Source of the DNA: Streptomyces sp. NBC_01353
GTDB taxonomy: Bacteria > Actinomycetota > Actinomycetes > Streptomycetales > Streptomycetaceae
Assembly: GCF_036237275.1 (NCBI RefSeq)
Contig: NZ_CP108353.1
Span: 1 to 64,000 of the forward strand
Direction of reading: 5' to 3'
DNA: 64,000 nt
This document shows positions 1 through 64,000 of this stretch, one piece after another. The translations under genes were made by a program, and so were the position numbers. The notes beneath the pieces were generated by a model, which worked only from the letters and a program-made list of their open reading frames with translations, was not told the DNA's origin and did not search any database. How positions within the stretch are numbered: position 1 is the first letter of the stretch; each line of letters opens with the position of its first letter.

Positions 1-1466
1 GGCTGCGGTGCGGTCGAGGTCGTGGGGGCTGAGGTGTGGCGGTACATCCACTTGTTCAGCCAGCCCCAGGTGCCGGTCGCGGCCACGAGGCGGGCGGCGG
101 GGCTGGTGATGGCGTGCAGGACCTTCGCCATGGGCTGGATCCAGTTCGGGCCGGCGCTGGTGTAGCGGATGGTCCCGAGCTGCATGTGGAGCGTCAGCAG
201 GGCACGGGCGCCGTAGCGCCAGGCGTAGGCGGTCGGCTTGGACAGGATCCGTCCGGTGGTGCGGGCCGCGGTCCGGGCGGGGCTGATGACCCGGCGGATC
301 CGCTTCCTGTTCTTCTTGCTGATGTGTTTCCGCAGCTTCGTGCCGGCCTTGTACTGGGCGCGGCGGAGCTGGCTCATCGGGGCCATGGGTGCCCGCTTGG
401 TCTTGACCGTCTTCTGCTTCGGGGTCTTGCCCTTGGCGGCGGCCCGGGCGGCCTTGCGCGGGCTGATCGGCTTGGCCGACTTGGTGTTCAGGTGCTCGGG
501 CTTCGGGGTGCGCGGCTTCTTGACTGCGGTGTTGGCCTTGGCGGCGTTGCTGTTCGGGGCGAGCTTCCGGCCGGCCTTGGTGGCCTTGTCGAGGACCTTC
601 GTTCCGCCCTTGGATGCGGGGGCCGTGCCGGTGAGGGGGCGGGTCTTCCGTGCGGCGATGCGGGTGAGCAGCCCGGCCTTTCCGCCCTGTGCGGGGGTGG
701 TGGGGGTGTTCTTGCGGTGCTTGCCGCCACCGGCCTGCGTCGGCGCGGTGGGGGTGGGCTTCTTTGAGGCGCGCGTGGAGGGTCCGGTCGGCGCCGTGGT
801 CTTGGGGGTCTTGCCGCGCAGCCCCGTCAGCAGGCCGCCCCGCTTGGGGGTGTTGTTCTTCGGGCCGAGCGAGCCCCGCCCGCCGGTCTTGGACGAGGGG
901 GTGGTCTTCGCGGAGCCGCCGAGGGACCCGGTGGGCTTCGCCGAGGCGAGCGGCTTACGGCTCGGGGCCTTCGCAGCAGAGGATCCGGCCGGCGTCTTGG
1001 TGGACGCCGCTCCGCCCGTGCGCCTCGCGCCGCCTCCGCCGCCGATCGGTCCGGCGGCCGTACGGCGCGGGGCGGTCGTCTTGCCGCCGCCGGTGCCCTT
1101 CTTCAGCACCGTGCGCCCCGGGCCTCCTCCCCCAGCGGACTGCGCGGCCGACTTCCGGGCGTTCGTGACGCGCTTCGTTCCCTTGCGGGCCTTCAGGACG
1201 AGCGCGGCGGTCGCGGCCGCGGCGCAGGCGATGATGCCCAGCAGGACGGCCGGGAGGCCGAACTGGTGGATGAGCCAGCACAGGGAGATCAGGCCGGTCA
1301 GTGCAGCGCCGGGGATGACGGCGCCGGCGACGGTGCTCTCGGGGGCTGCGGTGGCCTTGGGCTTCCTCGGGGCGGGCGTGGAGGTCTGGGTGGTGGGGGT
1401 GTTGGGGCCTGTCGTGGCACCGCTGGGGGCGTTCTGGGTGGGCGCCAGGTGGAAGTCGGTGCTCAC
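1..1466 (-). CDS. Lys/Ala/Pro-rich membrane protein, 3' end missing
   Basis: The frame is open from GTG at 1466 to the window edge, so at least 488 residues are encoded and the C-terminus is missing. The start has a good site (AGAAGGAA, 8 bases upstream). After a Thr/Pro-rich N-terminus come two hydrophobic segments (about residues 47-66 and 70-91), then some 300 residues rich in Lys, Ala, Pro, Gly and Thr, then a Trp-containing region. This looks like a membrane-anchored, strongly basic protein that could bind DNA. It follows an SpdB-like gene on the same strand, so a transfer or spread role is plausible but inferred. I recognise no catalytic motif. Confidence 0.7.
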   Translation of the reverse strand, partial: MSTDFHLAPTQNAPSGATTGPNTPTTQTSTPAPRKPKATAAPESTVAGAVIPGAALTGLISLCWLIHQFGLPAVLLGIIACAAAATAALVLKARKGTKRVTNARKSAAQSAGGGGPGRTVLKKGTGGGKTTAPRRTAAGPIGGGGGARRTGGAASTKTPAGSSAAKAPSRKPLASAKPTGSLGGSAKTTPSSKTGGRGSLGPKNNTPKRGGLLTGLRGKTPKTTAPTGPSTRASKKPTPTAPTQAGGGKHRKNTPTTPAQGGKAGLLTRIAARKTRPLTGTAPASKGGTKVLDKATKAGRKLAPNSNAAKANTAVKKPRTPKPEHLNTKSAKPISPRKAARAAAKGKTPKQKTVKTKRAPMAPMSQLRRAQYKAGTKLRKHISKKNRKRIRRVISPARTAARTTGRILSKPTAYAWRYGARALLTLHMQLGTIRYTSAGPNWIQPMAKVLHAITSPAARLVAATGTWGWLNKWMYRHTSAPTTSTAPQ

Positions 1467-1661
1467 GATTCGGGTTCCTTCTGTCGGTTCGGGCGACGGT
1501 CGGACGGTCACGGTGTGTGGCGGACGGAAGGGCAACGTCAACTCCAAGGCCAACACCAACTTGAGGAATCAGGCCTGTTCAGGGGCCACACGTCCCGGGT
1601 TTGGGGATGTTCCGGGGCCGGGTTGCCGTTGGTCTTGCCGTTGCCCTTGCCGTTCGGACTG

Positions 1662-1916
1662 CTACGGGCTGTTACTGCTGTGGGGTGCCTGGATCGCGCG
1701 GTGCGAGGCGGTCCGGGGCTCCCCGGACGGGGTATCCGCGCTGCCGGCGGACTCGAGGACCTGCCCGTCCGGGTCGTAGTGGCGGGGCAGACTCTCGATG
1801 TAACCGAGGCATTCAGCGAGCTCGCGGTACACCTCGTCCATGTCCAGGACGGGGAGCGTGCGGGAAGCGGGTGCGAGCGGCGCGGCTTCGGCCTGCACGA
1901 CGGTCACGGTGTCCAT
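1662..1916 (-). CDS. Small hypothetical protein (84 aa)
   Basis: An 84-residue frame starts at ATG with GAGGAGA upstream. It is acidic in the middle (MDEVYRELAECLGYIESLPR region) and ends in a Ser/Pro/His tail. It sits between the SpdB-like gene, whose stop is about 30 bases away, and the truncated basic membrane protein. No family recognised. The good ribosome site and codon bias support it as real; function is unknown. Confidence 0.6.
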   Translation of the reverse strand: MDTVTVVQAEAAPLAPASRTLPVLDMDEVYRELAECLGYIESLPRHYDPDGQVLESAGSADTPSGEPRTASHRAIQAPHSSNSP

Positions 1917-1938
1917 CTGATCTCTCCTCGAGCCTGGG

Positions 1939-2658
1939 TGAGCGTGGGTCAGTTACCGGTGAGCGCGCGGCGGCGCTCACGCGGGAGGTCGGGGTTGGCG
2001 AGCTCGACGCGCTCACGGATCCGCTGAGCGGTGGGGCGGGAGACGCTCTCCAGGCCGGCGCTCACGAGCGCGTCGCGGACCTCGGTCCACTCCGGCCGGT
2101 CGTTGAGCGTCTGGTAGAGCGCGAGCGTGAGCGCGTCCTGGCGTGCCTTGAGCGTCTTGCGAGCGTCCAGGCTGAGCGCGCTCTGAGCGGTGGTGCGAGC
2201 GCGCTCGTCTTTGGCCGGTGCGCCCTGAGCGCGCTCAGAGGGTGCGGGGGTGGGGCGCTCGGTGAGCGCAGGGGTCTGAGCGTCGTCCGTCGGGTTGGGG
2301 GTGAGCGCGCTCGGCGCGGTGAGCGCCGGGATGGTGATGGGCGCGCTCAGGCTTGCGGGAGCGAGCGCGCTCACGACGGGCACGGTGAGCGCGGGCGGGT
2401 TGAGCGCCGGCATGGGCTGAGCGTCTCCGGTGAGCGCGGCCGGGATGTGCTGAGCGGGCTGAGTGAGCGGCGGGGCGCTCTGGGGGAAGCTCGCGCTCAC
2501 GATGATCTGAGCGCGCTCAGTGGCGATCTCCGAGCGCCGCTCAGCGACGGCTTCGTGCTCGGTGAGCGCCGCCCGGATGTGAGCGTCGAGCGTGCGGCGT
2601 GAGCGCAGGGGGTGAGTGATCCACGCCCAGTTCCCGAGGACGGGGAGCGTCTGAGCGA
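1939..2658. repeat. Dense cluster of TGAGCG / CGCTCA words
   Basis: By manual count there are 24 TGAGCG on the plus strand and 9 CGCTCA (the same word on minus) within about 720 bases, 13 of the former extended to TGAGCGC. Outside this stretch the word is rare nearby. The cluster lies inside the 3' half of the SpdB-like gene and is read in different frames (ALT, SAL, ERA, AQ). It could be a clt/TRS-like transfer locus, a partition or packaging site, or a protein loading array. Confidence 0.8.
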
Positions 2659-3193
2659 CGCGGCCGAGCGCTCGGAGCGCCTCGCGGTGCTCGAAGCGGT
2701 GGAACAGCTCGAAGGCGAGCTCGGCGATGACGGGCGCCGCGGCGAGGATGACGCCTCCGACGGTGCCCCAGTTCTCGAGCTGGGCGTGCTTCCAGTTCAC
2801 CCACGAGCTGGTAGTGACCATGGCGAGCATGGCGGTGCGGGGGGCGAGGCCGGAGTCGGTGGTGGTGGCGTACTGCTGGGAGAGCAGGGCGAAGAAGAGG
2901 GCGGCGACGTCGAAGAGGCCGCAGCCGAAGAACGCGATGGGCTTGGGGGCGTGGAAGGTCTCGGTGAGGAGCGTGTAGATGCTCCAGGTGCCGACGGCGA
3001 GGGCGGCGGCCATCACGAGGACGAGGACGATGCGGATGGCCCACTTCTTGTAGTCCCGGCCGGCGGGCTGCACGAGGGGGTCGTAGAGCGGGTTCGGGGC
3101 GGTGTGGGGGGCGGCCCCGGCGTTGGGCAGGGGCTGCCAGTCTCCGGCGATGCGGGGCTGAGGCGGCGTGGGGCCGGCCGGGGTCGTGGTCAC
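1949..3193 (-). CDS. SpdB/DUF2637-like four-helix membrane protein with repeat-packed C-terminal region
   Basis: The 414-residue product starts at GTG 3193 with GGAAGGA upstream. Residues 51-70, 85-107, 118-132 and 144-164 form four hydrophobic helices, with charged loops containing the WVNWKHAQ and FHRFEHRE segments. This resembles SpdB/DUF2637-type proteins of Streptomyces plasmids, which act with TraB in intramycelial spread. The second half is a low-complexity linker rich in ALT, SAL, ERA and similar triplets, followed by a charged region (TLKARQDALTLALYQTLNDR) that may be a wHTH. The linker's DNA is dominated by TGAGCG/CGCTCA words in several reading frames, so selection on DNA rather than protein is likely. 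The family call is by topology and context only. Confidence 0.65.
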   Translation of the reverse strand: MTTTPAGPTPPQPRIAGDWQPLPNAGAAPHTAPNPLYDPLVQPAGRDYKKWAIRIVLVLVMAAALAVGTWSIYTLLTETFHAPKPIAFFGCGLFDVAALFFALLSQQYATTTDSGLAPRTAMLAMVTTSSWVNWKHAQLENWGTVGGVILAAAPVIAELAFELFHRFEHREALRALGRVAQTLPVLGNWAWITHPLRSRRTLDAHIRAALTEHEAVAERRSEIATERAQIIVSASFPQSAPPLTQPAQHIPAALTGDAQPMPALNPPALTVPVVSALAPASLSAPITIPALTAPSALTPNPTDDAQTPALTERPTPAPSERAQGAPAKDERARTTAQSALSLDARKTLKARQDALTLALYQTLNDRPEWTEVRDALVSAGLESVSRPTAQRIRERVELANPDLPRERRRALTGN

Positions 3194-3240
3194 GGTGATC
3201 GGGTCCTTCCGGTTCGGGGAGAGGAGCGACAGGTGCGGGT

Positions 3241-3444
3241 TCAGCGGGTGTTGCGGGCGTTCTCGTAGTCGGCGGAGGTGCAGCCGACCGACTCGGCCAT
3301 GTCGACGACGCGGTCGGTGTAGGCGGAGGTCTGCTGGGTCTCGGGGGCGTCCGGGCCGTACTGGGCGGCGACGTTGACGAGGTGCTCGCCGGCGGCGACG
3401 GCTGCTGCGGCGGCGGCCGCGGTGACGTCCTGCTTGCTGGTCAT
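3241..3444 (-). CDS. Small Ala-rich protein (67 aa)
   Basis: Begins at ATG 3444 with GAGGA close upstream and ends just before the SpdB-like gene. The N-terminal third is an Ala stretch followed by an amphipathic helix; the C-terminal part has an isolated Cys and many polar residues. It belongs to a closely packed minus-strand cluster of small genes. No family recognised. Confidence 0.6.
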   Translation of the reverse strand: MTSKQDVTAAAAAAAVAAGEHLVNVAAQYGPDAPETQQTSAYTDRVVDMAESVGCTSADYENARNTR

Positions 3445-3460
3445 GGGTCCTCGTCTCGGG

Positions 3461-3736
3461 TCAGGCGGCCGGCTGGGCCGGGATGTTGTCGGGGAGGTCG
3501 GCCGGGGAGGGTCCGCCGAAGTAGTCGCGGCGCTCCAGCCGGTAGGGGTTGAGGGGGTAGGCGGCCCACTGGCCGGGGGTGAACGGCATCTCGCCGGTCG
3601 GGCCGATCGCGTCGACGGCGAGCAGCTCGCCGTCCTCGAGGTCGGCGATGAAGGCCCTCATGCCAGCGATGACGGCCGTGGCGACGGCTTCGGGAGCGGG
3701 GGCGGGCTTCGTGTTCTTGCGGTTCCAGAACTTCAT
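3461..3736 (-). CDS. Small hypothetical protein (91 aa)
   Basis: ATG start with GAAGGAGA at about 10 bases. The basic N-terminus (MKFWNRKNTKP) is followed by an Ala/Val-rich helix, an acidic turn (ADLEDGELLAVDAIGP) and a Tyr/Pro-rich C-terminal half. The N-terminal heptad WNRKNTKP resembles that of the 77-aa protein at 59539-59772 (LWTSKNTKP), suggesting a shared small-protein family on this element. Function unknown. Confidence 0.6.
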   Translation of the reverse strand: MKFWNRKNTKPAPAPEAVATAVIAGMRAFIADLEDGELLAVDAIGPTGEMPFTPGQWAAYPLNPYRLERRDYFGGPSPADLPDNIPAQPAA

Positions 3737-3757
3737 GACGGTGGTTCTCCTTCGGGG

Positions 3758-3910
3758 TCAGGCGGCGGCCGGCATAGCCGGGACCGGGACGGGCGTGGGG
3801 GCGGGGAGGGTGGCGAGGCAGTCGTCGAGGTACTCGTCGATCTCGGCGCCGCACCAGTCGGCGGGGTCGCCGTGAGCGGCTCGGTACTCGGCGAGGGTCA
3901 GGATGCTCAC
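3758..3910 (-). CDS. Small acidic protein (50 aa)
   Basis: GTG start at 3910 preceded by GGAGGT, overlapping the stop of the upstream gene (GTGA). The product is helical and acidic (LAEYRAAHGDPADW, then EIDEYLDDCLATL) with a Pro/Ala tail. The short length and translational coupling suggest an accessory of the neighbouring small membrane protein. No family recognised. Confidence 0.6.
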   Translation of the reverse strand: MSILTLAEYRAAHGDPADWCGAEIDEYLDDCLATLPAPTPVPVPAMPAAA

Positions 3911-4212
3911 TGGGCACCTCCGTGGCGGGAGTGGTCGACGGCGGCCGTGATGAGGCGGACCTGCTCGTCGGCCTTGACCTCGCCGGAGAACACGGCCTGC
4001 GCGCGGCACCCCAGCTGGGGGCAGGAGACGGTGGTCTTGGTCCGGTTGCGGCGCAGGGCGTTGATGGTCCAGGCGACGTTCGTCGCGGCGAAGAGGGCGA
4101 CGGTGGCGGTGGTGAACAGGGAGGCGTCGGCGACCCATACCTGCTGGGTGATGAGGGCGCCGGCCACGGCGGCTGAGATGAGGGTGATCTGGTCGGAGGT
4201 GTGAGAGGCCAC
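3907..4212 (-). CDS. Small two-helix membrane protein (101 aa)
   Basis: GTG at 4212 has GAAGGAG at 7 bases and is preferred to longer upstream frames without a site. Two hydrophobic stretches lie at about residues 10-26 and 33-52; the C-terminal half has two Cys (SCPQLGCRA) and a soluble helix. Membrane location is predicted. Small SpdA/SpdD-type membrane proteins are common next to SpdB in Streptomyces plasmids, but no specific match is claimed. The stop overlaps the next gene's start. Confidence 0.6.
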   Translation of the reverse strand: MASHTSDQITLISAAVAGALITQQVWVADASLFTTATVALFAATNVAWTINALRRNRTKTTVSCPQLGCRAQAVFSGEVKADEQVRLITAAVDHSRHGGAQ

Positions 4213-4239
4213 GGCGGGCTCCTTCGCGGTCAGAGGGGT

Positions 4240-4278
4240 GGGGGTCCGGCCCGTTGTCGGCTCCCGGGCCGGACCCCC
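4240..4278 (-). terminator. Intergenic stem-loop
   Basis: A perfect 13-bp G+C stem (GGGGTCCGGCCCG and its complement) surrounds an 11-base loop, downstream of the ParB-domain gene. No T-run, as usual for Streptomyces terminators. Confidence 0.6.
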
Positions 4279-4289
4279 GAGGGATGGGG

Positions 4290-4637
4290 CTAGAGGCCGA
4301 GCAGGTGGTACGGGAACGGCGTCGACTCGATGCGGACGCCGTAGTTGCGGATCCAGTACCAGTGGAAGGGGAAGTTCGGGGTGCCGAGCTGGGTGAGGGC
4401 GACGGCCCGGTGGTGTCCCTCGGCGACGTACACGTCGGGGTAGCGGTCGGAGACGCCGAGGGTGATCGGCACCTTCAGGCCGTGCTGCGGGATGGAGGCC
4501 TTCAGGTCGGCGAGGATCTTCCGGTCCTCGTCGCGTCGCTCGAACCGTTCGACCGCGTGCCGCCACTTCCTGTACTCGGTCGGCCTGATCTTCTGGTCGT
4601 TCAGGAGCGCGGTGGGCATCGTGCCTTGGTAGGGCAT
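4290..4637 (-). CDS. ParB/Srx-like nuclease-domain protein (115 aa)
   Basis: ATG at 4637 has GGAAGGA upstream. The core matches the ParB N-terminal/sulfiredoxin-like fold: a helix ending in ADLKASIPQHGLKVPITL, then DVYVAEGHHRAVALTQLG, which corresponds to the conserved GxHR motif. There is no HTH or C-terminal dimer domain, so it is a stand-alone ParB-like domain, not a partition ParB (that gene is at 42010-43323). Such single-domain proteins are common in phages and plasmids as nucleases or CTPase-like regulators. The exact role is unknown. Confidence 0.7.
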   Translation of the reverse strand: MPYQGTMPTALLNDQKIRPTEYRKWRHAVERFERRDEDRKILADLKASIPQHGLKVPITLGVSDRYPDVYVAEGHHRAVALTQLGTPNFPFHWYWIRNYGVRIESTPFPYHLLGL

Positions 4638-4653
4638 CGGATCGTCCTTCCGG

Positions 4654-5073
4654 TCAGATGCCGTCGATGAGGGCGGCGGCTTCGCAGGGGTGCTCGCGCG
4701 GGGCGAACTCGGCGGTCTCGTAGGCGTACTGCTCGCCGAGCCGCTGGACGGCCTTGAGGGTGTCGCCGTCGAGGTGACGCAGGCCCGGGTTCGAGTCGGG
4801 GTTGGTGAGGCGCTGCATCAGGAGGCCGAGGAGGGCCTGCACGTCGGTGCCGGTTCCGGCGATTGAGGTGATGACGGTCTGCGTCTTGTCGGCCGTCAGC
4901 TTGTCGACGGCGAGGAGGCGGATTCCGTCGCGGATCAGGTCGATCCCCTCGTGGATCCCGGCCAGGTCGTCCAGGGCGCCGGCGAGTTCGTCGTCAAGCG
5001 GCGGGACCGCGTTGTCGGCGGTGTGGACCGGTGCTGCCTCGCCGGGGATGTGGTGCCAGGAGTAGTCGGCCAT
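4654..5073 (-). CDS. Hypothetical helical protein (139 aa)
   Basis: The start ATG at 5073 shares its bases with the stop of the preceding gene (ATGA), which supports it over a start 18 bases further upstream. The protein is mostly helical and acidic, with segments like LDDLAGIHEGIDLIRDGIRLLAVDKL and LLGLLMQRLTNPDS. No signal peptide, membrane helix or catalytic motif is visible. Part of the left-hand minus cluster. Confidence 0.6.
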   Translation of the reverse strand: MADYSWHHIPGEAAPVHTADNAVPPLDDELAGALDDLAGIHEGIDLIRDGIRLLAVDKLTADKTQTVITSIAGTGTDVQALLGLLMQRLTNPDSNPGLRHLDGDTLKAVQRLGEQYAYETAEFAPREHPCEAAALIDGI

Positions 5074-5252
5074 CACTCGTCCCCGTCCCACTCGCCGCTC
5101 ACCAGCTGCTCGTAGGCGACGGCCGCACTGCCCGGGTACTCCGAGTTGAGTGCGTCATTGAGGAGGGACAGCGGGTCGAGGGAGTCGAAGATGTCCTCGA
5201 TGTCGGCGATGAGGAGCGGGTCGGGGGTGTCTCCCCCGCGCTGGGTCGTCAT
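5073..5252 (-). CDS. Small acidic protein (59 aa)
   Basis: Overlaps the HNH gene upstream (ATGA) and the next gene downstream (ATGA). The sequence is strongly acidic (LLIADIEDIFDSLDPLSLL, ending EWDGDE). Translational coupling on both sides supports expression. No family recognised. Confidence 0.55.
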   Translation of the reverse strand: MTTQRGGDTPDPLLIADIEDIFDSLDPLSLLNDALNSEYPGSAAVAYEQLVSGEWDGDE

Positions 5253-5713
5253 GCCGCCACCGCCTTCACGGGGACGAGGCTCCGCTCCACCGACGCACCG
5301 TTCATCACTGCGATCCGGTAGACGACGTGGGAGATCAGGGCCATCAGTACGGCCGGGATGTGATCGTCCTTCGCGGTGTTGCAGTCCCCGCAGGCGAGGA
5401 CCAGGTTCTGGATGGCCCAGGACTTGACCAACCGGTAGGGGATGAGGTGGTCGAGAGTGGCGTCGGCCAGATCGGCGAAGTCGCCCCCGCAGTAGGCGCA
5501 TCGTGCGCCGTCTCGCTTTGCCAGGCTGCGACGCTTCCTGGCCATGGACTTGCTGGACGGCCTCTGCCGGCCGTTGAAACTCCGGCGGCTGGCCGCGTAC
5601 GCACTGTCCTTCCATGCCGTCGGCATCGGGAACAGTTCGACGCGGTAGCGGGCGAAGATCGCATCGACGGCGGCGATCAGCTCGGGGTCGTTCGGGAATC
5701 CGATGGTCTTCAC
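5249..5713 (-). CDS. HNH endonuclease (154 aa)
   Basis: GTG at 5713 overlaps the upstream stop (GTGA) with AGGCGG as site. The C-terminal half has a full HNH finger: CAYCGGDF, then LDHLIPYR with the catalytic His pair, then NLVLACGDCNTAKDD. Two CxxC pairs coordinate zinc. The basic linker before it (SKSMARKRRSLAKRD) is typical for DNA binding. Probable DNA nicking or cleaving enzyme; in phages such proteins assist packaging or are homing-type. The final VKAVAA is also the end of the upstream gene. Confidence 0.8.
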   Translation of the reverse strand: MKTIGFPNDPELIAAVDAIFARYRVELFPMPTAWKDSAYAASRRSFNGRQRPSSKSMARKRRSLAKRDGARCAYCGGDFADLADATLDHLIPYRLVKSWAIQNLVLACGDCNTAKDDHIPAVLMALISHVVYRIAVMNGASVERSLVPVKAVAA

Positions 5714-5994
5714 GCTGCCACCGCCTTCACGGCCGTCGCGGCGGCCGGCACGGGGGCGAAGCTGTCGCCGCACCGGCACTTCCAGTACGAGCAGATCGGG
5801 CACGTGTCGTCGGCGGCCTTCAGCGGGACGATGCGGAGCAGCGGCTGGCGCTGGTAGCCGGGGGCCATCTCGGCGAGCGTCCGGCGCGCCGGGCGAACCA
5901 CGCGCTCGTTGTCGCGCTTCATGCGCCGCATGGCGTCGGCGAATGCGTCGGGTCGGGGGTGGAGGGGCGGTGACTTCGTGCGATCCTTGCTCAT
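5710..5994 (-). CDS. Small zinc-finger-like protein (94 aa)
   Basis: ATG at 5994 with a strong AGGAGG. Basic N-terminal half (MRRMKRDNERVVRPARRT), then a cluster CPICSYWKCRCG that could bind zinc, then an Ala/Val tail ending VKAVAA. First gene of the leftward transcription unit, divergent from the GntR regulator. Probably nucleic-acid binding; role unknown. Confidence 0.6.
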   Translation of the reverse strand: MSKDRTKSPPLHPRPDAFADAMRRMKRDNERVVRPARRTLAEMAPGYQRQPLLRIVPLKAADDTCPICSYWKCRCGDSFAPVPAAATAVKAVAA

Positions 5995-6123
5995 GGCGGA
6001 TCGGCCTCCTGTATGCGCAGGTGGGACGGTGCGCCGGATCCTTCGGGGTCCCTGAGAGGCCCGGGTGTATGCGCACCTGGGTCTTTCGGCGTTTCTGGGC
6101 TCCCGCCGTTTCCGACAACCCCA

Positions 6124-6159
6124 ATGTAGACTACTCACCCTCAAGTCCGCTACATGTAG
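6124..6159. promoter_or_regulatory. Candidate GntR operator in divergent promoter region
   Basis: GTAGACTAC at 6126-6134 and CTACATGTAG at 6150-6159 are short dyads sharing CTAC/GTAG half-sites between the leftward cluster and the GntR gene. A direct repeat TGTATGCGCA also occurs at 6010-6019 and 6066-6075. KorA-type GntR repressors of Streptomyces plasmids bind in just such divergent regions; binding here is inferred. Confidence 0.4.
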
Positions 6160-6247
6160 CGATACGAGTTTTCTTGAACTACGATCAGAGGGCACACAGC
6201 TGCACACAACGAAGTGAGCAGTACACGACCGAGAAGGGAGGAAGACC

Positions 6248-7000
6248 ATGCCCAGGAAGCCCGGGTACACGGCGATCGCTGCGCACTTCCGGCAGCAGAT
6301 CCAGGACGGAACACTCCGTCCTGGTGACGAGATGCCGAGCTACCAGAAGGTCAGGGACCAGTTCGACGTAGCGCACACAACCGTGAACCGCGCATACCGG
6401 GTCCTCAAGATGGAAGGGCTGATCCTCGCGCAGCCGGGCGCCACGATGATTGTGGCCGCGCCGGCTAGTAACAACATCGGCACGCGGGTCGCCTTGCACG
6501 CGGCTACAGGTAGCGCTCTTGACGGCGGCGAGTCGTCGCGGATTCTCGAGGTGGGCACCGTCGGCGCTGACGCGCTGGTCGCGCCCCGGCTCGAGGTTCC
6601 TCCGGGCACGCCCGTTCAGGTGCGGCGCCGGGTCGTCAGCAGGAACGGTGTACCGGTGCACCTGAGCGCCAGCTACTACCCCGCGTACGTGATCGCGGTG
6701 ACCCCGGAGCTTCAGGAGCCGGTATCTACCGGGGCCTCGAGGGAGCTCGCGGCGTCACGTCTGGGCGTCGCTCAGGATCAGGTCCTCGAGGAGGTCACCA
6801 GTCGGCTCGCCACGGCGGCCGAGAAGGAAGCGCTGGGCCTGACCGCCGGCGAGGTCGTCGTCACCCAGGTCGTCCGCACCGTGACGCTCGAGGACGGCCG
6901 CGTCGTTGAGGTTGCCGTCAAGGTCGCCGAGGGCTCGACCATCCTTCGCTGGACCACGTCGCTCCGCGCAGGAGTACAGGAAGGGGCTGCCAACGCCTGA
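6248..7000 (+). CDS. GntR/HutC-family transcriptional regulator (KorA-like)
   Basis: ATG with GAAGGGAGG upstream. Residues 1-70 form the winged helix of GntR proteins (TAIAAHFRQQIQDGTLRPGD, then PSYQKVRDQFDVAHTTVNRAYRVLKMEGL). The rest matches a UTRA effector domain (VRRRVVSRNGVPVHLSASYYP, and a C-terminal strand EGSTILRWTTSLR). Length (250 aa) is normal. In Streptomyces conjugative plasmids KorA/KorSA/TraR-type GntR repressors prevent lethal expression of transfer genes. The divergent position next to the SpdB-like cluster supports that role here. Effector unknown. Confidence 0.85.
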   Translation: MPRKPGYTAIAAHFRQQIQDGTLRPGDEMPSYQKVRDQFDVAHTTVNRAYRVLKMEGLILAQPGATMIVAAPASNNIGTRVALHAATGSALDGGESSRILEVGTVGADALVAPRLEVPPGTPVQVRRRVVSRNGVPVHLSASYYPAYVIAVTPELQEPVSTGASRELAASRLGVAQDQVLEEVTSRLATAAEKEALGLTAGEVVVTQVVRTVTLEDGRVVEVAVKVAEGSTILRWTTSLRAGVQEGAANA

Positions 7001-7145
7001 TCTCCGACGCGTTCCAGCAGCCAGCTGTGACGCACGAACGGCCGAGGGGGCTACCGACCCCGCCCGGCCGTCCTTGCACTACCGGCCTGCGAAGCCGGCA
7101 GCACGTGACGCACCAACCCCTCATCACAAAAGGAAGGCCGCCGCC

Positions 7146-7217
7146 TTGAGACTACTTGTTGGCGTGACTCTCGCATTCGTTCGGGGCGCGAAAACCGCAG
7201 ACCGGGGGCTCCGATGA
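7146..7217 (+). CDS. Possible 23-residue leader peptide
   Basis: A short TTG-started frame with GGAAGG upstream encodes a hydrophobic peptide (RLLVGVTLAFVRG) and stops on a TGA that overlaps the next gene's ATG (ATGA). The overlap is the main support. It could be a coupling leader or chance. Confidence 0.3.
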   Translation: MRLLVGVTLAFVRGAKTADRGLR

Positions 7218-7510
7218 AGGAGAAAGACCCCCGCACCGTGAACGAGACTCCGCCGGTCGTCACCTTCGCCACCGGAGCCGAGCTCCTCATGCGCCTGGGC
7301 CTGTGCCTGCACATGACCCGCGAGGGCGTCCGCCGCATCGCCTACCGGCACCCCGACTGGCCCTTCGGCATCGACCGCCCGTACCCGTACTGGGAGATCG
7401 CCCGAGCGGACGTCATGGAGACGAAGCCGTTCCTCGAGTTCTTCCAGTCCCACCCCATCGTCGGCCGAGGGCCGGACAAGGCGCCGCGGTCGACACGGGC
7501 CGCCTCGTGA
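7214..7510 (+). CDS. Hypothetical protein, possible HTH (98 aa)
   Basis: ATG at 7214 preceded by a G-rich stretch. The segment TGAELLMRLGLCLHMTREGVRRIAYRHPDWPFG, followed by a YWEIARADV strand, resembles the MerR/Xis-like helix-turn-helix of small excisionase-type proteins. It lies between the GntR gene and rep, so a role in control of replication or excision is possible. No specific family assigned. Confidence 0.5.
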   Translation: MKEKDPRTVNETPPVVTFATGAELLMRLGLCLHMTREGVRRIAYRHPDWPFGIDRPYPYWEIARADVMETKPFLEFFQSHPIVGRGPDKAPRSTRAAS

Positions 7511-7665
7511 TCCCGATACGCACCGACACGGCCGCAGATCGGCAGCAGCACCGGAACGCGCGAAAGGCCGGCGAGTTCGCAGCTCAACCGGCCCTTCAAG
7601 CACAACAGCGGGATGTCGCCCGCTGCTTTTCGAACGTCCCGCACCACTCATGAGCGAGGTCGTCC

Positions 7666-7779
7666 ATGCCACAGAGCGTACCGGTCCCTCAGGTACCGGC
7701 AAGTAGTACCCCCGCCATCGTCGCCCGTACGGCAGGCCACGAACCGCACCTTCGGCAGGCCGCCGGGGGTGCACTGTGA
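7666..7779 (+). CDS. Small ORF overlapping the rep start (37 aa)
   Basis: ATG preceded by GAGGT and a stop overlapping the GTG of rep (GTGA). The product is Pro/Val/Ala-rich without recognisable motif. Its position suggests a translational coupling leader controlling rep expression. Confidence 0.4.
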   Translation: MPQSVPVPQVPASSTPAIVARTAGHEPHLRQAAGGAL

Positions 7780-9488
7780 CCCAGTCACGCCGCCCCTCCA
7801 ACCGACACCGCCCGGGCGTGAGCCGACCCGGCTCCAGCGGCCTCCGCTTCGGCATGTTCGCCGTCTGCGTCACGCGCGACCCAGACGCTGGACTCAACTC
7901 GGGCAAGGCCAAGCCCCTGTACGACCTGCTGGTGAGCTTCGCGGACGTCAGCTCCCGCGACACCGGCCAGGGCTACCCCTACCGCGAGACGCTAGCCACC
8001 GCACTCGACTGCTCCAAGCAGACCGTGGACCGCGCGGCCGACTACCTGGAGAACGAGATCGGCCTGGTGAAGATCCACCGCCGCAAGGTGGAAGGCAAGC
8101 CGGACGAGAACGACGCCAACCTCTACGAGATCTTCGACGCCTGGCTGATCCACGGCGTCACGCCGCCTGCGGGGACCCCGCCGCAGCTCGTCGCCCGGTA
8201 CGGCCACACGATCCCTGGCCTGGACGTCGACGCGTGGGTGAGCGAGCGCGCTCCGGACTTCGACCTGGTGGGCTGGCAGTCCGCGTACGACGAGAAGCTG
8301 CGCACCCAGCACGCCAAGCGCGAGGAGCAGCGGCGTAAGGAGCGGGCCCGGCGGAAGAAGCCCAAGAAGGGGGGTGGCGTCATGGATGAGGCCACCCCTG
8401 AAGGCGTCGAAGAGGAGGGGGGTAGCGTCATCAGTGACGCTACCGGTGGCGTCACTGATGACGTGACCGGTGGCGTCATGAGTGACGCCCTATCTAGAGC
8501 CGGTAGTCCAGAGCCTTCCTTTCCAGACCCCGATGCCCCTGCGGGGCGTAGCCCCGTGGACGGGCGTAGCCCTTCAACCTCAGGTGGTAGGGCGGCTGGG
8601 GTCGAAGGCGGCTCCGCCGCGTCCGGCAACACCAAGCCCTCCCCCACCACCTCGAAGACCCCGGCCGCCGGCCGAAAGGCGAAGCACACCAAGGCGCAGC
8701 TGGACATCGTGCGCCAGGTCCGCGCCTTCTACCCGCCGGAGTTCGGCAACGACCTGCCGGAACTGCCCACCATCTCGGATGCGATCTTGTCCGCCATGGC
8801 CACGGACGGCCGGACACCGGAGCAGATCGGCGAGCGGATCCTGTACCGGTGGATCCACCACGGCTACGCCACCAAGTTCCACACCGGGACGCTCGACAAC
8901 CCGGTCGGTGCCGCGATTGGCATGGTGCGGCCGCTGCGCCGCGGTGACCGGTACGCCTGCCCGGATGCCCGGTGCGAGAACGGCCGGGACATCGACACTG
9001 GCGAGGAGTGCCGGCTGTGCGAGGTACGGGCGGCCGACCGGAAAGCCGAGCAGCAGCGCAACCGACCGCAGGCACCGAAGACGCCCCCCATGCCGTCACA
9101 GCGGGCTCCTGAGGGCAGCCCGCAGCCCAAGGTGAAGGACTGCGCCGGCCCTTACTGTCCCCAGTCCATTCCGGTGCGGAGTGGTGACCTGTGCGGCGAC
9201 TGCCTCGAGCAGCAGGAAGCTGCCGAAGCTGGCGCTGATCTGTCCTCGCGGTGGGATGCCGAAGAGGCCCATCGGGCGGAGCAGGAGGCGGCTACAGCTC
9301 GGCTTGCCGAGGAGCTGGACGAGGAGGCTGCCGCCCGGGACGCACGCGACCGCGCGGAGGCCGAACAGCGGGCCGCAGTCGAGGAGGAGCAGCGGCGGGC
9401 GGCTGCGGCCGAGGACGCCCGACTACGGGAAGAGTTCGCGCGGCAGAACCCGGAACTCGCGGGATACAGCTCTCCGGCGCCGTTCTGA
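7776..9488 (+). CDS. Replication initiator with N-terminal winged helix and internal iterons
   Basis: The 570-residue product begins at GTG 7776. Residues 20-110 contain a wHTH (YRETLATALDCSKQTVDRAADYLENEIGLVKIHRR) like Rep proteins of Streptomyces theta-replicating plasmids. A long basic/acidic linker follows, then a second helical domain (AQLDIVRQVRAFYPPEFG to GYATKFHTGTLDNP), a Cys-rich motif (CPDARCENGRDIDTGEECRLCE) and a second zinc-like motif (CAGPYCPQSIPVRSGDLCGDC), then an Ala/Glu coiled coil. Four 24-bp palindromic repeats lie inside the gene (8373-8492), the arrangement used by linear and circular Streptomyces replicons whose origin is within rep. The Rep assignment rests on domain order plus iterons. 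Confidence 0.75.
   Translation: MTQSRRPSNRHRPGVSRPGSSGLRFGMFAVCVTRDPDAGLNSGKAKPLYDLLVSFADVSSRDTGQGYPYRETLATALDCSKQTVDRAADYLENEIGLVKIHRRKVEGKPDENDANLYEIFDAWLIHGVTPPAGTPPQLVARYGHTIPGLDVDAWVSERAPDFDLVGWQSAYDEKLRTQHAKREEQRRKERARRKKPKKGGGVMDEATPEGVEEEGGSVISDATGGVTDDVTGGVMSDALSRAGSPEPSFPDPDAPAGRSPVDGRSPSTSGGRAAGVEGGSAASGNTKPSPTTSKTPAAGRKAKHTKAQLDIVRQVRAFYPPEFGNDLPELPTISDAILSAMATDGRTPEQIGERILYRWIHHGYATKFHTGTLDNPVGAAIGMVRPLRRGDRYACPDARCENGRDIDTGEECRLCEVRAADRKAEQQRNRPQAPKTPPMPSQRAPEGSPQPKVKDCAGPYCPQSIPVRSGDLCGDCLEQQEAAEAGADLSSRWDAEEAHRAEQEAATARLAEELDEEAAARDARDRAEAEQRAAVEEEQRRAAAAEDARLREEFARQNPELAGYSSPAPF
8373..8492. repeat. Four 24-bp palindromic iterons, candidate origin
   Basis: Units at 8373, 8421, 8445 and 8469 follow GGTRGCGTCA-N4-TGACGCYACC. 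The last three are contiguous at exactly 24-bp spacing and the first is two periods upstream, with a degraded unit between. The unit at 8421-8444 is a perfect dyad apart from its centre. Periodicity and position inside rep indicate Rep binding sites. Confidence 0.75.
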
Positions 9489-9503
9489 GCCAAACCTCAT
9501 CAT

Positions 9504-9536
9504 CCATTGCTCGCGCAATAGGTTATGGGCTAGCGT
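9504..9536 (+). promoter_or_regulatory. Operator-promoter site 1 of the TTGCGCG palindrome family
   Basis: The dyad core ATTGCTCGCGCAAT (9506-9519) sits over a possible -35 TTGCTC, with TAGCGT 18 bases downstream as -10. It precedes the small membrane protein gene at 9658. On the minus strand the site reads CCATAACCTATTGCGCG, close to sites 3, 4 and 6. Confidence 0.6.
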
Positions 9537-9657
9537 GACGGTACGGCACCGGCCGACCCTCCTGGCAAGAGGTGGGGCGGCCGGCTGCTGCCCGAACCCG
9601 CAAGGTCCTCCGGCAGGTGTCTCAGTGTGCCCACACCGTCCCTTCCGGAGGACCGTC

Positions 9658-9837
9658 ATGACCAACATCAGCCACGCCCACGACCGAATTCCGACCCAGC
9701 CCATCCTCTGGCTGCTTCTGCTCATTGCGGCCGGCCTCGCAGCCGTAGACGCCAATGTCGAGCAGGCAGCCCAGGCGCTCGGACTCGTGGTCGGCGTCGC
9801 GCAGCTCTTCCAGGCCGCGACGAGCAAGCCGCGCTAA
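9658..9837 (+). CDS. Small membrane protein (59 aa)
   Basis: ATG with CCGGAGG upstream. A single hydrophobic helix (PILWLLLLIAAGLAAV, residues 15-30) is followed by an amphipathic helix (EQAAQALGLVVGVAQLFQA). One or two membrane segments are expected. It lies just downstream of rep behind its own operator-promoter (9504-9536). Resembles small plasmid/phage membrane peptides in layout only. Confidence 0.6.
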   Translation: MTNISHAHDRIPTQPILWLLLLIAAGLAAVDANVEQAAQALGLVVGVAQLFQAATSKPR

Positions 9838-9987
9838 CGCGTGCGCAGTGCGGCGGCTTCCCGCCAGGTCGAGGCGTCTGGCGCCCTGCACCGTTCCAAT
9901 CAGCCATTTCCCGAATGCGCGCGGCCGCTGTCAGTACCGCGCGCCACCATGGGCTTAACCGCCCAAGACCGGCTTGGAGGCCAGTTG

Positions 9988-10704
9988 ATGGACGCCCGTG
10001 ACGTCGCAGCCCTGAACGACGGCGAGTACGAGCAGCTCGTTGTGATTCATGCCCACCCGCGTCGCCGCGAGGCCGACGTGTGGGCGGCTCTCATCCACCC
10101 CGACAACATCGACCGCACCCGGACCGCAGCCACCACCGTTCACGCCCGTACAGCCGCGACGATCCGCTGGAAGAAAGCCGAGCGCGAGAAGTACCAGCAG
10201 GAGTGCCACGCCCGCGGCTACGAGGGCAAGCAGGAATGGTTCGCGAGCAAGCCCGAGTTCGAGCAGTGGAAGCGGCGCACCGGGAACTTCCACCAGATGA
10301 TGCAGGCCGCGATCGCCGAACTCGGCCGGGCGAAGCGGGACACCAACCGGGCCCAGGGAGACCGCGGTGTCGGGCAGCAGCGTGACACCCTCCGAAAGCT
10401 CGCCGTGGCGATCCACCGCCACCAGGCCGCACACGCCCGCGCCGGCGGCATCGCCGAACAGGCCGACTACGAACTGTGGCGACTCCTGGACACCCTGACC
10501 GTCCCAATCGGCCATGACCAGGAAGCCGTTTCACTGCGGACCATGCTGGACATCTACTGGGCCGACGTCGAGCCCGTTACTGCGGCCGAGGAGGGCGCCA
10601 ACCGTGCCGAGCGGTCGATGCGTTCGGCACCGGCAGGGCAGTCCGGGCAGTACGCCGGCGTCCCGCGCGCCCGGCACGTCCACAACGGCAAGGACCTCGC
10701 GTAG
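9988..10704 (+). CDS. Hypothetical helical protein (238 aa)
   Basis: The chosen ATG (9988) has TTGGAGG upstream; starts further left lack a site. The product is rich in Arg, Glu, Gln and Ala, almost entirely helical, with Lys/Arg-rich stretches (TIRWKKAEREKYQQECHARGYEGK). Coiled-coil character is probable. No enzyme motif. Ends just before the first of two duplicated stem-loops. Confidence 0.6.
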   Translation: MDARDVAALNDGEYEQLVVIHAHPRRREADVWAALIHPDNIDRTRTAATTVHARTAATIRWKKAEREKYQQECHARGYEGKQEWFASKPEFEQWKRRTGNFHQMMQAAIAELGRAKRDTNRAQGDRGVGQQRDTLRKLAVAIHRHQAAHARAGGIAEQADYELWRLLDTLTVPIGHDQEAVSLRTMLDIYWADVEPVTAAEEGANRAERSMRSAPAGQSGQYAGVPRARHVHNGKDLA

Positions 10705-10720
10705 CCTCCACGCCCCCCGT

Positions 10721-10748
10721 GCCCCCGTTCCGCGCTCTGGACGGGGGC
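10721..10748 (+). terminator. Stem-loop terminator, copy 1
   Basis: 8-bp GC stem with 12-base loop downstream of the 238-aa gene. Confidence 0.6.
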
Positions 10749-10910
10749 GCTGGCGTGTCTCGGAGCTACTGGATGGCGCGTTGTCAGTAGGCTCAGGTTC
10801 AGCGGTCCGCGGAGGCCCGTACCGCGCCGGTGAAACCCCGGACGACAGAGGGTGTTGTGCGCCCACTCCGCACACTCAACTTCGGTGAGTGCTTCGTCGG
10901 CCCGCCCCTC

Positions 10911-10938
10911 GCCCCCGTTCCGCGTTCTGGACGGGGGC
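10911..10938 (+). terminator. Stem-loop terminator, copy 2
   Basis: Same sequence as copy 1 except one loop base; it may end a short transcript that begins near 10790. Confidence 0.5.
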
Positions 10939-11165
10939 GTTGCCGTGTTCCGGTCCGTGGTGTCAGCCCTGTCCGATACAGTCGGTCTGCGGCCTTGAGT
11001 CGTGGGCCCGGCTCGTGGCCCGGTTTGTTCGGCCCAGACCGGACGAGTTCCACCGAAGGTGCTCCGCGCCGAGCCGCCCACCACATTGCATCACCCTTGC
11101 TGGCCTCGCTCTGTGCGGCCGGTGAGTCTGGGATCACCGCGAGCCGCGGAAATCGAGAGCTTGAG

Positions 11166-11609
11166 ATGCCGAAGAACCACGCGCGCAAGAACGCCTTGGC
11201 CGACCTCAAGGACGAGCTGGGCATCAAGCACGCCTGCGCGATCGCGCTTCTGGACCACCCCGACGCCGACGAGCGGGACACCCTGGAGCGGTACCTGGAG
11301 GAGTACGTGGACATCAACACGTACAAGGAGGCGGTCGATTACCTGCGTCAGCAGCAGAACGATCCGGCGAACCAGGTCATGTGCGAGCGGTGCGGCTGGA
11401 CGTACGGGATGGTCTGCCCGGAGTGCGCGAAGGGCTGCGGGTGCGAGTACGAGTGCACCGGGTGGCGGCACGCGGAGATGCGGGCCGCGACCGGCGATTA
11501 CGACGAGGACAACGACCCCGGCGGCTGCGAGGAGTGCGGGGCCGGCGGCGGTGGCGACCCGTACGGCGAGTGCTGCTGTTATGAGGACGACGAGGACCAG
11601 GCCGCGTGA
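11166..11609 (+). CDS. Cys-rich zinc-binding protein (147 aa)
   Basis: Helical N-terminal 75 residues with an LDHPDADERDTLERYLEEY stretch, then two zinc-ribbon-like clusters (CERCGWTYGMVCPECAKGCGC, and CEECGAGGGG..CCC). The stop overlaps the GTG of the primase/polymerase gene (GTGA), suggesting co-translation. Probably binds zinc and perhaps nucleic acid, possibly as a replication accessory. The ribosome site is weak. Confidence 0.55.
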   Translation: MPKNHARKNALADLKDELGIKHACAIALLDHPDADERDTLERYLEEYVDINTYKEAVDYLRQQQNDPANQVMCERCGWTYGMVCPECAKGCGCEYECTGWRHAEMRAATGDYDEDNDPGGCEECGAGGGGDPYGECCCYEDDEDQAA

Positions 11610-12331
11610 ACGTCCGCGACGTCCAGGCCGTCATCACGGCGAGCGGGTACGCGCGGCACGGCAGGCCGTACGGCGGCAGCGCCTTCCGGGCGTGCAACTG
11701 CCCTAAGGCCGGCTGCGGGGCCGTCGCCGAGGGCAGCGAGCGCGACGACTGCCCCGAGCACCGTCTCAACCCAGTGCAGCTCTGGCACTGGTCGGCCGAG
11801 TGCCCGCAGGTCCTCGCTGCCGCGCGCATCGCGATCGGGCGGGGCCTGGCCGTCTTCCCGCTCCCGATCGGCGGCCGGGTGCCCGAACGCGGGTGGCAGC
11901 GCCAGGCCACCCTGCTGCCCGAGCGGCTTCCCGAGCTGCTCGCCGGGCGCGGGGTCGGCATCGGCTGCCGGGCCTCCCACGTCGTCGCCCTGGACCTCGA
12001 CGTCCACGGCGACGAGGACGGGTCCGGCGTCCTCGCTGCCCTGGCCGACCGGCTCGGGGAGACGGTGCCCGAGACGTTCACGGTGGCCACCCCGTCCGGG
12101 GGCCAGCACCTGTACTTCCGGGCGCCTATGGGCTGCACCATCGGCAGCGTCTCGGGCTGGCGCACGGCGCTCGGGCCGGGGATCGACGTGCGCGGCCCCG
12201 GCCGGCGAAGCGGCGGGTATCTGGTCGGTCCCGGCTCGGTCGTCGACGGGCGGCCGTACGTGATCGTCCGCGACGTGCCGGTCGCGCCGCTGCCTGATTG
12301 GATCGGTCGGCGTCTCCAGACGCACCGTTAG
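11606..12331 (+). CDS. Bifunctional primase/polymerase (Prim-Pol) domain protein
   Basis: The 241-residue product is close to a minimal archaeo-eukaryotic-type Prim-Pol domain. It contains the metal-binding VVALDLDVH motif (about residue 130), the TPSGGQHLYFRAP strand and the GIDVRGPG...GGYLVGPGS segment typical of plasmid and phage bifunctional primase/polymerases. The N-terminus carries Cys/His residues (CNCPKAGCGAV..CPEH), a possible zinc knuckle. There is no C-terminal helicase domain, so a host or separate helicase is needed. It is coupled to the zinc protein upstream and lies 2 kb from the iterons, fitting a role in priming plasmid replication. Confidence 0.85.
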   Translation: MNVRDVQAVITASGYARHGRPYGGSAFRACNCPKAGCGAVAEGSERDDCPEHRLNPVQLWHWSAECPQVLAAARIAIGRGLAVFPLPIGGRVPERGWQRQATLLPERLPELLAGRGVGIGCRASHVVALDLDVHGDEDGSGVLAALADRLGETVPETFTVATPSGGQHLYFRAPMGCTIGSVSGWRTALGPGIDVRGPGRRSGGYLVGPGSVVDGRPYVIVRDVPVAPLPDWIGRRLQTHR

Positions 12332-12397
12332 GAGACGCCCTGGTGTCAGTGGGTTCTGGGAGACTGCGGTCCTGCCGACAACACCCGGGAGTGACCT

Positions 12398-12868
12398 GTG
12401 ACTCAGACCTCGCCCGAGCCGACGCCGACCGGCGGCCACGACTACGTGCCCACCGCGGCGGACCTGAAAGAGCTCACGGACTTCATCTGGGAGAGGACGC
12501 GGAAGGAGTCTGGCGATGCCGGCGAATTGAAGTACTACCGCGACGAGCTGGGACTCAAGGTCACCGCACAGTTCTCGCCAACCAGCCAGGCCCTCAAGAA
12601 CACACGGCTGACCGGCGAGCAGAAGGCCAAGGAGTGGGCGCAGGGGCACCCCCCGGAGCGGTTCGTGGACATGGCGCACACGGTGTTCAACCTCGCCCTG
12701 GCGCTGGCCGACGGGATCCGCGTGGCGGTGGCGAGCAAGGACCCCAGGTACGAGTACGAGGTACGGCACGCGTGGCGGGCGATGGTGCAGGCCGTCCGCC
12801 TGTGGAAGGACCACCCGGAGTTCAAGCCGGAGTGGGCCGAGGCCGAGGAGGCCAGCGAGACGTCCTGA
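12398..12868 (+). CDS. Hypothetical protein (156 aa)
   Basis: GTG preceded by GGGAGTGA. The sequence is helical, with Trp-containing segments (TDFIWERTRKE, KEWAQGHPPERFVDMAHTVFNLALALADG) and an acidic C-terminus. The family is unknown to me. It stands alone between the Prim-Pol gene and the RelBE-like pair. Confidence 0.6.
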   Translation: MTQTSPEPTPTGGHDYVPTAADLKELTDFIWERTRKESGDAGELKYYRDELGLKVTAQFSPTSQALKNTRLTGEQKAKEWAQGHPPERFVDMAHTVFNLALALADGIRVAVASKDPRYEYEVRHAWRAMVQAVRLWKDHPEFKPEWAEAEEASETS

Positions 12869-12932
12869 CCAACCCCGAGGCCCACTCCGCTGCGCTAGCC
12901 TCAAGGCGTACCCGACCGCGGTGGAGGCCCCG

Positions 12933-13145
12933 ATGGCGCACCTGATCTTCGACGAGGACGAGCAGCAGCAGCTCCGCGAGTCCGCCCGCGAACGCGCCGC
13001 AGCCGGCGAAGGACTCCTCGCCTATGCGCTCGAGCAGATCGCCGCCGAGGGCATCGACCTGTCGAACGCCACCCCCTACGCCGCCGTACAGGCCCGCCAC
13101 GGACTCGGCGACACCGACGCGGCCCGTACGCCCGGCGCCGCCTGA
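12933..13145 (+). CDS. Probable antitoxin of a RelBE/ParDE-like pair (70 aa)
   Basis: ATG at 12933 fits GTGGAGG better than the ATG 12 bases upstream. The protein is acidic and helical at the N-terminus (FDEDEQQQLRESARERAAAGEGLL) with a short flexible C-terminal tail, as in antitoxins. It directly overlaps the next gene (TGATG), whose product looks like a RelE-type toxin. The call depends mostly on that pairing. Confidence 0.5.
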   Translation: MAHLIFDEDEQQQLRESARERAAAGEGLLAYALEQIAAEGIDLSNATPYAAVQARHGLGDTDAARTPGAA

Positions 13146-13399
13146 TGCCGCCCAAGCACGGCCCCTGGCGCGCCCACGTCGTCCTCCACGACATCGCCGA
13201 GCAGCAGATCGACGCGATGACCGACACCGAACGCGAGGTCCTCGACCCGGCGATCGTCCGCCTCTCCCTCGACCACCGGGCCGGCGCCCAGGTCGACGGG
13301 AAGATGGAGTGGGAGTACCGCGACAACCGGGTTCGGATCGTCTACATCCCGACGACGCTCGGCACGGTCATCCTCGTCGCGTACGTCGAAGTCGACTGA
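13145..13399 (+). CDS. RelE/ParE-like toxin (84 aa)
   Basis: Size and secondary structure fit the RelE fold: an N-terminal strand (AHVVLHDIAEQQIDAM), two helices, then strands MEWEYRDNRVRIVYIP and GTVILVAYVEVD, which match the conserved YRvRivY...v.vl region of RelE/HigB. Some catalytic positions cannot be judged without alignment. The likely activity is ribosome-dependent mRNA cleavage, giving post-segregational killing and plasmid maintenance. Overlaps the antitoxin by one base. Confidence 0.55.
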   Translation: MPPKHGPWRAHVVLHDIAEQQIDAMTDTEREVLDPAIVRLSLDHRAGAQVDGKMEWEYRDNRVRIVYIPTTLGTVILVAYVEVD

Positions 13400-13478
13400 C
13401 TGGTCCTGTCGTCCGCCAGGCCGTACGGCGGCCACGCGAAGGCGTGCCCCGGCACACTCGCGGCCTTCCCCTGAATCG

Positions 13479-14150
13479 TCACACTGCCTGGACGGTGCCC
13501 TCAGAGGTCGCCCGCCCTGTCTCGCCTTGGCGGTGCGGGATGTCTGCGGTGAGGGTCCAGGGCTTGTGGCCCGCGACGGTGCACGTGGCCCACAGCCGGA
13601 AGTCCTTCACCCCGTACTCCGCCCTCCACGCGTCGTAACCAGCGCCGTAGTGCTGGTGCGGATGGGTGGAGTTGAGAGCGAGTCTGTACTCCTCGCCCGG
13701 CGGCAGTGACAGGGGATCCGTGGTTCGGCCGATGTCGTCGCCGTAGGCGGTGGTCGTGAAGCGGTACGGGCCCCAGATCGTCCGGTCCCGCTCCTCGACT
13801 GTCAGGCTGCCGGCCAGGACCTGGTCGTTGCTGCGGTCCCGGTCGTCCCGAATGAGCAGCTCGAGCGAGTCCAGCTTCCCGAGCGACGACGGGCCGTCGT
13901 ACCGCACCACCAACTCCAGGAAGCCGCGTTCCTTCGTGACCCAGAAGAAGACCGCCGGCGTGAGCTCCTTGTGCCAGCGGTCGCGTTCGATCTGGGCGAC
14001 GGCCTCGGCCGTCTGGTAGGCGAGTTCGGCGGTTCGGTTCGCGACCTGGCCGTTGCGGTCGGCGCTCTTCGCGGCCTTCATGGCGCTCCACGCGGCCCAG
14101 CCACTGAAGGCGGCGGCCGCGGCGGCTATGCCGCCTTCGACGATGTCCAT
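13479..14150 (-). CDS. Membrane-anchored hypothetical protein (223 aa)
   Basis: The ATG at 14150 is preferred because the alternative at 14204 lies inside the operator palindrome. An N-terminal hydrophobic segment (GGIAAAAAAFSGWAAWSAM) is followed by a charged helix, then a beta-rich domain (FFWVTKERGFLELVVRYDGPSS, SLELLIRDDRD). This N-terminal anchor plus soluble domain is common in small Streptomyces proteins of unknown function. The start is uncertain. Confidence 0.55.
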   Translation of the reverse strand: MDIVEGGIAAAAAAFSGWAAWSAMKAAKSADRNGQVANRTAELAYQTAEAVAQIERDRWHKELTPAVFFWVTKERGFLELVVRYDGPSSLGKLDSLELLIRDDRDRSNDQVLAGSLTVEERDRTIWGPYRFTTTAYGDDIGRTTDPLSLPPGEEYRLALNSTHPHQHYGAGYDAWRAEYGVKDFRLWATCTVAGHKPWTLTADIPHRQGETGRATSEGTVQAV

Positions 14151-14192
14151 GCGGCATTCAACCGCACCTCGGTGTGCACGAAACCCCTCCCC

Positions 14193-14226
14193 CCTGTAAT
14201 CCATTGCGCGCGCAATGGATTACAGG
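14193..14226 (+). promoter_or_regulatory. Operator-promoter site 2, perfect 34-bp palindrome
   Basis: CCTGTAATCCATTGCGC and its exact complement abut at 14209/14210. TTGCGC within it is a possible -35, with TAGGGT 18 bases downstream as -10, directed at the gene at 14327. The minus-strand gene starts just left of it, so control in both directions is possible. Confidence 0.7.
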
Positions 14227-14326
14227 GTAGGGTGGGGGCACCCCGAAGACGTCACAGACCCGGGGGAATGACGCGCCGAAACCGCGCCACGCTAGAACCT
14301 CGCCCCCAGCCCCCGGGAGGACGCCA

Positions 14327-14956
14327 GTGCCTGTTGCCCTGCTCCCGCCGACCACCGGCAGCACCGTCACCCTCGACATCGAAGCCCTTACCGCCGGCCC
14401 CCGATTCCTCCGCACCCGCACCATGTCCCGCTGGCACCGACCCCGCAGCGGAACCCGACGCCCCGACGGCCGGGACTGCTTCACCGCCTGGTGCGGCTAC
14501 TCCATAGGCAGCAGCGACCGCGCGCCCGCCCTCACTGCGGAGGAAGTCCCCGACGGTGAGCTGGTGTGTGCGACGTGCGAGGGACGGGCGATCGGCGCCG
14601 GCCAAGAGCAGCAGACCGCCGGTGGACGCCAGCTCGTCTTCGGCCCGCGTGAACTCACGCCCCCGAAGACCTGCCCCGGGTCCCGACGTCACCTCATCCG
14701 GCCCGTGCGCGGCGGCACGACCGCCCTGTGCCTGGTCTGCGGCGACACCCACCCCGTCCGCGCCATGGGCGGCCCGTACAACCCGCGCATCGCGATCGTC
14801 CAACACCCGCCCGGCGCCGCCCTCGTGCAGCCGTGCCCGTTCCACCGGTGGCGCCAGCCCACCCACACCGAAGGCACCGTCCACTGCACCTGCGGCCGCC
14901 CCATGCCCGCCCCCGCCGTTAAGGAGACAGCCCCGTGTCCTACCCCGAACTGCTGA
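14327..14956 (+). CDS. Multi-zinc-motif protein (209 aa)
   Basis: GTG with GGGAGGA upstream. Several Cys/His clusters occur: CFTAWCGY, VCATCEGRA, LCLVCGDTHPVR, CPFHRW and HCTCGRPM. The layout suggests two or three small zinc ribbons. First gene of a long plus-strand operon whose promoter carries operator site 2. Proteins of this kind are frequent in actinophage early regions, but I cannot name a family. Confidence 0.6.
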   Translation: MPVALLPPTTGSTVTLDIEALTAGPRFLRTRTMSRWHRPRSGTRRPDGRDCFTAWCGYSIGSSDRAPALTAEEVPDGELVCATCEGRAIGAGQEQQTAGGRQLVFGPRELTPPKTCPGSRRHLIRPVRGGTTALCLVCGDTHPVRAMGGPYNPRIAIVQHPPGAALVQPCPFHRWRQPTHTEGTVHCTCGRPMPAPAVKETAPCPTPNC

Positions 14957-15330
14957 CCCCCGAGGAGAAGCTGGCCGACGCCAAGGAGCGGCTCTCCATT
15001 CCCGAGATCGTCGTCATCTGCGGCTCTACCCGCTTCATGCGCGAGATGACCGCCGCCGACCGCGCACTCACCTGGCATGGCCACATCGTCGTAAAGCCCG
15101 GCTGCGACATGAAGACCCCAGACCCGCTGTGGGCCGATGTCGAGGCCGCCGAGGAGGGCAAGAAGCGCCTCGACGACCTGCACCGGGCCAAGATCCGCCT
15201 CGCCAACTGGGTCCTCGTCGTCGGCGACTACATCGGCGACTCAACCCGCGCCGAGATCGCCTACGCCCGCTCCCTCGGTAAGACCGTCGACTTCACCCAC
15301 CCCGAGGTCGACCCCACGAGGCAGCCGTGA
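14935..15330 (+). CDS. Nucleoside 2-deoxyribosyltransferase-like protein
   Basis: 131 residues with an N-terminal VVICGSTRF segment, a central acidic helix, and HRAKIRLANWVLVVGDYIGDSTRAEIAYARSLGK, the pattern of the nucleoside 2-deoxyribosyltransferase/DUF4406-like fold (a (D/N)xxxxAD-type strand, then GxSTRAEI.YA). These enzymes recycle deoxynucleosides or act on nucleotide derivatives, useful for a phage during replication. The start GTG overlaps the previous gene by 22 bases. Confidence 0.7.
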   Translation: MSYPELLTPEEKLADAKERLSIPEIVVICGSTRFMREMTAADRALTWHGHIVVKPGCDMKTPDPLWADVEAAEEGKKRLDDLHRAKIRLANWVLVVGDYIGDSTRAEIAYARSLGKTVDFTHPEVDPTRQP

Positions 15331-15614
15331 CCCCGGTCCTCGTCGCTGCGGCAGCCGCGCTCGCTGCCGGCTACGTCCTCGGCCGGATCCGCCCCTGGGA
15401 CCGCCTCGACACCTGGGTCTGGCGCCGCCTCACTTTCATGGGCGACTGGACCAAGTCGACGCCCCAGCAGGTCATCACCATCGCGGCGCACGTCCTGGTC
15501 CGCCCCCGGATCTCGTACGACATCTGGCGCCGACGCAACGAGCCGCGCCCACCGGACCCCTCCCCCGCCATCCAGTTCCGCAGCACCACCGACCCCGAGG
15601 AGCCGACCCCGTGA
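15327..15614 (+). CDS. Small membrane-anchored protein (95 aa)
   Basis: GTG overlaps the upstream stop (GTGA). An N-terminal hydrophobic helix (VLVAAAAALAAGYVLGRI) precedes a soluble Trp- and Arg-rich region (WDRLDTWVWRRLTFMGDW) and a Pro-rich tail. One transmembrane segment with cytoplasmic tail is likely. No family recognised. Confidence 0.6.
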   Translation: MTPVLVAAAAALAAGYVLGRIRPWDRLDTWVWRRLTFMGDWTKSTPQQVITIAAHVLVRPRISYDIWRRRNEPRPPDPSPAIQFRSTTDPEEPTP

Positions 15615-16201
15615 CCGGACCCGACGACCCGGCGTGGCGGTGGGAGTTCCGCTGCGAGGACTTCGTCTACGCCCGCCTCGCCGAAGAAGACCGGCGCGCC
15701 GACCAGACGATGCTTCCCGGCCCTGCACAGGACCAGGCGCTGAACCGGATCGACTCCCTGTACCTGATCGCCTCCCAGCACAACATCTGGGTCGACTTCC
15801 GAGGCCGGTCCGCCGGCCGCTGCATCACCTGCAAGCCCTCCGACGGCGGCGTTCCCTGCCTCACCATGACCGGCCTGGCCCGGCTCTGGCGCCACCACCC
15901 CGACTACCGGCCCGGCTGGAACGACGCCATCGACCGCCCCGGATCCGGCAGTGGCTTCACGTACGAGGAGTACAAGAAGCGCTCCACGATCTGGACCCGC
16001 CGCGAAGCGGAGCTGAACGCCTTCTACGACCGATTCGACCTCGTCCCGGCCACCGGAGGCGTGGGCGAGTTCTGGCGGTGCCGGACATGCGGCGCACAGG
16101 GGGAGGAGCAGCGGCCGGTCCTCGGCGTCGATATCGCCCCCGCTATCAGTGACGGGCCCCGCCGACACCCCACCTGCACCCCGAACGGAGCCAGCGCGTG
16201 A
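15611..16201 (+). CDS. Hypothetical protein (196 aa)
   Basis: GTGA overlap with the previous gene fixes the start at 15611. Residues 1-60 form an acidic helical region; the middle contains RCITCKPSDGGVPCLTM and the end FWRCRTCGAQGEE, so one or two zinc motifs are possible. An HHPDYRPGW segment resembles the aHPdYre.W motif of DUF6221 proteins, but the rest differs. Part of the overlapping plus-strand operon. Confidence 0.6.
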   Translation: MTGPDDPAWRWEFRCEDFVYARLAEEDRRADQTMLPGPAQDQALNRIDSLYLIASQHNIWVDFRGRSAGRCITCKPSDGGVPCLTMTGLARLWRHHPDYRPGWNDAIDRPGSGSGFTYEEYKKRSTIWTRREAELNAFYDRFDLVPATGGVGEFWRCRTCGAQGEEQRPVLGVDIAPAISDGPRRHPTCTPNGASA

Positions 16202-17505
16202 CTGACACCCTGCGCAACCGCATCGCCCGCGCCATCCACCAGTACGACAACCAGCACGCCCTGGCCGGCAACGACATGCCCAGCAAGCACCATTACGGCG
16301 AGGCGGACGCCGTGCTCGCCCTCCTCTCCGACTTCGGCCCTCACTGGAAGGCAGCCAGCCAGGCCACTCACGCGGCGCCGACCGCCGGTAGCGGCCTGAC
16401 CGGCTGCTGCCGCCGAACGCCGTTTGAGCTGCCCCATACCGACCTGATGACCACAGACCCGAAGTTGGTCACCTGCGGCGCGGCCGACGGGCCGGCCATG
16501 ACGGCCGAACCCGACGACGAGGCCAGCCTGATCCCGCCTTCGGAACGCCGCGCGCAGCTCCTCGGCGAGCTCAGCGTCCCGATCGAGAACCAGCTGCGTG
16601 CCCAGGGGTACACCGAGGCGGCGGACGAGATCGTCGGCATCCTCACCGGGATCGCTTCCCAGGACGAAAGGCAGACCGCCCCGACGCCGCGTTGCGGGCA
16701 CTGCAAGGGCAGCGGCGCAGACCCCGAGGACGAGGGCGACTACCTGCCCGAGGTCGGCTGCCACAACCCGTACAGCGGCGGCCCCTGCCCCCAGTGCAAC
16801 GGCACAGGGACGCCCGCCGCCGAGCTCCTCGGCGCTGGCGAGTCCCGGTACACGGTCGACACGATCACGCCCGAAGCCCTGCATCAGCTGCAGGTCGACC
16901 GAGACAGCGCCATCCACGAACGGGACATGTACAAGCACCGCGCCGAACGCTGGCACACGCGTGCTACTCAGCTGAGGGCACTCACCGAACTGGCGGAGGA
17001 CCCGGCGCCCGCCCCCGACCGAGACCCCGAGCCGCGCGTGCCGCTCGCCGAGCACACCGACGCCACCCTGGCCGAGTTGTACGACCGGCTCGAGGACGCC
17101 GAAGCCGACGCGGCCGACGCCCGAGACGCCGGCCGCGCCATCTACCGCTCCTGGAACGAGCACCGGACCGCCCTGGCCGAGGGCGCCACCCTGGCGGCCG
17201 GCGTGCACAACACCCTCCTCGTCCTCCGCAGCAGGATGAAGACCAACTCCCGTGACTGGGCCGCCACCGAGGACGACGCCTGGCTGTACGCCGTCCTCAT
17301 GGGCTGGGACTGCGAGCAGCAGCACGACCACACCGACGACTGCGCCCGCCTCCTCCAGGAGGTCGCCGCCAAGCACGGCTGGTCTGAGGATCGTGTGGCC
17401 AGGATCCGTAAGTTCCGCGCCGCGCTCGCGAAGGCCGGCCCAAACGGCGAGACCGACGCCGCATCCGCCCGCGCGGCCGCCGACGAAACCACGGAGGAGT
17501 TCTGA
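16198..17505 (+). CDS. Large hypothetical protein with DnaJ-type zinc motif (435 aa)
   Basis: GTGA overlap at the start. Residues 1-30 are amphipathic; around residue 160 lies CGHCKGSGADPE and about 40 residues later CPQCNGTG, the two halves of a DnaJ-like zinc finger. An acidic helical coiled region (LYDRLEDAEADAADARDAGRAI) and another helix-rich segment follow. The segment TVDTITPEALHQLQVDRD recurs in the 288-aa protein at 28195-29061 (TVDTITPDELDALVAERD), so the two share a module. Function unknown. Confidence 0.65.
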   Translation: MTDTLRNRIARAIHQYDNQHALAGNDMPSKHHYGEADAVLALLSDFGPHWKAASQATHAAPTAGSGLTGCCRRTPFELPHTDLMTTDPKLVTCGAADGPAMTAEPDDEASLIPPSERRAQLLGELSVPIENQLRAQGYTEAADEIVGILTGIASQDERQTAPTPRCGHCKGSGADPEDEGDYLPEVGCHNPYSGGPCPQCNGTGTPAAELLGAGESRYTVDTITPEALHQLQVDRDSAIHERDMYKHRAERWHTRATQLRALTELAEDPAPAPDRDPEPRVPLAEHTDATLAELYDRLEDAEADAADARDAGRAIYRSWNEHRTALAEGATLAAGVHNTLLVLRSRMKTNSRDWAATEDDAWLYAVLMGWDCEQQHDHTDDCARLLQEVAAKHGWSEDRVARIRKFRAALAKAGPNGETDAASARAAADETTEEF

Positions 17506-18416
17506 TGGGCCGAGAAGTCCGCCGCGTCCCCCTCGACTTCGACTGGCCGCTGAACAAGGTCTGGGACGGCTACCTGATGCCCGACCGGTTCACCGAGACG
17601 CCGTGCGCTGACTGCAAGAACGGGTACTCGCCCCACGCCCAGAACCTGCACGACCTCTGGTACGGATACCTGCCCTTCAACCCGGAGAGCACCGGATCGA
17701 CGCCCCTGCGGCCCGACACCCCCACCGTTCGGGCTCTCGCCGAGCAGCACATCACCACCGCGCCGGAGTTCTACGGCACCGGCGAGACCGCCATCGTGTG
17801 CGAGGCGCAACGTATCGCGGAGCTGTTCAACGGCCTGTGGTGCCACCACCTGTCCCAGGACGACGTCGACGCACTCGTCGCGGCCGGCCGGCTGTACTCC
17901 TTCACCCACACCTGGAACCGCGAGCACGGCTGGCAGAAGATCGAACCCCCGGTGGTGCCCACCGCTGCACAGGTCAACGAGTGGAGCCTGCGCGGCATGG
18001 GACATGACGGCATCAACGCGTCGGTCGCCGTCCAAGCCCGCTGCGAACGTGAAGGCTTCCCCCTCGAGTGCCCAAGCTGCCACGGATACGGGTCGGCCGA
18101 GGCCTACGCCGGCCAACGCGCGGAGGCCGAGGCCTGGGAGCCGACCGAGCCTCCCACAGGCGACGGCTGGCAGCTGTGGACCACCGCCAACGAAGGTGCC
18201 CCGATCAGCCCCGTCTTCGCTTCAGCCGACGAACTGGCCTCGTGGATGTCCGACCCCGCCCGCGGTACCGCCTGGGTGCCGCCCGCGACCGCCGCCGCGT
18301 TCATCGCCGACGGGTGGGCGCCTAGCTTCGTCAGCACCGCCGAGACCGGCGTCGTCTCCGGTGTCGAATGGATGGGCCACCACACGACTTCGGGGGACGC
18401 GGGTGACGACGCCTGA
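17505..18416 (+). CDS. Conserved actinophage-type protein (303 aa)
   Basis: TGATG overlap with the previous gene. The N-terminus MGREVRRVPLDFDWPLNKVW is a pattern I associate with a widespread hypothetical family of Streptomyces phages and phage-like elements. A zinc pair (CADCKNGYSP and CPSCHGYG) brackets the protein. The last 80 residues contain repeated short motifs (WTTANEGAPISPVFASADELASWM). No enzymatic role is known to me. Confidence 0.65.
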   Translation: MGREVRRVPLDFDWPLNKVWDGYLMPDRFTETPCADCKNGYSPHAQNLHDLWYGYLPFNPESTGSTPLRPDTPTVRALAEQHITTAPEFYGTGETAIVCEAQRIAELFNGLWCHHLSQDDVDALVAAGRLYSFTHTWNREHGWQKIEPPVVPTAAQVNEWSLRGMGHDGINASVAVQARCEREGFPLECPSCHGYGSAEAYAGQRAEAEAWEPTEPPTGDGWQLWTTANEGAPISPVFASADELASWMSDPARGTAWVPPATAAAFIADGWAPSFVSTAETGVVSGVEWMGHHTTSGDAGDDA

Positions 18417-18567
18417 AACCCGCGCCCGCCTCGGCGCCCTGGAGCAGCAACTTGCCACCCCGACCCCGAAGCCCCTCGACGGCCAGACCGCCATCCCACT
18501 CCCGCCCGATGAAGACCCTGCGCCCGACTGCGGGGAGCAGCTCCACCAGGAAGGCGAACTCGTATGA
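18403..18567 (+). CDS. Small hypothetical protein (54 aa)
   Basis: GTG with CGGGGGA upstream, starting inside the preceding gene and overlapping the next by four bases (ATGA). Pro-rich, acidic, without motif. Coupling supports translation. Confidence 0.45.
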   Translation: MTTPETRARLGALEQQLATPTPKPLDGQTAIPLPPDEDPAPDCGEQLHQEGELV

Positions 18568-19166
18568 GCCCGATCACCGACTTCAACCCCGGCGCCCGCA
18601 ACGACGCCCGCCGCGACCCGCGGTACGCCGCAGTGCTGGAGCAGGTGCGGAAGATGTCGTGGCCAGCCGGGAACCCGATGCTCCCCGGGGGCTGGGCCGA
18701 CACTCTGGCGACGGACGTGATGGCCGCAGTGCGGAAGGAGGAGGGACAGCACCGGCTGATCACCCACCACGCGTACGAAGGCCCGGGCGAGTGCCGCGCG
18801 CAGTACTACGGCCTCGGCGGCTGCGGGTACCCGGAGTCCGAGCACGCCCCTGCCGAGGCGCCGACAGCTCCGGCGCCCCCGATGCCGCCCTGCGCGGCCC
18901 GCGAGGACTCCCTCGCCGCGACGAGCCTGACGCTCGACGGCCCGCTGTACGTCCTCGAGGGGCCGGCCGACCCGACGGTCGAGATCCAGGGACCGGGCGG
19001 GCAGCCGCTCGTCACGATCCACACGGAGACCGGGGTCATCGACTACGGGCCCGGGTACACGCCGGACGCCGCGGCGGCCGCGTTCTGGGACGCCCTGTCA
19101 CGGCTGGGGCAGTCGTTGTCCGCAGGCCTCGACCGACTGCCAGCGCCCTCACCCGACGGCTACTGA
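18564..19166 (+). CDS. Hypothetical protein (200 aa)
   Basis: Last gene of the overlapping operon. N-terminal helical half (AVLEQVRKMSWPAG..WADTLATDVMAAVRKEEGQHRLITHHAYEGPGECR), then a Pro/Ala linker and a small beta-type domain (GPLYVLEGPADPTVEIQGPG). CGYPESEH may be a metal site. The family is unrecognised. Confidence 0.55.
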   Translation: MSPITDFNPGARNDARRDPRYAAVLEQVRKMSWPAGNPMLPGGWADTLATDVMAAVRKEEGQHRLITHHAYEGPGECRAQYYGLGGCGYPESEHAPAEAPTAPAPPMPPCAAREDSLAATSLTLDGPLYVLEGPADPTVEIQGPGGQPLVTIHTETGVIDYGPGYTPDAAAAAFWDALSRLGQSLSAGLDRLPAPSPDGY

Positions 19167-19853
19167 CCACTCGATACCTTCGGTACGCCGACATCACTCG
19201 TTCGGGTGATGGGACGTGCCGTAAGCGGTTTCCGGGGCAGGCGAACACCACCACCCCCGACCATCGCGCCGCCCCCGCGGTGCCCGCCACGAGGAGGCGC
19301 CTGGTGCTCTGGCCAGCACTCTCACACCCGAACCCTGGGCACGGGAAGGCCCTGGGCAGCGGTGGAGGGTGCTGCCCAGGGCCGGAGGGGCGCCAGGACG
19401 AACCGAGGGGGGCACGTGCCTGGCTGTCCCTCACGGCCGGCGTCGAGGACGCGACGCGGTGGCGATTGTCGGCACCGGCCGTAGAACAGGGGAGTCGCCC
19501 TCGGTGCTCCGGCTTGCATCGAAGCGGAACGAAGCCGAGCTGCGATATCCGCGCGAGAACACGAATTACGGCGACGTTCCAACTCCGCCCCGACCGGAGC
19601 CCCGGCGAGGGCAACAGGGCTTTCGCTACGAGGCGTATCTGACGGATTCCCGCCAGGCTCCTCGCAGTTAGGTCCTGCTGTGTTGCAGCGTGACCGCCAT
19701 GACTGCTTCCCGGCAGGTCAGCGGCGACCACGTGCACAAGCTTGAGGGTTCAACGGACAAGAAATCTACGCAGAGTTTTTATTACGAAACCCTGCGCCAC
19801 TAAATAGACTCCACAGCGCGACACGTGCGCGATACACGGGGGGATGAAACTAG
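19167..19853. other. Gene-free stretch with a strong hairpin and AT-rich promoter region
   Basis: No frame has both coding bias and a ribosome site. A perfect 13-bp stem (19348-19383) lies here. The right end (about 19740-19810) is AT-rich, with an obvious drop in GC, and is the likely promoter of the XRE regulator. The composition change marks the left border of the cargo-like block. Confidence 0.5.
19348..19383 (+). terminator. Strong stem-loop
   Basis: GGCCCTGGGCAGC, 10-base loop, exact complement. Placed 180 bases beyond the end of the operon; could terminate it or belong to an unannotated RNA. Confidence 0.55.
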
Positions 19854-20693
19854 ATGGGTATGAACAAGCGGGCGCTCAGGGCACTTCTGCGGGAACGCCG
19901 CGCCCTCATCGATCCGGAAGCCCACGGATTCGAACGCCCACAGGGCCGCGGCCGCCGCGCCAGAGGCCTCACCCAACACCAGGTTGACGAGATCACCGGC
20001 CGCGCCATGCACTCCTACAACCGGCTCGAGACCGGCAGCATGAAGTCCGCCCCCACCGTGGAGTACCTCGCCGAAGTCGCACGCCTCTTCGGCCTCAACG
20101 AACAAGAGTGGGTCAGCCTCTGCAGGTTCGCCGGCATCGGCGACCCGCCCGGACCCCTGTACCAAAAGTCCGGCCTCGAGGTCCCCGGCGTGTGGAAGCA
20201 GGCCATCGACTGCATGTCCGAGATGGCCTACGTCACCGACGCGTCGTGGAACCTCCTCGCCCACAACAAGCACTGGGCAGCCCTGTTCCCCGGCGGCCGA
20301 ATCCCCCAAAACACGATGCGGTGGATGCTCCTCGACCCCGACGCCCGCAACACCCTCATCGACTGGAAGACCGCCTGGGCACCCCTCGTCGTCCCCCAGC
20401 TCAAGGCCGCACTCGCCGTCCGCACCACCGACGAAACGCTTCGCCAGCTCGAGAAGGAAGTCATCGCCGACCCCGACCTGCTCCCCCTGTGGGAAGCCGG
20501 CGGCGCCGCGATACACCCCGACGGCGACGAACGCCCCCTGCTCCACGCCATCGAAGGCCCCGGCCACGTCACCATGTGCGCTGCCGAACCCATGACCGCC
20601 CCCGGAGCCCGCCTGATAGTCCTGCTGTGGCACCCCGGAGCGAAGAAGCAGCACGTCCGCGTACCCATGCTTCGGGCCCGTGACATCACCTGA
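19854..20693 (+). CDS. XRE-family regulator with MmyB-type sensor domain (279 aa)
   Basis: ATG with GGGGGGA upstream. Residues 20-90 form an XRE helix-turn-helix (RRARGLTQHQVDEITGRA, SYNRLETGSM, VEYLAEVARLFGLNEQEW). From residue 120 the sequence matches the MmyB-like ligand-binding domain (YVTDASWNLLAHNKHWAALFP, MRWMLLDPDAR, VVPQLKAALAVR, PLWEAGG). MmyB-like regulators often sit beside secondary-metabolite genes in Streptomyces; MmyB itself belongs to the methylenomycin cluster of plasmid SCP1. Here the next gene encodes a type III polyketide synthase, which it probably controls. Effector unknown. Confidence 0.85.
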   Translation: MGMNKRALRALLRERRALIDPEAHGFERPQGRGRRARGLTQHQVDEITGRAMHSYNRLETGSMKSAPTVEYLAEVARLFGLNEQEWVSLCRFAGIGDPPGPLYQKSGLEVPGVWKQAIDCMSEMAYVTDASWNLLAHNKHWAALFPGGRIPQNTMRWMLLDPDARNTLIDWKTAWAPLVVPQLKAALAVRTTDETLRQLEKEVIADPDLLPLWEAGGAAIHPDGDERPLLHAIEGPGHVTMCAAEPMTAPGARLIVLLWHPGAKKQHVRVPMLRARDIT

Positions 20694-20776
20694 CCAGTGA
20701 TCAGGGGGAATGCGGACATCTTGCTGACGTACGGTGTCCGCACCCCCCACGCCGACCAACGTGCTGGAGGCCCAGC

Positions 20777-21844
20777 GTGACCGCCTACATCTCCCGACCT
20801 CACACGGTCCTGCCTGCCCACAAGGTGACCACCAGCGAGATCGTCGACGACATCCTCGCCCACCACCCCGACCACCCCAGGCGTACCGCGATCCCCCGCA
20901 TCATCGGCTCGCTGCGCGTCGACACCCGCTACTTCACCAGGCCCCTCACCGCGGCCACCATCTCCGGCACCGCCACGATCGAAGACCGCTCGAGGGCCGC
21001 GTTCGCCGACGCCCTCACGATGGCCACCGACGCCGGCCGCACCGCGCTTGCCGCCGCAGGCCTCGGGCCAGACCCCGGCAGATACGCGGACATCGACGCC
21101 ATCGTCACCACCCATTCCACCGGCTGGTCCGTTCCCAACCTCGAAATCCACCTCATACCGGCACTCGGACTGCGCCCCACCGTCCGCCGCATCGCCATCA
21201 CCACCATGGCGTGCGCCGGCGGCACCCAGGCATTGATCCGCGCCGTCGACCTCGTCACCGCCCGCCCCGGCTCCAAAGTCCTGGTCGTGGCCGCCGAGGT
21301 CATCTCGAGCGTCTACAACCACAACGACACCAGCATCGAAGCGATGATCTACAAGGCGCTGTTCGGGGACTCCGCCGCCGCCTGCATCGTCAGCTCCGAG
21401 CCCCTCGGCCCCGGCCTCCGCGTCGAGAGCCCCGACGACACCCTCGAATACGTCCTACCGAACTCCGTCGACCGCTACTCCGGCCGCATCGGCACGGACG
21501 GCTTCCACTTCGACTCCACCAAGGAGGCGCTCTCCGCGGCCGACGATGTCCTGCCCGCCGTCCTCGACTGGCTCCGCCCCCACCCCGCCGTCGACTTCGC
21601 CGCCATCCACCCCGGCAGCCCCCGCATCATCACCGACACCGCGACCGCCCTCGGCCTCGACGACCGGGCCGCCCGCCACTCCTTCACCACCCTCGCCGAC
21701 GAAGGCAACCTCGGCGGCGTATCGGTTCTGCGGGTCCTCGAGCGCACCCACGCCGAACCACCCCCCGCCGGCGCCCACGGCGTCGCCATCGCCTACGGCC
21801 CCGGCTTCAACACCGCCGCCATCCGCGGCACCTGGACGGCCTGA
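20777..21844 (+). CDS. Type III polyketide synthase (chalcone/stilbene synthase family)
   Basis: 355 residues, normal for the family. The catalytic triad is complete: Cys146 in TTMACAGGTQALIRA, His278 in AAIHPGSPR, Asn311 in DEGNLGGVSVLRVLE; His-Asn spacing is 33 residues as in plant chalcone synthase. The FGDSAAACIV and GPGFNTA motifs are also present. Such homodimeric enzymes extend an acyl-CoA starter with malonyl-CoA and cyclise the product (pyrones, resorcinols, tetrahydroxynaphthalene). GTG start with GCTGGAGG. Follows an MmyB-type regulator. Product and starter cannot be told from sequence. As apparent cargo on a phage-like plasmid it is unusual. Confidence 0.9.
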   Translation: MTAYISRPHTVLPAHKVTTSEIVDDILAHHPDHPRRTAIPRIIGSLRVDTRYFTRPLTAATISGTATIEDRSRAAFADALTMATDAGRTALAAAGLGPDPGRYADIDAIVTTHSTGWSVPNLEIHLIPALGLRPTVRRIAITTMACAGGTQALIRAVDLVTARPGSKVLVVAAEVISSVYNHNDTSIEAMIYKALFGDSAAACIVSSEPLGPGLRVESPDDTLEYVLPNSVDRYSGRIGTDGFHFDSTKEALSAADDVLPAVLDWLRPHPAVDFAAIHPGSPRIITDTATALGLDDRAARHSFTTLADEGNLGGVSVLRVLERTHAEPPPAGAHGVAIAYGPGFNTAAIRGTWTA

Positions 21845-22008
21845 CAGCCCTCCTCCCCGCCCCCTGATGCCCCGTCCTGGCCAGGGGGCGTTGTGCTGCC
21901 CCGGCCCGTTGTCAGTGCCAGGTGCGACCCTGTACAGGCCCGGCGGGCGCCCAACATCCCTGAAGCCGATGCTGCCGCCGGGCACACCATCTCGAGCGGA
22001 GGACGCCC

Positions 22009-22161
22009 ATGGACATCTACCGAGTGAAGTGGACGCACGGCGGCAAGGAGCGGACGTCCGTCGTCAGCTACGACCTGCCGAGCGCCAACGACCGCAAGAC
22101 CCAGCTCGAGGCCGAGGGCGCCACCGACATCGACATCGTGAAGGTCAAGCCGGGCGAGTAG
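22009..22161 (+). CDS. Small hypothetical protein (50 aa)
   Basis: ATG preceded by GCGGAGGA. The product starts MDIYRVKWTHGGKERTSVVSY and continues with an acidic helix, giving a compact beta-alpha-beta pattern. It stands between the PKS gene and a strong terminator, with TTGTCA-N16-TGTACA at 21909-21936 as a possible promoter. Family unknown. Confidence 0.6.
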   Translation: MDIYRVKWTHGGKERTSVVSYDLPSANDRKTQLEAEGATDIDIVKVKPGE

Positions 22162-22182
22162 CCCCTCGGCTCCAGACGCGTC

Positions 22183-22215
22183 AGTGCCCGCCCGGGCAGC
22201 ACACGGGCGGGCACT
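22183..22215 (+). terminator. Stem-loop terminator
   Basis: Perfect 12-bp stem (AGTGCCCGCCCG) with 9-base loop, 21 bases after the 50-aa gene. Confidence 0.75.
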
Positions 22216-22411
22216 GTCATATGCCGATCTTCTTGGTGCACGACCCTGTTGCACCCAGGGACGCCGGTGGCACTGTGTCCGCACGCGGTCCTCGCAGACC
22301 ACCCGGATCGCGCACCTGGCCCCGCCTGCAGCCGTCGCGGGCGGGGCCGCGCCGCCCCTTCCCGGCTCCCCACGGGAAGGGTCCAGGCGCGCGCCCGCTG
22401 CCAAGGGTCTG

Positions 22412-23296
22412 CTATCGGCGCCAGACGTTGACCTTCTCCGTCGACAACAGCGGCGCCCCCTCAGGCCCCTTCACGTATGAGGGGATCCACGTCTTGCGGC
22501 GCAGCGCACGCTCCCGGCCGTAGGGCTGATCTCTCCAGTGCCCGGACACGACCCAGCGGTGCAGGTAGCGGCGGCCGGCGACGTCCGTGCCGTCGACCGG
22601 CTCCTGCCCCTGGGGAACGTACTGGCGCCGCAGCCCCACTGACGTCACCTCCGGCACGGGCCGGCCTGCCCGGGCGTAGCTGCGTGCGGCTGTATTGTCC
22701 GGGCGGTGTTGGGCACGCTCAATCAACTGCGGCTGCTGCATGAGCAGCCACGACGCGGCCAGGGCGGCGAGGATCGGCTCCGGTACTCCCTTGTCGGCCT
22801 CGACGAGCGGCACTGGTTCGACCGTGACGGGCAGCGTGAACCCGTAGACGGGGAGCAGTGGGGGAATCTTCTCTTCCACCAGCGTGAACGGCTGCTTCAG
22901 CCGCTCGACTTCCTGAACCATCCGGCGACGTGAGACCAGCAGCCACAACATGCACTCCCCGCCGTACGGGCCCCACGTGATCGCCTCGACGGGGATCGAC
23001 ACCCCGTGACCGTCGATGGTCCCCAGGCCGCCGTCGAACAGCATCAGGCCGCACGGCGAGGGCCGATCGGCCGTGGCCCACCTCGCGGCGGCCAGCTGGG
23101 CGCCGGAGGACATGGCGAGCGCGGTCATGTCCGGTGTCGCCCAGTACAGGTCGGCCGCAGTGAGACAGCTGGCCAGGTTGTCGTAGCCGGCCTGCAGGTC
23201 ACTGCCAGAGTTGGACCGGATCGCCGACTCCGGGTCCCGCAGGAACGCCGTGGTCTGGTCACGCAGCTTCGGCATCTGCGTCGGGCGCAGGGTCAC
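22412..23296 (-). CDS. Hypothetical protein (294 aa)
   Basis: GTG at 23296 with AGGAGGA upstream, overlapping the upstream stop. Sequence features: AITWGPYGGECMLWLLVSRRR strand-rich region, an Ala-rich helix (AALAASWLLMQQPQLIERAQ) and a basic C-terminus with RRQYVPQGQEPVDGTDVAGRRYLHRWVVSGHWRDQPYG. The last part resembles proteins that accompany HTH/excisionase genes on Streptomyces plasmids, but no domain is certain. Two-gene unit with the small gene upstream. Confidence 0.6.
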   Translation of the reverse strand: MTLRPTQMPKLRDQTTAFLRDPESAIRSNSGSDLQAGYDNLASCLTAADLYWATPDMTALAMSSGAQLAAARWATADRPSPCGLMLFDGGLGTIDGHGVSIPVEAITWGPYGGECMLWLLVSRRRMVQEVERLKQPFTLVEEKIPPLLPVYGFTLPVTVEPVPLVEADKGVPEPILAALAASWLLMQQPQLIERAQHRPDNTAARSYARAGRPVPEVTSVGLRRQYVPQGQEPVDGTDVAGRRYLHRWVVSGHWRDQPYGRERALRRKTWIPSYVKGPEGAPLLSTEKVNVWRR

Positions 23297-23535
23297 GAAG
23301 CCTTCCTCCTGCCGCCGCCGACGCCCTTGCCGGGCCGGGCCGCGGTGGCCTGGCGGACTTCGGCCGCGTCGTAGTGGGCCTGAGGCCGGGGGGACGTGTC
23401 CGTCGGCTGGTGCGTCACGGCCTTGACGCCGAGGCGGGACAGGGTGCGGCGCGCCGAGGCGTTCGCGTTCGGGCCTTCGTAGCCGAGGTGTTCGGCAACC
23501 CGGGCGATCAGCCACAGCTCAGTATCGTTGGCCAT
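23293..23535 (-). CDS. Small HTH-like protein (80 aa)
   Basis: ATG with AAGGAG upstream. LWLIARVAEHLGYEGPNANASARRTLSRLGVKAV resembles the short helix-turn-helix of plasmid and phage DNA-binding proteins; the tail is basic (GKGVGGGRRKAS). Overlaps the 294-aa gene by four bases, so the pair is probably co-regulated. Confidence 0.55.
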   Translation of the reverse strand: MANDTELWLIARVAEHLGYEGPNANASARRTLSRLGVKAVTHQPTDTSPRPQAHYDAAEVRQATAARPGKGVGGGRRKAS

Positions 23536-23612
23536 GGTGCGGGCTCCTTCCGTGCCGGAGCGGCCCGCCCCCGGGTGCATCGGGTGCGGGCCGCTCACTG
23601 CTGTCGTGGGGG

Positions 23613-23915
23613 TCAGACGCGCTCGACGGTGACGATGTAACCCGTGTCCACGCCGTCCCACGCGCCGACCGTGGCCCACCCGGCGTCCCGCATCAGGTCC
23701 TCGGCCTCGAGCTTGGCCTTGGTGTGGTCGCCGTCCTCGGCCGGCACGTTCGTGATGCCGGTGAAGAGGGCGATGCCGCCCTTGCAGGCCCAAGCGGCGT
23801 CGCCGGCCTCGGGATCGCCGATCAGCTCGTCCTCGAGGATGACAATGTCGATGTTGTCCTGGTCGAGGGCCGAGGTGGTGGTGGTGAGCCAGGCGGTGAA
23901 GTGGGTGGTGGTCAT
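23613..23915 (-). CDS. Hypothetical protein (100 aa)
   Basis: ATG with GAAGGAG. Acidic, with alternating beta and helix (IDIVILEDELIGDPEAGDAAWACKGG, LEAEDLMRDAGWATVGAW, GYIVTVERV). Its promoter overlaps a 26-bp palindrome (23969-23994). No family recognised. Confidence 0.6.
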   Translation of the reverse strand: MTTTHFTAWLTTTTSALDQDNIDIVILEDELIGDPEAGDAAWACKGGIALFTGITNVPAEDGDHTKAKLEAEDLMRDAGWATVGAWDGVDTGYIVTVERV

Positions 23916-23968
23916 CGGAGGCTCCTTCTCCTGCGGCCTTCGGGCTGCTCCCTCGGCCTCACATCCAT

Positions 23969-23994
23969 AACTATGCCTCACATGAGGCGTAGTT
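23969..23994 (-). promoter_or_regulatory. 26-bp palindrome over a divergent promoter
   Basis: AACTATGCCTCA-CA-TGAGGCGTAGTT, 11 of 12 positions paired. On minus, TTGCCA and CATAGT are 18 bases apart and straddle it, a credible -35/-10 for the 100-aa gene. Ku is on the other side. Sequence differs from the TTGCGCG family. Confidence 0.55.
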
Positions 23995-24085
23995 GGCAAG
24001 GGGGATGCACCAACCCGAGGGTGTGCGATCCCGCCGGAGTCTGCATAGCCTGAGGTCAGACCCCAGGGGGGCACCTGGAGGAACG

Positions 24086-25027
24086 ATGCCCGGTCGACCG
24101 ATCTGGAGCGGCGCCATCTCATTTGGCCTGGTCACCGTGCCTTGTCGCCTCGAGAACGCCACGGAAAGCCACTCCGTCTCGTTCCGGCAGATCCACGTCG
24201 AGGACGGCGGCCGGATCCGCTACCGCAAGATCTGCGAACTCGACGGCCAAGAGCTCACCGAGGCAGAGATCGGGAAGGGTTACGAGGTCTCCAAGGACAA
24301 CGTCATCCCGATCACCGACGACGACCTGGCCAACATGCCCCTCCCGACGGTGAAGGCGATCGAGATCGCGGCGTTCGTGCCCTGGGACAGCATCGACCCT
24401 CGGCACATCGGTGAATCGGCCTATTTCATCTCTGCCGATGGTCCTGTGGCGGCCAAGCCGTACACCCTGCTGAGGGAGGCGCTCGGCCGGACGGAGGCGG
24501 TGGCGGTCGCGAAGTTCGCCCTTCGAGGACGCGAGCGCCTCGGCCTCATGCGCCCGTACGGCGACGTACTGCTGTTGCATTCGATGCGCTGGGATGACGA
24601 GGTCCGCGACCCGGCCGAGCTGGCCCCCGACGACGTTGAGCTGACCGAGAAGGAGATCGGCGAGGCGCTCGCCCTCCTCGAGGCCATGTCCGTGGAGCAC
24701 CTGGCCGACGTCGGCGAGGCGGAGCTCACCGACCAGTACCGCGAAGCGCTGGTCGAGGTCATCGAGGCGAAGGCCGAACACCGCGAGCCTCGAGCCGCTG
24801 AGGGTACGGAGGCCGCGCCGGCCGGGAAGGTCGTTGACCTGATGGCCGCGCTCGAGGAGTCCGTCCTGAAGGCGAAGGCGTCCCGCGGCGAGACCGGCGA
24901 GCCCGGCACCGTCCACGAGATGCCGAAGCCGAAGAAGAAGGCCGCGGCCAAGAAGACGACGCCGGCGAAGAAGACGGCCGCCAAGAAGACCACGGCGAAG
25001 AAGACCGCCCGGAAGCGGGCCTCCTAG
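24086..25027 (+). CDS. ku: Ku-type DNA end-binding protein
   Basis: 313 residues from ATG 24086 (site CCTGGAGGA). The N-terminus PGRPIWSGAISFGLVTVPCRL and segments CELDGQELTEAEIGKGYEV, PLPTVKAIEIAAFVPWDSIDP and GRTEAVAVAKFALRGRERL are typical of bacterial Ku. The C-terminus is a Lys/Ala tail (KKKAAAKKTTPAKKTAAKK), as in Streptomyces and mycobacterial Ku, which helps DNA binding and ligase recruitment. Ku homodimers bind double-strand ends for non-homologous end joining. No LigD lies in the window. Some mycobacteriophages (Omega, Corndog) carry Ku and use host ligase to circularise, so a genome-end role is plausible. Confidence 0.93.
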   Translation: MPGRPIWSGAISFGLVTVPCRLENATESHSVSFRQIHVEDGGRIRYRKICELDGQELTEAEIGKGYEVSKDNVIPITDDDLANMPLPTVKAIEIAAFVPWDSIDPRHIGESAYFISADGPVAAKPYTLLREALGRTEAVAVAKFALRGRERLGLMRPYGDVLLLHSMRWDDEVRDPAELAPDDVELTEKEIGEALALLEAMSVEHLADVGEAELTDQYREALVEVIEAKAEHREPRAAEGTEAAPAGKVVDLMAALEESVLKAKASRGETGEPGTVHEMPKPKKKAAAKKTTPAKKTAAKKTTAKKTARKRAS

Positions 25028-25410
25028 GGCGTGTCGTCGCCGCGTACCCGGCTCCCGGGCGGCGCCGGCTTGTCGATGCCGAGGCTCCCCCACGGCGCGC
25101 AGATGTCGCAGAACTCCAACTCCGGAAACTGCTGGATCGCCACGAAGGCCTCCTCCTGGGAGAGGAGGCCGGTCCGCCGAGGGTCGATGTGGCAGCCCCC
25201 GCGATGCAGCATCGGCTGCCCCTGCGCCGCGCGCGAGGGCAGGACCTTCCACGCCATCTCCGCCCGAGCGACCTCCCGCCGCCGCTCCTGCTCCTTCTCC
25301 TCAGCCTCCAGCTGCCGGATGGTGCGGTCGGCCTGGTCGAGCTGCCACCGGAGCCAGTCCCTGAGGGTCCGCTGCTTCTCGAGGCGCTCGGCTATCGACA
25401 GCCCGTTCAC
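25024..25410 (-). CDS. DUF6233-like protein (128 aa)
   Basis: GTG at 25410 with AGGAG. The first 60 residues form a charged coiled coil (ERLEKQRTLRDWLRWQLDQADRTI). The second half has LHRGGCHIDPRRTGLLSQEEAFVAIQQFPELEFCDICAPWGSLGI, matching the H.g.C....r....s.eeA...l.......C..C.p...L pattern of DUF6233 proteins common in Streptomyces. Function unknown. Ends convergently with Ku, overlapping by four bases. Confidence 0.6.
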   Translation of the reverse strand: MNGLSIAERLEKQRTLRDWLRWQLDQADRTIRQLEAEEKEQERRREVARAEMAWKVLPSRAAQGQPMLHRGGCHIDPRRTGLLSQEEAFVAIQQFPELEFCDICAPWGSLGIDKPAPPGSRVRGDDTP

Positions 25411-25419
25411 AACGCGCTC

Positions 25420-25779
25420 CTACGCGGCCGCGGCGACGGCCGGCACGGCCTCCGGGTGGGTCTTCAGGTCCATGCGGGCCTGCATCCGCTTCCCGGCCTC
25501 GACGGTGGCCCAGTGCGGGTGCGTGGACACTTCGGCGCTCAGCTCCCGCAGGAGCTCCTCGAGGCGCGCAACGTCGGTCTTCTGCTCGTCGGTGTAGCCG
25601 GGGCTGGGCTCGCGGCCGCCGGTCACCTCGCCGGTATGGGGGTGCACCGTGCCGGGCCAGCCGTCCATCGGGTCCACGGACCACGGCAGGGTGCGGCACA
25701 GCGCCTCGTACTCGGCTCGTGCCTGGTGGAGACGCTTCTGGGCGTCGATGAGGTCTTGCGGGAAGGGAGAGTCAGCCAC
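25420..25779 (-). CDS. Hypothetical helical protein (119 aa)
   Basis: The start GTG at 25779 has no clear ribosome site and may be leaderless. Helical N-terminus (LIDAQKRLHQARAEYEALCRTL), a Pro/Gly turn and a second charged helical region (EEQKTDVARLEELLRELSAEV-like). Coupled with the 128-aa gene downstream. Unknown function. Confidence 0.5.
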   Translation of the reverse strand: MADSPFPQDLIDAQKRLHQARAEYEALCRTLPWSVDPMDGWPGTVHPHTGEVTGGREPSPGYTDEQKTDVARLEELLRELSAEVSTHPHWATVEAGKRMQARMDLKTHPEAVPAVAAAA

Positions 25780-25848
25780 GGCTGAAATGATACGCCTGTT
25801 CGAATAGCGGATCTCGGCGACCCGCCGACCACCATGCAACAGTGGGCC

Positions 25849-26160
25849 ATGACTAACGAGAACTCTGCGACGCCGGCCACCAGACTCGCCATCGAGCTCC
25901 TCACCGTCTGGCGCGAGCAGGACCGAGCTGCGGCCGCCGAGCACGTCATGAACACACTCGGCCTGCAGAACATCGACGACCCCACCCGCACCCGGGTCTC
26001 GCAAGCCTTGGCAGGGCTGCTGAACCTCAGCATGATCACAGTCGCCCAGGTCGGCGCCTACCAGGCGGCCCAGGACACTGGTCGCACCCCCACTGCCCAA
26101 GAAATCGAGGCAGCTGCCGACTCCTTCATCCGCTCCCTCTCACTAGGAATGCCTGACTGA
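25849..26160 (+). CDS. Hypothetical helical protein (103 aa)
   Basis: Two candidate ATGs (25834 and 25849), neither with a good ribosome site, so leaderless translation is possible. The product is all-helical (ATRLAIELLTVWREQDRAAAAEHVMNTLGLQ, TRVSQALAGLLNLSMITVAQVG). No known family. Divergent from the gene at 25779. Confidence 0.5.
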   Translation: MTNENSATPATRLAIELLTVWREQDRAAAAEHVMNTLGLQNIDDPTRTRVSQALAGLLNLSMITVAQVGAYQAAQDTGRTPTAQEIEAAADSFIRSLSLGMPD

Positions 26161-26259
26161 ACGCGCCGGGCCGCGCCGCACCGGGCAGGCACACATACGC
26201 AGCGAGCCAGGGAGGGGCCTAGTGGAGTAGGGCTGGCCGCCTGACACAGCACGCACGAA

Positions 26260-26287
26260 AGCGGCCCGCCACCAGTGGCGGGCCGCT
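26260..26287 (-). terminator. Stem-loop terminator
   Basis: AGCGGCCCGCCA, CCAG loop, exact complement, 9 bases beyond the NERD gene stop. Confidence 0.75.
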
Positions 26288-26295
26288 CGTCTCAG

Positions 26296-26946
26296 TCAGC
26301 TGTTGTACGGGCGCAGCACCTGGTCGACGTGCGCCGCCAGCGCAGCCGCTCGCCGCGGATCCCGCTGCCGGGGCGCTGCCGCCAATGTCGGCACCAGCAG
26401 CCCCGGCCCCAGAATGTGCACCACGCCGTCCCAGCCCGGTGCCCGGGCCTCCAGCCACCCGCCGACGATCGGGGAGCCGTGGACGACAAGCAGCGGCCAC
26501 ACCGCGCCCGCTGGCAGCCCCAGCGCGACCGCGACACGGCGCGCGTACGAGGCGACCGCCTCGACCTGCCGGTGCCGGTCCTCCGCCCCGCAGTACACCC
26601 GCCCGCGTACGAGCTGGGTGGGCCAGCCGCGGCGCCACCGCTTCGTGTCCAGCACCACCACTGCCGTCCCGCACGGCGACACGAGAACGTGGTCCAGGTT
26701 CGCCCTCGAGCCCGGCAGGACCAGGTCATGCCGTACGTGCCAGCCGGCCGCCTCGAGCGGCCGAAGTAATCCGGCGGTCATCCGCTCCCCCTCCGCCCCA
26801 TGCTCGGCCCGAGCCGCGTGAGCGTCCGCACGCCGCACCGACCTGCCCCGTACCCCGAGCCAGGCCAGGACACGACGCCACAAGCCCCGCCGGGCCCCGG
26901 CATGCAACTGACGGGCCCACGCGTCCGCCGACCTTCCCGCGCTCAC
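26296..26946 (-). CDS. NERD-domain (nuclease-related) protein (216 aa)
   Basis: GTG with GGGAGG. After a basic N-terminus the pattern GAEGERMTAGLLRPLEAAGW, then RANLDHVLVSPCGTAVVVLDTKRWRRG, matches the NERD domain, in which Glu, the DH pair and DTK are the nuclease-fold residues. A VVHGSPIVGGW strand and C-terminal helix complete it. NERD proteins are presumed DNA-processing factors, frequent on large plasmids. Overlaps the upstream stop by four bases. Confidence 0.8.
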   Translation of the reverse strand: MSAGRSADAWARQLHAGARRGLWRRVLAWLGVRGRSVRRADAHAARAEHGAEGERMTAGLLRPLEAAGWHVRHDLVLPGSRANLDHVLVSPCGTAVVVLDTKRWRRGWPTQLVRGRVYCGAEDRHRQVEAVASYARRVAVALGLPAGAVWPLLVVHGSPIVGGWLEARAPGWDGVVHILGPGLLVPTLAAAPRQRDPRRAAALAAHVDQVLRPYNS

Positions 26947-27557
26947 TGGCCTGCCTCCCGCCACCAGCGCAGCCCGTCCGGCTCCGTACGCTCCACACCG
27001 TCCATCGCGGTCAGCCCGGCCTGCCAACGCACCACGGCATCCGCGGCGTGCTCCCGCTCCTCGGTCGTCATCTGGCCCGTCAGGTATCGCCAGTTCCCAT
27101 GCAGCCACACCGACCCCCACGCTCCGGCCGCAGCGCTCTCCAGCCCGGCGATACGGGCACGCAGGGCCTTCGGGTCGTCGTCCGCCGGGTCGTAGCCGGG
27201 CGCGATGTACCGCTCGTAGTCCGTCCGGTACTCCAGGCACCGCGGGCACGTCACCTCTGTGGTCTCCGACAGCGCGCCCTGCGCCGTCGAGTGGCCGCAC
27301 AGCGCCCGGCCCGTTGCCCACGCCTCGAAGCTGTCCAGCCACTGGTAGAGGGCCAGGTGGACGACGTCCGGCTCCTCGGGGAGGTTCACGCGGGCGACCG
27401 GCACCAGGTACCGGCGCTGCGGGTCGAGGGTCCGGTGCAGGTCGGGCCGGTCGCAGCAGACGTCGTGGGCGCCGTGACAGTCGGACTCGGTGCTCCCGCT
27501 CGTCGGGCAGTAGTACACGGCCGCCCCAGGGCGGCAGACGTGCTCGGGATCGGGCAT
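26943..27557 (-). CDS. Hypothetical protein with zinc-like Cys/His pattern (204 aa)
   Basis: ATG at 27557 with GGAAGGGG. CRPGAAVYYCPTSG, CHGAHDVCCDRPDLH and CGHSTAQGALSETTEVTCPRC give several metal-binding pairs. The C-terminal half is helical (DPKALRARIAGLESAAAGAW, LHGNWRYLTGQMTTEEREHAADAVVRW). Found upstream of NERD in one transcription unit. Family unknown. Confidence 0.6.
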   Translation of the reverse strand: MPDPEHVCRPGAAVYYCPTSGSTESDCHGAHDVCCDRPDLHRTLDPQRRYLVPVARVNLPEEPDVVHLALYQWLDSFEAWATGRALCGHSTAQGALSETTEVTCPRCLEYRTDYERYIAPGYDPADDDPKALRARIAGLESAAAGAWGSVWLHGNWRYLTGQMTTEEREHAADAVVRWQAGLTAMDGVERTEPDGLRWWREAGQ

Positions 27558-27655
27558 GAGGCCCCTTCCAAGGGGTGTAGTGACGGTGGGTAGGCGCCCG
27601 CCCGTGCGCCGCTGTGTTCGGCCCGGGCGGGTGTCTAAGATGTCCGTTTCTCGGG

Positions 27656-28198
27656 TCACGCTGTGCACTCAACTGGCACGTCGGGCAGCAGGCCCCGAGC
27701 GCCCGCCGCGCGTACCGCTGCCTCTCGGCGCTCCTCCCTGGGCAGATGCGAGACACCCAGCAGCCGGTACACCTCCGACAGGCGGGCGGCGACGGCCTGC
27801 CGCGACGTGCCCACCCGCCTGGCAACGGTCGCCAGCGGAATCCCAGGCACAGCCTCGCGCAGGATCCGCGCCTGGAGCGGCGTCAGCTTCCGCACCGGCT
27901 CCGCACGCGCCGGCATCTCCCACTCGTCCGACAGCAGGTAGCTGATCGAGATGCCGAGGCCGTGGCAGAGCTCCACGAGCGTGAACAGCGGCAGGGGGCT
28001 GGTGCCACACTCCACGTGCCGAACCGACTTGACGGGCAGGCCACACCGCTCCGCCAGGGCAAGCTGACTGCACCCACGCGCGTGACGCTCCGCCCGAACA
28101 CGGTCCCCAATGTCTGCCAGGAACTCGTCCCGGTCCAGGTGCACCGCGGGCCCGCCACCAGCCGGTGACAGGCCCGCCACGGTACGTCGTACGGTCAC
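27656..28198 (-). CDS. XRE-family regulator with second C-terminal HTH (180 aa)
   Basis: GTG overlaps the upstream stop. Residues 25-95 are an XRE helix-turn-helix (FLADIGDRVRAERHARGCSQLALAERCGLPVKSVRHVECGT). Residues 105-150 form a LuxR/sigma-4-like helix-turn-helix (LTPLQARILREAVPGIPLATVARRVGTSRQAVAARL). Two DNA-binding units in one small protein is unusual. It is the last gene of its transcription unit and may act as a local repressor. Confidence 0.75.
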   Translation of the reverse strand: MTVRRTVAGLSPAGGGPAVHLDRDEFLADIGDRVRAERHARGCSQLALAERCGLPVKSVRHVECGTSPLPLFTLVELCHGLGISISYLLSDEWEMPARAEPVRKLTPLQARILREAVPGIPLATVARRVGTSRQAVAARLSEVYRLLGVSHLPREERREAAVRAAGARGLLPDVPVECTA

Positions 28199-29061
28199 GG
28201 CTGCTCCTGGTGCTCATCGAGGGCGGCGCGGATGTGGCGGAGGCAGGCGAGGTAGCCGCCTGCGACGTCTGGGTTGGTGGGGTTGTCGTGGACCGCGGCC
28301 TCGATCCGGTCGCACTCGTCGCGGACGCGTTCGATGGCGGCCTCGGCCCGTTCAGCGCGCTCTCGGCTCTCGCGCGCCCCGCCGTTCACCATGCGGTTGG
28401 TGCGCTTCATCCGTTCGATCGTGGCTTCGGCCTTGGTGCCGCGCTCCTGCCACGCGTACCGCTCGGCGGCCATCTCCTGCCGCTGCTCCAGGAGGCGACG
28501 GCTGATGTCCTGCTCGGCGGCGAGAGCGGCCTCGGCCTGCTCGGCGCGCTCCTCGGCCTGCTGCCGGGCCTGATGCGGGGTCAGCTTCCCGACCCGCTGA
28601 AGGACGAAGGCGTACCGCTCCGGCGACTCCCCGACCTTCACCTCCATCTCGATCGGCGTCTCGGAGTAGTTCTCAGCGTCGCCGAGCATGGCGCGGGCGG
28701 CGCCGACCCAGTGGGCGACGAGCTCGCGGGCGGGCTCAATCTCCATGGACATGCCGTTGCGGAAGTCCATGGCCTTCAGGCCGGTCTCGTCGAGCTGCTT
28801 CTGGATCCAGCGATCGCGGGCTTCCGCGTCGCGGCCGATGAGTTCGGCGAGGAGCTCGTCGCGCTCGGCGACCAGGGCGTCCAACTCGTCTGGGGTGATC
28901 GTGTCAACGGTGTGCCGCCGACCGGGCTCGGCAGGCTTTGGTGCGTTGGGGCCGCGTCCGTCGGCGCAGGGCCAGCAGAACGGCTGATCCCGGTAGTTGT
29001 GGTAGCGGACGTCGGCACTGCCGCACTCGCAGCACTTCTCGGCGGGCGTGGGCTGGGTCAT
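28195..29061 (-). CDS. Zinc-finger plus long coiled-coil protein (288 aa)
   Basis: ATG with GGAGA, overlapping the 30-aa gene. N-terminal CCECGSADVRYHNYRDQPFCWPC is a zinc ribbon. From about residue 48, TVDTITPDELDALVAERDELLAEL starts a heptad-rich helical rod that runs nearly to the end (EERAEQAEAALAAEQDISRRLLEQ). The same VDTITP module is present in the 435-aa protein at 16198-17505. Structural or DNA-tethering role possible. Unknown family. Confidence 0.6.
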   Translation of the reverse strand: MTQPTPAEKCCECGSADVRYHNYRDQPFCWPCADGRGPNAPKPAEPGRRHTVDTITPDELDALVAERDELLAELIGRDAEARDRWIQKQLDETGLKAMDFRNGMSMEIEPARELVAHWVGAARAMLGDAENYSETPIEMEVKVGESPERYAFVLQRVGKLTPHQARQQAEERAEQAEAALAAEQDISRRLLEQRQEMAAERYAWQERGTKAEATIERMKRTNRMVNGGARESRERAERAEAAIERVRDECDRIEAAVHDNPTNPDVAGGYLACLRHIRAALDEHQEQP

Positions 29062-29150
29062 CGGGTTCTCCGGGGTGGGCGGGGCCAGTGGCCGCAGGGG
29101 AGGCCGGTGAGGGTGGCGACGAGGAGCACGAAGGCGACGACGGCGGTCAC
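29058..29150 (-). CDS. Tiny membrane peptide (30 aa)
   Basis: GTG overlaps the HNH gene's stop (GTGA) and its own stop overlaps the next ATG (ATGA). The first 18 residues are a hydrophobic helix (AVVAFVLLVATLTGL) followed by a basic tail. The double overlap makes translation likely. Function unknown. Confidence 0.5.
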   Translation of the reverse strand: MTAVVAFVLLVATLTGLPCGHWPRPPRRTR

Positions 29151-29506
29151 GGGGCGTCCAGGGCGAGTTGTCCGTCTGCCTCGCGGGCGGCGCGGCGAGT
29201 GGCTGCGGCTGTCTCGCGGTGGTGCCCCTTGTCGTAGTGGAGGTGGCAGCCCTGGCACATGGCACGGAGGTTGGCCGGGTCGCAGTTCTCGGGGGTGTGG
29301 TCGAGGTGTGCGGTGGTGAGGATGACGTGGCTGCCGGTGCCGTAGGCGGGCTTTCCGTGGACGTTCGGGCAGCGGCCTGGGTGTGTGCCGCGTCCGCACT
29401 CTCCGAGGCACTCACAGCGGCCCTTGGCGCGTTCGAAGCGAATCGTGCGGCTGATGTCGGGCCAGTCCTTCGGGTAACGGGCTCGGTTCTCGGGTCGGAT
29501 GGGCAT
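29147..29506 (-). CDS. HNH endonuclease (119 aa)
   Basis: ATG with AGGAG. CECLGECG and C..H residues form the structural zinc site; LTTAHLDHTPENCDPANLRAMCQGCHLHYD is the HNH core with DH, N and H in place. Small stand-alone HNH proteins in phages assist terminase or act as nickases. The first 20 residues are basic and Trp/Pro-rich (MPIRPENRARYPKDWPDISR). Confidence 0.85.
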   Translation of the reverse strand: MPIRPENRARYPKDWPDISRTIRFERAKGRCECLGECGRGTHPGRCPNVHGKPAYGTGSHVILTTAHLDHTPENCDPANLRAMCQGCHLHYDKGHHRETAAATRRAAREADGQLALDAP

Positions 29507-29928
29507 CAGCCGGTCTCCTCGACGGTCCAGGTGGTGGTCTCGCGGACGAGGCGGAACTTGTCGTCCGGGTTCGCGCTGCGTCGAACGGTGAGGCGGTTCA
29601 GTCCGGACTCTCGGTGGGAGCTGCTGACTCCGGCCGGCATCCATTCGTCGACGTCCCAGACCTTGACGCGCCACGTCTCGCGCGGCGGGTGGGCCTCGGC
29701 CGACTGCTCGACGGCGGCCCGAAGCTCGGCCGCGTGGTGACAGGCGCCGACGAGCTGGCCGATCAGCTTCTGTCGGATGACGGGGTCCTTGACGCCGTTG
29801 TCCATGGCGTCGTGAAGGATTGATACGGCCTCCGCGAGCCTGCTGGCGGGCATCTGGTCGGTGGGGCAGCCGCAGCCCCAGTTGTGCGTCTCGGGCGTCG
29901 GGCACGCGGCAGGCGCCTGGTCGGTCAT
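29506..29928 (-). CDS. Hypothetical protein (140 aa)
   Basis: ATG with AAGGGGAG. An N-terminal zinc-like CPTPETHNWGCGCP, a helical middle (AEAVSILHDAMDNGVKDPVIRQKLIGQLVGACHHAAELRAAVEQ) and a beta-rich C-terminus (WRVKVWDVDEWMPAG, FRLVRETTTWTVEET). Shares one base with the HNH start (TGATG). Not recognised. Confidence 0.6.
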   Translation of the reverse strand: MTDQAPAACPTPETHNWGCGCPTDQMPASRLAEAVSILHDAMDNGVKDPVIRQKLIGQLVGACHHAAELRAAVEQSAEAHPPRETWRVKVWDVDEWMPAGVSSSHRESGLNRLTVRRSANPDDKFRLVRETTTWTVEETG

Positions 29929-29939
29929 GGGGCTCCCCT

Positions 29940-30464
29940 TCACGAGGGCAGGTAGTGGATCTGCACGGCCATGTCGGCGCCCTCGGCGTCGAACGTCGCC
30001 AGCCACGGGCATTCGGCGTCCTCGGGCTGCCACTGGAAGACCGCCCACCTGAGCTCCAGGAGGTCCGGGTCTTGAAGGCCGTAGTCGGGGTCCAGGTCGT
30101 GGACGCGGAAGTACTCGAGGAGCGCAGCCCGGGCGGCAGCCGGATCGGAAGTGAGGAGCACGATGTCCCCGTCCTCGAACTCGCACGCCGGGACGCCCCG
30201 GTAGGTGTTCCCGTCGAGGTCGCGGTGGGTGGGCTGGAAGCGGCCCATCGGCAGTACAGGGACCGGAGTGACGTCGTCGAGGTAACGAAGGCCCTCGTAG
30301 TCGGGCCGGCAGGCCAGGTTGGACCTGGTGCCGTCGAGGCGTACCCGGACGCTGGCGGCGTCGTCGGTGATGGCGGTGATGATGCCGGGCAGGTAGACGT
30401 CCTGGTGGTAGGCGTACTCAACGCGCCGGCCGACGACGGCCTTCTCATGCAGGGTGATGGGCAT
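29940..30464 (-). CDS. Hypothetical protein (174 aa)
   Basis: ATG with AGAAGGAG. The first half looks like a small beta barrel (GRRVEYAYHQDVYLPGIITAITDDAASVRVRLDG), perhaps Tudor/SH3-like. The second half is acidic (CEFEDGDIVLLTSDPAAARAALLEYFRVHDLDPD). No catalytic motif. Early-cluster gene of unknown function. Confidence 0.6.
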   Translation of the reverse strand: MPITLHEKAVVGRRVEYAYHQDVYLPGIITAITDDAASVRVRLDGTRSNLACRPDYEGLRYLDDVTPVPVLPMGRFQPTHRDLDGNTYRGVPACEFEDGDIVLLTSDPAAARAALLEYFRVHDLDPDYGLQDPDLLELRWAVFQWQPEDAECPWLATFDAEGADMAVQIHYLPS

Positions 30465-30486
30465 GGCTGCTGGTTCTCCTTCTGGG

Positions 30487-31242
30487 TCAGGCGGCGTCAG
30501 CCGCAGCGGGGAGAGGGGACGTGCGCGGGGAACTCTTCTTCCGGGGCGAGACGTCGATGACTCGGCTGTGCGTCGGGTCGTCGAGGACGTCGTCGTCCAG
30601 GTCCATGGGCAGCTGCCACTTCCCCGCAGCCGCGATCGCCTTGGCCCGTGTGACGGCCGACGCCGGCACCCCGTGCTCGAGGGGGTCCTGGTTCCACAGC
30701 CGCTCGTAAACCCGCTGCGTCTTCTGCGCGGTGGCGAGGGTGACGTACCGATCGCCGCATCCCAGGCGGCACACGAGGCGGGACACGAAGCTCTTCGCGA
30801 TGCCCATCTCTCGGGCGATGACGTACTGGGGCCAGCCCAAAGCCATCAGGGCTCGCAGCCGAAGGAGGGTGCTTCGGCCGTCGATCCGCGCCCGGTTCCC
30901 AGTCTCCGGCTGTACGACGCGCGGGACAGGAACGGCGAGGATCTTCGCCTCGGTGACTCGGGTGATCTTGCCTCCGAACCGTGCCGCCTTGTAGAAGGCG
31001 TCGCGCCCGACCCGCGCCGCCCGGCAGGTCTCCGCGTCCAACATCCCTGCCGCGCGAAGCCTGGCAATGTGGGCGGCAGTCCGTTCGGTACCGGGCAGGG
31101 CGGGACGGCCAGTCGCAGCGAAGTACTCGCGCTGCTTCATGGCACGTCGCCTGGCCTCGAGGCACTCGTCACGCTTGCATCCGTAGTCGGCGCAGGCCGG
31201 CTGGCCGTGGGTGACGCGGGAGTTCTTCGGGCGCTGCTTCAT
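30487..31242 (-). CDS. HTH DNA-binding protein (251 aa)
   Basis: ATG with AGAAGGAG. N-terminal HGQPACADYGCKRDECLEARRR is a Cys/His zinc-like segment. The middle has LLRLRALMALGWPQYVIAREMGIAKSFVSRLV, a clear resolvase-type helix-turn-helix. The C-terminus is basic and Pro-rich. Similar architecture appears in many actinophage early regions; the role may be transcription control. No known regulator name applies. Confidence 0.65.
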   Translation of the reverse strand: MKQRPKNSRVTHGQPACADYGCKRDECLEARRRAMKQREYFAATGRPALPGTERTAAHIARLRAAGMLDAETCRAARVGRDAFYKAARFGGKITRVTEAKILAVPVPRVVQPETGNRARIDGRSTLLRLRALMALGWPQYVIAREMGIAKSFVSRLVCRLGCGDRYVTLATAQKTQRVYERLWNQDPLEHGVPASAVTRAKAIAAAGKWQLPMDLDDDVLDDPTHSRVIDVSPRKKSSPRTSPLPAAADAA

Positions 31243-31261
31243 CGGCTCTGCTCCTTCTGGG

Positions 31262-32017
31262 TCAGGCGGAGGGGATGTCGGCGATGAGGACGGTGGAGTT
31301 GTCGGCGTGCGGGTCGCTCGGGTTCGTGTCACGGGAGGCCTTGACGGCGCCGTCGGCGAACCGGCGGGCAACTGTGCGCAGCGACGTCCCGTCGAGGAGC
31401 GGGGCCAGGGCGTGTCCGGCGTCCTCGTACGGCTCGTAGGCGCCGTCGGAGGCGAGGAGCAGCCGAACAGGGCCGCACTGGAGGGTGTGGGTCTCGATGG
31501 CGGGGTGGTTGACGGCGTCCATAGCCTCGGCGTCGGTGTAGGTCGCCCCGAGGTAGGAGGTGATCCGGTTACGGCTGCCGCCGCGGAATCCGTCCCGGGG
31601 CGGGAAGACGCGGCGGAGGTTGTGGTCGCGGGTGAGACAGGTGGCCGTGCCGTCGGTGAGGGCGTAGGCGCGGGAGTCACCGCACCAGGCGATGGTGGTC
31701 GGCTTGCCGGGGGTGACGACGGCAACGATGGCGGCCGCCGTGCCGAGGTCTTCGCGGTAGAACGGGTCGGCCCGGTCGGGCTCGGCGGCGTACTGGCCGT
31801 ACACGGCGCGCAGGCCGGCCTCGGCGTCACCGTGGCGGGCGGCGGCGCGGGCCAGGCGCCGGGCGGCAGTCTGGGTCCACTTCTGGATGGTCGTGGTGGA
31901 GCCGATGCCGTCGAGGAGGGCGTAGGCGGTGGCCCCGTCGAGGGTGGTGAACACGGCGGTGGCGTCGCACTGATGGCTACGGTCACCGAGGTTCTGGGCG
32001 GTGGCGTACGGGCGCAT
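31262..32017 (-). CDS. PP2C-family Ser/Thr protein phosphatase
   Basis: 251 residues with CGGAG site. PPM/PP2C metal motifs are visible: YALLDGIGST (DGxG), GTAAAIVAV, IAWCGDSRAYAL, LTRDHNLRR, LLLASDGAYEPYE and HADNSTVLIAD. These two-metal phosphatases act on phospho-Ser/Thr. A phage-plasmid copy could counter host Hanks-type kinases or feed signalling in its favour; substrate unknown. No kinase gene is next to it. Confidence 0.88.
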   Translation of the reverse strand: MRPYATAQNLGDRSHQCDATAVFTTLDGATAYALLDGIGSTTTIQKWTQTAARRLARAAARHGDAEAGLRAVYGQYAAEPDRADPFYREDLGTAAAIVAVVTPGKPTTIAWCGDSRAYALTDGTATCLTRDHNLRRVFPPRDGFRGGSRNRITSYLGATYTDAEAMDAVNHPAIETHTLQCGPVRLLLASDGAYEPYEDAGHALAPLLDGTSLRTVARRFADGAVKASRDTNPSDPHADNSTVLIADIPSA

Positions 32018-32030
32018 GGGGTGCTCCGGG

Positions 32031-32555
32031 TCAGTCGAGGTCGGCGGGGTTGGTGACGGTGACGCCGTCGCGGGTGCGGGACAGGACCCGGTCGTACTCG
32101 CGCTTCGGGTCGTCGTAGCCGCCGCCGGGGCCCTCGAGCGTCAGGGTCTTCGCGTTGACGCGCTTGACCCGGTAGGTGTCCGTGCAGGTGTGGAAGGTGC
32201 GGACCTCGACGATGTCGCCGGTCCGGAAGTCGGAGCGCTGCCAGGCACGGCTACGGGCGGCGAGGCGGCCGGCCATGTCGGCTTCGTGCTTGGCCTTGTT
32301 GGCCTTGTCCTGGGCGCGCTTGGCGTCCTTGCGGGCCTCGATTGCGCGGCGGGTGGCGTTGTCGGCGCGGTCCCGGTCACGGACGGCGGACCGGTAGGAG
32401 TGGTGGCCGACGAGGAGCGGCTGACCGCCGGCGAACCGGCCATACATGCCGGACGCGCGCTCTGAGCGGGCGTCGGCTTCGGCCGCGAGGCGGTCGGCCC
32501 GCTTCTGGGCGTCCTCTGCGCGGCGGCGGGCGGCGGTCGGATCGTTCTCGGGCAT
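32031..32555 (-). CDS. DUF3560-domain protein (174 aa)
   Basis: ATG with GGAGG. The GMYGRFAGGQPLLVGHHSYRSAVRDRDRADN region is the signature of DUF3560, surrounded by basic coiled helices (RRRAEDAQKRADRLAAEADARSERAS before, RRAIEARKDAKRAQDKANKAKHEA after). The C-terminal part is a small beta domain (GDIVEVRTFHTCTDTYRVKRVNAKTLTLEG). Common on actinobacterial plasmids and phages; biochemical function unknown. Confidence 0.75.
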   Translation of the reverse strand: MPENDPTAARRRAEDAQKRADRLAAEADARSERASGMYGRFAGGQPLLVGHHSYRSAVRDRDRADNATRRAIEARKDAKRAQDKANKAKHEADMAGRLAARSRAWQRSDFRTGDIVEVRTFHTCTDTYRVKRVNAKTLTLEGPGGGYDDPKREYDRVLSRTRDGVTVTNPADLD

Positions 32556-32582
32556 GGCGAAGCCTCCGTGCGGTGATTGGTG

Positions 32583-32610
32583 GGCCGCGCGCCCCGGGAA
32601 GGGGGCGCGG
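32583..32610 (-). terminator. Stem-loop
   Basis: GCCGCGC...GCGCGGC stem; 20 bases beyond the 118-aa gene. The left arm is repeated at 33013-33053. Confidence 0.5.
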
Positions 32611-32629
32611 CTGGTGAGATCCGGACGGC

Positions 32630-32986
32630 TCAGGCGCTGAAGGTGTGGACGACGTCCCACCCCTCGGGGGTCTCTCGCGTCACGACGATCCGCGGGTGGG
32701 TGGTCGACACCTTGACGTGGAGGAAGTGGAAGAGGGTGCCGCCGATCCGGCGCATCCACTGGCGCTGCTTCTGGTTGTCGAACTCGTCCGTGCGCGGGCC
32801 GATCCCGGTCGGGCGGGTCAGGAAGGGCACCGTGTCGTACGGGCGGACCATGAACGGGTCGCCGTCGTCGCCCTCGACCGACACATAGACCCAGTCGCCC
32901 ATGTCCTGAACGGAGGTGACGATCTCGGGGCGCGACGCGAGGAGCACGTGATTCCCGGGCTTGAGGTCCATGGGTGAGAGGCGCAT
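32630..32986 (-). CDS. Hypothetical small beta protein (118 aa)
   Basis: ATG with AAGGAGA. The sequence alternates short strands (GNHVLLASRPEIVTSVQDMGDWVYVSVEGDDGDPFMV) and ends in FHFLHVKVSTTHPRIVVTRETPEGWDVVHTF. No catalytic signature. It has its own flanking hairpins. Confidence 0.6.
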   Translation of the reverse strand: MRLSPMDLKPGNHVLLASRPEIVTSVQDMGDWVYVSVEGDDGDPFMVRPYDTVPFLTRPTGIGPRTDEFDNQKQRQWMRRIGGTLFHFLHVKVSTTHPRIVVTRETPEGWDVVHTFSA

Positions 32987-33012
32987 TGGTTCTCCTTCGA
33001 GGTCTCGGGTGT

Positions 33013-33053
33013 GGGCCGCGCGCCCCGGGAAGGGGGGTGTCGGGGCGCGCGGC
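33013..33053 (-). terminator. Stem-loop terminator
   Basis: Perfect 13-bp stem GGCCGCGCGCCCC with 15-base loop, between the 65-aa gene and the 118-aa gene. Confidence 0.7.
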
Positions 33054-33203
33054 CGGTGTTGGGCGGCACTCGTCGGAAGCGGGTCGGTGCACGAAGGGGG
33101 GTCGTGCGGCCGCGTGTCCGGGTGCCTGCCCGGGGTGCCCTCCCCGTGGGGGGTCGGGGAGGGCGGGGCGGCCCCTGGGGGGGTGGGGCCGGTCTGGGGG
33201 CGC

Positions 33204-33401
33204 CTACAGGGCGGAGGCGATGTCCTCGGCGAGCCGCTCGACGGTGAGGGCCTCGGGGGCGTGGCCGTCGTGGGGACGGTGGGTGGACCGCTCGTGGATG
33301 GCGTCGACGAACCGGTCGTACAGGCCGTCGTTGGTGGCGAGGAGGGCGATGACGTCGGCGAGGGTGTCGGCGGTGAGGCGGTCGTAGGTGGCGGCTGCCA
33401 T
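33204..33401 (-). CDS. Small acidic helical protein (65 aa)
   Basis: ATG with GGAAGGGGA. DTLADVIALLATNDGLYDRFVDAIHERS forms the core. Its promoter carries operator site 3. Unknown function, but placed first behind a regulated promoter. Confidence 0.55.
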   Translation of the reverse strand: MAAATYDRLTADTLADVIALLATNDGLYDRFVDAIHERSTHRPHDGHAPEALTVERLAEDIASAL

Positions 33402-33465
33402 TGGAGTCCCCTTCCATCCCTGGGCGTTGTGCCCGGTGGGTCGTTGTCGGCTCTGCCACTCTAAC

Positions 33466-33495
33466 CCATAATCTGTTGCGCGGCAACGGATTATG
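33466..33495 (-). promoter_or_regulatory. Operator-promoter site 3
   Basis: 30-bp dyad CCATAATCTGTTGCG / CGGCAACGGATTATG. On minus, TTGCCG inside it and TAGAGT are 17 bases apart, a good -35/-10 reading into the 65-aa gene. The downstream sequence AGCCGACAAC is also found next to site 4. Confidence 0.75.
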
Positions 33496-33568
33496 ACTGA
33501 TGGCTTGCCGCCCACAACAAAGGGGCCCAACCCCACTCGGGACCGGACCCCTTCAGCAACACCCCGCC

Positions 33569-34093
33569 CTAGAAAGGCGGCTCGTCATCCCCTCCCCCAC
33601 CCCACGACCCGCCACCAGCACCCTGAGCGCCCCCTTGAGCGCCCGGCGTGGACGACGACCACGGATCCTCCGCCGACGCCGCCCCCTGCTCCCTACGCGC
33701 CGCCTGGTACGCGCTCTGCCCCTGGCCGCCGGCCACCTTCGTCACTGCCGCGGTCGCGCTACGGAGAGACGGCGCCACCTCGTCCGCCTCCAACTCGAAG
33801 ACCGTCCGCTTCACTCCCTCACGGTCCTCGTAGGAGCGCTGCGACAGCCGACCCTGAACAACGACCCGCATACCCTTCACGACCGAGCCGGCCACGTTCT
33901 CAGCCTGCTGCCGCCACACGGTGACGGGCAGGAACAGCGTCGGCCCGTCCTTCCACTCGTTCGTCTGCCGGTCGAACGCCCTCGGCGTCGACGCCACAGT
34001 GAACTTGGCGACCGCCGCGCCGCCCGGTGTGAATCTGAGCTCAGGGTCCGAAGTCGCATTGCCCACGATCGTGATCACGGTGTCTCCAGCCAT
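33569..34093 (-). CDS. ssb: Single-stranded DNA-binding protein
   Basis: 174 residues with AAGAGGAGAG site. The OB-fold shows [21 protein letters not shown], then [53 protein letters not shown], and the Gly-rich linker ends in DDEPPF, the partner-recruiting tip. Phage-type SSB supporting replication and ERF-mediated annealing (gene at 51441). Its ATG shares one base with the HNH stop. Confidence 0.95.
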
Positions 34094-34710
34094 CAGGCTG
34101 CTCTCCTCTTATTGGCCTGGCGCTCTTGGTACGCCTGGCGGTGCTTGGCCATGCACGCGCGGCAGACCCGGCTGCCTTGCGGATTGCGGTAGGTGTTCTC
34201 CGGGGTGAACGGGTGACCTTGGTGGCACGCTTCCTTGAGCCCGTTCAGCCGCCACGGCGAGTGGCCGCGTTCCCAGTTGATGCGGCCGGTGACTGGCTCG
34301 AGGTGCCATGGGTTGACACACGCGCGGTTCCGGCAGAGGTGGTCCAGCTCGAGGCCCTCGGGTATCGGGGCGCGGAGAAAGCTGAACGCCCATCGGTGCG
34401 CCCGCTCGATGCGTGTGTGCTTGCTCTTCGACTGCGAGGTGACATCGCTGAACATGCCGTACCCGCTGTCGTCCAGGGCAGCTGTCCATACCCAGCAGTC
34501 GCCGTCCTGCCGGACTTTGTCGAAGAACCGGGACTCTGGCGAGGGCCGCCTCGTGCCCGTCGGTGAACCGGTGGCCTGCCAGCGCTGGTAGTGCCTTGAG
34601 CACCATCCGCGAGCTCCTTTGTAGCCCACGGGGCGTTCGCACCCTGACGCCTTGCATGTCCTGTTGGGCCCTCGCCTTACACGTTGTGGGCGCGGCTGGG
34701 TGGAGTCCAT
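34093..34710 (-). CDS. HNH endonuclease with N-terminal zinc motif (205 aa)
   Basis: [26 protein letters not shown] is a zinc-binding N-terminal motif of phage HNH proteins. The middle ([16 protein letters not shown], then [23 protein letters not shown]) is an HNH_3-type core. A C-terminal [31 protein letters not shown] motif is typical of the HNH-homing/NUMOD type. Probable free-standing homing or nicking nuclease. Confidence 0.88.
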
Positions 34711-34712
34711 GT

Positions 34713-35504
34713 TCAGCTCGCCTGCGCGAAGCCGGGCGTTCCTGCCGCCCAGATCACGCGGGTGTTCTTGCCCGGCTTGTTGACCTTCGGCTTCCGGATC
34801 GGCCCGCCGTAGTTCGGGAACCGGCGGCCCCGGCAGATGTGCCCGATCTGATGGCCGTCCAGGCCGTACGACATTCCGATCTCGAGGTCGGTGTGGCCGT
34901 GGATGGCGGACCGTTCCCGAATGGTGATGACGTCCTGCTCGGTCAACACCCTCGGCGCGTCCGGGCGGGCGAGGGTCGGGAACACCTCGCCGCGCAGCTC
35001 GTAAGCCCGCCGGGTCCGGGAGATGAACGTCGACGTCGAGCCCTTCGTCAGGCCGTGCATCGCGTCGATGTCGGGGTAGTTCATCCCGCGAACCAGGCAC
35101 ACCCGGATGGCCTCCAGGCGCTCCCGCGGCGTGACGGTGACATGGATGCCCAGCACGTACTTGCGTACGGCGGCCTCGTCGACGTACCGCTCGTCCTCCT
35201 CCTCGAGCTCCGGCTCGGGTGCGATGTCCCGCAGGCGGGCCCGCTCGCCCCACGCCGGGACGACCGTGCGGCCGTGCTCGTCGTAGTCCAGCCACCCCAG
35301 CGCCGCGCCCATCGGCTGCTCCGGGTCGACCAGGCCGGCCAAGACGACGAGGAGCGCGTCCTTCTGGGTGGCGTCCAGCCGGGCCAGCGCCTGGTGTACG
35401 TCCCGGGGTCCTCCGTCGCCGTGGACCAGCGTCACCAGGTGCGCCGCGATCGGCAGCAGGGCCTCGGCCATGTCTCCGCGCTCCTTCGCGCTCAGCGACG
35501 TCAT
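34713..35504 (-). CDS. HTH DNA-binding protein (263 aa)
   Basis: ATG with GGAGGT. N-terminal 100 residues are helical, then VTPRERLEAIRVCLVRGMNYPDIDAMHGLTKGSTSTFISRTRRAY and VITIRERSAIHGHTDLEIGMSYGLDGHQIGHICRGRRF form two helix-turn-helix-like units; the second resembles the intron-nuclease-type NUMOD fold. Overlaps WhiB by four bases, so a regulatory function is plausible. Confidence 0.65.
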   Translation of the reverse strand: MTSLSAKERGDMAEALLPIAAHLVTLVHGDGGPRDVHQALARLDATQKDALLVVLAGLVDPEQPMGAALGWLDYDEHGRTVVPAWGERARLRDIAPEPELEEEDERYVDEAAVRKYVLGIHVTVTPRERLEAIRVCLVRGMNYPDIDAMHGLTKGSTSTFISRTRRAYELRGEVFPTLARPDAPRVLTEQDVITIRERSAIHGHTDLEIGMSYGLDGHQIGHICRGRRFPNYGGPIRKPKVNKPGKNTRVIWAAGTPGFAQAS

Positions 35505-35959
35505 GCCGCCACCTCCAGCTGCTGCTTGCTGTCCTCGCGGTCGAATCGCTGCACGGCCGCACGGACCACCGAGCGGTCCACGTTCAGCCGGCGGGCCATC
35601 GTCCGCTGCGGCACCTTCTTCGCACGCCAGACCTGGATCTGCTCGCGGGCCTCGATGCACCGGTCCATGGCCTCGCCCGGGCCGCGGGGCGTCACCCGGG
35701 CCAGCTCCCAGCGCTCCTCCTGCGACAGGCCGCCGAGGACGCCGAACTGCTGGCCGTTCTCCAGCGCCCACTCGAGGCACTCGGTACGAACGGGGCACTG
35801 CATGTTGCACACGGCCTTCGCCTGCTCGGCCTGTTCCTGCGCCGCCTTGCTGAGCCCGACGGGGAAGAACAGCTCGGGGTCGACGGTCCGGCAGGCCGCG
35901 TGTGCCCTCCAGCGCCTGGTGACGGCGGGAGATATGGGACGGCGGGTTTCGGTGGTCAT
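35501..35959 (-). CDS. WhiB-family iron-sulfur regulator with C-terminal HTH
   Basis: 152 residues. Four Cys fit the WhiB [4Fe-4S] pattern: AACRTVDPELFFPVG, AVCNMQCPVRTECLEWAL, followed by the GVLGGLS beta turn (usually GVWGG). The C-terminal part (IQVWRAKKVPQRTMARRLNVDRSVVRAAVQRF) is an added HTH. Actinophage WhiB proteins, such as that of TM4, repress host whiB2. RBS GGAGGA. Confidence 0.9.
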   Translation of the reverse strand: MTTETRRPISPAVTRRWRAHAACRTVDPELFFPVGLSKAAQEQAEQAKAVCNMQCPVRTECLEWALENGQQFGVLGGLSQEERWELARVTPRGPGEAMDRCIEAREQIQVWRAKKVPQRTMARRLNVDRSVVRAAVQRFDREDSKQQLEVAA

Positions 35960-35981
35960 CGGGTCCTCCGGGTGAGGTGGG

Positions 35982-36044
35982 TCAGTGCCGCGGCGAGGGG
36001 AGTCCGGGCCAGGCGACGGTGATGAGAGCGAGGAAGAGGCTCAC
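35982..36044 (-). CDS. Possible 20-residue membrane peptide
   Basis: GTG shares bases with the stop of the preceding small ORF (GTGA). Hydrophobic start (SLFLALITVAWPGL). Only the overlap supports it. Confidence 0.3.
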   Translation of the reverse strand: MSLFLALITVAWPGLPSPRH

Positions 36045-36175
36045 CAGCACGGGCTTGGTGTCGAAGGCGAGCTGGAGCCAGGGTTCTCTGCGGGCGGCGT
36101 AGGGCCAGAGGGTGCGAGGGCGCCTACGCCGCCGAGGTAGAGCAGGAAGGTGGTGCAGCCGAGCCAGGTGCTCAG
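36041..36175 (-). CDS. Possible 44-residue membrane peptide with CTG start
   Basis: The frame opens at CTG 36175, which overlaps the upstream TGA (CTGA), and closes with a TGA overlapping the next GTG. A hydrophobic helix (TTFLLYLGGVGAL) is followed by a Pro/Ser tail. No ATG/GTG/TTG alternative exists; the CTG start is unusual and the call uncertain. Confidence 0.35.
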   Translation of the reverse strand: MSTWLGCTTFLLYLGGVGALAPSGPTPPAENPGSSSPSTPSPCW

Positions 36176-36381
36176 CGTCGCCGCTTGCGGAGTCCGCGGG
36201 TGAGGGCCCAGGGGATGGACACGGGCCAGATGGCGGCGAGGCCGGCGATGCGTGCGGTGGTGGAGATGGCCGCGCGGCGGTTCGTCATGTGGGTTGCGTG
36301 CTCGTGGAGCGCGAGGGCGGCGGTGATGAGGGCGAGGGCCAGGTAGGCGAGTGCGAGGGTCCAGATGTCGGTGGTGCTCAT
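36172..36381 (-). CDS. Small membrane protein (69 aa)
   Basis: ATG with CGGAGAGA, overlapping RusA by four bases. One N-terminal helix (TLALAYLALALITAALALH), a short loop and a second hydrophobic stretch (ARIAGLAAIWPVSIPWAL) with a basic end (RGLRKRRR). Probably a two-helix inner-membrane protein. Unknown role. Confidence 0.6.
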   Translation of the reverse strand: MSTTDIWTLALAYLALALITAALALHEHATHMTNRRAAISTTARIAGLAAIWPVSIPWALTRGLRKRRR

Positions 36382-36896
36382 GCGGTCTCTCCGAGGGTGT
36401 AGAGGCGGATCACGGCGCCGGGTTCGGCGAGGGCGTCGGGGTGTTCGCCGGGGTAGACCTTGCGGTTGTGGCTCTCGATGACGCGGCTGTCGTCCTCCCA
36501 CGCCTTGGCCTTGGTGATGGCGTCGTAGGTGGAGCGCTCGAGTTTGTCGATGTCGGGGGCGACGGCGGGGTAGGTGCGGCGCCGCTTGGGAGCGTTGACG
36601 GGCTTGGGCATGGTGAAGGTGATGTCGGCTCGGACGGGGCCGGTGATGGGGTGGGCTTCGCCGCGGGCGATGGCCTGCTCGATGGCGGCTTGGACCTTCT
36701 CGCGCCAGGGCTTGACCTTGGCGGAGGACTCCCGCATGAGGGGGATGTTCCGGCCGGTCTTGCGGCTGCGTCCCCATCCGACGGGGGTCTTGCTGCCTTG
36801 GGGGCCGGCGAGGCCGTGGACGGCGACGAGGAGGGCGGGTGTCGGGTTCCAGGCGTAGGCGCTGGTGTGGTCGACGAGGGTGGGGGCGGTGGTCAC
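36378..36896 (-). CDS. RusA-family Holliday-junction resolvase
   Basis: 172 residues, GTG with CAGGAG. The RusA pattern is clear: VHGLAGPQGSKTP, KPWREKVQAAIEQA, DITFTMPKPVNAPKRR, PDIDKLERSTYDAITKAKAWEDDSRVIES. The Asp pair in PDIDKL and DDSRV are metal ligands. It resolves branched DNA during phage recombination and replication before packaging. Lies in the early cluster with SSB and HNH genes. Confidence 0.92.
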   Translation of the reverse strand: MTTAPTLVDHTSAYAWNPTPALLVAVHGLAGPQGSKTPVGWGRSRKTGRNIPLMRESSAKVKPWREKVQAAIEQAIARGEAHPITGPVRADITFTMPKPVNAPKRRRTYPAVAPDIDKLERSTYDAITKAKAWEDDSRVIESHNRKVYPGEHPDALAEPGAVIRLYTLGETA

Positions 36897-37114
36897 GGTG
36901 TCAGCTCCTGGAGGGGTGTGGGGCCGTGGCGGGTAAAGCGGAGATAGGTGGCGTGGCCGAGTGCATGGCCCAGGTGGACGGCGAGGCAGTAGCGGCAGCG
37001 GTAGGTGTTGAACCGGGGGCCGCCTTCGCCGCGTATTTGGCGTGCTCTGCGTCTTCCTGCGCGGCGGCTGGGGAACGGTGTCTTGCCGAGGCAGGACACC
37101 TCGTACTCGGTCAC
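36893..37114 (-). CDS. Small basic zinc-finger protein (73 aa)
   Basis: GTGA overlap at both ends. The basic region PFPSRRAGRRRARQIRG is followed by TYRCRYCLAVHLGH, a C-x2-C..H-x3-H finger. This is a common actinophage type placed next to RusA. DNA or RNA binding is likely. Confidence 0.65.
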   Translation of the reverse strand: MTEYEVSCLGKTPFPSRRAGRRRARQIRGEGGPRFNTYRCRYCLAVHLGHALGHATYLRFTRHGPTPLQELTP

Positions 37115-37320
37115 CGCTGGTTGGTGGCCGGCGCGGGGAGGCCGAGGTTGCGGGCGAGGGCGGCGCGGGCTGTCTCGTCGTAGGCGGGGTTGTGGATCCA
37201 GGTGGTGACGATGGCCAGCCGGGCGCGGAGGAGGGCGAGGTCGTTCTCGGCGGAGGCGAGGAGTGGGGCGTGCGTGGCGCAGAGTTCGTCGGCGAGGGCC
37301 TGTACGTAGGTGTCAGTCAC
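37111..37320 (-). CDS. Small helical protein (69 aa)
   Basis: GTG with AGGAGC. All-helical (TYVQALADELCATHAPLLASAENDLALLRARLAIVTTW). Overlaps both neighbours. Unknown. Confidence 0.55.
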   Translation of the reverse strand: MTDTYVQALADELCATHAPLLASAENDLALLRARLAIVTTWIHNPAYDETARAALARNLGLPAPATNQR

Positions 37321-37861
37321 CGGGGTGCTCCTGCGGCTCGTCGTGGGCGGCGCGGAGCTGGGTGACGTTGAGGGACTGGGTGTCGGCAGAGGACGTGTCG
37401 GAGCGGGTGAGGGCGTCGGCGAGGGTGCGGACGGCCGGGGCGCTGTTGTGGGGGCTGGTGCAGGCGGCGGCGTCCATCTGGGCCTGGAGGAGGTCGGCAC
37501 GCTCGGCGATGGGGTGGGCGTGGCGTACGCCGTGGGCGCAGGGGGTCCAGGCGGTGAGGGGCGTCTTGGCGGCCGGGTTGTAGGTGAGTCCGGCGCCGGA
37601 GGGGAGGGCGTAGCGGACGGTGTCGTCGTCCTGGTGGAGCCAGCCGGTTATGCGGGTGCAGGTGACGCCGGCGAGGGAGGCGGCGAATGCGGCGCGGATC
37701 TGAAGGTCGGTCATGAACGGGCGCCGGTTGCGTACGTCGAGGGTGGGGAGCTTCGGGGATATCGGGGCCGGGGCGGCCGGAGCGGCCGGGACGGCGGTGG
37801 TGGTCTTGCGGCGGGTGGACTTCTTGCTGGTGGGGTTCTTGGCACGGGTCCTGGTGGTCAC
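37313..37861 (-). CDS. Hypothetical protein (182 aa)
   Basis: GTG with GGAGA. A basic Lys/Thr/Ala/Pro N-terminal tail (KNPTSKKSTRRKTTTA) precedes a compact domain (MTDLQIRAAFAASLAGVTCTRITGWLHQDDDTVRYALPSGAGLTYNPAAK) and an acidic end. The tail could bind nucleic acid. No family. Confidence 0.55.
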   Translation of the reverse strand: MTTRTRAKNPTSKKSTRRKTTTAVPAAPAAPAPISPKLPTLDVRNRRPFMTDLQIRAAFAASLAGVTCTRITGWLHQDDDTVRYALPSGAGLTYNPAAKTPLTAWTPCAHGVRHAHPIAERADLLQAQMDAAACTSPHNSAPAVRTLADALTRSDTSSADTQSLNVTQLRAAHDEPQEHPGD

Positions 37862-37983
37862 GGCTGGTCTCCGTCCGGAGGTTCCTGGGGTGGGGTGGTG
37901 GGGCTGGGGCGGTGCTGGTCGCGGTGGATGAGCACCGCCGCGGTGATGGCGCAGGCGTAGGCGATGAGCTGGGGCCAGGTCAC
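37858..37983 (-). CDS. Small membrane peptide (41 aa)
   Basis: Overlaps both neighbours (GTGA on each side). One hydrophobic segment (LIAYACAITAAVLI) and a Pro-rich tail. Expression probable by coupling. Confidence 0.45.
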   Translation of the reverse strand: MTWPQLIAYACAITAAVLIHRDQHRPSPTTPPQEPPDGDQP

Positions 37984-38675
37984 GGTGTGTGGGACACCTC
38001 GGGCAGGTCGCGGCCGTACCTGTAGTCGTGGTGGAGGTCGGAGTCGTGCGAGTCCTCGAACGCCAACTGCCGGGCCAGCGGTAGGGCCTCTGCGAGGGTG
38101 AAGCGCGCGTCGTCGCGCAGCCGGTCGTCGGCGATGCCACCGGTCTCGGGACACCAGCCCACGCCTCGGGTCCACCGCCGTCCCTGGCGGTCACAGATGG
38201 CCCACCGGTCGGCGTGGCCGTAGCTCCGGCGCAGTTGCAGCGGGAGGGATGAGGCACGGCACGGCACCTCAAGGACGGTTGCCAGGGCGAGCAGCTCGGC
38301 GATCCGGTCACGGCTGGTGCGCAGGGCTTGTGCTGCGTCGGACAGGGACTCGTTCGTGGTGTGCCGCTCCGTCAGCAGGCGAGCGTTCTCCTGCTCCTCT
38401 TCGTAGAGGGCGAGTCCGGTAGCCGCGATGACGTCGGCCATCTCGGATTCCAGCGCCTCCAGCTCGGTGACCCGGGCCCGCAGCTGCTCGACTTCGTCGG
38501 TGAGGTGCGGGAGGAGCCAGCGGCCGACCTTCGCCCGGTCCTTGCGGTCGAGCAGCAGGGCGACGGGGCGTCCGTCGTCGGCGACGGCTCCGACGATGAA
38601 GATCTGCTCCTCCTCCGGGGCCGGCTCCATGGCGGCGTCGAAGCGGGACACGGTCAGCGGGTCGGTGGTGCTCAT
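37980..38675 (-). CDS. Coiled-coil hypothetical protein (231 aa)
   Basis: ATG with AGGGG. Residues 55-125 are coiled coil (LTDEVEQLRARVTELEALESEMADVIAATGLALYEEEQENARLL), and the C-terminal 100 residues contain CDRQGRRWTRGVGWCPETGG and an acidic His-rich tail (EDSHDSDLHHDYRYG). Part of an overlapping cluster. No known family. Confidence 0.6.
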   Translation of the reverse strand: MSTTDPLTVSRFDAAMEPAPEEEQIFIVGAVADDGRPVALLLDRKDRAKVGRWLLPHLTDEVEQLRARVTELEALESEMADVIAATGLALYEEEQENARLLTERHTTNESLSDAAQALRTSRDRIAELLALATVLEVPCRASSLPLQLRRSYGHADRWAICDRQGRRWTRGVGWCPETGGIADDRLRDDARFTLAEALPLARQLAFEDSHDSDLHHDYRYGRDLPEVSHTP

Positions 38676-38929
38676 CGCGCGGTCCCCTTGCTTTCGGTGC
38701 TGTTGGCGGCGTTCTGGCGCAGAAGGTCGAGGTAGTCGCAGGTGCGGGCGTAGGACTCCCAGTACGCGGCGGCGTACATGGGGTCGTGGTCGTTGGCCAT
38801 CTCATGGCGAGCGAGGGCGCGGCGGGCGGACAGGCCGCTGATGGCGGCGAGTTCCCCATCGATGAATCCGTCGTCCCAGGACTTGTCGCCCTCGCCGGTG
38901 GAGGCGGACGTGAAGGTCTCGATGCTCAT
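38672..38929 (-). CDS. Small acidic protein (85 aa)
   Basis: Overlaps the next gene by four bases. Predominantly helical (FIDGELAAISGLSARRALARHEMANDHDP) with aromatic YAAAYWESYARTCDYLDLL. No motif recognised. Confidence 0.55.
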   Translation of the reverse strand: MSIETFTSASTGEGDKSWDDGFIDGELAAISGLSARRALARHEMANDHDPMYAAAYWESYARTCDYLDLLRQNAANSTESKGTAR

Positions 38930-38968
38930 GGCGGTGGGGCTCCGTTCGGGGGTGGGGGCGGTCGGGGG

Positions 38969-39457
38969 TCAGGCGGCGTGGCGGGGGGCCGGGATGCAGA
39001 GCCGGGCGGTGGGCTTGTAGGACTCGTCCGTGGTGCGCTGGCGGGGGAGGTCGGTGAGCGTGTCGGCGGTCTGGGCGGTGCGCCCGAGGACGCCGATGAC
39101 GTCGGAGGTGTTGGGGCGGCGCTGGGTGAAGAAGTCGGGCTCTTCGAGCCACGTGGCGATGTGCTCGAGGTGGTCGTCCTCGCCGGTGGCCTCGTCGTGC
39201 GGGGGCTCGGTGGGCAGGACGGCGGAGATCCAGCGGAGGGTGCCCATGACGGTCTCGTTCGTCTGGATCAGGAGCAGCGCCTTCGGGAGGTCGTTGGTGA
39301 AGGCTGCGGGGGTCTTGCCGGTGACGGCGCGGAAGATGACGGCGGCGAGGTGGAGGCGGCCGTCGGGGTGGGCGAAGTGCGGCCACGGCTCGGTGAGCAG
39401 CCCGTGCTGGTTGGCGATGTCCTGGGCGGTGCGGAGGATGAGGCCGGTCTCGGACAT
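38969..39457 (-). CDS. Hypothetical helical protein (162 aa)
   Basis: ATG with GGGAGA. Helical (GLILRTAQDIANQHGLLTEPWPHFAHPDG, FRAVTGKTPAAFTNDLPKALLLIQ) with an acidic loop. Pattern LHLAAVIFRAVTGKTP occurs in several Streptomyces hypothetical proteins. Function unknown. Confidence 0.6.
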   Translation of the reverse strand: MSETGLILRTAQDIANQHGLLTEPWPHFAHPDGRLHLAAVIFRAVTGKTPAAFTNDLPKALLLIQTNETVMGTLRWISAVLPTEPPHDEATGEDDHLEHIATWLEEPDFFTQRRPNTSDVIGVLGRTAQTADTLTDLPRQRTTDESYKPTARLCIPAPRHAA

Positions 39458-39505
39458 GGGGGTCTCCCGGTTCGTGCGCGGGGTGGTCTGTGGGGTGTGC
39501 TTGAT

Positions 39506-39554
39506 CCGGCCCGGCCGCGAGGGATGGGGTGCGTCGACCTGGCGGCCGGGCCGG
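39506..39554 (-). terminator. Stem-loop terminator
   Basis: Perfect 13-bp stem CCGGCCCGGCCGC with a 23-base loop, 12 bases past the stop of the 114-aa gene. Confidence 0.7.
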
Positions 39555-39565
39555 TGTCTGAGGGG

Positions 39566-39910
39566 TTAGTCCTCGCTGGGGGCGGGGTGCTCGTCGGCGC
39601 AGTGGGCGCACTGGAGGCGCGGGAGGTTGTACTCGCCGGACTGCTCGACGCGGCGGAGGCCGGGGGCGGCCGGGTCGAAGATGGCGGCGCAGTCACACTC
39701 AGCGCAGGCGCACTTCACGATGCTGCCGCTGGCGGGAAGGTCGATCGCGATGGCGAGCGCCGCGAGGGTCATGGCGCGGTTGAAGGCCTGGGCATCGCGG
39801 GCGTCGTCGGCGTGTTCCATGCAGTTGTCGAAGACGTTCTGCTGGAACGGGTAGAGCCCGTCGTAGTGGGCGAGCGGCTGGGCGATGCGGGCAGGCGTCA
39901 TCACGCTCAT
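39566..39910 (-). CDS. Zinc-motif hypothetical protein (114 aa)
   Basis: ATG at 39910 with GGAGC. Helical N-terminal half (QQNVFDNCMEHADDARDAQAFNRAMTLAALAIAID), then CACAECDCAAIFD and LQCAHCADEH, a zinc ribbon. Its promoter holds operator site 4. Confidence 0.6.
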   Translation of the reverse strand: MSVMTPARIAQPLAHYDGLYPFQQNVFDNCMEHADDARDAQAFNRAMTLAALAIAIDLPASGSIVKCACAECDCAAIFDPAAPGLRRVEQSGEYNLPRLQCAHCADEHPAPSED

Positions 39911-39984
39911 GGCGGCGCTCCTGAACTCGTACGTCTCACCGGCCCGGTTGTGGGCTGGTGCGTTGTCGGCTCCTCCACCATAAG

Positions 39985-40014
39985 CCATATTCGGTTGCGC
40001 GGCAACAGGTTATG
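39985..40014 (-). promoter_or_regulatory. Operator-promoter site 4
   Basis: CCATATTCGGTTGCG / CGGCAACAGGTTATG dyad. On minus TTGCCG and TATGGT are 17 bases apart, reading into the 114-aa gene, and the flank AGCCGACAACGC matches that next to site 3. Confidence 0.75.
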
Positions 40015-40033
40015 AGTGTCGCGGGCATGAAAA

Positions 40034-40064
40034 AGCCCCGCTCCCGGGAATCGGGAACGGGGCT
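40034..40064 (-). terminator. Rho-independent terminator
   Basis: AGCCCCG-TCCCG stem with loop, followed on the minus strand by five T. Ends the small Xis-like gene. Confidence 0.85.
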
Positions 40065-40089
40065 GCTGGTCAAGCGGTGTGAGCGGCAG

Positions 40090-40308
40090 TCAGGGGATCG
40101 TGCCGCGGGTGACCCAGTCGCCGTGGGCGACGAGGAGGTCCGAGAAGCTGACGTAGACGATGCCGGCGAGCTTGGCGGTGTTCACGCCCCATCGCCGCAT
40201 GGTGGACACGGAGACGGGGTGTCCGGTCTCGGCGAAGAGATGCTTGGCCTCCTCGTAGGTCACCAGGTCCTGGTCGAGCGGGTAGGGCTGGATGGTACTG
40301 ACGGCCAC
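40090..40308 (-). CDS. Excisionase/MerR-like small HTH protein (72 aa)
   Basis: ATG with GGGAGT. LVTYEEAKHLFAETGHPVSVSTMRRWGVNTAKLAG resembles the winged-helix of excisionases and MerR-type DNA-binding domains (helix, turn, helix, then VYVSFSDLLVAH wing). Isolated between a terminator and an inverted repeat. A role in excision or repression is likely, partner unknown. Confidence 0.7.
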   Translation of the reverse strand: MAVSTIQPYPLDQDLVTYEEAKHLFAETGHPVSVSTMRRWGVNTAKLAGIVYVSFSDLLVAHGDWVTRGTIP

Positions 40309-40379
40309 GCGGGACTCCCGGGGATCGGCGGCCGGAGTTCGCAGCTCCTTCGGCCGATATGCGGGTGTGGTGCGGATGC

Positions 40380-40402
40380 TGACAGTCCGTTTGAGACTGT
40401 CA
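40380..40402. promoter_or_regulatory. Inverted repeat upstream of the Xis-like gene
   Basis: TGACAGT-N9-ACTGTCA, 72 bases before its ATG; candidate operator or weak promoter element. Confidence 0.4.
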
Positions 40403-40445
40403 TGTGATGAGTGTGTGGGCGACTAGTAGACCAGCGGCACGGCGA

Positions 40446-40985
40446 TCAGGTTGCACGTCGTGCGGAAGATTCTTTTCGCGCGATGTGATCGTCGGCGATC
40501 TGGGCGAGGGTCCAGGTGCGGGAGACGCCGTCGTCGTCGGCGCAGAACCGGTTCACGCAGACCGCGGCCTCGCGATCGCGGCGCCAGAACAGGCCCCAGG
40601 TTCCGCAGCCGGGGCAGGCCTGCCGTCGGATCACCTTGGACTCCCCCATGGCGAGGGCGTGCTCGAGGCCGTGCCGGTAGATCAGGGCCTCGCGGGCGCG
40701 CTGCCGTTCGGCGTCGAGGTGGGCGGTGTGCTCGCGCATCCAGTCGTAAACCATGTCGGCCCGCTCGGGCCGGGGGCCGGCGTCCGGTGCGACTGCCCGG
40801 GTGTGCTCGGTGACTTCGTCGACCGCGGCCCGGATGTGGTCGTAGATCGCGATTCGGATCGGTACTGACGGGGTGTCGGCCTTCGCGGCGCGCTCGTGGT
40901 GCTGGCCGCGGCCGGGCTGGAGGAACTCGGCCTGCAGCAACCGGAGGCGGCTGGCCGGCGTGTAGTCGTCGTCCCCTGCGCTCAT
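40446..40985 (-). CDS. Zinc-ribbon hypothetical protein (179 aa)
   Basis: ATG at 40985 with GGGGA. Helical middle (IRIAIYDHIRAAVDEVTEHTR, YDWMREHTAHLDAERQRAREALIYRHGLEHAL), then RRQACPGCGTWGLFWRRDREAAVCVNRFCADDDG, a zinc ribbon, and WTLAQIADDHIARKE. This pattern is known to me from several Streptomyces phage-like loci but without function. Confidence 0.6.
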   Translation of the reverse strand: MSAGDDDYTPASRLRLLQAEFLQPGRGQHHERAAKADTPSVPIRIAIYDHIRAAVDEVTEHTRAVAPDAGPRPERADMVYDWMREHTAHLDAERQRAREALIYRHGLEHALAMGESKVIRRQACPGCGTWGLFWRRDREAAVCVNRFCADDDGVSRTWTLAQIADDHIARKESSARRAT

Positions 40986-41207
40986 CGTGTCCCCGTCCGC
41001 CGTGCGGCCCCCGGGGGCGCGTGCGTGGACGGTGTGTGCCAGGGGCGCGCGCCGGGGGCCGGAGTCTGTCACTCCGGGTGATTCCGGACGCCCCATCGTG
41101 GCACAGATGTGGCGGTAGTTGAACGCGCTGTGCGTGTTGATCAACGGTCCGCAACAGAGCGTGTCGGGGGTTCTCCCATTTCACCCCGCAATGTCTGCTG
41201 GCATATG

Positions 41208-41546
41208 TCAGACGAGCTCGGGGGCGCGCCTCATCTCCTCGAGCATCACGCGCAGGTCCTGATACTGGGACTCCCCCACGACGTCGTGGGCGCGGGCGCC
41301 GTCGACTAGCAGGAGGACCGCATCGAGGGTGGAGACGAACGTCGAGGCGGTGGCCGGGTCGTTCAGACTCTGACCACTGGCGAGGAGCATCGACTGCACC
41401 GTGAAGGCCAGTTCCTGCTCCGAGCTGTGTTCGACGGCGGCGAGCGGGACCTTCGTACGGCGGGACCGGTGAGCAAGGTGGATCACGGAACCGTCGCCGG
41501 GGCCGGGGCCGGCCGGGGGCGTGGGTGCGTGCTCTGCTGAGGTCAT
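41208..41546 (-). CDS. Hypothetical helical protein (112 aa)
   Basis: ATG with GCGGAGA. The C-terminal 60 residues (LAFTVQSMLLASGQSLNDPATASTFVSTLDAVLLLVDGARAHDVV) are hydrophobic-helical. N-terminus Pro/Gly-rich. Not recognised. Confidence 0.5.
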   Translation of the reverse strand: MTSAEHAPTPPAGPGPGDGSVIHLAHRSRRTKVPLAAVEHSSEQELAFTVQSMLLASGQSLNDPATASTFVSTLDAVLLLVDGARAHDVVGESQYQDLRVMLEEMRRAPELV

Positions 41547-42009
41547 TGGGGCGTCTCCGCTCCGGGGCAGTCGGGAAGGGTTCTCGCTGCCCGGCTCCCC
41601 TGGTCGGGCTTCGAAGCCGGGATGGCTGCCATCCACCCCGGGGAGGCCACTGTCCCACCAAACCGGACCGTCTGGGGAGGTCGGGTCGGTTTTTAGAGCC
41701 TTCTTGCATAAACAAACCACACGATTCAGGCCATACCGAGGGCGGGTGGGGCCGAAAAAGTACGGAACCGTGTCCATGAACGCGAACGGCCCCTGCGGTA
41801 CGTGGGGACGGAGTTTTGCCGACAACGACCACGACGCCCCGCAGGGGCCCAGAGACCTCACGGGCAAGCCCGTCAGATGACGGTGATTGTAGTGAAGAGG
41901 CTCGCCACACGGGTAGGGGCATCCCCGGCCACTCCCCCGTCCGCATCCGGACATGAAGCGGCCCCGCTCCCCCACTGTCGGGTGAGGGGCGGGGCCGCTG
42001 TGGCCGGTG
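41547..42009. other. Intergenic region with long-stem hairpin and AT-rich segment
   Basis: Between the 112-aa gene and the parB terminator. Contains an AT-rich part (41690-41725), a long-loop inverted repeat (GGCCCCTGCGG, arms at 41788-41798 and 41839-41849) and a strong terminator. No supported ORF on either strand. Confidence 0.5.
41958..41998 (-). terminator. Terminator after parB
   Basis: GCGGCCCCGCTCCCC stem, 11-base loop, near-perfect complement; 12 bases beyond parB. Confidence 0.75.
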
Positions 42010-43323
42010 TCAGTCCTGCAGGAGAGCAGTCACCTTGGCCAGGATGCTCGCGAGCTCCTCGCGCTCGGCCGGACTGCAGCTCTCGCGCATGGCCGCCGCG
42101 ACGGTATCCGGGTCGCCGACCGCGAAGTACCGGTGGACCAGGCGGCTTCGCTGGTGGTCGTCCATCGCCTTGAAGGCAATATCCATCACGGCAGCGCCGT
42201 CCCTCCACGGCATGGCCGGCACACCGGACGAAGGACCCGCCGGGCGCAGCGGCGCTTCAACAGTCGGAGCGTTGGCGGGTTCCGGCTCGGGCGCGCTGCC
42301 CGGGTCGGCGTCTGCGCCGTCGGCGAGGACGGGAGTCCGGCCGTCGCGGTTGGATCGCGGGTCCGGGACCGGGGCGGGCCTCTCAGGGACCATTGCTCTG
42401 TGGAAGTCGGCCGGCTTCGCCCAGTTGACGCCGCCGTCCGGGCCCCTCTCGAGTGGACGTTCAGACGCCAGCACGGCACTACGTGCACCTTCGGCCGCGG
42501 TCTGCTCCGGTGAGGATGTCCCCGCCGGTCTTACGGCCGTAAAACTTTCGCCGCTGGCTGCTGCCGGCGTGGGCGCCTCGGCCTCGCGCTTGGCGGCCTC
42601 CTTCGCCTCGCGCCTTTCCTCGGCTGCCCTGTGACGTTCGGCTTCGCGCGTGGTCCACCACGCGTCTTGCTGCTCGGCGGTGAGGCCTTCCTTCTTGACC
42701 AGTGCGCCGAGCTTGCGGGCGTCCTCGAGGGTGATGTCCTTCGCGCGCACACGGTCCTGTATCCCGGGGTGCAGGTAGGTGAGGCAGACGCGTTGGGTGA
42801 CCCAGCCGTCGACCCGCTCGAAGTGCTCCGCGACCTTGCGGTTCGATCCGAACTCGGCGACCAGGGCCGCGACCGCGTACGCCTCTTCGATGTGGTCGAA
42901 GTTCTGCCGGTCGACGTTCTCGGAGACGACTGCCTCCATGAACGTCTTGCGGTCCTTGGCGAAGTCGTCGTTGGCGACGCAGTCGAGGGTGCTCAGTCCG
43001 ACGGCGGATGCGCCTCGGTAGCGCCGCTCGCCGCTGACAAGGACGTAGTCGATCTCTCCGATGCGGTCGGCGTGCTCGGGCCAGAGCTTCAGGTAGGAGC
43101 TGCGGCTGACCACGGGGCAGGGCTGGTTCTGGCGGCGGGCGAGGCTCTTACCAAAGTCGATCAACTCGTCCTTGGTGCCGAAGTCGGTCCTCGGGTTGAC
43201 CAGGTTCGGTGACAGGCGTGTGAGGGGCACGCGGTAGAGCCGGCCGTCGGCCTTGGTATCGACGACGGGCGACGCATCTGCATCGGCGCCCCAGAAGTCG
43301 TCGTACTCATGCCGGTCGCTCAT
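42010..43323 (-). CDS. parB: ParB-family partition protein
   Basis: 437 residues, starting one base into the ParA stop (TGATG). ParB features in order: LYRVPLTRLSPNLVNPRTDF (N-terminal domain), DYVLVSGERRYRGASAVGL (GERRxRA CTP/nuclease box), NFDHIEEAYAVAALVAEFGSNRKVAEHFERVDGWVTQRVCL (HTH), a long acidic/Ala linker, and a C-terminal domain. It should load on the GTTTTACGGCCGTAAAAC sites upstream of parA. A copy of that site with one change lies in the coding region (42528-42545). The tail is longer than in chromosomal ParB. Confidence 0.9.
   Translation of the reverse strand: MSDRHEYDDFWGADADASPVVDTKADGRLYRVPLTRLSPNLVNPRTDFGTKDELIDFGKSLARRQNQPCPVVSRSSYLKLWPEHADRIGEIDYVLVSGERRYRGASAVGLSTLDCVANDDFAKDRKTFMEAVVSENVDRQNFDHIEEAYAVAALVAEFGSNRKVAEHFERVDGWVTQRVCLTYLHPGIQDRVRAKDITLEDARKLGALVKKEGLTAEQQDAWWTTREAERHRAAEERREAKEAAKREAEAPTPAAASGESFTAVRPAGTSSPEQTAAEGARSAVLASERPLERGPDGGVNWAKPADFHRAMVPERPAPVPDPRSNRDGRTPVLADGADADPGSAPEPEPANAPTVEAPLRPAGPSSGVPAMPWRDGAAVMDIAFKAMDDHQRSRLVHRYFAVGDPDTVAAAMRESCSPAEREELASILAKVTALLQD
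42528..42545. repeat. parS-like site inside parB
   Basis: Same 18-bp palindrome as the two sites upstream of parA, with one mismatch (GTCTTA instead of GTTTTA). Confidence 0.6.
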
Positions 43324-44051
43324 CACCTGGCCCCCGCGTACTTCTGCCTGCGCAGCTGGTGCTCGAGGGCGAGGGCCACGAAGTCCTGCTTGGCCTTGGT
43401 GGCGGTGTGGTTCGACTCGTATTGAGTGCAGAACCGGCCGGCGGTGATGCCGCGGGCGTGCGGCTTGTAGTGCCGGATGGTGGTGTTGTACAGCTCCCAG
43501 TTCCGCGTCTTCACGACGTTCTGGGTTCGCTCGAGGTCGGCGTCGCTGTCGCGGGGGTCCCAGTTGCTGATGAGCACGCCGTAGGGGATCTGCCGGGGGA
43601 TCAGGACGCGCTCGATTGTCGTCTTGGTGGGGGTGAATCCGGCGCCCTCGGCCTCGAGCGGGACGATGACGTCGTCGGCGATGTCGAGGATTGCCCTGAG
43701 GGAGTCGCCGACGGTTCCGTCGCCGAGGGGGTCGATGGACTCGTCTGCTGCCTTGCCCTTGAGGGGCATGAAGCCGGGGGTGTCGACGATGATGATGTCG
43801 GCCCGGGCGCGGCGCAGGCGCCTCAGGTTCTCGGTGTTGTCGCTGGCGTCCACGACTCGGAAGGGGACGGGCCGACCCTGCTGCTGGACCTTGTCGGCCC
43901 ATTCGATGCTGGTGCCCTGAGGGTCTATCGAGACGACGGCGACGGACTGGGCGTCTCCGAGGATCTCGGAGTAGACGGCGGCGAGGTTGACCGTGATGGT
44001 CGACTTCCCGACTCCGCCCTTCTGGTTCAAAAGCACGGTGATGTACGGCAT
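43323..44051 (-). CDS. parA: ParA-family partition ATPase
   Basis: 242 residues with GGAGA site. Deviant Walker A KGGVGKST at residues 11-18, VVSIDPQGT and ADIIIVDTPGF (Walker B), then IPYGVLISNW. No N-terminal HTH, so it is a short ParA like chromosomal ones. With ParB it moves plasmid copies, driven by ATP and the nucleoid. Immediately before parB, sharing one base. Confidence 0.93.
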   Translation of the reverse strand: MPYITVLLNQKGGVGKSTITVNLAAVYSEILGDAQSVAVVSIDPQGTSIEWADKVQQQGRPVPFRVVDASDNTENLRRLRRARADIIIVDTPGFMPLKGKAADESIDPLGDGTVGDSLRAILDIADDVIVPLEAEGAGFTPTKTTIERVLIPRQIPYGVLISNWDPRDSDADLERTQNVVKTRNWELYNTTIRHYKPHARGITAGRFCTQYESNHTATKAKQDFVALALEHQLRRQKYAGAR

Positions 44052-44156
44052 ATGCGGTGGTTCTCCGATTACTTCCCGATGTTCCGGTACTTCGGACGGG
44101 ACGCATCCTCTCAGATGGAGGCCCGGAGACTGAACGCGCGGCAGGAACCTCCGCGT

Positions 44157-44174
44157 GTTTTACGGCCGTAAAAC
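44157..44174. repeat. Candidate parS site 1
   Basis: Perfect 18-bp palindrome GTTTTACGGCCGTAAAAC, resembling the dyad layout of parS but with a different core than chromosomal TGTTTCACGTGAAACA. 106 bases upstream of the parA start. Confidence 0.7.
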
Positions 44175-44240
44175 AGCAGGGGTCTCGGTGCGTGCTCCTG
44201 CCCGCCGGATCGAGCTGTTGCCGCCGCCACCGCTCAGGTT

Positions 44241-44258
44241 GTTTTACGGCCGTAAAAC
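44241..44258. repeat. Candidate parS site 2
   Basis: Identical to site 1 and spaced 84 bp (eight helical turns) from it. Confidence 0.7.
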
Positions 44259-44281
44259 GGCGGCCGCTCTGAAGGCGCCGC

Positions 44282-44578
44282 TCACCGCTGGGGCGTGATG
44301 CGGGTGCGCACGTGCTGGTCGAGCATCTTCCGCTCGACGGCGGCCATGTAGGCGTCCCGCGCCGCGGCCTGGCCGAGGTGCTCGTGGGCGAGGTACCAGT
44401 CAAGGGTGGCGCCCCAGCACTCTGACGTCATGGGGTGGAAGTCGCCGTGGAGGATGCAGGCGGCGGGAGTGAGGGCGGCGAACCTCGGGACGGCGGCGAG
44501 TGTGTCCAAGGCTGGGTCTCCGATCGGCGGCGTCGGTTGAACGACTGCCTCCACGCTCCCGCAGTTCCGGCGGATCAT
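44282..44578 (-). CDS. Hypothetical protein (98 aa)
   Basis: ATG at 44578 after GGGGGGA; an upstream TTG is within the palindrome and less likely. The C-terminal 60 residues (CILHGDFHPMTSECWGATLDWYLAHEHLGQAAARDAYMAAVERKMLDQ) are helical. First gene downstream of the DciA-like gene; just before the parS sites. Function unknown. Confidence 0.5.
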   Translation of the reverse strand: MIRRNCGSVEAVVQPTPPIGDPALDTLAAVPRFAALTPAACILHGDFHPMTSECWGATLDWYLAHEHLGQAAARDAYMAAVERKMLDQHVRTRITPQR

Positions 44579-44589
44579 TCCCCCCGCTC

Positions 44590-44608
44590 GGGTTGACCGC
44601 GGTAACCC
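44590..44608. promoter_or_regulatory. Imperfect palindrome before the 98-aa gene
   Basis: GGGTTGACCGCGGTAACCC, immediately upstream of the start; candidate repressor site together with 44637-44653. Confidence 0.4.
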
Positions 44609-44636
44609 GACGGCCTCCACGCTGGGCACCGCCGGA

Positions 44637-44653
44637 ATATTGCGTCGCAATAT
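44637..44653. promoter_or_regulatory. 17-bp palindrome ATATTGCG-T-CGCAATAT
   Basis: Perfect dyad between the DciA-like gene and the 98-aa gene. TTGCG/CGCAA half-sites recall the operator family but with a tighter core. Confidence 0.5.
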
Positions 44654-44665
44654 CGCGGCGCCGTG

Positions 44666-45472
44666 TCAGGCGGTCTTGAACACCGGCTGGGGCTCGCTGC
44701 TCTGGCCGCCGTGCTTGTAGCGCAGCGCGGCCTGGACGGTGGCCTCGAGCTCGCCGGTCGGCTGGTCCTTCGTCAGGCGGTCGAGCTCGGCGAGGTACTC
44801 GCTGTGCTCCTCGGCCGGGAGTCGGTGAGTGCTGAGGGCGGCGTCCTGGCGGGCGCGGGCCTCGGCGACGGCCCGGGCGAACGGTGTCTCGTCGGCAGGT
44901 GTCTGGTGGTGTTCCCGGTGGACGGCGAGTGCACGGTGGTATCCGTCGGACGCCGTCTCCCGGGTCCGTACGGGTCCGGTCGCGGCCGCGGGCTGGGCCT
45001 CGGGGGCGGCCGGGGTGGTCGGGGTGTCGATGCGGCCGACGGGCAGGATCCGAATCGATGTCACGGTGTCGGTGTCGAGCTTGGTGTTGATCTGGCGGCA
45101 GAGCTGCCCGCCGAGGAGACGAAGCTGTGCGGCGTACGCGTCGGAGCCCGGGCGGACATCGAGGCGGCCGCGGTCGGCGTCGAAGGCGACGGCCTGGACG
45201 CGTCCCGTGTACTGCGGGCACAGCTCGTCCCAGCGGTCGAGGATGCTGCCTCCGCGGACGCCGTCGGCCCACCCCTGCTCGGCGCTGATCTGCCCGAGGA
45301 CGGAGCCGAATCCGACAGGGTCCCGGCCGGTTCCGGCGGTGCGTCGGGAGTGGCGGGCCTTCGCAGGGCGCGCGCCGGTCGGGCCGGCGGAGCGGGATGC
45401 CTTGTAGGCGGCGAGGGCCTGGCGGGCGAGGTCGGCGCCGGAGTGGGCGGGCGTGCTGCTGGGATCGGTCAT
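44666..45472 (-). CDS. DciA/DUF721-like protein (268 aa)
   Basis: ATG at 45472 with GGAGGT. After a basic N-terminus, a core (GSVLGQISAEQGWADGVRGGSILDRWDELCPQYTGRVQAVAFDADRGRLDVRPGS, then LRLLGGQLCRQINTKLDT) matches the DUF721/DciA fold, in which hydrophobic strands and a Trp follow a helix. DciA recruits the replicative helicase DnaB in bacteria without DnaC. A plasmid-borne copy could steer host DnaB to the origin. The C-terminal part is an Ala/Glu helical extension without known domain. Confidence 0.7.
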   Translation of the reverse strand: MTDPSSTPAHSGADLARQALAAYKASRSAGPTGARPAKARHSRRTAGTGRDPVGFGSVLGQISAEQGWADGVRGGSILDRWDELCPQYTGRVQAVAFDADRGRLDVRPGSDAYAAQLRLLGGQLCRQINTKLDTDTVTSIRILPVGRIDTPTTPAAPEAQPAAATGPVRTRETASDGYHRALAVHREHHQTPADETPFARAVAEARARQDAALSTHRLPAEEHSEYLAELDRLTKDQPTGELEATVQAALRYKHGGQSSEPQPVFKTA

Positions 45473-45495
45473 GGTGTTCACCTCCAGGGTGCGGG

Positions 45496-46866
45496 TCAGA
45501 ACGCGGGGGAGAGGGTGGTGCGCAGGGCCTGGTCGACGAGCCGGTTGGTGTAGAGGCGGCGGGCGTCGCGCTCGCTCATGCCGCAGTCGAGCGCGGCACG
45601 GATGAGGCTGAGGTCGCGCTCGGCGTCGCGGCGGTGCTTGAGGACCTCGTCGCGCGGCAGGTCCTCGAGGGCGATGCCGTCCTCGACGCCGTGGACGGTG
45701 GCCTCGCCATCGGCGGACAGCCAGTCGTGCACGGCGTTGCTGGCGGCGGTGAGTGCCCGCTGGACGACGGCGCTCTTCGGCAGCAGGGTCTCCCTGGTCT
45801 CCTCACGTGCGGTGCGCACGGCGGCGATCCGGGCCTTCCGGGCCTGCTCCTCGGCGTGGTGCCAGGCCTCGACGGCGGCGGTCCGCTGGGCGTTCGTGGT
45901 CCACAGCTGGTGGGCGCCCTTGAGGCGGTGAGCCAGCAGCGCGGACGGGCGACGCACCTCGGGCGTCTCAGCGAGGGCGAGGAACGCCCGGACCTCGAGG
46001 ACACTCCATCCGGCGTCGGCGACGTGCCGGACCACCCAGGCGATCCGGGCAACGGCGGCCTGCCGAAGCCACGGCACGGCGGTGATGAGCTCACGGGCGA
46101 GCTGGTGCCGGCGGCCGACCTTGTTGAGCTTCCGGGCCTTCGGCTTCTGCTGCTTGGGGGTGGGGGAGACCTTCTTCCCGCTTGCGAGCTTGCCCTCAGA
46201 GGGAAGAGAGAGAGCACCCGCAGTAGGAACAGTTGAGGTACCGACCTGCATTGGGGTGCAATCCAACCCTGCGGCCCGGGGCGTCCTCGAGCGCTTCCGG
46301 CGAACCTTCCGGGCGGCCTTCTTCGCAAGCTTCCCGATCAGCGCCCGGCCCTGCTCGGCGATCCCGACCGGCACCCGCGCGTACGCCGGCCCGTCCTCGT
46401 CGCGCAGGACGGTACGGATCCCGAGGGCCTCGTCGAACTGCGCAGGGATGACGCGCTCGTAGACGGATGCGAGGCGGACACGCCCGGCGGCGCGGGTGCC
46501 CTTGGAGCGGTACACCAGCAGCCCGGCCTCACGGAGCATGTCGAGGTGGTACTGCACGGTCCGCTCGGACACGCAGAGCTTCCGCGCGAGGTAGTCCACC
46601 CCGGGCCGGCACTCGGCCAGCGCGGACATCTCCTGCGCGATGACGACGGTCGTCGGGCCCCAATTCGGGCCGTGCTGCCGCGACGGCGTGTAGAGGCCGG
46701 AGCCGCCGACCCAGTGCACGGCCTGCATCCACGAGTACGGGTCCGGGGCGATCCGCCCGGTCGTCGTGGAGATCCACTGGTCTACCGCGGGGACCAAGAG
46801 GGCGGCCAGGGAAGGGGCCTGAGTGCCGGTCCGCTGGCACGGGATGTCACCCGAGGGGGCGGACAT
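45496..46866 (-). CDS. Winged-helix replication-type protein (456 aa)
   Basis: Starts at ATG 46866; a GTG at 46926 is an alternative. Residues 45-130 form a wHTH (GVDYLARKLCVSERTVQYHLDMLREAGLLVYRSKGTR), followed by basic segments (AKKAARKVRRKRSRTPR) and a helix-rich C-terminal domain (QLARELITAVPWLRQAAVARIAWVVRHVADAGWSVLEVRAFL). This domain order is widespread in Streptomyces plasmid HTH proteins that I associate with replication or its control. A second such protein besides the rep gene at 7776 is notable. Direct repeats CAGGTACA 18 bp apart lie upstream. Confidence 0.65.
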   Translation of the reverse strand: MSAPSGDIPCQRTGTQAPSLAALLVPAVDQWISTTTGRIAPDPYSWMQAVHWVGGSGLYTPSRQHGPNWGPTTVVIAQEMSALAECRPGVDYLARKLCVSERTVQYHLDMLREAGLLVYRSKGTRAAGRVRLASVYERVIPAQFDEALGIRTVLRDEDGPAYARVPVGIAEQGRALIGKLAKKAARKVRRKRSRTPRAAGLDCTPMQVGTSTVPTAGALSLPSEGKLASGKKVSPTPKQQKPKARKLNKVGRRHQLARELITAVPWLRQAAVARIAWVVRHVADAGWSVLEVRAFLALAETPEVRRPSALLAHRLKGAHQLWTTNAQRTAAVEAWHHAEEQARKARIAAVRTAREETRETLLPKSAVVQRALTAASNAVHDWLSADGEATVHGVEDGIALEDLPRDEVLKHRRDAERDLSLIRAALDCGMSERDARRLYTNRLVDQALRTTLSPAF

Positions 46867-47183
46867 ACGTCGCGAATCGCCCGTGCGGGCGCGCGGAAGC
46901 TGACAAGAGGGTGCTGCGTACTGCACTATGTACCTGCTTTCGCTGTGTACCTGGGAAGGCAAAAGCCCGCCTGGTGGGTGGTGCTTGGTTCGCTGCAGAA
47001 CCTGTTAGATCGCTCGAACGCTCGGACCTCGTCGCCAAACGGGATCTGAACCTCGGGCCTTAGCTCGGATCGCCAAATCCGAGCCGTAGGAAGTGGCCGC
47101 GCACGGTGCTACCAACACCAGCGGCCGGCGGTTGAGGATGAGCCCCCGCCAAGGGGCCCAACGACCTCCCGCCTAGGAAGTCG
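46867..47183. other. Promoter-type region with repeats and hairpin
   Basis: Contains CAGGTACA twice (18 bp apart) upstream of the 456-aa gene, and a perfect 8-bp hairpin GCTCGGAT-CGCCAA-ATCCGAGC near 47064-47085. No coding frame is supported. Candidate regulatory RNA or operator zone. Confidence 0.4.
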
Positions 47184-47348
47184 CTACGTCACCTGATCTC
47201 CCTTACTGGGTGAGGTCTGCCGTGACTGGGTGGCCACGGAAAGCTGAGAGCGCTGACACGCCGACACGAAGGCATCCCTACGCCTCGCGCCCGGCGTGGG
47301 GACGTCGGTCCGCACGGTCCGGCGAAGCTGCCGGACGAGCGCGGTCAT
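47184..47348 (-). CDS. Small basic protein (54 aa)
   Basis: ATG overlaps the upstream TGA (ATGA). Arg- and Thr-rich (TALVRQLRRTVRTDVPTPGARRRD), probably nucleic-acid binding. Supported mainly by coupling to a gene with a good ribosome site. Confidence 0.4.
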   Translation of the reverse strand: MTALVRQLRRTVRTDVPTPGARRRDAFVSACQRSQLSVATQSRQTSPSKGDQVT

Positions 47349-47461
47349 CGGGCGGTGGAGGTAGGCGCGGCGGTGGCGGGCTGCGTCGGCGGTGTGATGT
47401 TCACGCCGGAGCCTCGGGTCCACCTGTCGTACGGGGAGGGTCCCCCGGTACTCTCTGTCAT
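47345..47461 (-). CDS. Small Thr/Pro-rich protein (38 aa)
   Basis: ATG with GGAAAGG. Pro/Thr/Ser-rich and unstructured. First of a two-gene unit. Low complexity makes it uncertain. Confidence 0.4.
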   Translation of the reverse strand: MTESTGGPSPYDRWTRGSGVNITPPTQPATAAPTSTAR

Positions 47462-47777
47462 GCCGGTGCCTTTCCTGTCGGGAGCGCCGGCACTGCCGGC
47501 ACCTTCGTAGAGGGTGTGTGTCGGCTCGGCCCCGCTCCCGGTGTTACCAGCACCAGGACCCCAGCGGGGCCTTTCCGTTGTCTGTTGCGCGTTGCGGCCT
47601 ACCTCATGTCTGAGTGGTCGTCTGGCGCAAGGCGCAGCCTAGCGGTTGAGCTCGCCACCCCGCCAGCTTCCTTCCGAACGTGTCGTACGAGTCGACTTGT
47701 CATCAGATATCCAGGTCATCGGACAGGCGTACGGTTCCCGGGCGTTGTCCTATAACTTTGCACAACAAATAACCTGA
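47462..47777. other. Intergenic region containing the left inverted repeat
   Basis: Holds a long-loop hairpin (GGCCCCGCT arms near 47529-47571) and a partial TTGCGCG motif (47581). The left 38-bp repeat starts at 47746. No ORF supported. Confidence 0.5.
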
Positions 47778-47783
47778 TCAAGC
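47746..47783 (+). repeat. Left 38-bp terminal inverted repeat
   Basis: Begins TGTCCTATAACTTTGCACAA and ends TGATCAAGC. The inverted copy is at 60176-60213 with one mismatch. The stop codon of the 142-aa gene lies in its inner end. Confidence 0.9.
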
Positions 47784-48206
47784 GGCCTGCTGCGCTGTCC
47801 AAGAGGAAGGACGGGGCAGCAAAAAGGAAGTAGGGGATTGAGGGGCGGCGGCCGGGAGTTCGGCTGTCCCGTCCGGCTCCTGCGCGTCGGCTTCGGCTCG
47901 CCGTCCGGCCCGGGCCTTGGTGGCCATCGCCGTGCAGTCCAGGCAGCGGCAGTCGTAGTTGTTGTAGCGGGACTCGTCGTGCGGGAGGTCGTCGATGCGG
48001 GCCTGCCTGCCCTGGGCTTGGGCGTCGGCCAGCGCGGCGGCGAAGTCCTTGTTGGTGCGGGCGTGGAAGCGTGGGACGTTGCGGTGGACGTCGACTGTTG
48101 CGGCGGCTTCGCCGAGGCGGGCGCCGGCCGCGACCTCGGCAAGGAACCGCTTTTGGACTTCCGCGGTGAACTTCTCCGGGCGGCCGCGGCCCGCGCGGGC
48201 AGTCAC
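47778..48206 (-). CDS. HTH protein with zinc motif, possible terminase-small-subunit-like (142 aa)
   Basis: GTGA overlap with the next gene. N-terminal GRPEKFTAEVQKRFLAEVAAGARLGEAAATVDVHRNVPRFHART is the HTH pattern of phage terminase small subunits and TerS-like proteins. Then YNNYDCRCLDCTAMATKARAGRR. No large terminase is in the window. The stop codon is inside the left inverted repeat. An HTH of other origin cannot be excluded. Confidence 0.55.
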   Translation of the reverse strand: MTARAGRGRPEKFTAEVQKRFLAEVAAGARLGEAAATVDVHRNVPRFHARTNKDFAAALADAQAQGRQARIDDLPHDESRYNNYDCRCLDCTAMATKARAGRRAEADAQEPDGTAELPAAAPQSPTSFLLPRPSSWTAQQAA

Positions 48207-48577
48207 GGGTGCTCCCGTACGGGCTCGGTGTCGGCGGGGTGGGGGTCGAGGGTGCGGGCGGAACGCCCGGCGAGGTCGCCCATGGCCTCGTACCCGGCGT
48301 CGTTGAGCGCGGCCTTGAGGCGGCGGAGCGCGCCGGGTGTCCAGCGGGGGTTCGCGGCCAGCCGGGCGGCGTTGAAGCCGACGGGCAGCGCCGTGTTCCA
48401 CACCCTCATGACGGCGTCGGGGTCCAGGTCGGGGAAGAGCAGCGTGGGCAGCTTTTCCGGCTGGCCGACGACTTCGAGCATTCCGTGGGCGATGAGGCCA
48501 GCGAGGTGTTCGCCGCTGGTGAGGCAGACGCCGGTGAGGGCCTGGTCGACCGTGGGAGTGTCGGGAGGGGTGGTCAT
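48203..48577 (-). CDS. Hypothetical protein (124 aa)
   Basis: ATG with TGGAGA; overlaps neighbours by four bases. Acidic and helical (GEHLAGLIAHGMLEVVGQPEKLPTLLFPDLDPDAVMRVWNTALPVGFNAARLAANPRW). No known family. Confidence 0.55.
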   Translation of the reverse strand: MTTPPDTPTVDQALTGVCLTSGEHLAGLIAHGMLEVVGQPEKLPTLLFPDLDPDAVMRVWNTALPVGFNAARLAANPRWTPGALRRLKAALNDAGYEAMGDLAGRSARTLDPHPADTEPVREHP

Positions 48578-49413
48578 GCGGCGGTCTCCAGGGTGCGGAC
48601 GGGCAGGATGAGCGGGACCGGCCGGGCGGCCGGCGCGGCGACGAGCCGCAGCCTCGGCGCGGGCGGCGACGTACGGGGCGCCGCGGCGGCCTGGGTGGCG
48701 CGCGGGTAGTCGGGCAGGCCGGGGATGGCGAGCTGGACAGGCTGGCCGGGGGCGAGGCGGCGTTGGCGGGAGCCGTCGGTGGTGGGGGCGGCTGCGATCG
48801 GCCAGCGGCCGTCCGGGACGATCCGCACGCCGGAAGGGAGCAGCCCGACTGTGCGGGCGACCGTCAGGAGCTGCTCGCGGGTGGTGCTCTCCTTGTCGAG
48901 GCCAAGGAGCGAGCACAGCGAGGAGCGGTGCCAGTTCGCGGTACGGACGTCCATCCCGGCGCGGTAGGCGACGAGTTCGGTGTCCCTCTCGCGGGCCAGC
49001 GCGCGCAGCAGGCGCCGCTTGGGTACGGAGCCGGCCTCGGCGATCCGGTCCGGGGAGAGCGTGGGCCCGGTGCCGGGCTGGGCGTTGCGGCGGGCGATGA
49101 GCGCGCGGTGGCGTTCCAGGGGCAGCTGCCCGCCCCAGATGCCGTCCGGTTCGACGAGCCCGCCGTCGGGGATCTCCGCATTGCCGTAGGCGCGGCACGC
49201 GTCCAGGACGGGGCAGCGGCCGCAGATCGCGACCGCTGCTTTCTGCTGGTCGAGGCGCTCGCGCTGGGGCAGTCCGCCGTCGACGGTACTGCCCGTCCAC
49301 GCGTCGAGGGGGACGTCGGGGTCGGCGGCGGAGTAGCCGGGGAGGTCGGGCTCGGGGGCGCACCCGCGGTACGCGTAGAAGCGGTGGTCGGTCAGTTCAC
49401 GGAGCAGGCTCAT
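48574..49413 (-). CDS. WhiB-family protein with long C-terminal extension (279 aa)
   Basis: Cys residues in YRGCAPEPD, AICGRCPVLDACRAYG and the GIWGGQ turn fit WhiB, although the first Cys lies unusually far from the others. The C-terminal 150 residues carry an HTH-like part (SVPKRRLLRALARERDTELVAYRAGMDVRTANWHRSSLCSLLGL) and a Pro-rich tail. Twice the size of ordinary Wbl proteins. It may act as an iron-sulfur-sensing regulator. Second WhiB-type gene in the window. Confidence 0.8.
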   Translation of the reverse strand: MSLLRELTDHRFYAYRGCAPEPDLPGYSAADPDVPLDAWTGSTVDGGLPQRERLDQQKAAVAICGRCPVLDACRAYGNAEIPDGGLVEPDGIWGGQLPLERHRALIARRNAQPGTGPTLSPDRIAEAGSVPKRRLLRALARERDTELVAYRAGMDVRTANWHRSSLCSLLGLDKESTTREQLLTVARTVGLLPSGVRIVPDGRWPIAAAPTTDGSRQRRLAPGQPVQLAIPGLPDYPRATQAAAAPRTSPPAPRLRLVAAPAARPVPLILPVRTLETAA

Positions 49414-49688
49414 GGGGTGGGGCCCCCTTCCTTGGGGTCGTGGGTGTGGCGGGCGAGGGCGTCGTCGACAACGGCGGTGGCCGATGCGAGGACGCCCTCG
49501 ATGGCTTTTGCTTCTTCGATGCGTGCGCGGTACGTGGCGAGGTCGCGCTCGCTGTTGACCCAGAGGAGGCGATCGTCGGCGCTCGGGGGTCGGGCGCGGC
49601 GTCGGCGGTGGTGGACGGTCTCGGCGATGCAGTAGCCGGCCGCGAGGATGGTGATTCCGAAGACGGTGAGGACGGCGGGGTGGTCCAC
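49410..49688 (-). CDS. Small membrane-anchored protein (92 aa)
   Basis: GTG with AGGAGG. An N-terminal helix (VLTVFGITILAAGYCIA) then a basic and helical tail (HHRRRRARPPSADDRLLWVNSERDLATYRARIEEAKAIEGV). One-pass membrane topology. Function unknown. Confidence 0.6.
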   Translation of the reverse strand: MDHPAVLTVFGITILAAGYCIAETVHHRRRRARPPSADDRLLWVNSERDLATYRARIEEAKAIEGVLASATAVVDDALARHTHDPKEGGPTP

Positions 49689-49743
49689 GGCGGGGCCTCC
49701 TGGAGGGGATGGATGGTCGGCCCCGCCGTGGCGCGCGGGGTTG

Positions 49744-51441
49744 TCAGGCCGCTTCTGCGGCCTGGGAGGTGTGCAGGACGGCGCGGAGGCGTTCCCCGAT
49801 CCACCAGCCGACCTGAGGGGAGACGGCGTTGCCGAAGCCGTCGACCTGGTCGCGGGCGGTGCCCCACACGGTGAAGGTGCCGGTGTACTCGCGGAAGTTG
49901 ACGTCGAACCCGCAGCCGCGGCCGATCTCGGGGGCGGACATCATGCGGTAGAAGCACTCCTCGAACGGCACCTGCGACAGCGCGGGCCCCCACCGTGCGG
50001 TGAGGAGCGCTGTGGTGTCGCGGGAGGTGAGCGTGCCGAGCGGGTCGGTGACCGGATGGGCCGCAGTCTCGGTGCCGGTGGGCCCGTTCTGCTTGAACCA
50101 GCCGGCCGCGGTGAGTACGCCGGGGATCTGTTCCGCGGTGAACGTCGACATGGGTTCCATGTGCACCGCGGGCACGGTGTTCTTCCGGTACGGGATGACC
50201 CCGGAGGAAACGACGGCGAGAGTCTCGGACCCGACCTGGGTGGGCAGCGGGTCGCTCGCCCCGCGCGGGGCGCCCTGGTAGTTGTCGACGGCGAGCGCGA
50301 GCGCCGCCTCCTCCCACAGCCCCGGGCCGGTGGACAGGAGAGCCGCCTCCTGCTGGCTCGTCTGCGTCGCCAGCGGCTGCAGCAGCAGCCGCTCCGAGCC
50401 GTGCACGCCCTTCGCGGGCATCAGGATCGCCGGGAAGTCGGCGAACTTCTGGCGGCACCGCTCGATACGGGCGGTCGTCGACGCGGCGAACGGCCCGCGG
50501 TGGCCGTCCTTGAACTCCTTGACCGGCCGATCGCCGATGCGGGTACCGAGGTCGCTGAGGTCGAGCGCGGCAAGGGACGGCGTGGCCGGCGGCTCGACGC
50601 GGGTCCGGCACGACGGGCACCGGTACTCGTACTGCTCGCCATAGGCGACCTTCCCGGTCGGCGGGATCCCCGTGCGCCAGGTCCAGACCGCCTCCACGTC
50701 CTTATCGCAGCGGTGGCAGCGGGACACCGGCCGGTGCTCCAGGTCCGGCATCGGCAGCGACTTGTGCACGAACACCCAGTAGCCGCGGTTGCGGGACTGC
50801 GGAACCCCGAAGAACTGGGAGTTCAGGAACAGCACCCGGTGGTTGTAGTCGAGCAGGTCGAACTGCTTGAGCCACCACCGGTAGGTACTGCCGTCGCCGA
50901 TCTTCTTGCTGCCTGGCAGGAGCGGACCCCACGACTGGAGCTCGGTGGTGCACTCCACGAGGATCAGCCGCGGCCGGTGCGTCTGTGCGTAGTGCAGCAC
51001 GCAGTTCGCGGTCGCCCGGTCCCGCTCGGAACGGGTTACTCGGTCCTCGTAGTCGGGGTCGTCCATGCTGAACAGGGATAGCCCCTGTGCATACGCTTTG
51101 GTCGTGTTGGCCTGCGAGTGGTTCACGCAGCTGACCCCGGCGACCAGTAGGTCCGCAGGAGGAAGGTCGCGGGCGGAGTGGTAGTCCGCAGCCTGGGGGT
51201 TGACCAGGTCGGCGATCCAGTGTTCGGCCTCGGGGTGGTTCGCCTCGTGGACCTCGACCTTGTAGGCGTTGTGGTTCGCGGCCATGATCGTGGTGAACCC
51301 GGCCCGCTTGATGCCTTCGGTGAGGCCTCCGAAGCCGGAGAAGAGGTCGACGGCGACGTACTCGTCGTGGCGGAACCGCCGGCGCTTCGTGGCCGGCCGG
51401 TGGGTGGCGGTGCGGGGCAGCTTCTTCGATGCGAGGGCCAT
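49744..51441 (-). CDS. DNA cytosine-C5 methyltransferase with zinc-ribbon insert
   Basis: 565 residues, starting one base into the upstream stop. Motif I is VAVDLFSGFGGLTEGIK. Motif IV is altered, GVSCVNHSQAN, with catalytic Cys but no PPC. Motif VI is ILVECTTEL (the ENV-equivalent). VIII is PQSRNRGYWV, and X is GFGNAVSPQVGWW. Between VIII and the target domain CHRCDKDVEAVWTWRTG..YRCPSCRT is a zinc ribbon. Methylation could protect the element from host restriction. No cognate nuclease is visible, so it is probably a solitary phage methyltransferase. Confidence 0.88.
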   Translation of the reverse strand: MALASKKLPRTATHRPATKRRRFRHDEYVAVDLFSGFGGLTEGIKRAGFTTIMAANHNAYKVEVHEANHPEAEHWIADLVNPQAADYHSARDLPPADLLVAGVSCVNHSQANTTKAYAQGLSLFSMDDPDYEDRVTRSERDRATANCVLHYAQTHRPRLILVECTTELQSWGPLLPGSKKIGDGSTYRWWLKQFDLLDYNHRVLFLNSQFFGVPQSRNRGYWVFVHKSLPMPDLEHRPVSRCHRCDKDVEAVWTWRTGIPPTGKVAYGEQYEYRCPSCRTRVEPPATPSLAALDLSDLGTRIGDRPVKEFKDGHRGPFAASTTARIERCRQKFADFPAILMPAKGVHGSERLLLQPLATQTSQQEAALLSTGPGLWEEAALALAVDNYQGAPRGASDPLPTQVGSETLAVVSSGVIPYRKNTVPAVHMEPMSTFTAEQIPGVLTAAGWFKQNGPTGTETAAHPVTDPLGTLTSRDTTALLTARWGPALSQVPFEECFYRMMSAPEIGRGCGFDVNFREYTGTFTVWGTARDQVDGFGNAVSPQVGWWIGERLRAVLHTSQAAEAA

Positions 51442-52460
51442 CAGGCGACGTTCCTTTCATTCCGTTCCTCGGCGGCCTGCTCCAGCTCGGTGATCCGGAC
51501 GGTGACCAGGGTCCGCATCGGCATCCACGCGCCGTGCGGACCCTGCACCTTCTCGTCGAAAACGTGGTGGGCCTCGGCGTCGCCCTTGATCTGCCGCAAG
51601 GCGTCGGGGCTGTTCCAGCAGGCGGCGTCGGCAACCTGGGCCATGAGCCGCTGGACGTGGGCGTCGCGGTCCTCCTTGGCGGGCGCGTCAGCCCGGTCGT
51701 GCGTTGTGGCGACGCCGTGCTCGGCCGCCACCTGCGCGGCGACCTGCGGTGCTTCCTTTGCCCTGCGCTCCTCGCGCTGCGCGGCCTCGGCCTTCAGCTC
51801 CGTGCCCCGCGCTACCAGGAGGTCCCCGAGCGCGATGTCGCCGTCGGGCCCCGACACGGTGGAGTTGAGCAGTCCGTCGGACTTGGCCTCGGCGTGCAAA
51901 CCGAGCAGCGCGTTGACGTTGTTCCAGACGGCGGGCTTCCGCAGCCGCTCCATGTAGGCATCGGCCGGGGACCGCTGGCCCACAGGGTGGTCGCGGTCGC
52001 CGTCGTCCAGCGCCCCAGCGTCGACCGGGATCATGAAGGTCTGAAGGAGCGCGTACTTCAGCGCGGCCGACATGGCCTTGTTGGACGCCTTGTCGGCCAC
52101 GTCCGATGCCTCGCCCAGGGTGATCGCCGTGACCTTGTCGCCAGCCGGGCCGATGAAGTGGAAGGCGACGCGCATGTGGACGGCGTTCATCTTCCCGCGG
52201 ACAGAGGGCTGGAAGTCGAGGACCTCGGGCAACATGACCACCCCGTGGTCGCGGAGCGGCTGTGCGAGGGCGCCGATGAAATCGTCGACCCCGCGGAAGT
52301 TGTAGTTCTGGGAGGCGTTCCGCCCGTTCTTGGCGACGTTCTTCACGTCCGCCATGACGCGAGACATCAGGACGTACACGCTGGGGTGGTCCTGGTTCGG
52401 GGTGTGCGAGGTCGGGCCCTCCGCCGTGATGCTGGCGGGGGCCTCGGTGGCCGCGGCCAT
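51441..52460 (-). CDS. ERF-family single-strand annealing recombinase
   Basis: 339 residues, AGGAGA site. The ERF core is clear: VYVLMSRVMADVKNVAKNGRNASQNYNFRGVDDFIGALAQPLRDHGVVML, and GEASDVADKASNKAMSAALKYALLQTFMIPV. The C-terminus is an Ala/Glu helical extension. ERF proteins anneal single strands coated by SSB in phage recombination and circularisation. An SSB and RusA are encoded elsewhere in the window. The call is confident. Confidence 0.93.
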   Translation of the reverse strand: MAAATEAPASITAEGPTSHTPNQDHPSVYVLMSRVMADVKNVAKNGRNASQNYNFRGVDDFIGALAQPLRDHGVVMLPEVLDFQPSVRGKMNAVHMRVAFHFIGPAGDKVTAITLGEASDVADKASNKAMSAALKYALLQTFMIPVDAGALDDGDRDHPVGQRSPADAYMERLRKPAVWNNVNALLGLHAEAKSDGLLNSTVSGPDGDIALGDLLVARGTELKAEAAQREERRAKEAPQVAAQVAAEHGVATTHDRADAPAKEDRDAHVQRLMAQVADAACWNSPDALRQIKGDAEAHHVFDEKVQGPHGAWMPMRTLVTVRITELEQAAEERNERNVA

Positions 52461-52545
52461 GAGGTCTCCTAGCTATGGGGTTGTGGCTGTACTACGGCGG
52501 TAGAGGGCCCGGTTGTCGGCGTCCAGGCCCGCTTCCGCGACCGGA

Positions 52546-53112
52546 CTACTGCTGGGCGAGCTGCTCGGCCGGCGCGATGTCGTACTTCTCGATCAGCCAG
52601 GCCTTCACGACGTGGCCGAGGGCCGGCTTGTAGCCGAGGTCGCTCTCGCGGGCGTCGACGGCCTCCTGGAAGCGGGCCCTGAGGCCAGAGTCGACACGGA
52701 CGTTGAGAGTGCCGGTCTCCAGGCCCGTGTTACGCCGGACCCGGTGGGCGCCGGCGACCGGGGAGAACGTGCCGGCGATGAACGCATTCAGACCCTCGGC
52801 GACGTCCTTCGGGACGGACTTGCTGGCGGCCTGAATGGCGGTCCGGGTGACGAGCGGCATGTGGACCGGCAGGTTCGGGGCTCCGGTGATGTCGATGGCG
52901 TGCCGAAGTTGGCCCCAACCCTGCGGAAGCAGCAGCTCGTCGATAGTGGCGGCCAGTTCGGGGGCGCCGGTCTCGGTCAGGTGCTTGGAGGCGGCACGGA
53001 GGTTGTTCACGAGCTCGGTGGCCTTCTTGGAGGGCACGGTTCGGGGTCCCTTCGGGGGGCGCCCGATAGTCCGGCGGGGGGCCGTCGGCGGGCGGGTACG
53101 GGCATGTGTCAT
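52546..53112 (-). CDS. Ribbon-helix-helix-like protein, candidate master repressor (188 aa)
   Basis: ATG with GAAGGGAG. Basic Pro-rich N-terminus (RTIGRPPKGPRTVPSKKA), a helical core (VNNLRAASKHLTETGAPELAATIDELL), and C-terminal TLNVRVDSGLRARFQEAVDARESDLGYKPALGHVVKAWLIEKY, which has the strand-helix-helix spacing of RHH DNA-binding domains. Two palindromes of the TTGCGCG family lie just upstream (53132-53154 and 53200-53234), fitting autoregulation. It is therefore a candidate for the factor that binds all six sites. No sequence family identified. Confidence 0.6.
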   Translation of the reverse strand: MTHARTRPPTAPRRTIGRPPKGPRTVPSKKATELVNNLRAASKHLTETGAPELAATIDELLLPQGWGQLRHAIDITGAPNLPVHMPLVTRTAIQAASKSVPKDVAEGLNAFIAGTFSPVAGAHRVRRNTGLETGTLNVRVDSGLRARFQEAVDARESDLGYKPALGHVVKAWLIEKYDIAPAEQLAQQ

Positions 53113-53131
53113 GCCAGTCTCCCTTCAGTTC

Positions 53132-53154
53132 CATTGCGTGCGCAACGGGACATG
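53132..53154. promoter_or_regulatory. Operator site 5
   Basis: CCATTGCG-TG-CGCAACGG, an imperfect dyad 20 bases before the RHH-gene ATG; it could block the ribosome-site region or a second promoter. Confidence 0.55.
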
Positions 53155-53199
53155 GCTGTGGTGTGTCGGGAGCGGGTGCGTTCCGACAGGGAGAGTATT

Positions 53200-53239
53200 A
53201 CCCATATTCTGTTGCGCGGCAACAGAATATGGGTATTGT
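53200..53239. promoter_or_regulatory. Operator-promoter site 6, perfect 16-bp arms
   Basis: ACCCATATTCTGTTGC-GCG-complement. On minus TTGCCG and AATACT are 17 bases apart; on plus TTGCGC and TATTGT are 16 apart. One palindrome thus covers both divergent promoters. Confidence 0.85.
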
Positions 53240-53272
53240 GGAGACACACCACAACGAACAACGGGGGCACCG

Positions 53273-53611
53273 ATGAACGCCAGCAGCCGCCAGGCCCGCC
53301 AGACCATCCGGACCCGCACGCGCACCCAGCGCGCCGCCTCCCGCATCAACCGCCGCGGCAACGGCTCCCTTACCGCCCACTGCATCGCCGCCGGTCTCGC
53401 GCCGAAGGAGGCCCGCACCGTCGCCAACAGCCTCCGCAAGAACGCCACCAAGGCAGGCATCACCGGAACCGCCGCCCGCACCCACGCGGCCCGCCAGATG
53501 CGCGACTGTCGCCGCTACACCCCGGCGCAGGTCGCCGCCATCGCCGTCATCTACAAGCCGAGGAAGCCGGCCTATAAGGCGGCAGCCGCCCGGCTTACCC
53601 TCGCCGCCTGA
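53273..53611 (+). CDS. Small strongly basic HTH-like protein (112 aa)
   Basis: ATG with ACGGGGG. N-terminal NASSRQARQTIRTRTRTQRAASRINRRG is very basic; LTAHCIAAGLAPKEARTVANSLRKNA and AQVAAIAVIYKP resemble two helix-turn-helix units. It is divergent from the RHH-like gene with shared operator 6, so the two may form an antagonistic switch. Family unrecognised. Confidence 0.6.
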   Translation: MNASSRQARQTIRTRTRTQRAASRINRRGNGSLTAHCIAAGLAPKEARTVANSLRKNATKAGITGTAARTHAARQMRDCRRYTPAQVAAIAVIYKPRKPAYKAAAARLTLAA

Positions 53612-53629
53612 CCAGAAATAGGAGCCCCC

Positions 53630-53842
53630 ATGGACGACGCCGACTTCTTCCAGGCCGGCTGTACCTACCAGCGGCGCCGATGGTTCTTCCAGTGCCTCGC
53701 TGTCGCGCCCAATCCCTTCAACAAGGAGATCCGTGCGGTCGGCTTCCTCTACCGCCTCGGCGAGCCCGCCACCGCAACGCAACTCGACGCTGACGACTGG
53801 GAGTACGCGGACTGGGCCCCGGTCAGCAACGACCAGCCGTGA
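53630..53842 (+). CDS. Small hypothetical protein (70 aa)
   Basis: ATG with TAGGAG. Aromatic N-terminus (FFQAGCTYQRRRWFFQCLAVAP) and acidic C-terminus (DADDWEYADWAPVSNDQ). Short beta-rich fold possible. Followed by a terminator. Confidence 0.6.
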   Translation: MDDADFFQAGCTYQRRRWFFQCLAVAPNPFNKEIRAVGFLYRLGEPATATQLDADDWEYADWAPVSNDQP

Positions 53843-53858
53843 CGACCCGGCAACGACG

Positions 53859-53891
53859 AAGGCCACCGCCCCGAACTCGGGTGGTGGCCTT
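53859..53891 (+). terminator. Stem-loop terminator
   Basis: AAGGCCACC with 14-15-base loop and complement GGTGGCCTT. Confidence 0.65.
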
Positions 53892-53965
53892 GGAACTCAC
53901 AAAGATTGCGCACGCGCAGCGTAGCCGAAACGCTCACCAGCCCGCCACCCCCCTCCTGAGGCAGC

Positions 53966-54178
53966 ATGGATCCCATGGCCCGACGCCCCGTGAACCAGCC
54001 CGCCCTGGTCGACGACCCCGTCACCGGCTACCGCCACCGCTACTGCCGGCGCTGCGGCCGCGAACTCACCAGCCCCCAGTCCCGCCTGGTCGGATACGGC
54101 GCCGCCTGCGACCCGAACCGGATGCCCCGCGCCACCCCCGAGCACGAGGTCGAGCAGGACACCCTTCCCGGCGCCTGA
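53966..54178 (+). CDS. DUF6011-like zinc protein (70 aa)
   Basis: RYCRRCGRELTSPQSRLVGYGAACD is the DUF6011 signature (CxxCGR.L..p.Sr..GyG..C). Two start ATGs nine bases apart; TGAGGC upstream supports the first. Small zinc-binding proteins of this family are common in Streptomyces and its phages; function unknown. Confidence 0.7.
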   Translation: MDPMARRPVNQPALVDDPVTGYRHRYCRRCGRELTSPQSRLVGYGAACDPNRMPRATPEHEVEQDTLPGA

Positions 54179-54313
54179 CATGCCAGTGGCCCCGCGCCGT
54201 GCGAAGGGAACGCGAGGCCACCTGGCAACACACCACCATCGGAAGGGGTGGTCACCGCGACCGTACGAGCCACACGCCCGCACCGCCCGCCAGCCGCCCG
54301 CATCCGGGTGACG

Positions 54314-55465
54314 TCAGACCTCCACGAACTCCCGCACGGCATCGACGGACAGGGGTTCCGCCTCGACCGCGCGGCGTAGCTGCTCCATCGTCGTCGGCAG
54401 CGGAGACCATCCGTACCGGCCGGCCATCACGAAGTTGAGCGCCGTCACGCCCTTCGCGTACGTCTTGCGAACCGACCCTGCCTGCAGCGTGATCCCGGGC
54501 GGCCCGGCCTTCGACGCCCGCAGGGTCACCCACAACGCGGACCGGCCGCCCTCCAGCGGCAGCGCCTCCACCACCTGCTCGCGGACTTCCAGCCACCGGC
54601 GCAGCGCCACCCGCGTCCCGTCCCGCAGCGGGTACCACTCGACCTCCGGCAGCGGCTCCAGCTCGCGGATCGCAGCCAGCACCCGCTGCCGTACCGCCTC
54701 CGACCGTTGATGCACGTGCCCCGTGCGGATCGCCACGACCGCCGACGGGTGCACCTCGGCGAGAGCCGCAATCTCCTCCACCCGCCCGGGCGGTGCCTTC
54801 TGCGGACGGCGCCGGACCCCCACCGCCCGCTCCCCAGAGACGACGTCGGCCAGGCGCAGCGCGGCCAGTTCACCCGACCGGCACCCCGAGTCGAGCACGA
54901 TCCCCACCATCGCCAGCAGCCGGGCACGTTCCGCCCCCGACATGCCGATCCCGTCCCGCTCCAACGGCCCCGCCGACGCCATGTCCGCGAGACCCCGGTA
55001 CAGCGCCGCCCGGTCCCGCGCCGGCACTGTGGCCTTCAACTCCGGCTGCTCCACCACCGGCAGCCACACTGCTTTCTCCGGCACCACCAGGCCGGCCAGG
55101 ATCCCCAGGCAGTCCCGCACGATCCGCAGCGTCGCCACCGGCAACGGCTTACCCACGTCCTTCTCCAGGTGCCGCAGCTCCCCGGCCTCCGCCAGTCCCC
55201 AGAACGCGCGCAGCGACGGACGCGTGAACAACTGGGCAGCCGTACGCCGCGCCCGATCCGGCATCTCCTCCCGCTCGACCGCCCGGCCGAACATGCCGAC
55301 CACCATCCACAACTGCCGGCCACGCTCCGCCGACACCTGGATCACGCCACCAGCGCCCGGCACCGGACGCCGCCCGTCCCATGCTGCTCGGTCTCCGGGC
55401 GCGACCTCGTCCACGACCGCGGCAAGCTGCCGCACCGACGCCACGGCGTACTGCCCTCTGGCCAC
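54314..55465 (-). CDS. Tyrosine-recombinase-like protein with degenerate catalytic half (383 aa)
   Basis: GTG start. Residue R196 in VLDSGCRSGELAALRLADV matches box I of tyrosine recombinases, and the first part fits a SAM-like core-binding fold. The usual H-x-x-R, H/W and Tyr are not evident in the C-terminal segment (GSVRKTYAKGVTALNFVMAGRYGWSPLPTT). It may be a non-catalytic partner of the recombinase immediately upstream, or a divergent member. Both lie in the segment bounded by the 38-bp inverted repeats. Confidence 0.65.
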   Translation of the reverse strand: MARGQYAVASVRQLAAVVDEVAPGDRAAWDGRRPVPGAGGVIQVSAERGRQLWMVVGMFGRAVEREEMPDRARRTAAQLFTRPSLRAFWGLAEAGELRHLEKDVGKPLPVATLRIVRDCLGILAGLVVPEKAVWLPVVEQPELKATVPARDRAALYRGLADMASAGPLERDGIGMSGAERARLLAMVGIVLDSGCRSGELAALRLADVVSGERAVGVRRRPQKAPPGRVEEIAALAEVHPSAVVAIRTGHVHQRSEAVRQRVLAAIRELEPLPEVEWYPLRDGTRVALRRWLEVREQVVEALPLEGGRSALWVTLRASKAGPPGITLQAGSVRKTYAKGVTALNFVMAGRYGWSPLPTTMEQLRRAVEAEPLSVDAVREFVEV

Positions 55466-55477
55466 CTTGCCCCTCTC

Positions 55478-56599
55478 CTACAGCCCGATGTTCGTGAGCG
55501 GGTTCCGCTCGTCCAGGCCGTCCACTTCTTCCACGTACCCCTGGAAGGCTTTGGACCCGTCGGCCCATCCTCCATGCCGGCTGGTGTGGATGGGGTCGGC
55601 CTTTGCCATGAGGGCGGCGGTGGCGAAGCCGCGGCGCAGCGAGTGGGAGCGCCACCGGCCGCTCATGCCGACGGCAGCCATGGACAGCTCCACGACGTCG
55701 GAGATGGCGTCGATGGTGATGCGGCCGGTCGGATCACCGATCTGGACGCCGCCGCGGTAGATAGGCGGGTTGAGGTAGCCGTGGCGGTCGATGCGCATGA
55801 ACAGCGGACCGCTGTTGTGCTCCTCGGCGGCCAGGGCATCGAGGTAGTCGCGGGTCGCGCGGACGGGACACGTTTCCGGGGCCGAGCCGTACTTGACCGT
55901 GACGTTTTGCCACTTCTTGATCTTCACGCGGTAGATCCGCACCCGGATTCCGGTGCCCTGGACCTCTGCAGGCTCGGTCACCGAGCCCACGTTGAGCAAG
56001 GTCAGTTCGCTGGCGCGGGCCGCGCAGGCGAAGCCCAGGAGCAGGATTGCCGCGTCCCGCTTCCCCTTCAGGGTCGTGCGGTCCACGACGGACAACGCCC
56101 TTTCCAGCACCGCGGGGACGGCCGGCGAGGTCTTCCGTGGACGGGCCTGCTCGGAGTCCGCCGTGGACAGCTTCCGCCGGTACCCGGCGACGACCTTGCG
56201 CGCTCCCTTGGTCTCGGGTGGCTGGACGCCGGCCGCGCTGTGCATCGTCCGGATGGACGCGATGATCCGCTCCATGGTGGACGGGCTGTACGGCCGCCCG
56301 GTGCGCTTCCGCGGGGTGCGGGTCAGGTGGGAGATGTAGTGGGAGACCGTCTGCGGTGCCGCCGGGACGGCCCGCCGCCCGACGGTGAGGCACCACGCGG
56401 TGAACTCGGCGAAGTCCCGCTGGTACGCCGTGTTGGTGGAGTCGGCGATCCCCGCCTCGATGTCCTCCTGGACCTCGTCCGGCAGCCATGCGTCCGGGTC
56501 GTCCTTGGCGTCCGGCCGCGCCGGAACCGCGTCCTGGCGTACGGCGGGGAGTCGGTCGTCCTCGACCAACTCCCCGTCCACCACCTCGTCGTCGTTCAC
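55478..56599 (-). CDS. Tyrosine recombinase with full active site (373 aa)
   Basis: GTG at 56599 with GAGGA. The catalytic set is R195 (ACAARASELTLLNV), H319 and R322 (HSLRR), H342 (RHGGW) and Y355 (QGYVEE). The N-terminal part has the SAM-like core-binding domain (TAYQRDFAEFTAWCLTVG). Enzymes of this type integrate, excise or invert DNA by strand exchange without high-energy cofactor. It overlaps a small gene at its start. Its substrate may be the flanking 38-bp repeats, which is inferred. Confidence 0.9.
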   Translation of the reverse strand: MNDDEVVDGELVEDDRLPAVRQDAVPARPDAKDDPDAWLPDEVQEDIEAGIADSTNTAYQRDFAEFTAWCLTVGRRAVPAAPQTVSHYISHLTRTPRKRTGRPYSPSTMERIIASIRTMHSAAGVQPPETKGARKVVAGYRRKLSTADSEQARPRKTSPAVPAVLERALSVVDRTTLKGKRDAAILLLGFACAARASELTLLNVGSVTEPAEVQGTGIRVRIYRVKIKKWQNVTVKYGSAPETCPVRATRDYLDALAAEEHNSGPLFMRIDRHGYLNPPIYRGGVQIGDPTGRITIDAISDVVELSMAAVGMSGRWRSHSLRRGFATAALMAKADPIHTSRHGGWADGSKAFQGYVEEVDGLDERNPLTNIGL

Positions 56600-56697
56600 C
56601 GGTGCTGTCCTCGCCACACGACCGCAGCACCGATGAGGCCGGACAGCCCGCCGACGAGGCCGCAGATCCCGAAGATGAGCTGCGCTGTGTCGCTCAT
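56596..56697 (-). CDS. Tiny membrane peptide (33 aa)
   Basis: ATG overlaps the stop of the previous gene; its stop overlaps the recombinase GTG (GTGA). Gly/Leu-rich hydrophobic helix (QLIFGICGLVGGLSGLIGAAVVW). Coupling makes expression likely. Function unknown. Confidence 0.45.
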   Translation of the reverse strand: MSDTAQLIFGICGLVGGLSGLIGAAVVWRGQHR

Positions 56698-56984
56698 GGC
56701 CGCCACTCCTCCTTGTAGTCCGGGTGCGCTTCGTATGGCACAGCGAGCCGTCGGGCCACATCCCATGCCGCTTGCGCAGCATCGTCGAACCCGGAGCCGT
56801 ACTCCCGGTCGTACGCCTTGGGGAGCACCTCGTCCAGGATGCTCTGCACGGCGTCGACCTCCGCCACGGCGATCTGGGCCTGCTCCAGCGGTAGTAGGAA
56901 GTGCGCCGCGGCGCGCCGCTCGGCGAACCTGTCGTTCAGGAACGCCATCAGTGCGGCGTCGCGTCCGAATGTGTCCTCATCCAC
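56694..56984 (-). CDS. DUF6221-like protein (96 aa)
   Basis: GTG with GGGGAGA. Ends with the signature AVPYEAHPDYKEEWRP of DUF6221, preceded by the helical EQAQIAVAEVDAVQSILDEVL region (R.L..V..vraiL..y-type). Small conserved Streptomyces protein; no known role. N-terminus is shorter than usual. Confidence 0.65.
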   Translation of the reverse strand: MDEDTFGRDAALMAFLNDRFAERRAAAHFLLPLEQAQIAVAEVDAVQSILDEVLPKAYDREYGSGFDDAAQAAWDVARRLAVPYEAHPDYKEEWRP

Positions 56985-57082
56985 GGGCCTCTCCCCTGCT
57001 CGGATCTTGGCTCCATAGAAGGAACGTTATCCGGAGCTAGGCGATCCGATGCCCCGAACAACCCCTGAGGGACACGAAAATA

Positions 57083-57112
57083 GAGAAGCCGTTGAGCGAT
57101 CAACGACTTCTC
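57083..57112 (-). terminator. Stem-loop after the 146-aa gene
   Basis: GAGAAGCCGTTG-AGCGAT-CAACGACTTCTC, one mismatch, beyond the stop at 57151. Confidence 0.6.
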
Positions 57113-57150
57113 CAGGATCGATCCTAAGAGGCGGCGCCCACGCCGCCCCA

Positions 57151-57591
57151 TCACGAGATGACGTTCGGTTGGAGGTCGAAGAAGAGGACCTTGGCATCGC
57201 GGAAGGGATGCCCGCTCTTCTTCTGCACCCCAGCAGTAAGCGACGCGATGAGCTTGTTGCAAATGGACTCGCGGGTCTCGTCTGCCGCCACAGGGATGAG
57301 GCCCTGCTCCCCAACCAGCGTCTGGCGCCCGTCGACCATTCCGCTCAACGTAAGCGTCCAGTGGTACATCCCGCGGTTCGCCGCCTCAGTCGCCATGCGG
57401 ACAGTGATCTTGCCGACCGGGTCCAGCAGGCGGTGAGCAGCGCTGTGCAGGGCTTGATCGTAGGGACGGGTCTCGTCCGCGGCCTCGTACTCGCGCAGGT
57501 CCAGGATGCGGCGCAGCTGCTCGCTCTCGCGGAGGAGCGTCATCATCAGGTGGTCCGTCTCGGCCTCGGCTTTGCTGTCTCGGTTGGTCAT
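57151..57591 (-). CDS. Hypothetical protein (146 aa)
   Basis: ATG at 57591 with GGGGGAGA. Two regions: a helical part (LMMTLLRESEQLRRILDLREYEAAD) and a beta-rich part (ITVRMATEAANRGMYHWTLTLSGMVDGRQTLVGEQG). No domain known to me. Ends before a hairpin. Confidence 0.6.
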   Translation of the reverse strand: MTNRDSKAEAETDHLMMTLLRESEQLRRILDLREYEAADETRPYDQALHSAAHRLLDPVGKITVRMATEAANRGMYHWTLTLSGMVDGRQTLVGEQGLIPVAADETRESICNKLIASLTAGVQKKSGHPFRDAKVLFFDLQPNVIS

Positions 57592-57847
57592 GCGCTTCTC
57601 CCCCACGAACGCAGTAGGAATCCTAGGCCCGAGGCTACGCGTGCGACTCGGCGTCATGCCCCAACCGTCCCACAGATCATCACCCCTGGTGACAGGGCTC
57701 TAAACACACGTTATGCGCTTCTGTGGGAGCCGTTCTAAGCGCACGCTGTCTTCTCCAACACGATGGCTCCGGGACCTGAGAATCGAGTTGCGCGAGCCCG
57801 GCGTCGGTACGATCAGCAACCCATACGAATTCGGGAGGGGACGAACA

Positions 57848-58267
57848 TTGAACAGCGCCAGCAACGACGACTACGGCCCGCACAGCCCCGACTACGGACT
57901 GTCCTATGAGCCCGACCCCTTCGCGGATCCAGAGCCGATTGACGACCCCGACGCCTGGGAGCTCGAATTCCGAGAGGGCGACCCGAACGAGGACCACACC
58001 GAGGCGATCTGGGAGCAGGGCTACCGGGACGGCCACATCACCCGGGAGCAGCTCTCAATGCGCCGGGCGCCAGAGGGAACGCCCTACTCCGTAGAGGGGC
58101 CAGACCAGGCGCCGGCAATTCGGTCGGCAATCGCAAAACTGCGGCACAAGCTGGCCACTGCCGAACTGACCGATGCAGAGCGTGCCTTGGAGGAACGCAC
58201 GCTCGCCATCCTCCAGAAGGGGATGGACGAGAACGAGCCTCCGGCGGGTTCCACCTTGGCGCTATGA
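57848..58267 (+). CDS. Hypothetical acidic protein (139 aa)
   Basis: TTG at 57848 with GGGAGGGGA, the only start with a good site. The N-terminal half is acidic (FADPEPIDDPDAWELEFREGDPNEDHTEAIWEQGYRDG); the rest helical (AIRSAIAKLRHKLATAELTDAERALEERTLAILQ). Family unknown. Confidence 0.55.
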   Translation: MNSASNDDYGPHSPDYGLSYEPDPFADPEPIDDPDAWELEFREGDPNEDHTEAIWEQGYRDGHITREQLSMRRAPEGTPYSVEGPDQAPAIRSAIAKLRHKLATAELTDAERALEERTLAILQKGMDENEPPAGSTLAL

Positions 58268-58301
58268 AGAGCGGGCACCTGATTCCTGGCACACTCGGGC
58301 C

Positions 58302-58475
58302 ATGACGAACCGCTCTACGTGCCACTTCGGACACGAGTACGACGAGACCGACGCCAAGGCCGTCGACTACCACACGGAACCGGTGGAATGTAACGGGCGG
58401 CGGACTTGCCGATGCCAGAACAGGCCCCGCTGTTACCCGTGCGGTGACTCTTTCTGCCTCTGCTCTTCGCACTGA
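58302..58475 (+). CDS. Small Cys-rich protein (57 aa)
   Basis: Likely leaderless: no ribosome site, and CACACT lies about 8 bases before the ATG. Contains many Cys/His residues (CHFGHEYD, ECNGRRTCRCQNRPRCYPCGD, CLCSS). A small zinc-binding protein. Function unknown. Confidence 0.5.
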   Translation: MTNRSTCHFGHEYDETDAKAVDYHTEPVECNGRRTCRCQNRPRCYPCGDSFCLCSSH

Positions 58476-58607
58476 TCCGTGGCTTCATCGTGCGGCGTCC
58501 CCTCGCTGACGGCCCTGATCCGCTAGGTTATCCACCAGAGTTGGCCGTTCGTCCTAGGCGGCGGTGCAACAAGCAGTTCCGGGCGAGTACACGCTCCCCG
58601 CGGACTT

Positions 58608-58641
58608 GAGAGGCCCCCAGGCGTGTACCTGGGGGCCTCTC
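58608..58641 (-). terminator. Strong bidirectional terminator
   Basis: Perfect 14-bp stem GAGAGGCCCCCAGG with 6-base loop. Confidence 0.85.
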
Positions 58642-58664
58642 CTGATTCCACCGCGCGCGGGTAG

Positions 58665-58937
58665 CTACCTGAGGACCGCGGTGACCCGTACGGACCCGCC
58701 GCCCGCGAGCTTCTCGGCGAACTCCGTCAGCTTCGGCTCGCGCAGGGCAGTCGACATCCGGCGGCGCCACACCCTCTGCACCTCTACCATCACCTCGTCG
58801 ACCGGCCGACCTATGCACGCCGGGCTGAGAGCGTTCAGGTCCGCGGTGAGCTGGTCGGCCAGCTCGTCCCCTTTGGCCTGCGCCGCCTGGTTGACGACCT
58901 TCTGAAGCTTCCGCTTGTCGAACTTGAACTTGGCCAC
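58665..58937 (-). CDS. Small basic helical protein (90 aa)
   Basis: GTG with AAGGAGG. AKFKFDKRKLQKVVNQAAQAK suggests a DNA-binding or coiled basic region, followed by an amphipathic helix (ELADQLTADLNALS) and ending AEKLAGGGSVRVTAVLR. Unknown. Confidence 0.55.
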   Translation of the reverse strand: MAKFKFDKRKLQKVVNQAAQAKGDELADQLTADLNALSPACIGRPVDEVMVEVQRVWRRRMSTALREPKLTEFAEKLAGGGSVRVTAVLR

Positions 58938-59126
58938 GTGGCCTCCTTCGAACCGGGACTGCCGTTCACCCCGCACGCCATGTGGCCCGCCAGCGGTCCG
59001 CTCGCCTCGACGGTACCTTCGGCCACTGACATCTCACCCGAACAGCGCAATCAGGGTGGCACGCCAACACCCTTGACCGCCCTGCATATGCCAGAGAGGG
59101 TGAGGGCCTGACGAACGGAGACGATC

Positions 59127-59186
59127 GTGGACGAGGAACTGCGCACCCGTACGATCACCCTGCCCGAGGGGACGACCGCCTCGTGA
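59127..59186 (+). CDS. Possible leader peptide (19 aa)
   Basis: GTG with GGAGA; stop overlaps the next GTG (GTGA). Acidic peptide without motif. May only couple translation to the 114-aa gene. Confidence 0.35.
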   Translation: MDEELRTRTITLPEGTTAS

Positions 59187-59527
59187 CGGATCCGATGGAG
59201 GTCCGCACCGAGCAGTCCGTCGAGTACCGCACTCTTCTTCTCGGCCTGCCCGACGGCGCCCCTGAAGTGCCCATGCCCTACGGCGTCGGGGCGCTCTCGC
59301 CCATCGGCGTCCACCTGAAGTACACGCACGCCTTCGAGGCGAGGCGCACTTCCGCCTCCGCTCGCGTCTACGGCTACTTCCGCGAGCCACGCGGAGAGCT
59401 GACCAACCGCCTGGTCGACGTCACCTTCGAGGTGGGCATCTTCTGGGCGCCTGAGTGGATCGTACGGCTGGCGCAGTCGTCGTGCCCCATTGGCTGGAAG
59501 TTGGACGCGAACCCTGCACTCACCTGA
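59183..59527 (+). CDS. Hypothetical beta-rich protein (114 aa)
   Basis: GTG coupled to the leader peptide. EYRTLLLGLPDGAPEVPMPYGVGALSPIGVHLKYTHAF and FEVGIFWAPEWIVRLAQ give a compact beta pattern. No family. Confidence 0.5.
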   Translation: MTDPMEVRTEQSVEYRTLLLGLPDGAPEVPMPYGVGALSPIGVHLKYTHAFEARRTSASARVYGYFREPRGELTNRLVDVTFEVGIFWAPEWIVRLAQSSCPIGWKLDANPALT

Positions 59528-59538
59528 ACGGAGACGCC

Positions 59539-59772
59539 GTGAACCTGTGGACCAGCAAGAACACCAAGCCGAACCCGAAGCCCATCCCAATCTCCGAAGG
59601 CCTTCTGGAGGAGATGGTTGAGGCCAAGCGCCTGGGCCTCCAGAGCGATCTACGGGTGCTGGCGCAGCGGCTCCGCGCGGAAGCGCCCTCCCAGTCCGCG
59701 GGCTTTGACGCCGGCATCAACTGGGCCGTGCTCTGGTTGGAGAACACCGCCACCGGACTGACCAGGAAGTGA
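59539..59772 (+). CDS. Small helical protein (77 aa)
   Basis: GTG with GGAGA, 11 bases after the previous stop. Its N-terminus LWTSKNTKPNPKP resembles that of the 91-aa protein at 3461-3736. The rest is helical (GLLEEMVEAKRLGLQSDLRVLAQRLRAEAP). Function unknown. Confidence 0.55.
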   Translation: MNLWTSKNTKPNPKPIPISEGLLEEMVEAKRLGLQSDLRVLAQRLRAEAPSQSAGFDAGINWAVLWLENTATGLTRK

Positions 59773-59800
59773 CTCAGCCGTGCAGTGAGGAACCGGCGCG

Positions 59801-60097
59801 TCAGGAGTCGGACTGATCCGGCCGCGCAGACATGAGCACGCGGTCCATCTTGTCCGCCAGGTCTTCGAACTCGCCGGCCAGCGTTATCAGCGTCACCGGA
59901 TCGAGCTGGACGTCACCCACGGCCGGAGAGCACCGCAGGCCACCCAGCGCTGCACCCTCGCTCCAGTGCTGGGCGAACCTGCGCAGAATCCCGAGAAGGT
60001 CCGAGGCAGGGATCAACACGCGGCCGTCCTGGTCGTACACCACCTCAGAGATCCACCCATCCGCGCCATTGCCGTCCCTGGCCGCTTCGTCGCCCAT
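59801..60097 (-). CDS. Hypothetical protein (98 aa)
   Basis: ATG with GGGGGC. Beta-rich start (DGWISEVVYDQDGRVLIPASDLLGILRRFAQHW), then VGDVQLDPVTLITLAGEFEDLADKMDRVLMSARPDQ. Last gene inside the inverted-repeat segment; the right repeat lies 79 bases upstream of its start. Confidence 0.5.
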   Translation of the reverse strand: MGDEAARDGNGADGWISEVVYDQDGRVLIPASDLLGILRRFAQHWSEGAALGGLRCSPAVGDVQLDPVTLITLAGEFEDLADKMDRVLMSARPDQSDS

Positions 60098-60175
60098 TCT
60101 GTTGCCCCCAGGTTCCCGTCGCTGGGGGCCGATCGTACACACGGGCGGCGGGCCCACGGCGGAGCTTCGTGAGCA

Positions 60176-60213
60176 GCTTGATCAAGTTATTTGTTGTGCA
60201 AAGTTATAGGACA
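60176..60213 (-). repeat. Right 38-bp terminal inverted repeat
   Basis: Inverted copy of 47746-47783 with one mismatch (AACTTGATC instead of AACCTGATC). Lies between the 98-aa gene and the tail-protein stop. Confidence 0.9.
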
Positions 60214-60236
60214 CGGGTGGGGTCTCCCCCGCCTCG

Positions 60237-62213
60237 TCAGGCCGGGATCAACTCCCGGTACGCCGCCGCGATCCGGCGGCTGAGGTACACGTGACCTGCG
60301 TCGTTCGGGTGGACGGAGTCGGCGCCCACGTAGGTGGCTGCGTTGGCGGCGGTGATCCACGGTCCGTGGGTGGCGACGAGGCTGCCCGCCGTGTCGTACA
60401 GGGCTCCGGTGACCGGGGACACGAAGCGGTAGCCGGCGTTGGCGGCCGCGGTGCGCAGGGTGGTGTCGGTGTTGACGATGCTGGCGCCCGGGCTGCCGGA
60501 CGGTGACCAGCAGCCGATGACGAGGACGTCGGCGTTCGGCAGGCCGCTGCGGATGGCGCTGTAGAGCGCGGCCGCCGCGGTGGCGATCGTCGCCTGGTTG
60601 CCGCCGTTGTCGTTGTAGCCGCCCCAGACGATGAGGCGGTCCGGGTTCCAGGCGATGACGTCGGCGGCGAGGCGGTCGGCGAACGTGGCGAAGGACCCGG
60701 TGGTGATGTAGCCGGTTCCGCCGCGGCCCTGCTCCCATGCGTCGGTGGATCCGAGGAGTCGTGCCGCCCGGTGGAACCAGGTGCCTGCGCCGGCGCCGGT
60801 GTTTTGGGAGGAGCCGTCGGAGAGGGAGTCGCCGAGGACCATGAGGCGGCCGCCCTGCAGCGGGACTTGCCACATGGTGGCCGTGGGCGGGAGGTAGACG
60901 CCGCCGAAGGGGAAGGTCGAGAAGTCGAGGCGGATCCGGCGGGGTGCGGCGGAGCCGAGGTCGATGGTGATGAGGTGACCGGAGCCGGCGGTGGTGCCGC
61001 CGCTGGACTGCATGAGGTCGGTGACCTTCCGGCCGTCGATCGTCAGCCGGAACATGGTCGCGGCCGAGATGTACTTCATGCGGACCTGGAAGATGGCGGC
61101 GTCGGTGCCGAACTCGACGGACCAGATGCCCTGACCGGAGGCGTAGGTGTTGGGGTACTTCGACGTCGGGAGCGTGTAGTTGGTGTCGGGGCTGCTCGCG
61201 CCGATCTGGAACCCGTCGGCGCCCGCGTACCGGTACGGGCCGGTGACGTCGCTGCCGGTGAGGGCGACGCCGGGCGGGGCGTACTTGATGTACCCGCTGG
61301 TGGGCGTGGTGGTCTGCGCGGTGGAGATGGACGGGGCCGCGCCGGCGTAGAGGCTGTCGGACGTCACCGGGTCGGGGAGGTCGCGGCGGCGCCAGGTGGT
61401 GGTGGGAAGAAACCGGGCGGCGGCATAGGCGCGGTCGCCGTGCGGGTCGGTGGCCGCAGTGTGGGCGGTGACCTTGTTGGTGGCGTCGGTGGCCGCCGCA
61501 GTGGTGGCCGCGGTCTGGGCCGCGTCGGCCTTGGTCTGCGCGCCGGCGGGGGTCTCGGCGCCGATCGAGGCGGGGGTGATGGGGTCGCTGCCTCCAGCAC
61601 CGTGGGTGTCGGCGTGGGCGAGCGGGGGCCGGGCGTTGGTGGTGGAGGGGTCGTCGGAGGCGAGCGCAACGTCGGGGCCAGTGCCGGCGGCGCCGAGCGG
61701 GGGCTGCGGTCCGGCCGGGCCAGTGTCGCCCTGGTCGCCCTTCGCGCCGGGTGCGCCGTCCGCCCCAGCAGCGCCGTCTGCCCCGGGCGTGCCCTGGATG
61801 CCCTGCTCGCCGCTGGGTCCGGGGACGACGACGTAGTGGGAGCGGGTGGGGTCTGCCTGGTCGAGGGTGTCCATATCGACCTCGGTCTGGGTGACCGACA
61901 GCTTCATGTAGAAGCGGCGCGGCCCGGCACCGTTGATGGTGACGGTGACCAGCCACACCCACTCGGACGGGTTGGCGCCGGGGATGTCGCACGGCAGGAG
62001 GCGTACGCCCACGACGCCGTCGGCGTCGACGAGACGGCCCTGGGAGTCGAACCGGTAGGTGCCGCTGCCGGTAAACGCGACACCAACGCTGGGAACGTTG
62101 ATGACGGGGGCGACGGGCGCGAACGTCACGGTGCCCACGGCAGGACCGCCACCTGCCGGGCTTGCGGCGGTGTAGTGGACAAGGACGGTCGGCAGACCCT
62201 CGGGGAACGGCAA
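60237..62213 (-). CDS. Phage minor tail / receptor-binding protein with SGNH hydrolase domain
   Basis: 658 residues from TTG 62213 (GGAG at 6 bases). Order: an N-terminal structural domain (baseplate/upper-collar-like), a short collagen-like Gly-X-Y region around residues 130-165 (GEQGIQGTPGADGAAGADG), a linker with tail-fibre style ITPASIGAETPAGAQTKAD, then a beta domain and a C-terminal SGNH hydrolase: LMVLGDSLSDGS (block I), GGTGY (block II), VWGGYNDNGG (block III) and GADSVHPNDAGH (block V). The catalytic triad Ser, Asp, His is present. Such enzymes deacetylate or deacylate surface glycans at adsorption. Placed before lysis genes as in actinophages. Confidence 0.88.
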   Translation of the reverse strand: MPFPEGLPTVLVHYTAASPAGGGPAVGTVTFAPVAPVINVPSVGVAFTGSGTYRFDSQGRLVDADGVVGVRLLPCDIPGANPSEWVWLVTVTINGAGPRRFYMKLSVTQTEVDMDTLDQADPTRSHYVVVPGPSGEQGIQGTPGADGAAGADGAPGAKGDQGDTGPAGPQPPLGAAGTGPDVALASDDPSTTNARPPLAHADTHGAGGSDPITPASIGAETPAGAQTKADAAQTAATTAAATDATNKVTAHTAATDPHGDRAYAAARFLPTTTWRRRDLPDPVTSDSLYAGAAPSISTAQTTTPTSGYIKYAPPGVALTGSDVTGPYRYAGADGFQIGASSPDTNYTLPTSKYPNTYASGQGIWSVEFGTDAAIFQVRMKYISAATMFRLTIDGRKVTDLMQSSGGTTAGSGHLITIDLGSAAPRRIRLDFSTFPFGGVYLPPTATMWQVPLQGGRLMVLGDSLSDGSSQNTGAGAGTWFHRAARLLGSTDAWEQGRGGTGYITTGSFATFADRLAADVIAWNPDRLIVWGGYNDNGGNQATIATAAAALYSAIRSGLPNADVLVIGCWSPSGSPGASIVNTDTTLRTAAANAGYRFVSPVTGALYDTAGSLVATHGPWITAANAATYVGADSVHPNDAGHVYLSRRIAAAYRELIPA

Positions 62214-62226
62214 CGGGAGCTCCAGG

Positions 62227-62922
62227 TCAGTAGCGGCGGCGGTCGGGGGCGAAGCCGAGGATGGTCAGGAGGGACTGGCGCTGCGGGCCGGGCTGCGACG
62301 GTGCCGGTGTGCTAGTGGCGGTGCAGGTGTAGCGGGGGGCGGCCGGGTCGAAGCCGTCAACGGGGGCGCAGGTGTAGGTGACGCCTTGCGGGTCGGTGTA
62401 GGTCCAGCCGGCCGGGGGGCGCCCGTCCTGGCCGTTCGTGCCGTCAGTGCCGTCCTGTCCGTTCTGGCCCGGGGCGCCGTCCTTGCCGTCGGCGCCGTCC
62501 ACGCCGTCGCGTCCTGCGGCTCCGTCGGTGCCGGGCCGACCGCTCGCGCCGGGGGACGGCGTCGGCGCGGGGTCTCCCGGGTCTCCGGGGTCGCCCTTGT
62601 CTCCCTTGTCGCCCTTCGGGCCAGGTATCGGTACGGGTACGGCGGCACGGTCGGGCAGGTCATCGACGGCGGCCGTCGGGTCGGGTGCGACCGGCGTCTT
62701 GCCCTCGGACTCGAGCTGGGTGCGGAGCTTTCGGACGTCGGTGGCCAGAGTGGTGACGGCGTTGCCGCGCAGGTCGGCCTCGTTGGCGAGGTCGGCGGCC
62801 TTCTGGTCGGCGGTGTCGATGCGGGCCCAGAGGATGGCTGCGATCCCGAAAAGGGCAATGAGCGCGCACAGGGTGGCGAGGCCGCGCCAGCGGGCGGCCA
62901 GGAACCGCTGGGTGCGGCTCAT
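62227..62922 (-). CDS. Collagen-like membrane-anchored protein (231 aa)
   Basis: ATG with GGAGGAGA. N-terminal helix (GLATLCALIALFGIAAILWARI), coiled coil (QKAADLANEADLRGNAVTTLATDVRKLRTQLES), then a Gly-X-Y stretch of about 70 residues (GDKGDKGDPGDPGDPAPTPSPGASGRPGTDG), and a small C-terminal cap with one Cys pair (YTCAPVDG, YTCTATST). It is next to the tail protein. It may form an additional fibre or spanin-like trimer. Confidence 0.8.
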   Translation of the reverse strand: MSRTQRFLAARWRGLATLCALIALFGIAAILWARIDTADQKAADLANEADLRGNAVTTLATDVRKLRTQLESEGKTPVAPDPTAAVDDLPDRAAVPVPIPGPKGDKGDKGDPGDPGDPAPTPSPGASGRPGTDGAAGRDGVDGADGKDGAPGQNGQDGTDGTNGQDGRPPAGWTYTDPQGVTYTCAPVDGFDPAAPRYTCTATSTPAPSQPGPQRQSLLTILGFAPDRRRY

Positions 62923-63239
62923 CCGGGGTCTCCTCCGAGTTGAACGATGATGAGGCGTAGGCGGGTGATCTCCGCCTCGGCTGCGGCGCGGGCCGCTGCT
63001 GACTGGGCCAGCGCCGCGTCCTTCGCGACGAGCGCGGCGTTCTTCTCGACGACCTCCTCCTTGAGGAGCGCTTTCTCCTCCTTGAGGCTGCTGCGCTCCT
63101 CTTGGAGTTCGTCGGTCAGCGTGCTCAGGCTGTTCAGGGACAGCTCCCCGCGCTTGCCCACGTAAGCCACCGCTGCGGTGGCCAGCACGCCAGTGAAGGC
63201 GACGAGCGCCCCCACCAGCGTGACGGTGGTCGGGTCCAT
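62919..63239 (-). CDS. Small membrane protein with coiled coil (106 aa)
   Basis: Overlaps the collagen-like gene (ATGA). N-terminal hydrophobic segment (TVTLVGALVAFTGVLATAAVAYVG) and a helical coiled-coil rod (ELQEERSSLKEEKALLKEEVVEKNAALVAKDAALAQSAAARAAAEAEI). Typical of the actinophage small membrane protein next to the holin; a role in lysis timing or cell envelope interaction is inferred. Confidence 0.7.
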   Translation of the reverse strand: MDPTTVTLVGALVAFTGVLATAAVAYVGKRGELSLNSLSTLTDELQEERSSLKEEKALLKEEVVEKNAALVAKDAALAQSAAARAAAEAEITRLRLIIVQLGGDPG

Positions 63240-63277
63240 TCACGGGGTCCAGTCCATGCCGGTGCGGGCGGGGGGGG

Positions 63278-63634
63278 TCAGGCCGTGGGCAGGGTGCGCT
63301 GCGGCACCTTGGCGGTGACCTGGGTGCGGTCCCACATGCCGACGGCGATGGTCACGGCGACCATGACCGCGGCCTGCTTCTCGGTGGACCAGTCCAGGCC
63401 GTAGCCGATGGCGAGCGCGAGGGCGGCCTGGGCGAAGCCGATGATGGCGGCGCCAGCGCCGTTGTGGACCATCCAGGCGATGAGGAGGCCCATTCCGGCG
63501 GCGGCGATGCCGTTGACGTTGGCCTGGGTCTCCGGGGAGGCGTCCCAGCCGAACGCGGCGGCGAGCTTCACGAGGACGGCGACCAAGGTCAGCCAGGCGG
63601 CCGGCTCGCGGCCGAAGAGCAGGGGGGTCTTCAC
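63278..63634 (-). CDS. Holin-like membrane protein (118 aa)
   Basis: GTG with AAGGAGA. Three hydrophobic stretches (PAAWLTLVAVLVKLAAAFGW, VNGIAAAGMGLLIAWMVHNGAGAAIIGFAQAALALAIGYGL, and AAVMVAVTIAVGMWDR) fit phage holins, placed between endolysin and tail proteins. It should form membrane lesions that release the endolysin. The gene order lysin-holin-membrane protein is usual for Streptomyces phages. Confidence 0.8.
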   Translation of the reverse strand: MKTPLLFGREPAAWLTLVAVLVKLAAAFGWDASPETQANVNGIAAAGMGLLIAWMVHNGAGAAIIGFAQAALALAIGYGLDWSTEKQAAVMVAVTIAVGMWDRTQVTAKVPQRTLPTA

Positions 63635-63675
63635 GAGGGATCTCCTTGATGGTGGGCGGAACAGGTGGTGTGGGG

Positions 63676-64000
63676 TCAGAGCTGCTTGGGGACGCGCAGG
63701 CGGTCCCACGAGGTCTTGCCGGGGGTGCCGTCGGCGTCGGAGCCCGAGAAGCCGAGCTTCTTCTGCCACCTCTGGTACGACCGCTTGTCGGCGTTGGTGA
63801 AGAAGGGTCCGGGGCCGTCGGCATAGGCGGAGCAACCTTCGGCGACGAGGCGGCGGCCCATCGCGGTGATGATCGGGCTGCGACGGCCGACGGTGAAGAA
63901 CGCCTCACCCGGGAACGGCTCGTACTGAGGGGCCGGGGCCTTCGCGGGGACCTTCAGGCGCTGGCCGATGGCGAGGACGTTCGGGTTCTTCAGGCCGTTG
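63676..64000 (-). CDS. Endolysin, C-terminal part only (LysM and peptidoglycan-binding domain)
   Basis: The frame is open to the window edge. Visible residues include a LysM end (NGLKNPNVLAIGQRLKVPA) and a peptidoglycan-binding domain (GEAFFTVGRRSPIITAMGRRLVAEGCSAYADGPGPFFTNADKRSYQRWQKKLGFSGSDADGTPGKTSWDRLRVPKQL), the standard C-terminus of Streptomyces phage lysins. The catalytic N-terminus lies beyond 64000. Together with the holin it forms the lysis cassette. Confidence 0.85.
   Translation of the reverse strand, partial: NGLKNPNVLAIGQRLKVPAKAPAPQYEPFPGEAFFTVGRRSPIITAMGRRLVAEGCSAYADGPGPFFTNADKRSYQRWQKKLGFSGSDADGTPGKTSWDRLRVPKQL

Follow-up and report, generated by a model that had tools for sequence, protein, structure and literature searches.

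The window, 64 kb of a ZL12-like Streptomyces phage-plasmid of 93,006 bp in full, carries six palindromic sites (Table 1), two of them upstream of a gene for a 188-aa protein and the others lying upstream of genes elsewhere in the element. The sites are built on TTGC and GCAA, separated by 3 nt at 33466, 39985 and 53202 and by 4 nt at the remaining three. Operator 3 has a conserved position behind the SSB gene, and operator 4 likewise keeps its place, with orthologs of 40093-40308 and 39566-39910 on either side. Copies resembling O2 precede the 188-aa protein gene in many relatives, as judged by eye. In several relatives a WYL-domain gene takes the place of 53273-53611.

Table 1. Palindromic sites and associated genes in the window (promoters as -35, spacing in nt, -10)
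Feature	Position	Strand	Description
Operator 1	9497..9528	+	imperfect palindrome, spacer 4; TTGCTC (9507) - 18 - TAGCGT (9531), toward 9658-9837
Operator 2	14192..14227	+	perfect palindrome, 18-nt arms; TTGCGC (14204) - 18 - TAGGGT (14228), toward 14327-14956
Operator 3	33466..33496	-	spacer 3; TTGCCG - 17 - TAGAGT (33458-33463), toward 33204-33401
Gene behind operator 4	39566..39910	-	first gene; same-strand genes continue toward RusA (36378-36896)
Operator 4	39985..40015	-	spacer 3; TTGCCG - 17 - TATGGT (39977-39982), toward 39566-39910
Rival or second regulator, 72 aa	40093..40308	-	MerR/Xis-like winged helix by eye; adjoins operator 4
ERF-family gene	51441..52460	-	next after candidate repressor gene in that direction
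Candidate operator-binding repressor, 188 aa	52546..53112	-	two tandem ribbon-helix-helix (RHH) motifs predicted; ERF gene next
Operator 5 (O2)	53124..53155	-	degenerate palindrome, directly upstream of ribosome-binding region GAAGGGAGACTGGCATG of candidate repressor gene
Operator 6 (O1)	53199..53235	.	perfect 17-nt arms, 3 nt in middle; divergent promoters, TTGCGC - 16 - TATTGT (plus strand) and TTGCCG - 16 - TAATAC (minus strand, read from sequence)
Divergent gene, 112 aa	53273..53611	+	PHROG 10890 (unknown function)

The six sites named in the original prediction are all present and stand far above chance. A weight matrix trained on two relatives alone (seven operators, giving 14 half-sites, with the window's own sites excluded) returned exactly these six as the top scores in the window, at 24.9-44.4, with the next at 4.0; across 40 Markov shuffles the maximum was 16.1 and the mean 6.5. 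The same matrix gave no score above 4.6 in the remaining 29 kb of the 93-kb element. When the whole genome of the host strain was searched with a 22-base operator pattern, allowing up to three mismatches, matches fell in this element only, and a 30-base pattern gave one chromosomal match besides the element. That chromosomal match sits in a stretch resembling pieces of related elements. Sites 2 and 6 are indeed perfect palindromes, with arms slightly longer (18 and 17 nt) than the 16-17 bp first given.

In five of the six sites the TTGC of the inner arm starts a -35 hexamer, and 16-18 nt away, immediately beyond the other arm, lies a -10-like hexamer; protein bound at such a site would obstruct the promoter. 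The expectation that at least four sites overlie promoters is borne out. The sixth, O2, lies at the ribosome-binding region of 52546-53112. Among 51 sites from 12 elements, 47 have TAnnnT on one or both strands at a distance of 16-18 nt (background 0.4%), in a list assembled by eye from several scans, some of whose sites were found using a -10 filter.

Such a site is retained at syntenic positions at three loci in all of the 11 relatives, which answers the call for a comparison with related elements. The operator sequence differs from element to element and is coherent inside each one, where several copies lie at different promoters. This supports the view that the palindromes form one operator set over promoters across the element, kept in related elements. 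What stands of the proposed repressor regulon is a single set of palindromic promoter operators, of one sequence type in any given element; the number of control loci drops from six to five, because two of the sites serve one divergent locus. Positions 14000-34000 of the window had no megablast match in a phage collection.

The 188-aa protein is predicted to have a TraY-like fold. An AlphaFold2 model, with blocks of pLDDT 90-96, places two strand-helix-helix motifs in each chain, as in TraY-like tandem RHH proteins: the first with a strand at 80-86 and helices at 87-96 and 100-113, the second with a strand at 133-139 and helices at 142-159 and 165-176. Many relatives' proteins appear, by eye, to have a second pair of such motifs. 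Foldseek gave a weak fold match (best E 0.37). By sequence, the window's own protein matched nothing in Pfam up to E=5 or in PHROG up to E=1, and nothing meaningful in the PDB; FitA-like_RHH appeared at E=0.48 for one of nine family members, and sequence search misses many short RHH families. Viral scans with the proteins of pCQ3 and G310 found no relatives, and a viral scan with alignment A1 gave nothing useful.

The original prediction gave no name to the regulator. Judged from sequence comparison, a single repressor encoded by the element probably acts at all six palindromes, with this tandem RHH protein as the leading candidate (a probability of roughly 70%). The key evidence for the RHH protein as the binder is its apparent covariation with the operators in pCQ3 and its sister (IMGVR_UViG_2657245717). 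In aligned pieces totalling 55 kb these two are 91.6% identical, and their RHH proteins are just 50.5% identical; all four operators found differ in type, three of them far from the RHH gene in otherwise similar DNA. The RHH protein is not alone in its divergence, since among the 121 of 122 pCQ3 features compared (all except 39307-43986) five matched proteins diverge more, ParB included; for 38 of the 121 the sister gave no hit, and some of these are annotated as helix-turn-helix proteins. Spacing and gene order also count against the RHH protein. A rigid protein should not tolerate a spacer of either 3 or 4 nt, and the RHH gene heads the operon on which its product would act, a position more usual for second regulators of the Cro kind.

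Other binders were considered. The genes at 34713-35504 and 53273-53611 were set aside because neither has a homolog (tblastn, 1e-4) in the relative QHH, though QHH has the same operators; homologs of the former exist in other relatives, and the corresponding pCQ3 gene (75006-75791) is 96.5% identical in the pair. In a test of nine proteins, from which GntR and an MmyB-like HTH protein were left out, operator type was tracked neither by WhiB (r=0.07) nor by a Rep-like HTH protein (0.10) or a DciA-like protein (0.21, p=0.077). The same test gave 0.29 (p=0.07) for the RHH protein and r=0.61 for the 72-aa winged-helix protein. Part of the latter value is probably due to a QHH fragment of 25 aa, together with a normalisation favouring fragments, and the correlation was redone and then extended.

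Across 33 elements, with QHH left out since only 40 aa of its 72-aa gene can be read across the record ends, the 72-aa protein correlates with operator type at 0.30, and at 0.18 given RHH (p=0.005). QHH is included in the tests on 22 and 11 elements. On the 11 whole elements the 72-aa protein is ahead of RHH (0.42 versus 0.34), and each given the other the values are 0.29 (p=0.04) and 0.14 (p=0.25). G375, whose RHH gene is read as two pieces, was left out of RHH comparisons; G348, with no operator found beside the 72-aa gene, and L088, with neither site convincing, were dropped; for L068, L072 and L084 O1 alone was used; and the operators beside the 72-aa gene of N1005, N1369, N1259 and seoulensis, as well as O1 of OWN, were entered by eye. 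A Trp association is not independent, since six of the seven are related.

It is possible, though unlikely, that both proteins read the same operators in the manner of CI and Cro, the 72-aa protein keeping the plasmid state and an autoregulated RHH protein acting after induction. Their partial correlations with operator type are independent of each other, and within the window the RHH gene, unlike the 72-aa gene, lies behind an operator of this set. Against this putative two-state scheme, the operators of the pCQ3 pair differ while the 72-aa protein stays the same at 70 of its 72 residues.

A still less likely arrangement is that the 72-aa protein acts as the repressor at the operators, with the RHH protein no more than a co-regulated early gene product. 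The 72-aa protein is present in 16 of 392 searched Streptomyces genomes and in 14 of 17 virus records; the three records without it measure 33-71 kb. Besides the correlations above, the operator next to the 72-aa gene is conserved (8/9) in two pairs whose RHH proteins are unlike: G283/G277 (RHH 0.25, 72-aa 0.74) and N1005/N1238 (0.35 and 0.79). Against this stand its near identity in the pCQ3 pair while all four operators differ, and the lower correlations of its recognition helix (0.17-0.20) and wing (0.16-0.25) compared with the RHH strands (0.28-0.37). Its correlation with the unlinked O1 is weak (0.16, p=0.025) and falls to 0.07 (p=0.17) given RHH, so that it then does not track O1. The protein has no match in Pfam or PHROG, and its leader gave three Rfam hits, all below the gathering score (E 0.18-0.55).

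That the palindromes are partition (parS) or other structural sites is very improbable: they are palindromic and repeated, their TTGC...GCAA core resembles ATATTGCGWCGCAATAT near parAB, and ParB too differs in the pCQ3 pair (27%), but the parS-like palindromes are separate and near the par genes, the fixed-distance -10 at 47 of 51 operators speaks against parS, and the element's own ParA and ParB are closest, among four relatives compared, to those of NBC_01369 (76 and 58%), yet its operators are QHH-like.

If the tandem RHH protein is the repressor, its binding, its stoichiometry and the repression it exerts, as well as its role in the plasmid (lysogenic) state, may be inferred as follows. 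The two beta-alpha-alpha motifs of a chain would pack together as a single pseudo-dimer, like those of F TraY, and the palindrome would be occupied by a head-to-head pair of chains, with a two-stranded ribbon from each chain lying in one of the arms. They would cover the -35 at the inner TTGC and the DNA as far as the -10, so that RNA polymerase could not bind. Repression by the protein would act at the divergent promoters beside its own gene, through O1 with O2 at the ribosome-binding region, and at four other promoters. Control of the phage-plasmid would then be autoregulated and of the immunity type.

The predicted likeness to F plasmid TraY is an RHH dimer fold in one chain; the candidate differs in having extra N-terminal helices and in having its sites at phage-plasmid promoters. 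The phage P22 repressors Arc and Mnt are also RHH proteins, of a single motif, unlike the tandem candidate. Scattered operators are used by C1 of the phage-plasmid P1, which reads asymmetric sites, and by the phiC31 repressor, which reads inverted repeats in a Streptomyces phage; both belong to other protein families. In the open-licence literature on phage-plasmid and Streptomyces repressors, RHH immunity repressors and pCQ3, no description of this system was found. The likeness to L5 stoperators that had been suggested is not borne out. L5-clade mycobacteriophages have dispersed sites for one repressor, with motifs that differ among related phages, mostly in one orientation and up to 30 per genome (PMC6550527), and asymmetric (PMC9283540), whereas here there are 4-6 palindromes per element, on promoters, for a candidate protein of a different predicted fold. 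Stoperators of the L5 type occur inside transcribed regions as well. In SSV1, the RHH repressor F55 keeps an archaeal virus in the carrier state and binds repeated copies of one site, present at a number of early promoters as well as its own (PMC9608457), much as is proposed here; F55 is unlike the candidate in its 55 aa, its 11-nt sites and its unrelated archaeal virus.

A broader reading, for which the odds seem slightly less than even, is that the immunity repressors of ZL12-like Streptomyces phage-plasmids form an undescribed tandem-RHH family. Their specificity would be set largely by one ribbon strand and would change as a unit, O1 and the repressor gene being exchanged as a cassette and the distant operators ending up matching in DNA that is otherwise little altered; the longer forms, with four motifs, would be covalent doubles reading asymmetric operators. 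If the tandem RHH protein is the repressor, ZL12-like Streptomyces phage-plasmids would gain a master regulator, and their operators could predict which elements exclude one another. The pCQ3 pair would then have caught specificity in the act of changing, with a joint difference in one protein and four dispersed sites, and how dispersed operators follow a new repressor would become directly testable. It also suggests a role as a phage regulator for the TraY-like tandem RHH fold.

All six palindromic operators of the original prediction are present in the window, and a weight-matrix scan returned exactly these six sites, with nothing else near. To avoid circularity, the half-site matrix was built solely from two relatives, with seven operators of QHH-9511 and S. 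griseoluteus as its training set; it scored the six sites at 44.4, 38.7, 34.9, 34.9, 33.0 and 24.9; the next-best window score was 4.0, the maximum over 40 shuffles was 16.1, and the remaining 29 kb of the element gave no score above 4.6. Two sites are perfect palindromes, as predicted, with arms of 18 and 17 nt. A 30-base pattern found a single operator-like place in the host chromosome, which we take to be a probable relic rather than a host target, since the surrounding stretch is similar to pieces of these elements.

The proposed promoter overlap also held: at five of the six sites the inner TTG of an arm begins a -35-like hexamer, and a TAnnnT box lies 16-18 nt beyond it, immediately outside the opposite arm. 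Across 12 elements such a box is found on at least one strand at 47 of 51 sites (0.4% at random or shifted positions); the count of 47 is an upper bound, because some sites were located with a -10 filter. The other four are the four pCQ3 sites, where TAGTGG can be seen by eye at 19 nt.

Features of the window, its relatives and the host chromosome
Feature	Position	Strand	Observation
Hexamer at operator O1	53199-53235	minus	TAATAC at 16 nt, not TAnnnT; read from sequence
Operator O2	53124-53155		covers region preceding start of gene 52546-53112
Conserved operator position 1			upstream of ortholog of 52546-53112; 11/11
Conserved operator position 2			between orthologs of 40093-40308 and 39566-39910; 11/11
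Conserved operator position 3			behind SSB gene; 11/11, in some relatives placed via neighbouring gene only
Chromosomal stretch (L150)	G000 contig 1, 7,750,500-7,770,400		contains pieces resembling these elements, at most 90.8% identical (QHH, 1.8 kb); operator-like site at L150:9956
Leader of 72-aa gene	40310-40380	minus	strikingly conserved in 15 elements aligned
MmyB-like HTH gene, then PhlD ortholog	19860-21844		ortholog called PhlD in relatives, type III polyketide synthase in ZL12
Inverted repeats	2160-2400		cluster, TGAGCGCGCTCA type
Palindromes	8421-8489		carrying tandem GGTGGCGTCACTGATGACG; similar palindrome in QHH (L007 32421)
parS-like palindromes	44635-44655; L008 40631, 40961, 41030		ATATTGCGWCGCAATAT, close to parAB both here and in QHH

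The window, bases 1-64,000 of contig 2 (93,006 bp) in a two-contig genome, is part of a phage-plasmid of the ZL12/pZL12 family, because all four relatives examined as complete plasmids (QHH-9511, pCQ3, NBC_01005 and NBC_01369; 85-92 kb) combine phage head or tail genes with parAB, Streptomyces phage ZL12 has a gene homologous to that of the candidate regulator (29%) as well as genes syntenic with the element around its own operator sites, and another relative, pSLE1, is described in PMC4487206 as syntenic with pZL12. A 24-kb part of the window is matched by 57 plasmid records, 56 of them from Streptomyces and none covering more than 80% of the query; positions 14000-34000 had no nucleotide match in the phage collection. 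The candidate repressor, a predicted ribbon-helix-helix (RHH) protein, is matched in 34 plasmid records, all Streptomyces, in both ZL12 records and in 10 of the 392 Streptomyces genomes searched.

When the window genes were mapped onto 11 relatives, an operator was found at three positions in every one; for operators 1 and 2, only some relatives have an equivalent site. Every element has its own operator type, since on average 6.84 of nine flank bases are common within an element versus 4.30 between elements, a difference reached in none of 2000 label shuffles. Comparison of the half-site lists of 12 elements gave near-symmetric halves (6.8-8.8 of 9) in four elements with a two-motif RHH protein and in G375, which has a broken RHH gene. 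The halves were asymmetric (3.2-5.7 of 9) in three other two-motif elements and all four with the longer form. There is a hint that the longer form may read its site as a covalent pair.

A natural experiment is offered by pCQ3 (Streptomyces sp. W9) and its sister IMGVR_UViG_2657245717, whose blastn pieces sum to 55,345 nt at 91.6%. A pattern search placed four operators at the same four places in both, of type CATG[AT]CGTA with variants in pCQ3 and CATACTC[CT]A at all four sister sites. Three lie within pieces of 91.5-94.9% identity with almost identical downstream flanks; the fourth, O1, forms with the RHH gene an island of 62-75% per 100 nt, flanked by stretches of 97-100%. At 50.5% identity, the two RHH proteins rank sixth lowest among 79 matched proteins (median 93.2%). 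Other genes have also changed, as 38 of 121 tested pCQ3 proteins have no match in the sister. Seven of the nine proteins common to all 11 elements of our first Mantel test are 92.8-100% identical in the pair; the two exceptions are RHH and a protein of 139 aa (window 4654-5073) that has no Pfam match. If the binder is a protein shared by all these elements, the altered RHH gene would be the most economical cause of the operator change.

Trp or Phe occupies position 6 of the strand-1 segment in seven of 33 aligned RHH proteins, and all seven carriers, and none of the 26 others, have an ATACTC operator (Fisher 2.3e-7); six of the carriers are related to each other. The seventh is the pCQ3 sister; because its RHH similarity to the five others compared is just 0.28-0.32, the pairing is likely to have occurred twice separately.

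The main rival is the 72-aa protein encoded beside operator 4. It led RHH in the first Mantel test with operator type (0.61 vs 0.29, 11 elements), a value that we think was inflated by a fragment. Redone, the test gave 0.33 for RHH and 0.30 for the 72-aa protein with 22 elements, and 0.32 and 0.30 with 33, each significant given the other. Among 11 whole elements the 72-aa protein stayed ahead (0.42 vs 0.34; 0.29 given RHH, p=0.04, against 0.14 for RHH given it, p=0.25). The RHH ribbon strands correlate at 0.28-0.37, compared with 0.17-0.20 for the rival's recognition helix and 0.16-0.25 for its wing. In a cross-test of 21 elements, RHH tracked the operator at the rival's locus (0.30, with a partial value of 0.19, p=0.013), whereas the 72-aa protein was weakly correlated with O1 (0.16, p=0.025) and did not track it given RHH (0.07, p=0.17). 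Correlations alone do not settle the choice. Two pairs, G283/G277 and N1005/N1238, keep the operator beside the 72-aa gene (8/9) despite unlike RHH proteins, which leaves room for a two-regulator switch using both, although a DNA-binding protein can diverge yet keep its contacts. Harder to explain by the 72-aa protein is the change of about half of the flank bases in the pCQ3 pair, where two of its 72 residues differ. The leader of its gene has a core, GGAGCTGCGAAC, in a short hairpin with seven predicted pairs, two of them changed on both sides; it is variant in L084 and absent from L088, and matched no Rfam family at gathering score.

ParA/ParB changed too in the pCQ3 pair, but of four relatives compared, NBC_01369 has the ParAB most like that of the window element, whose operators are QHH-like, so that modules seem to reassort. 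The divergence of the 139-aa protein does not track the operators (r=-0.03).

The operator set on promoters is real, conserved and carried by a known kind of element. The RHH protein, without a name in the family libraries searched, is a strong candidate for its repressor, with binding, repression and immunity as its putative roles.
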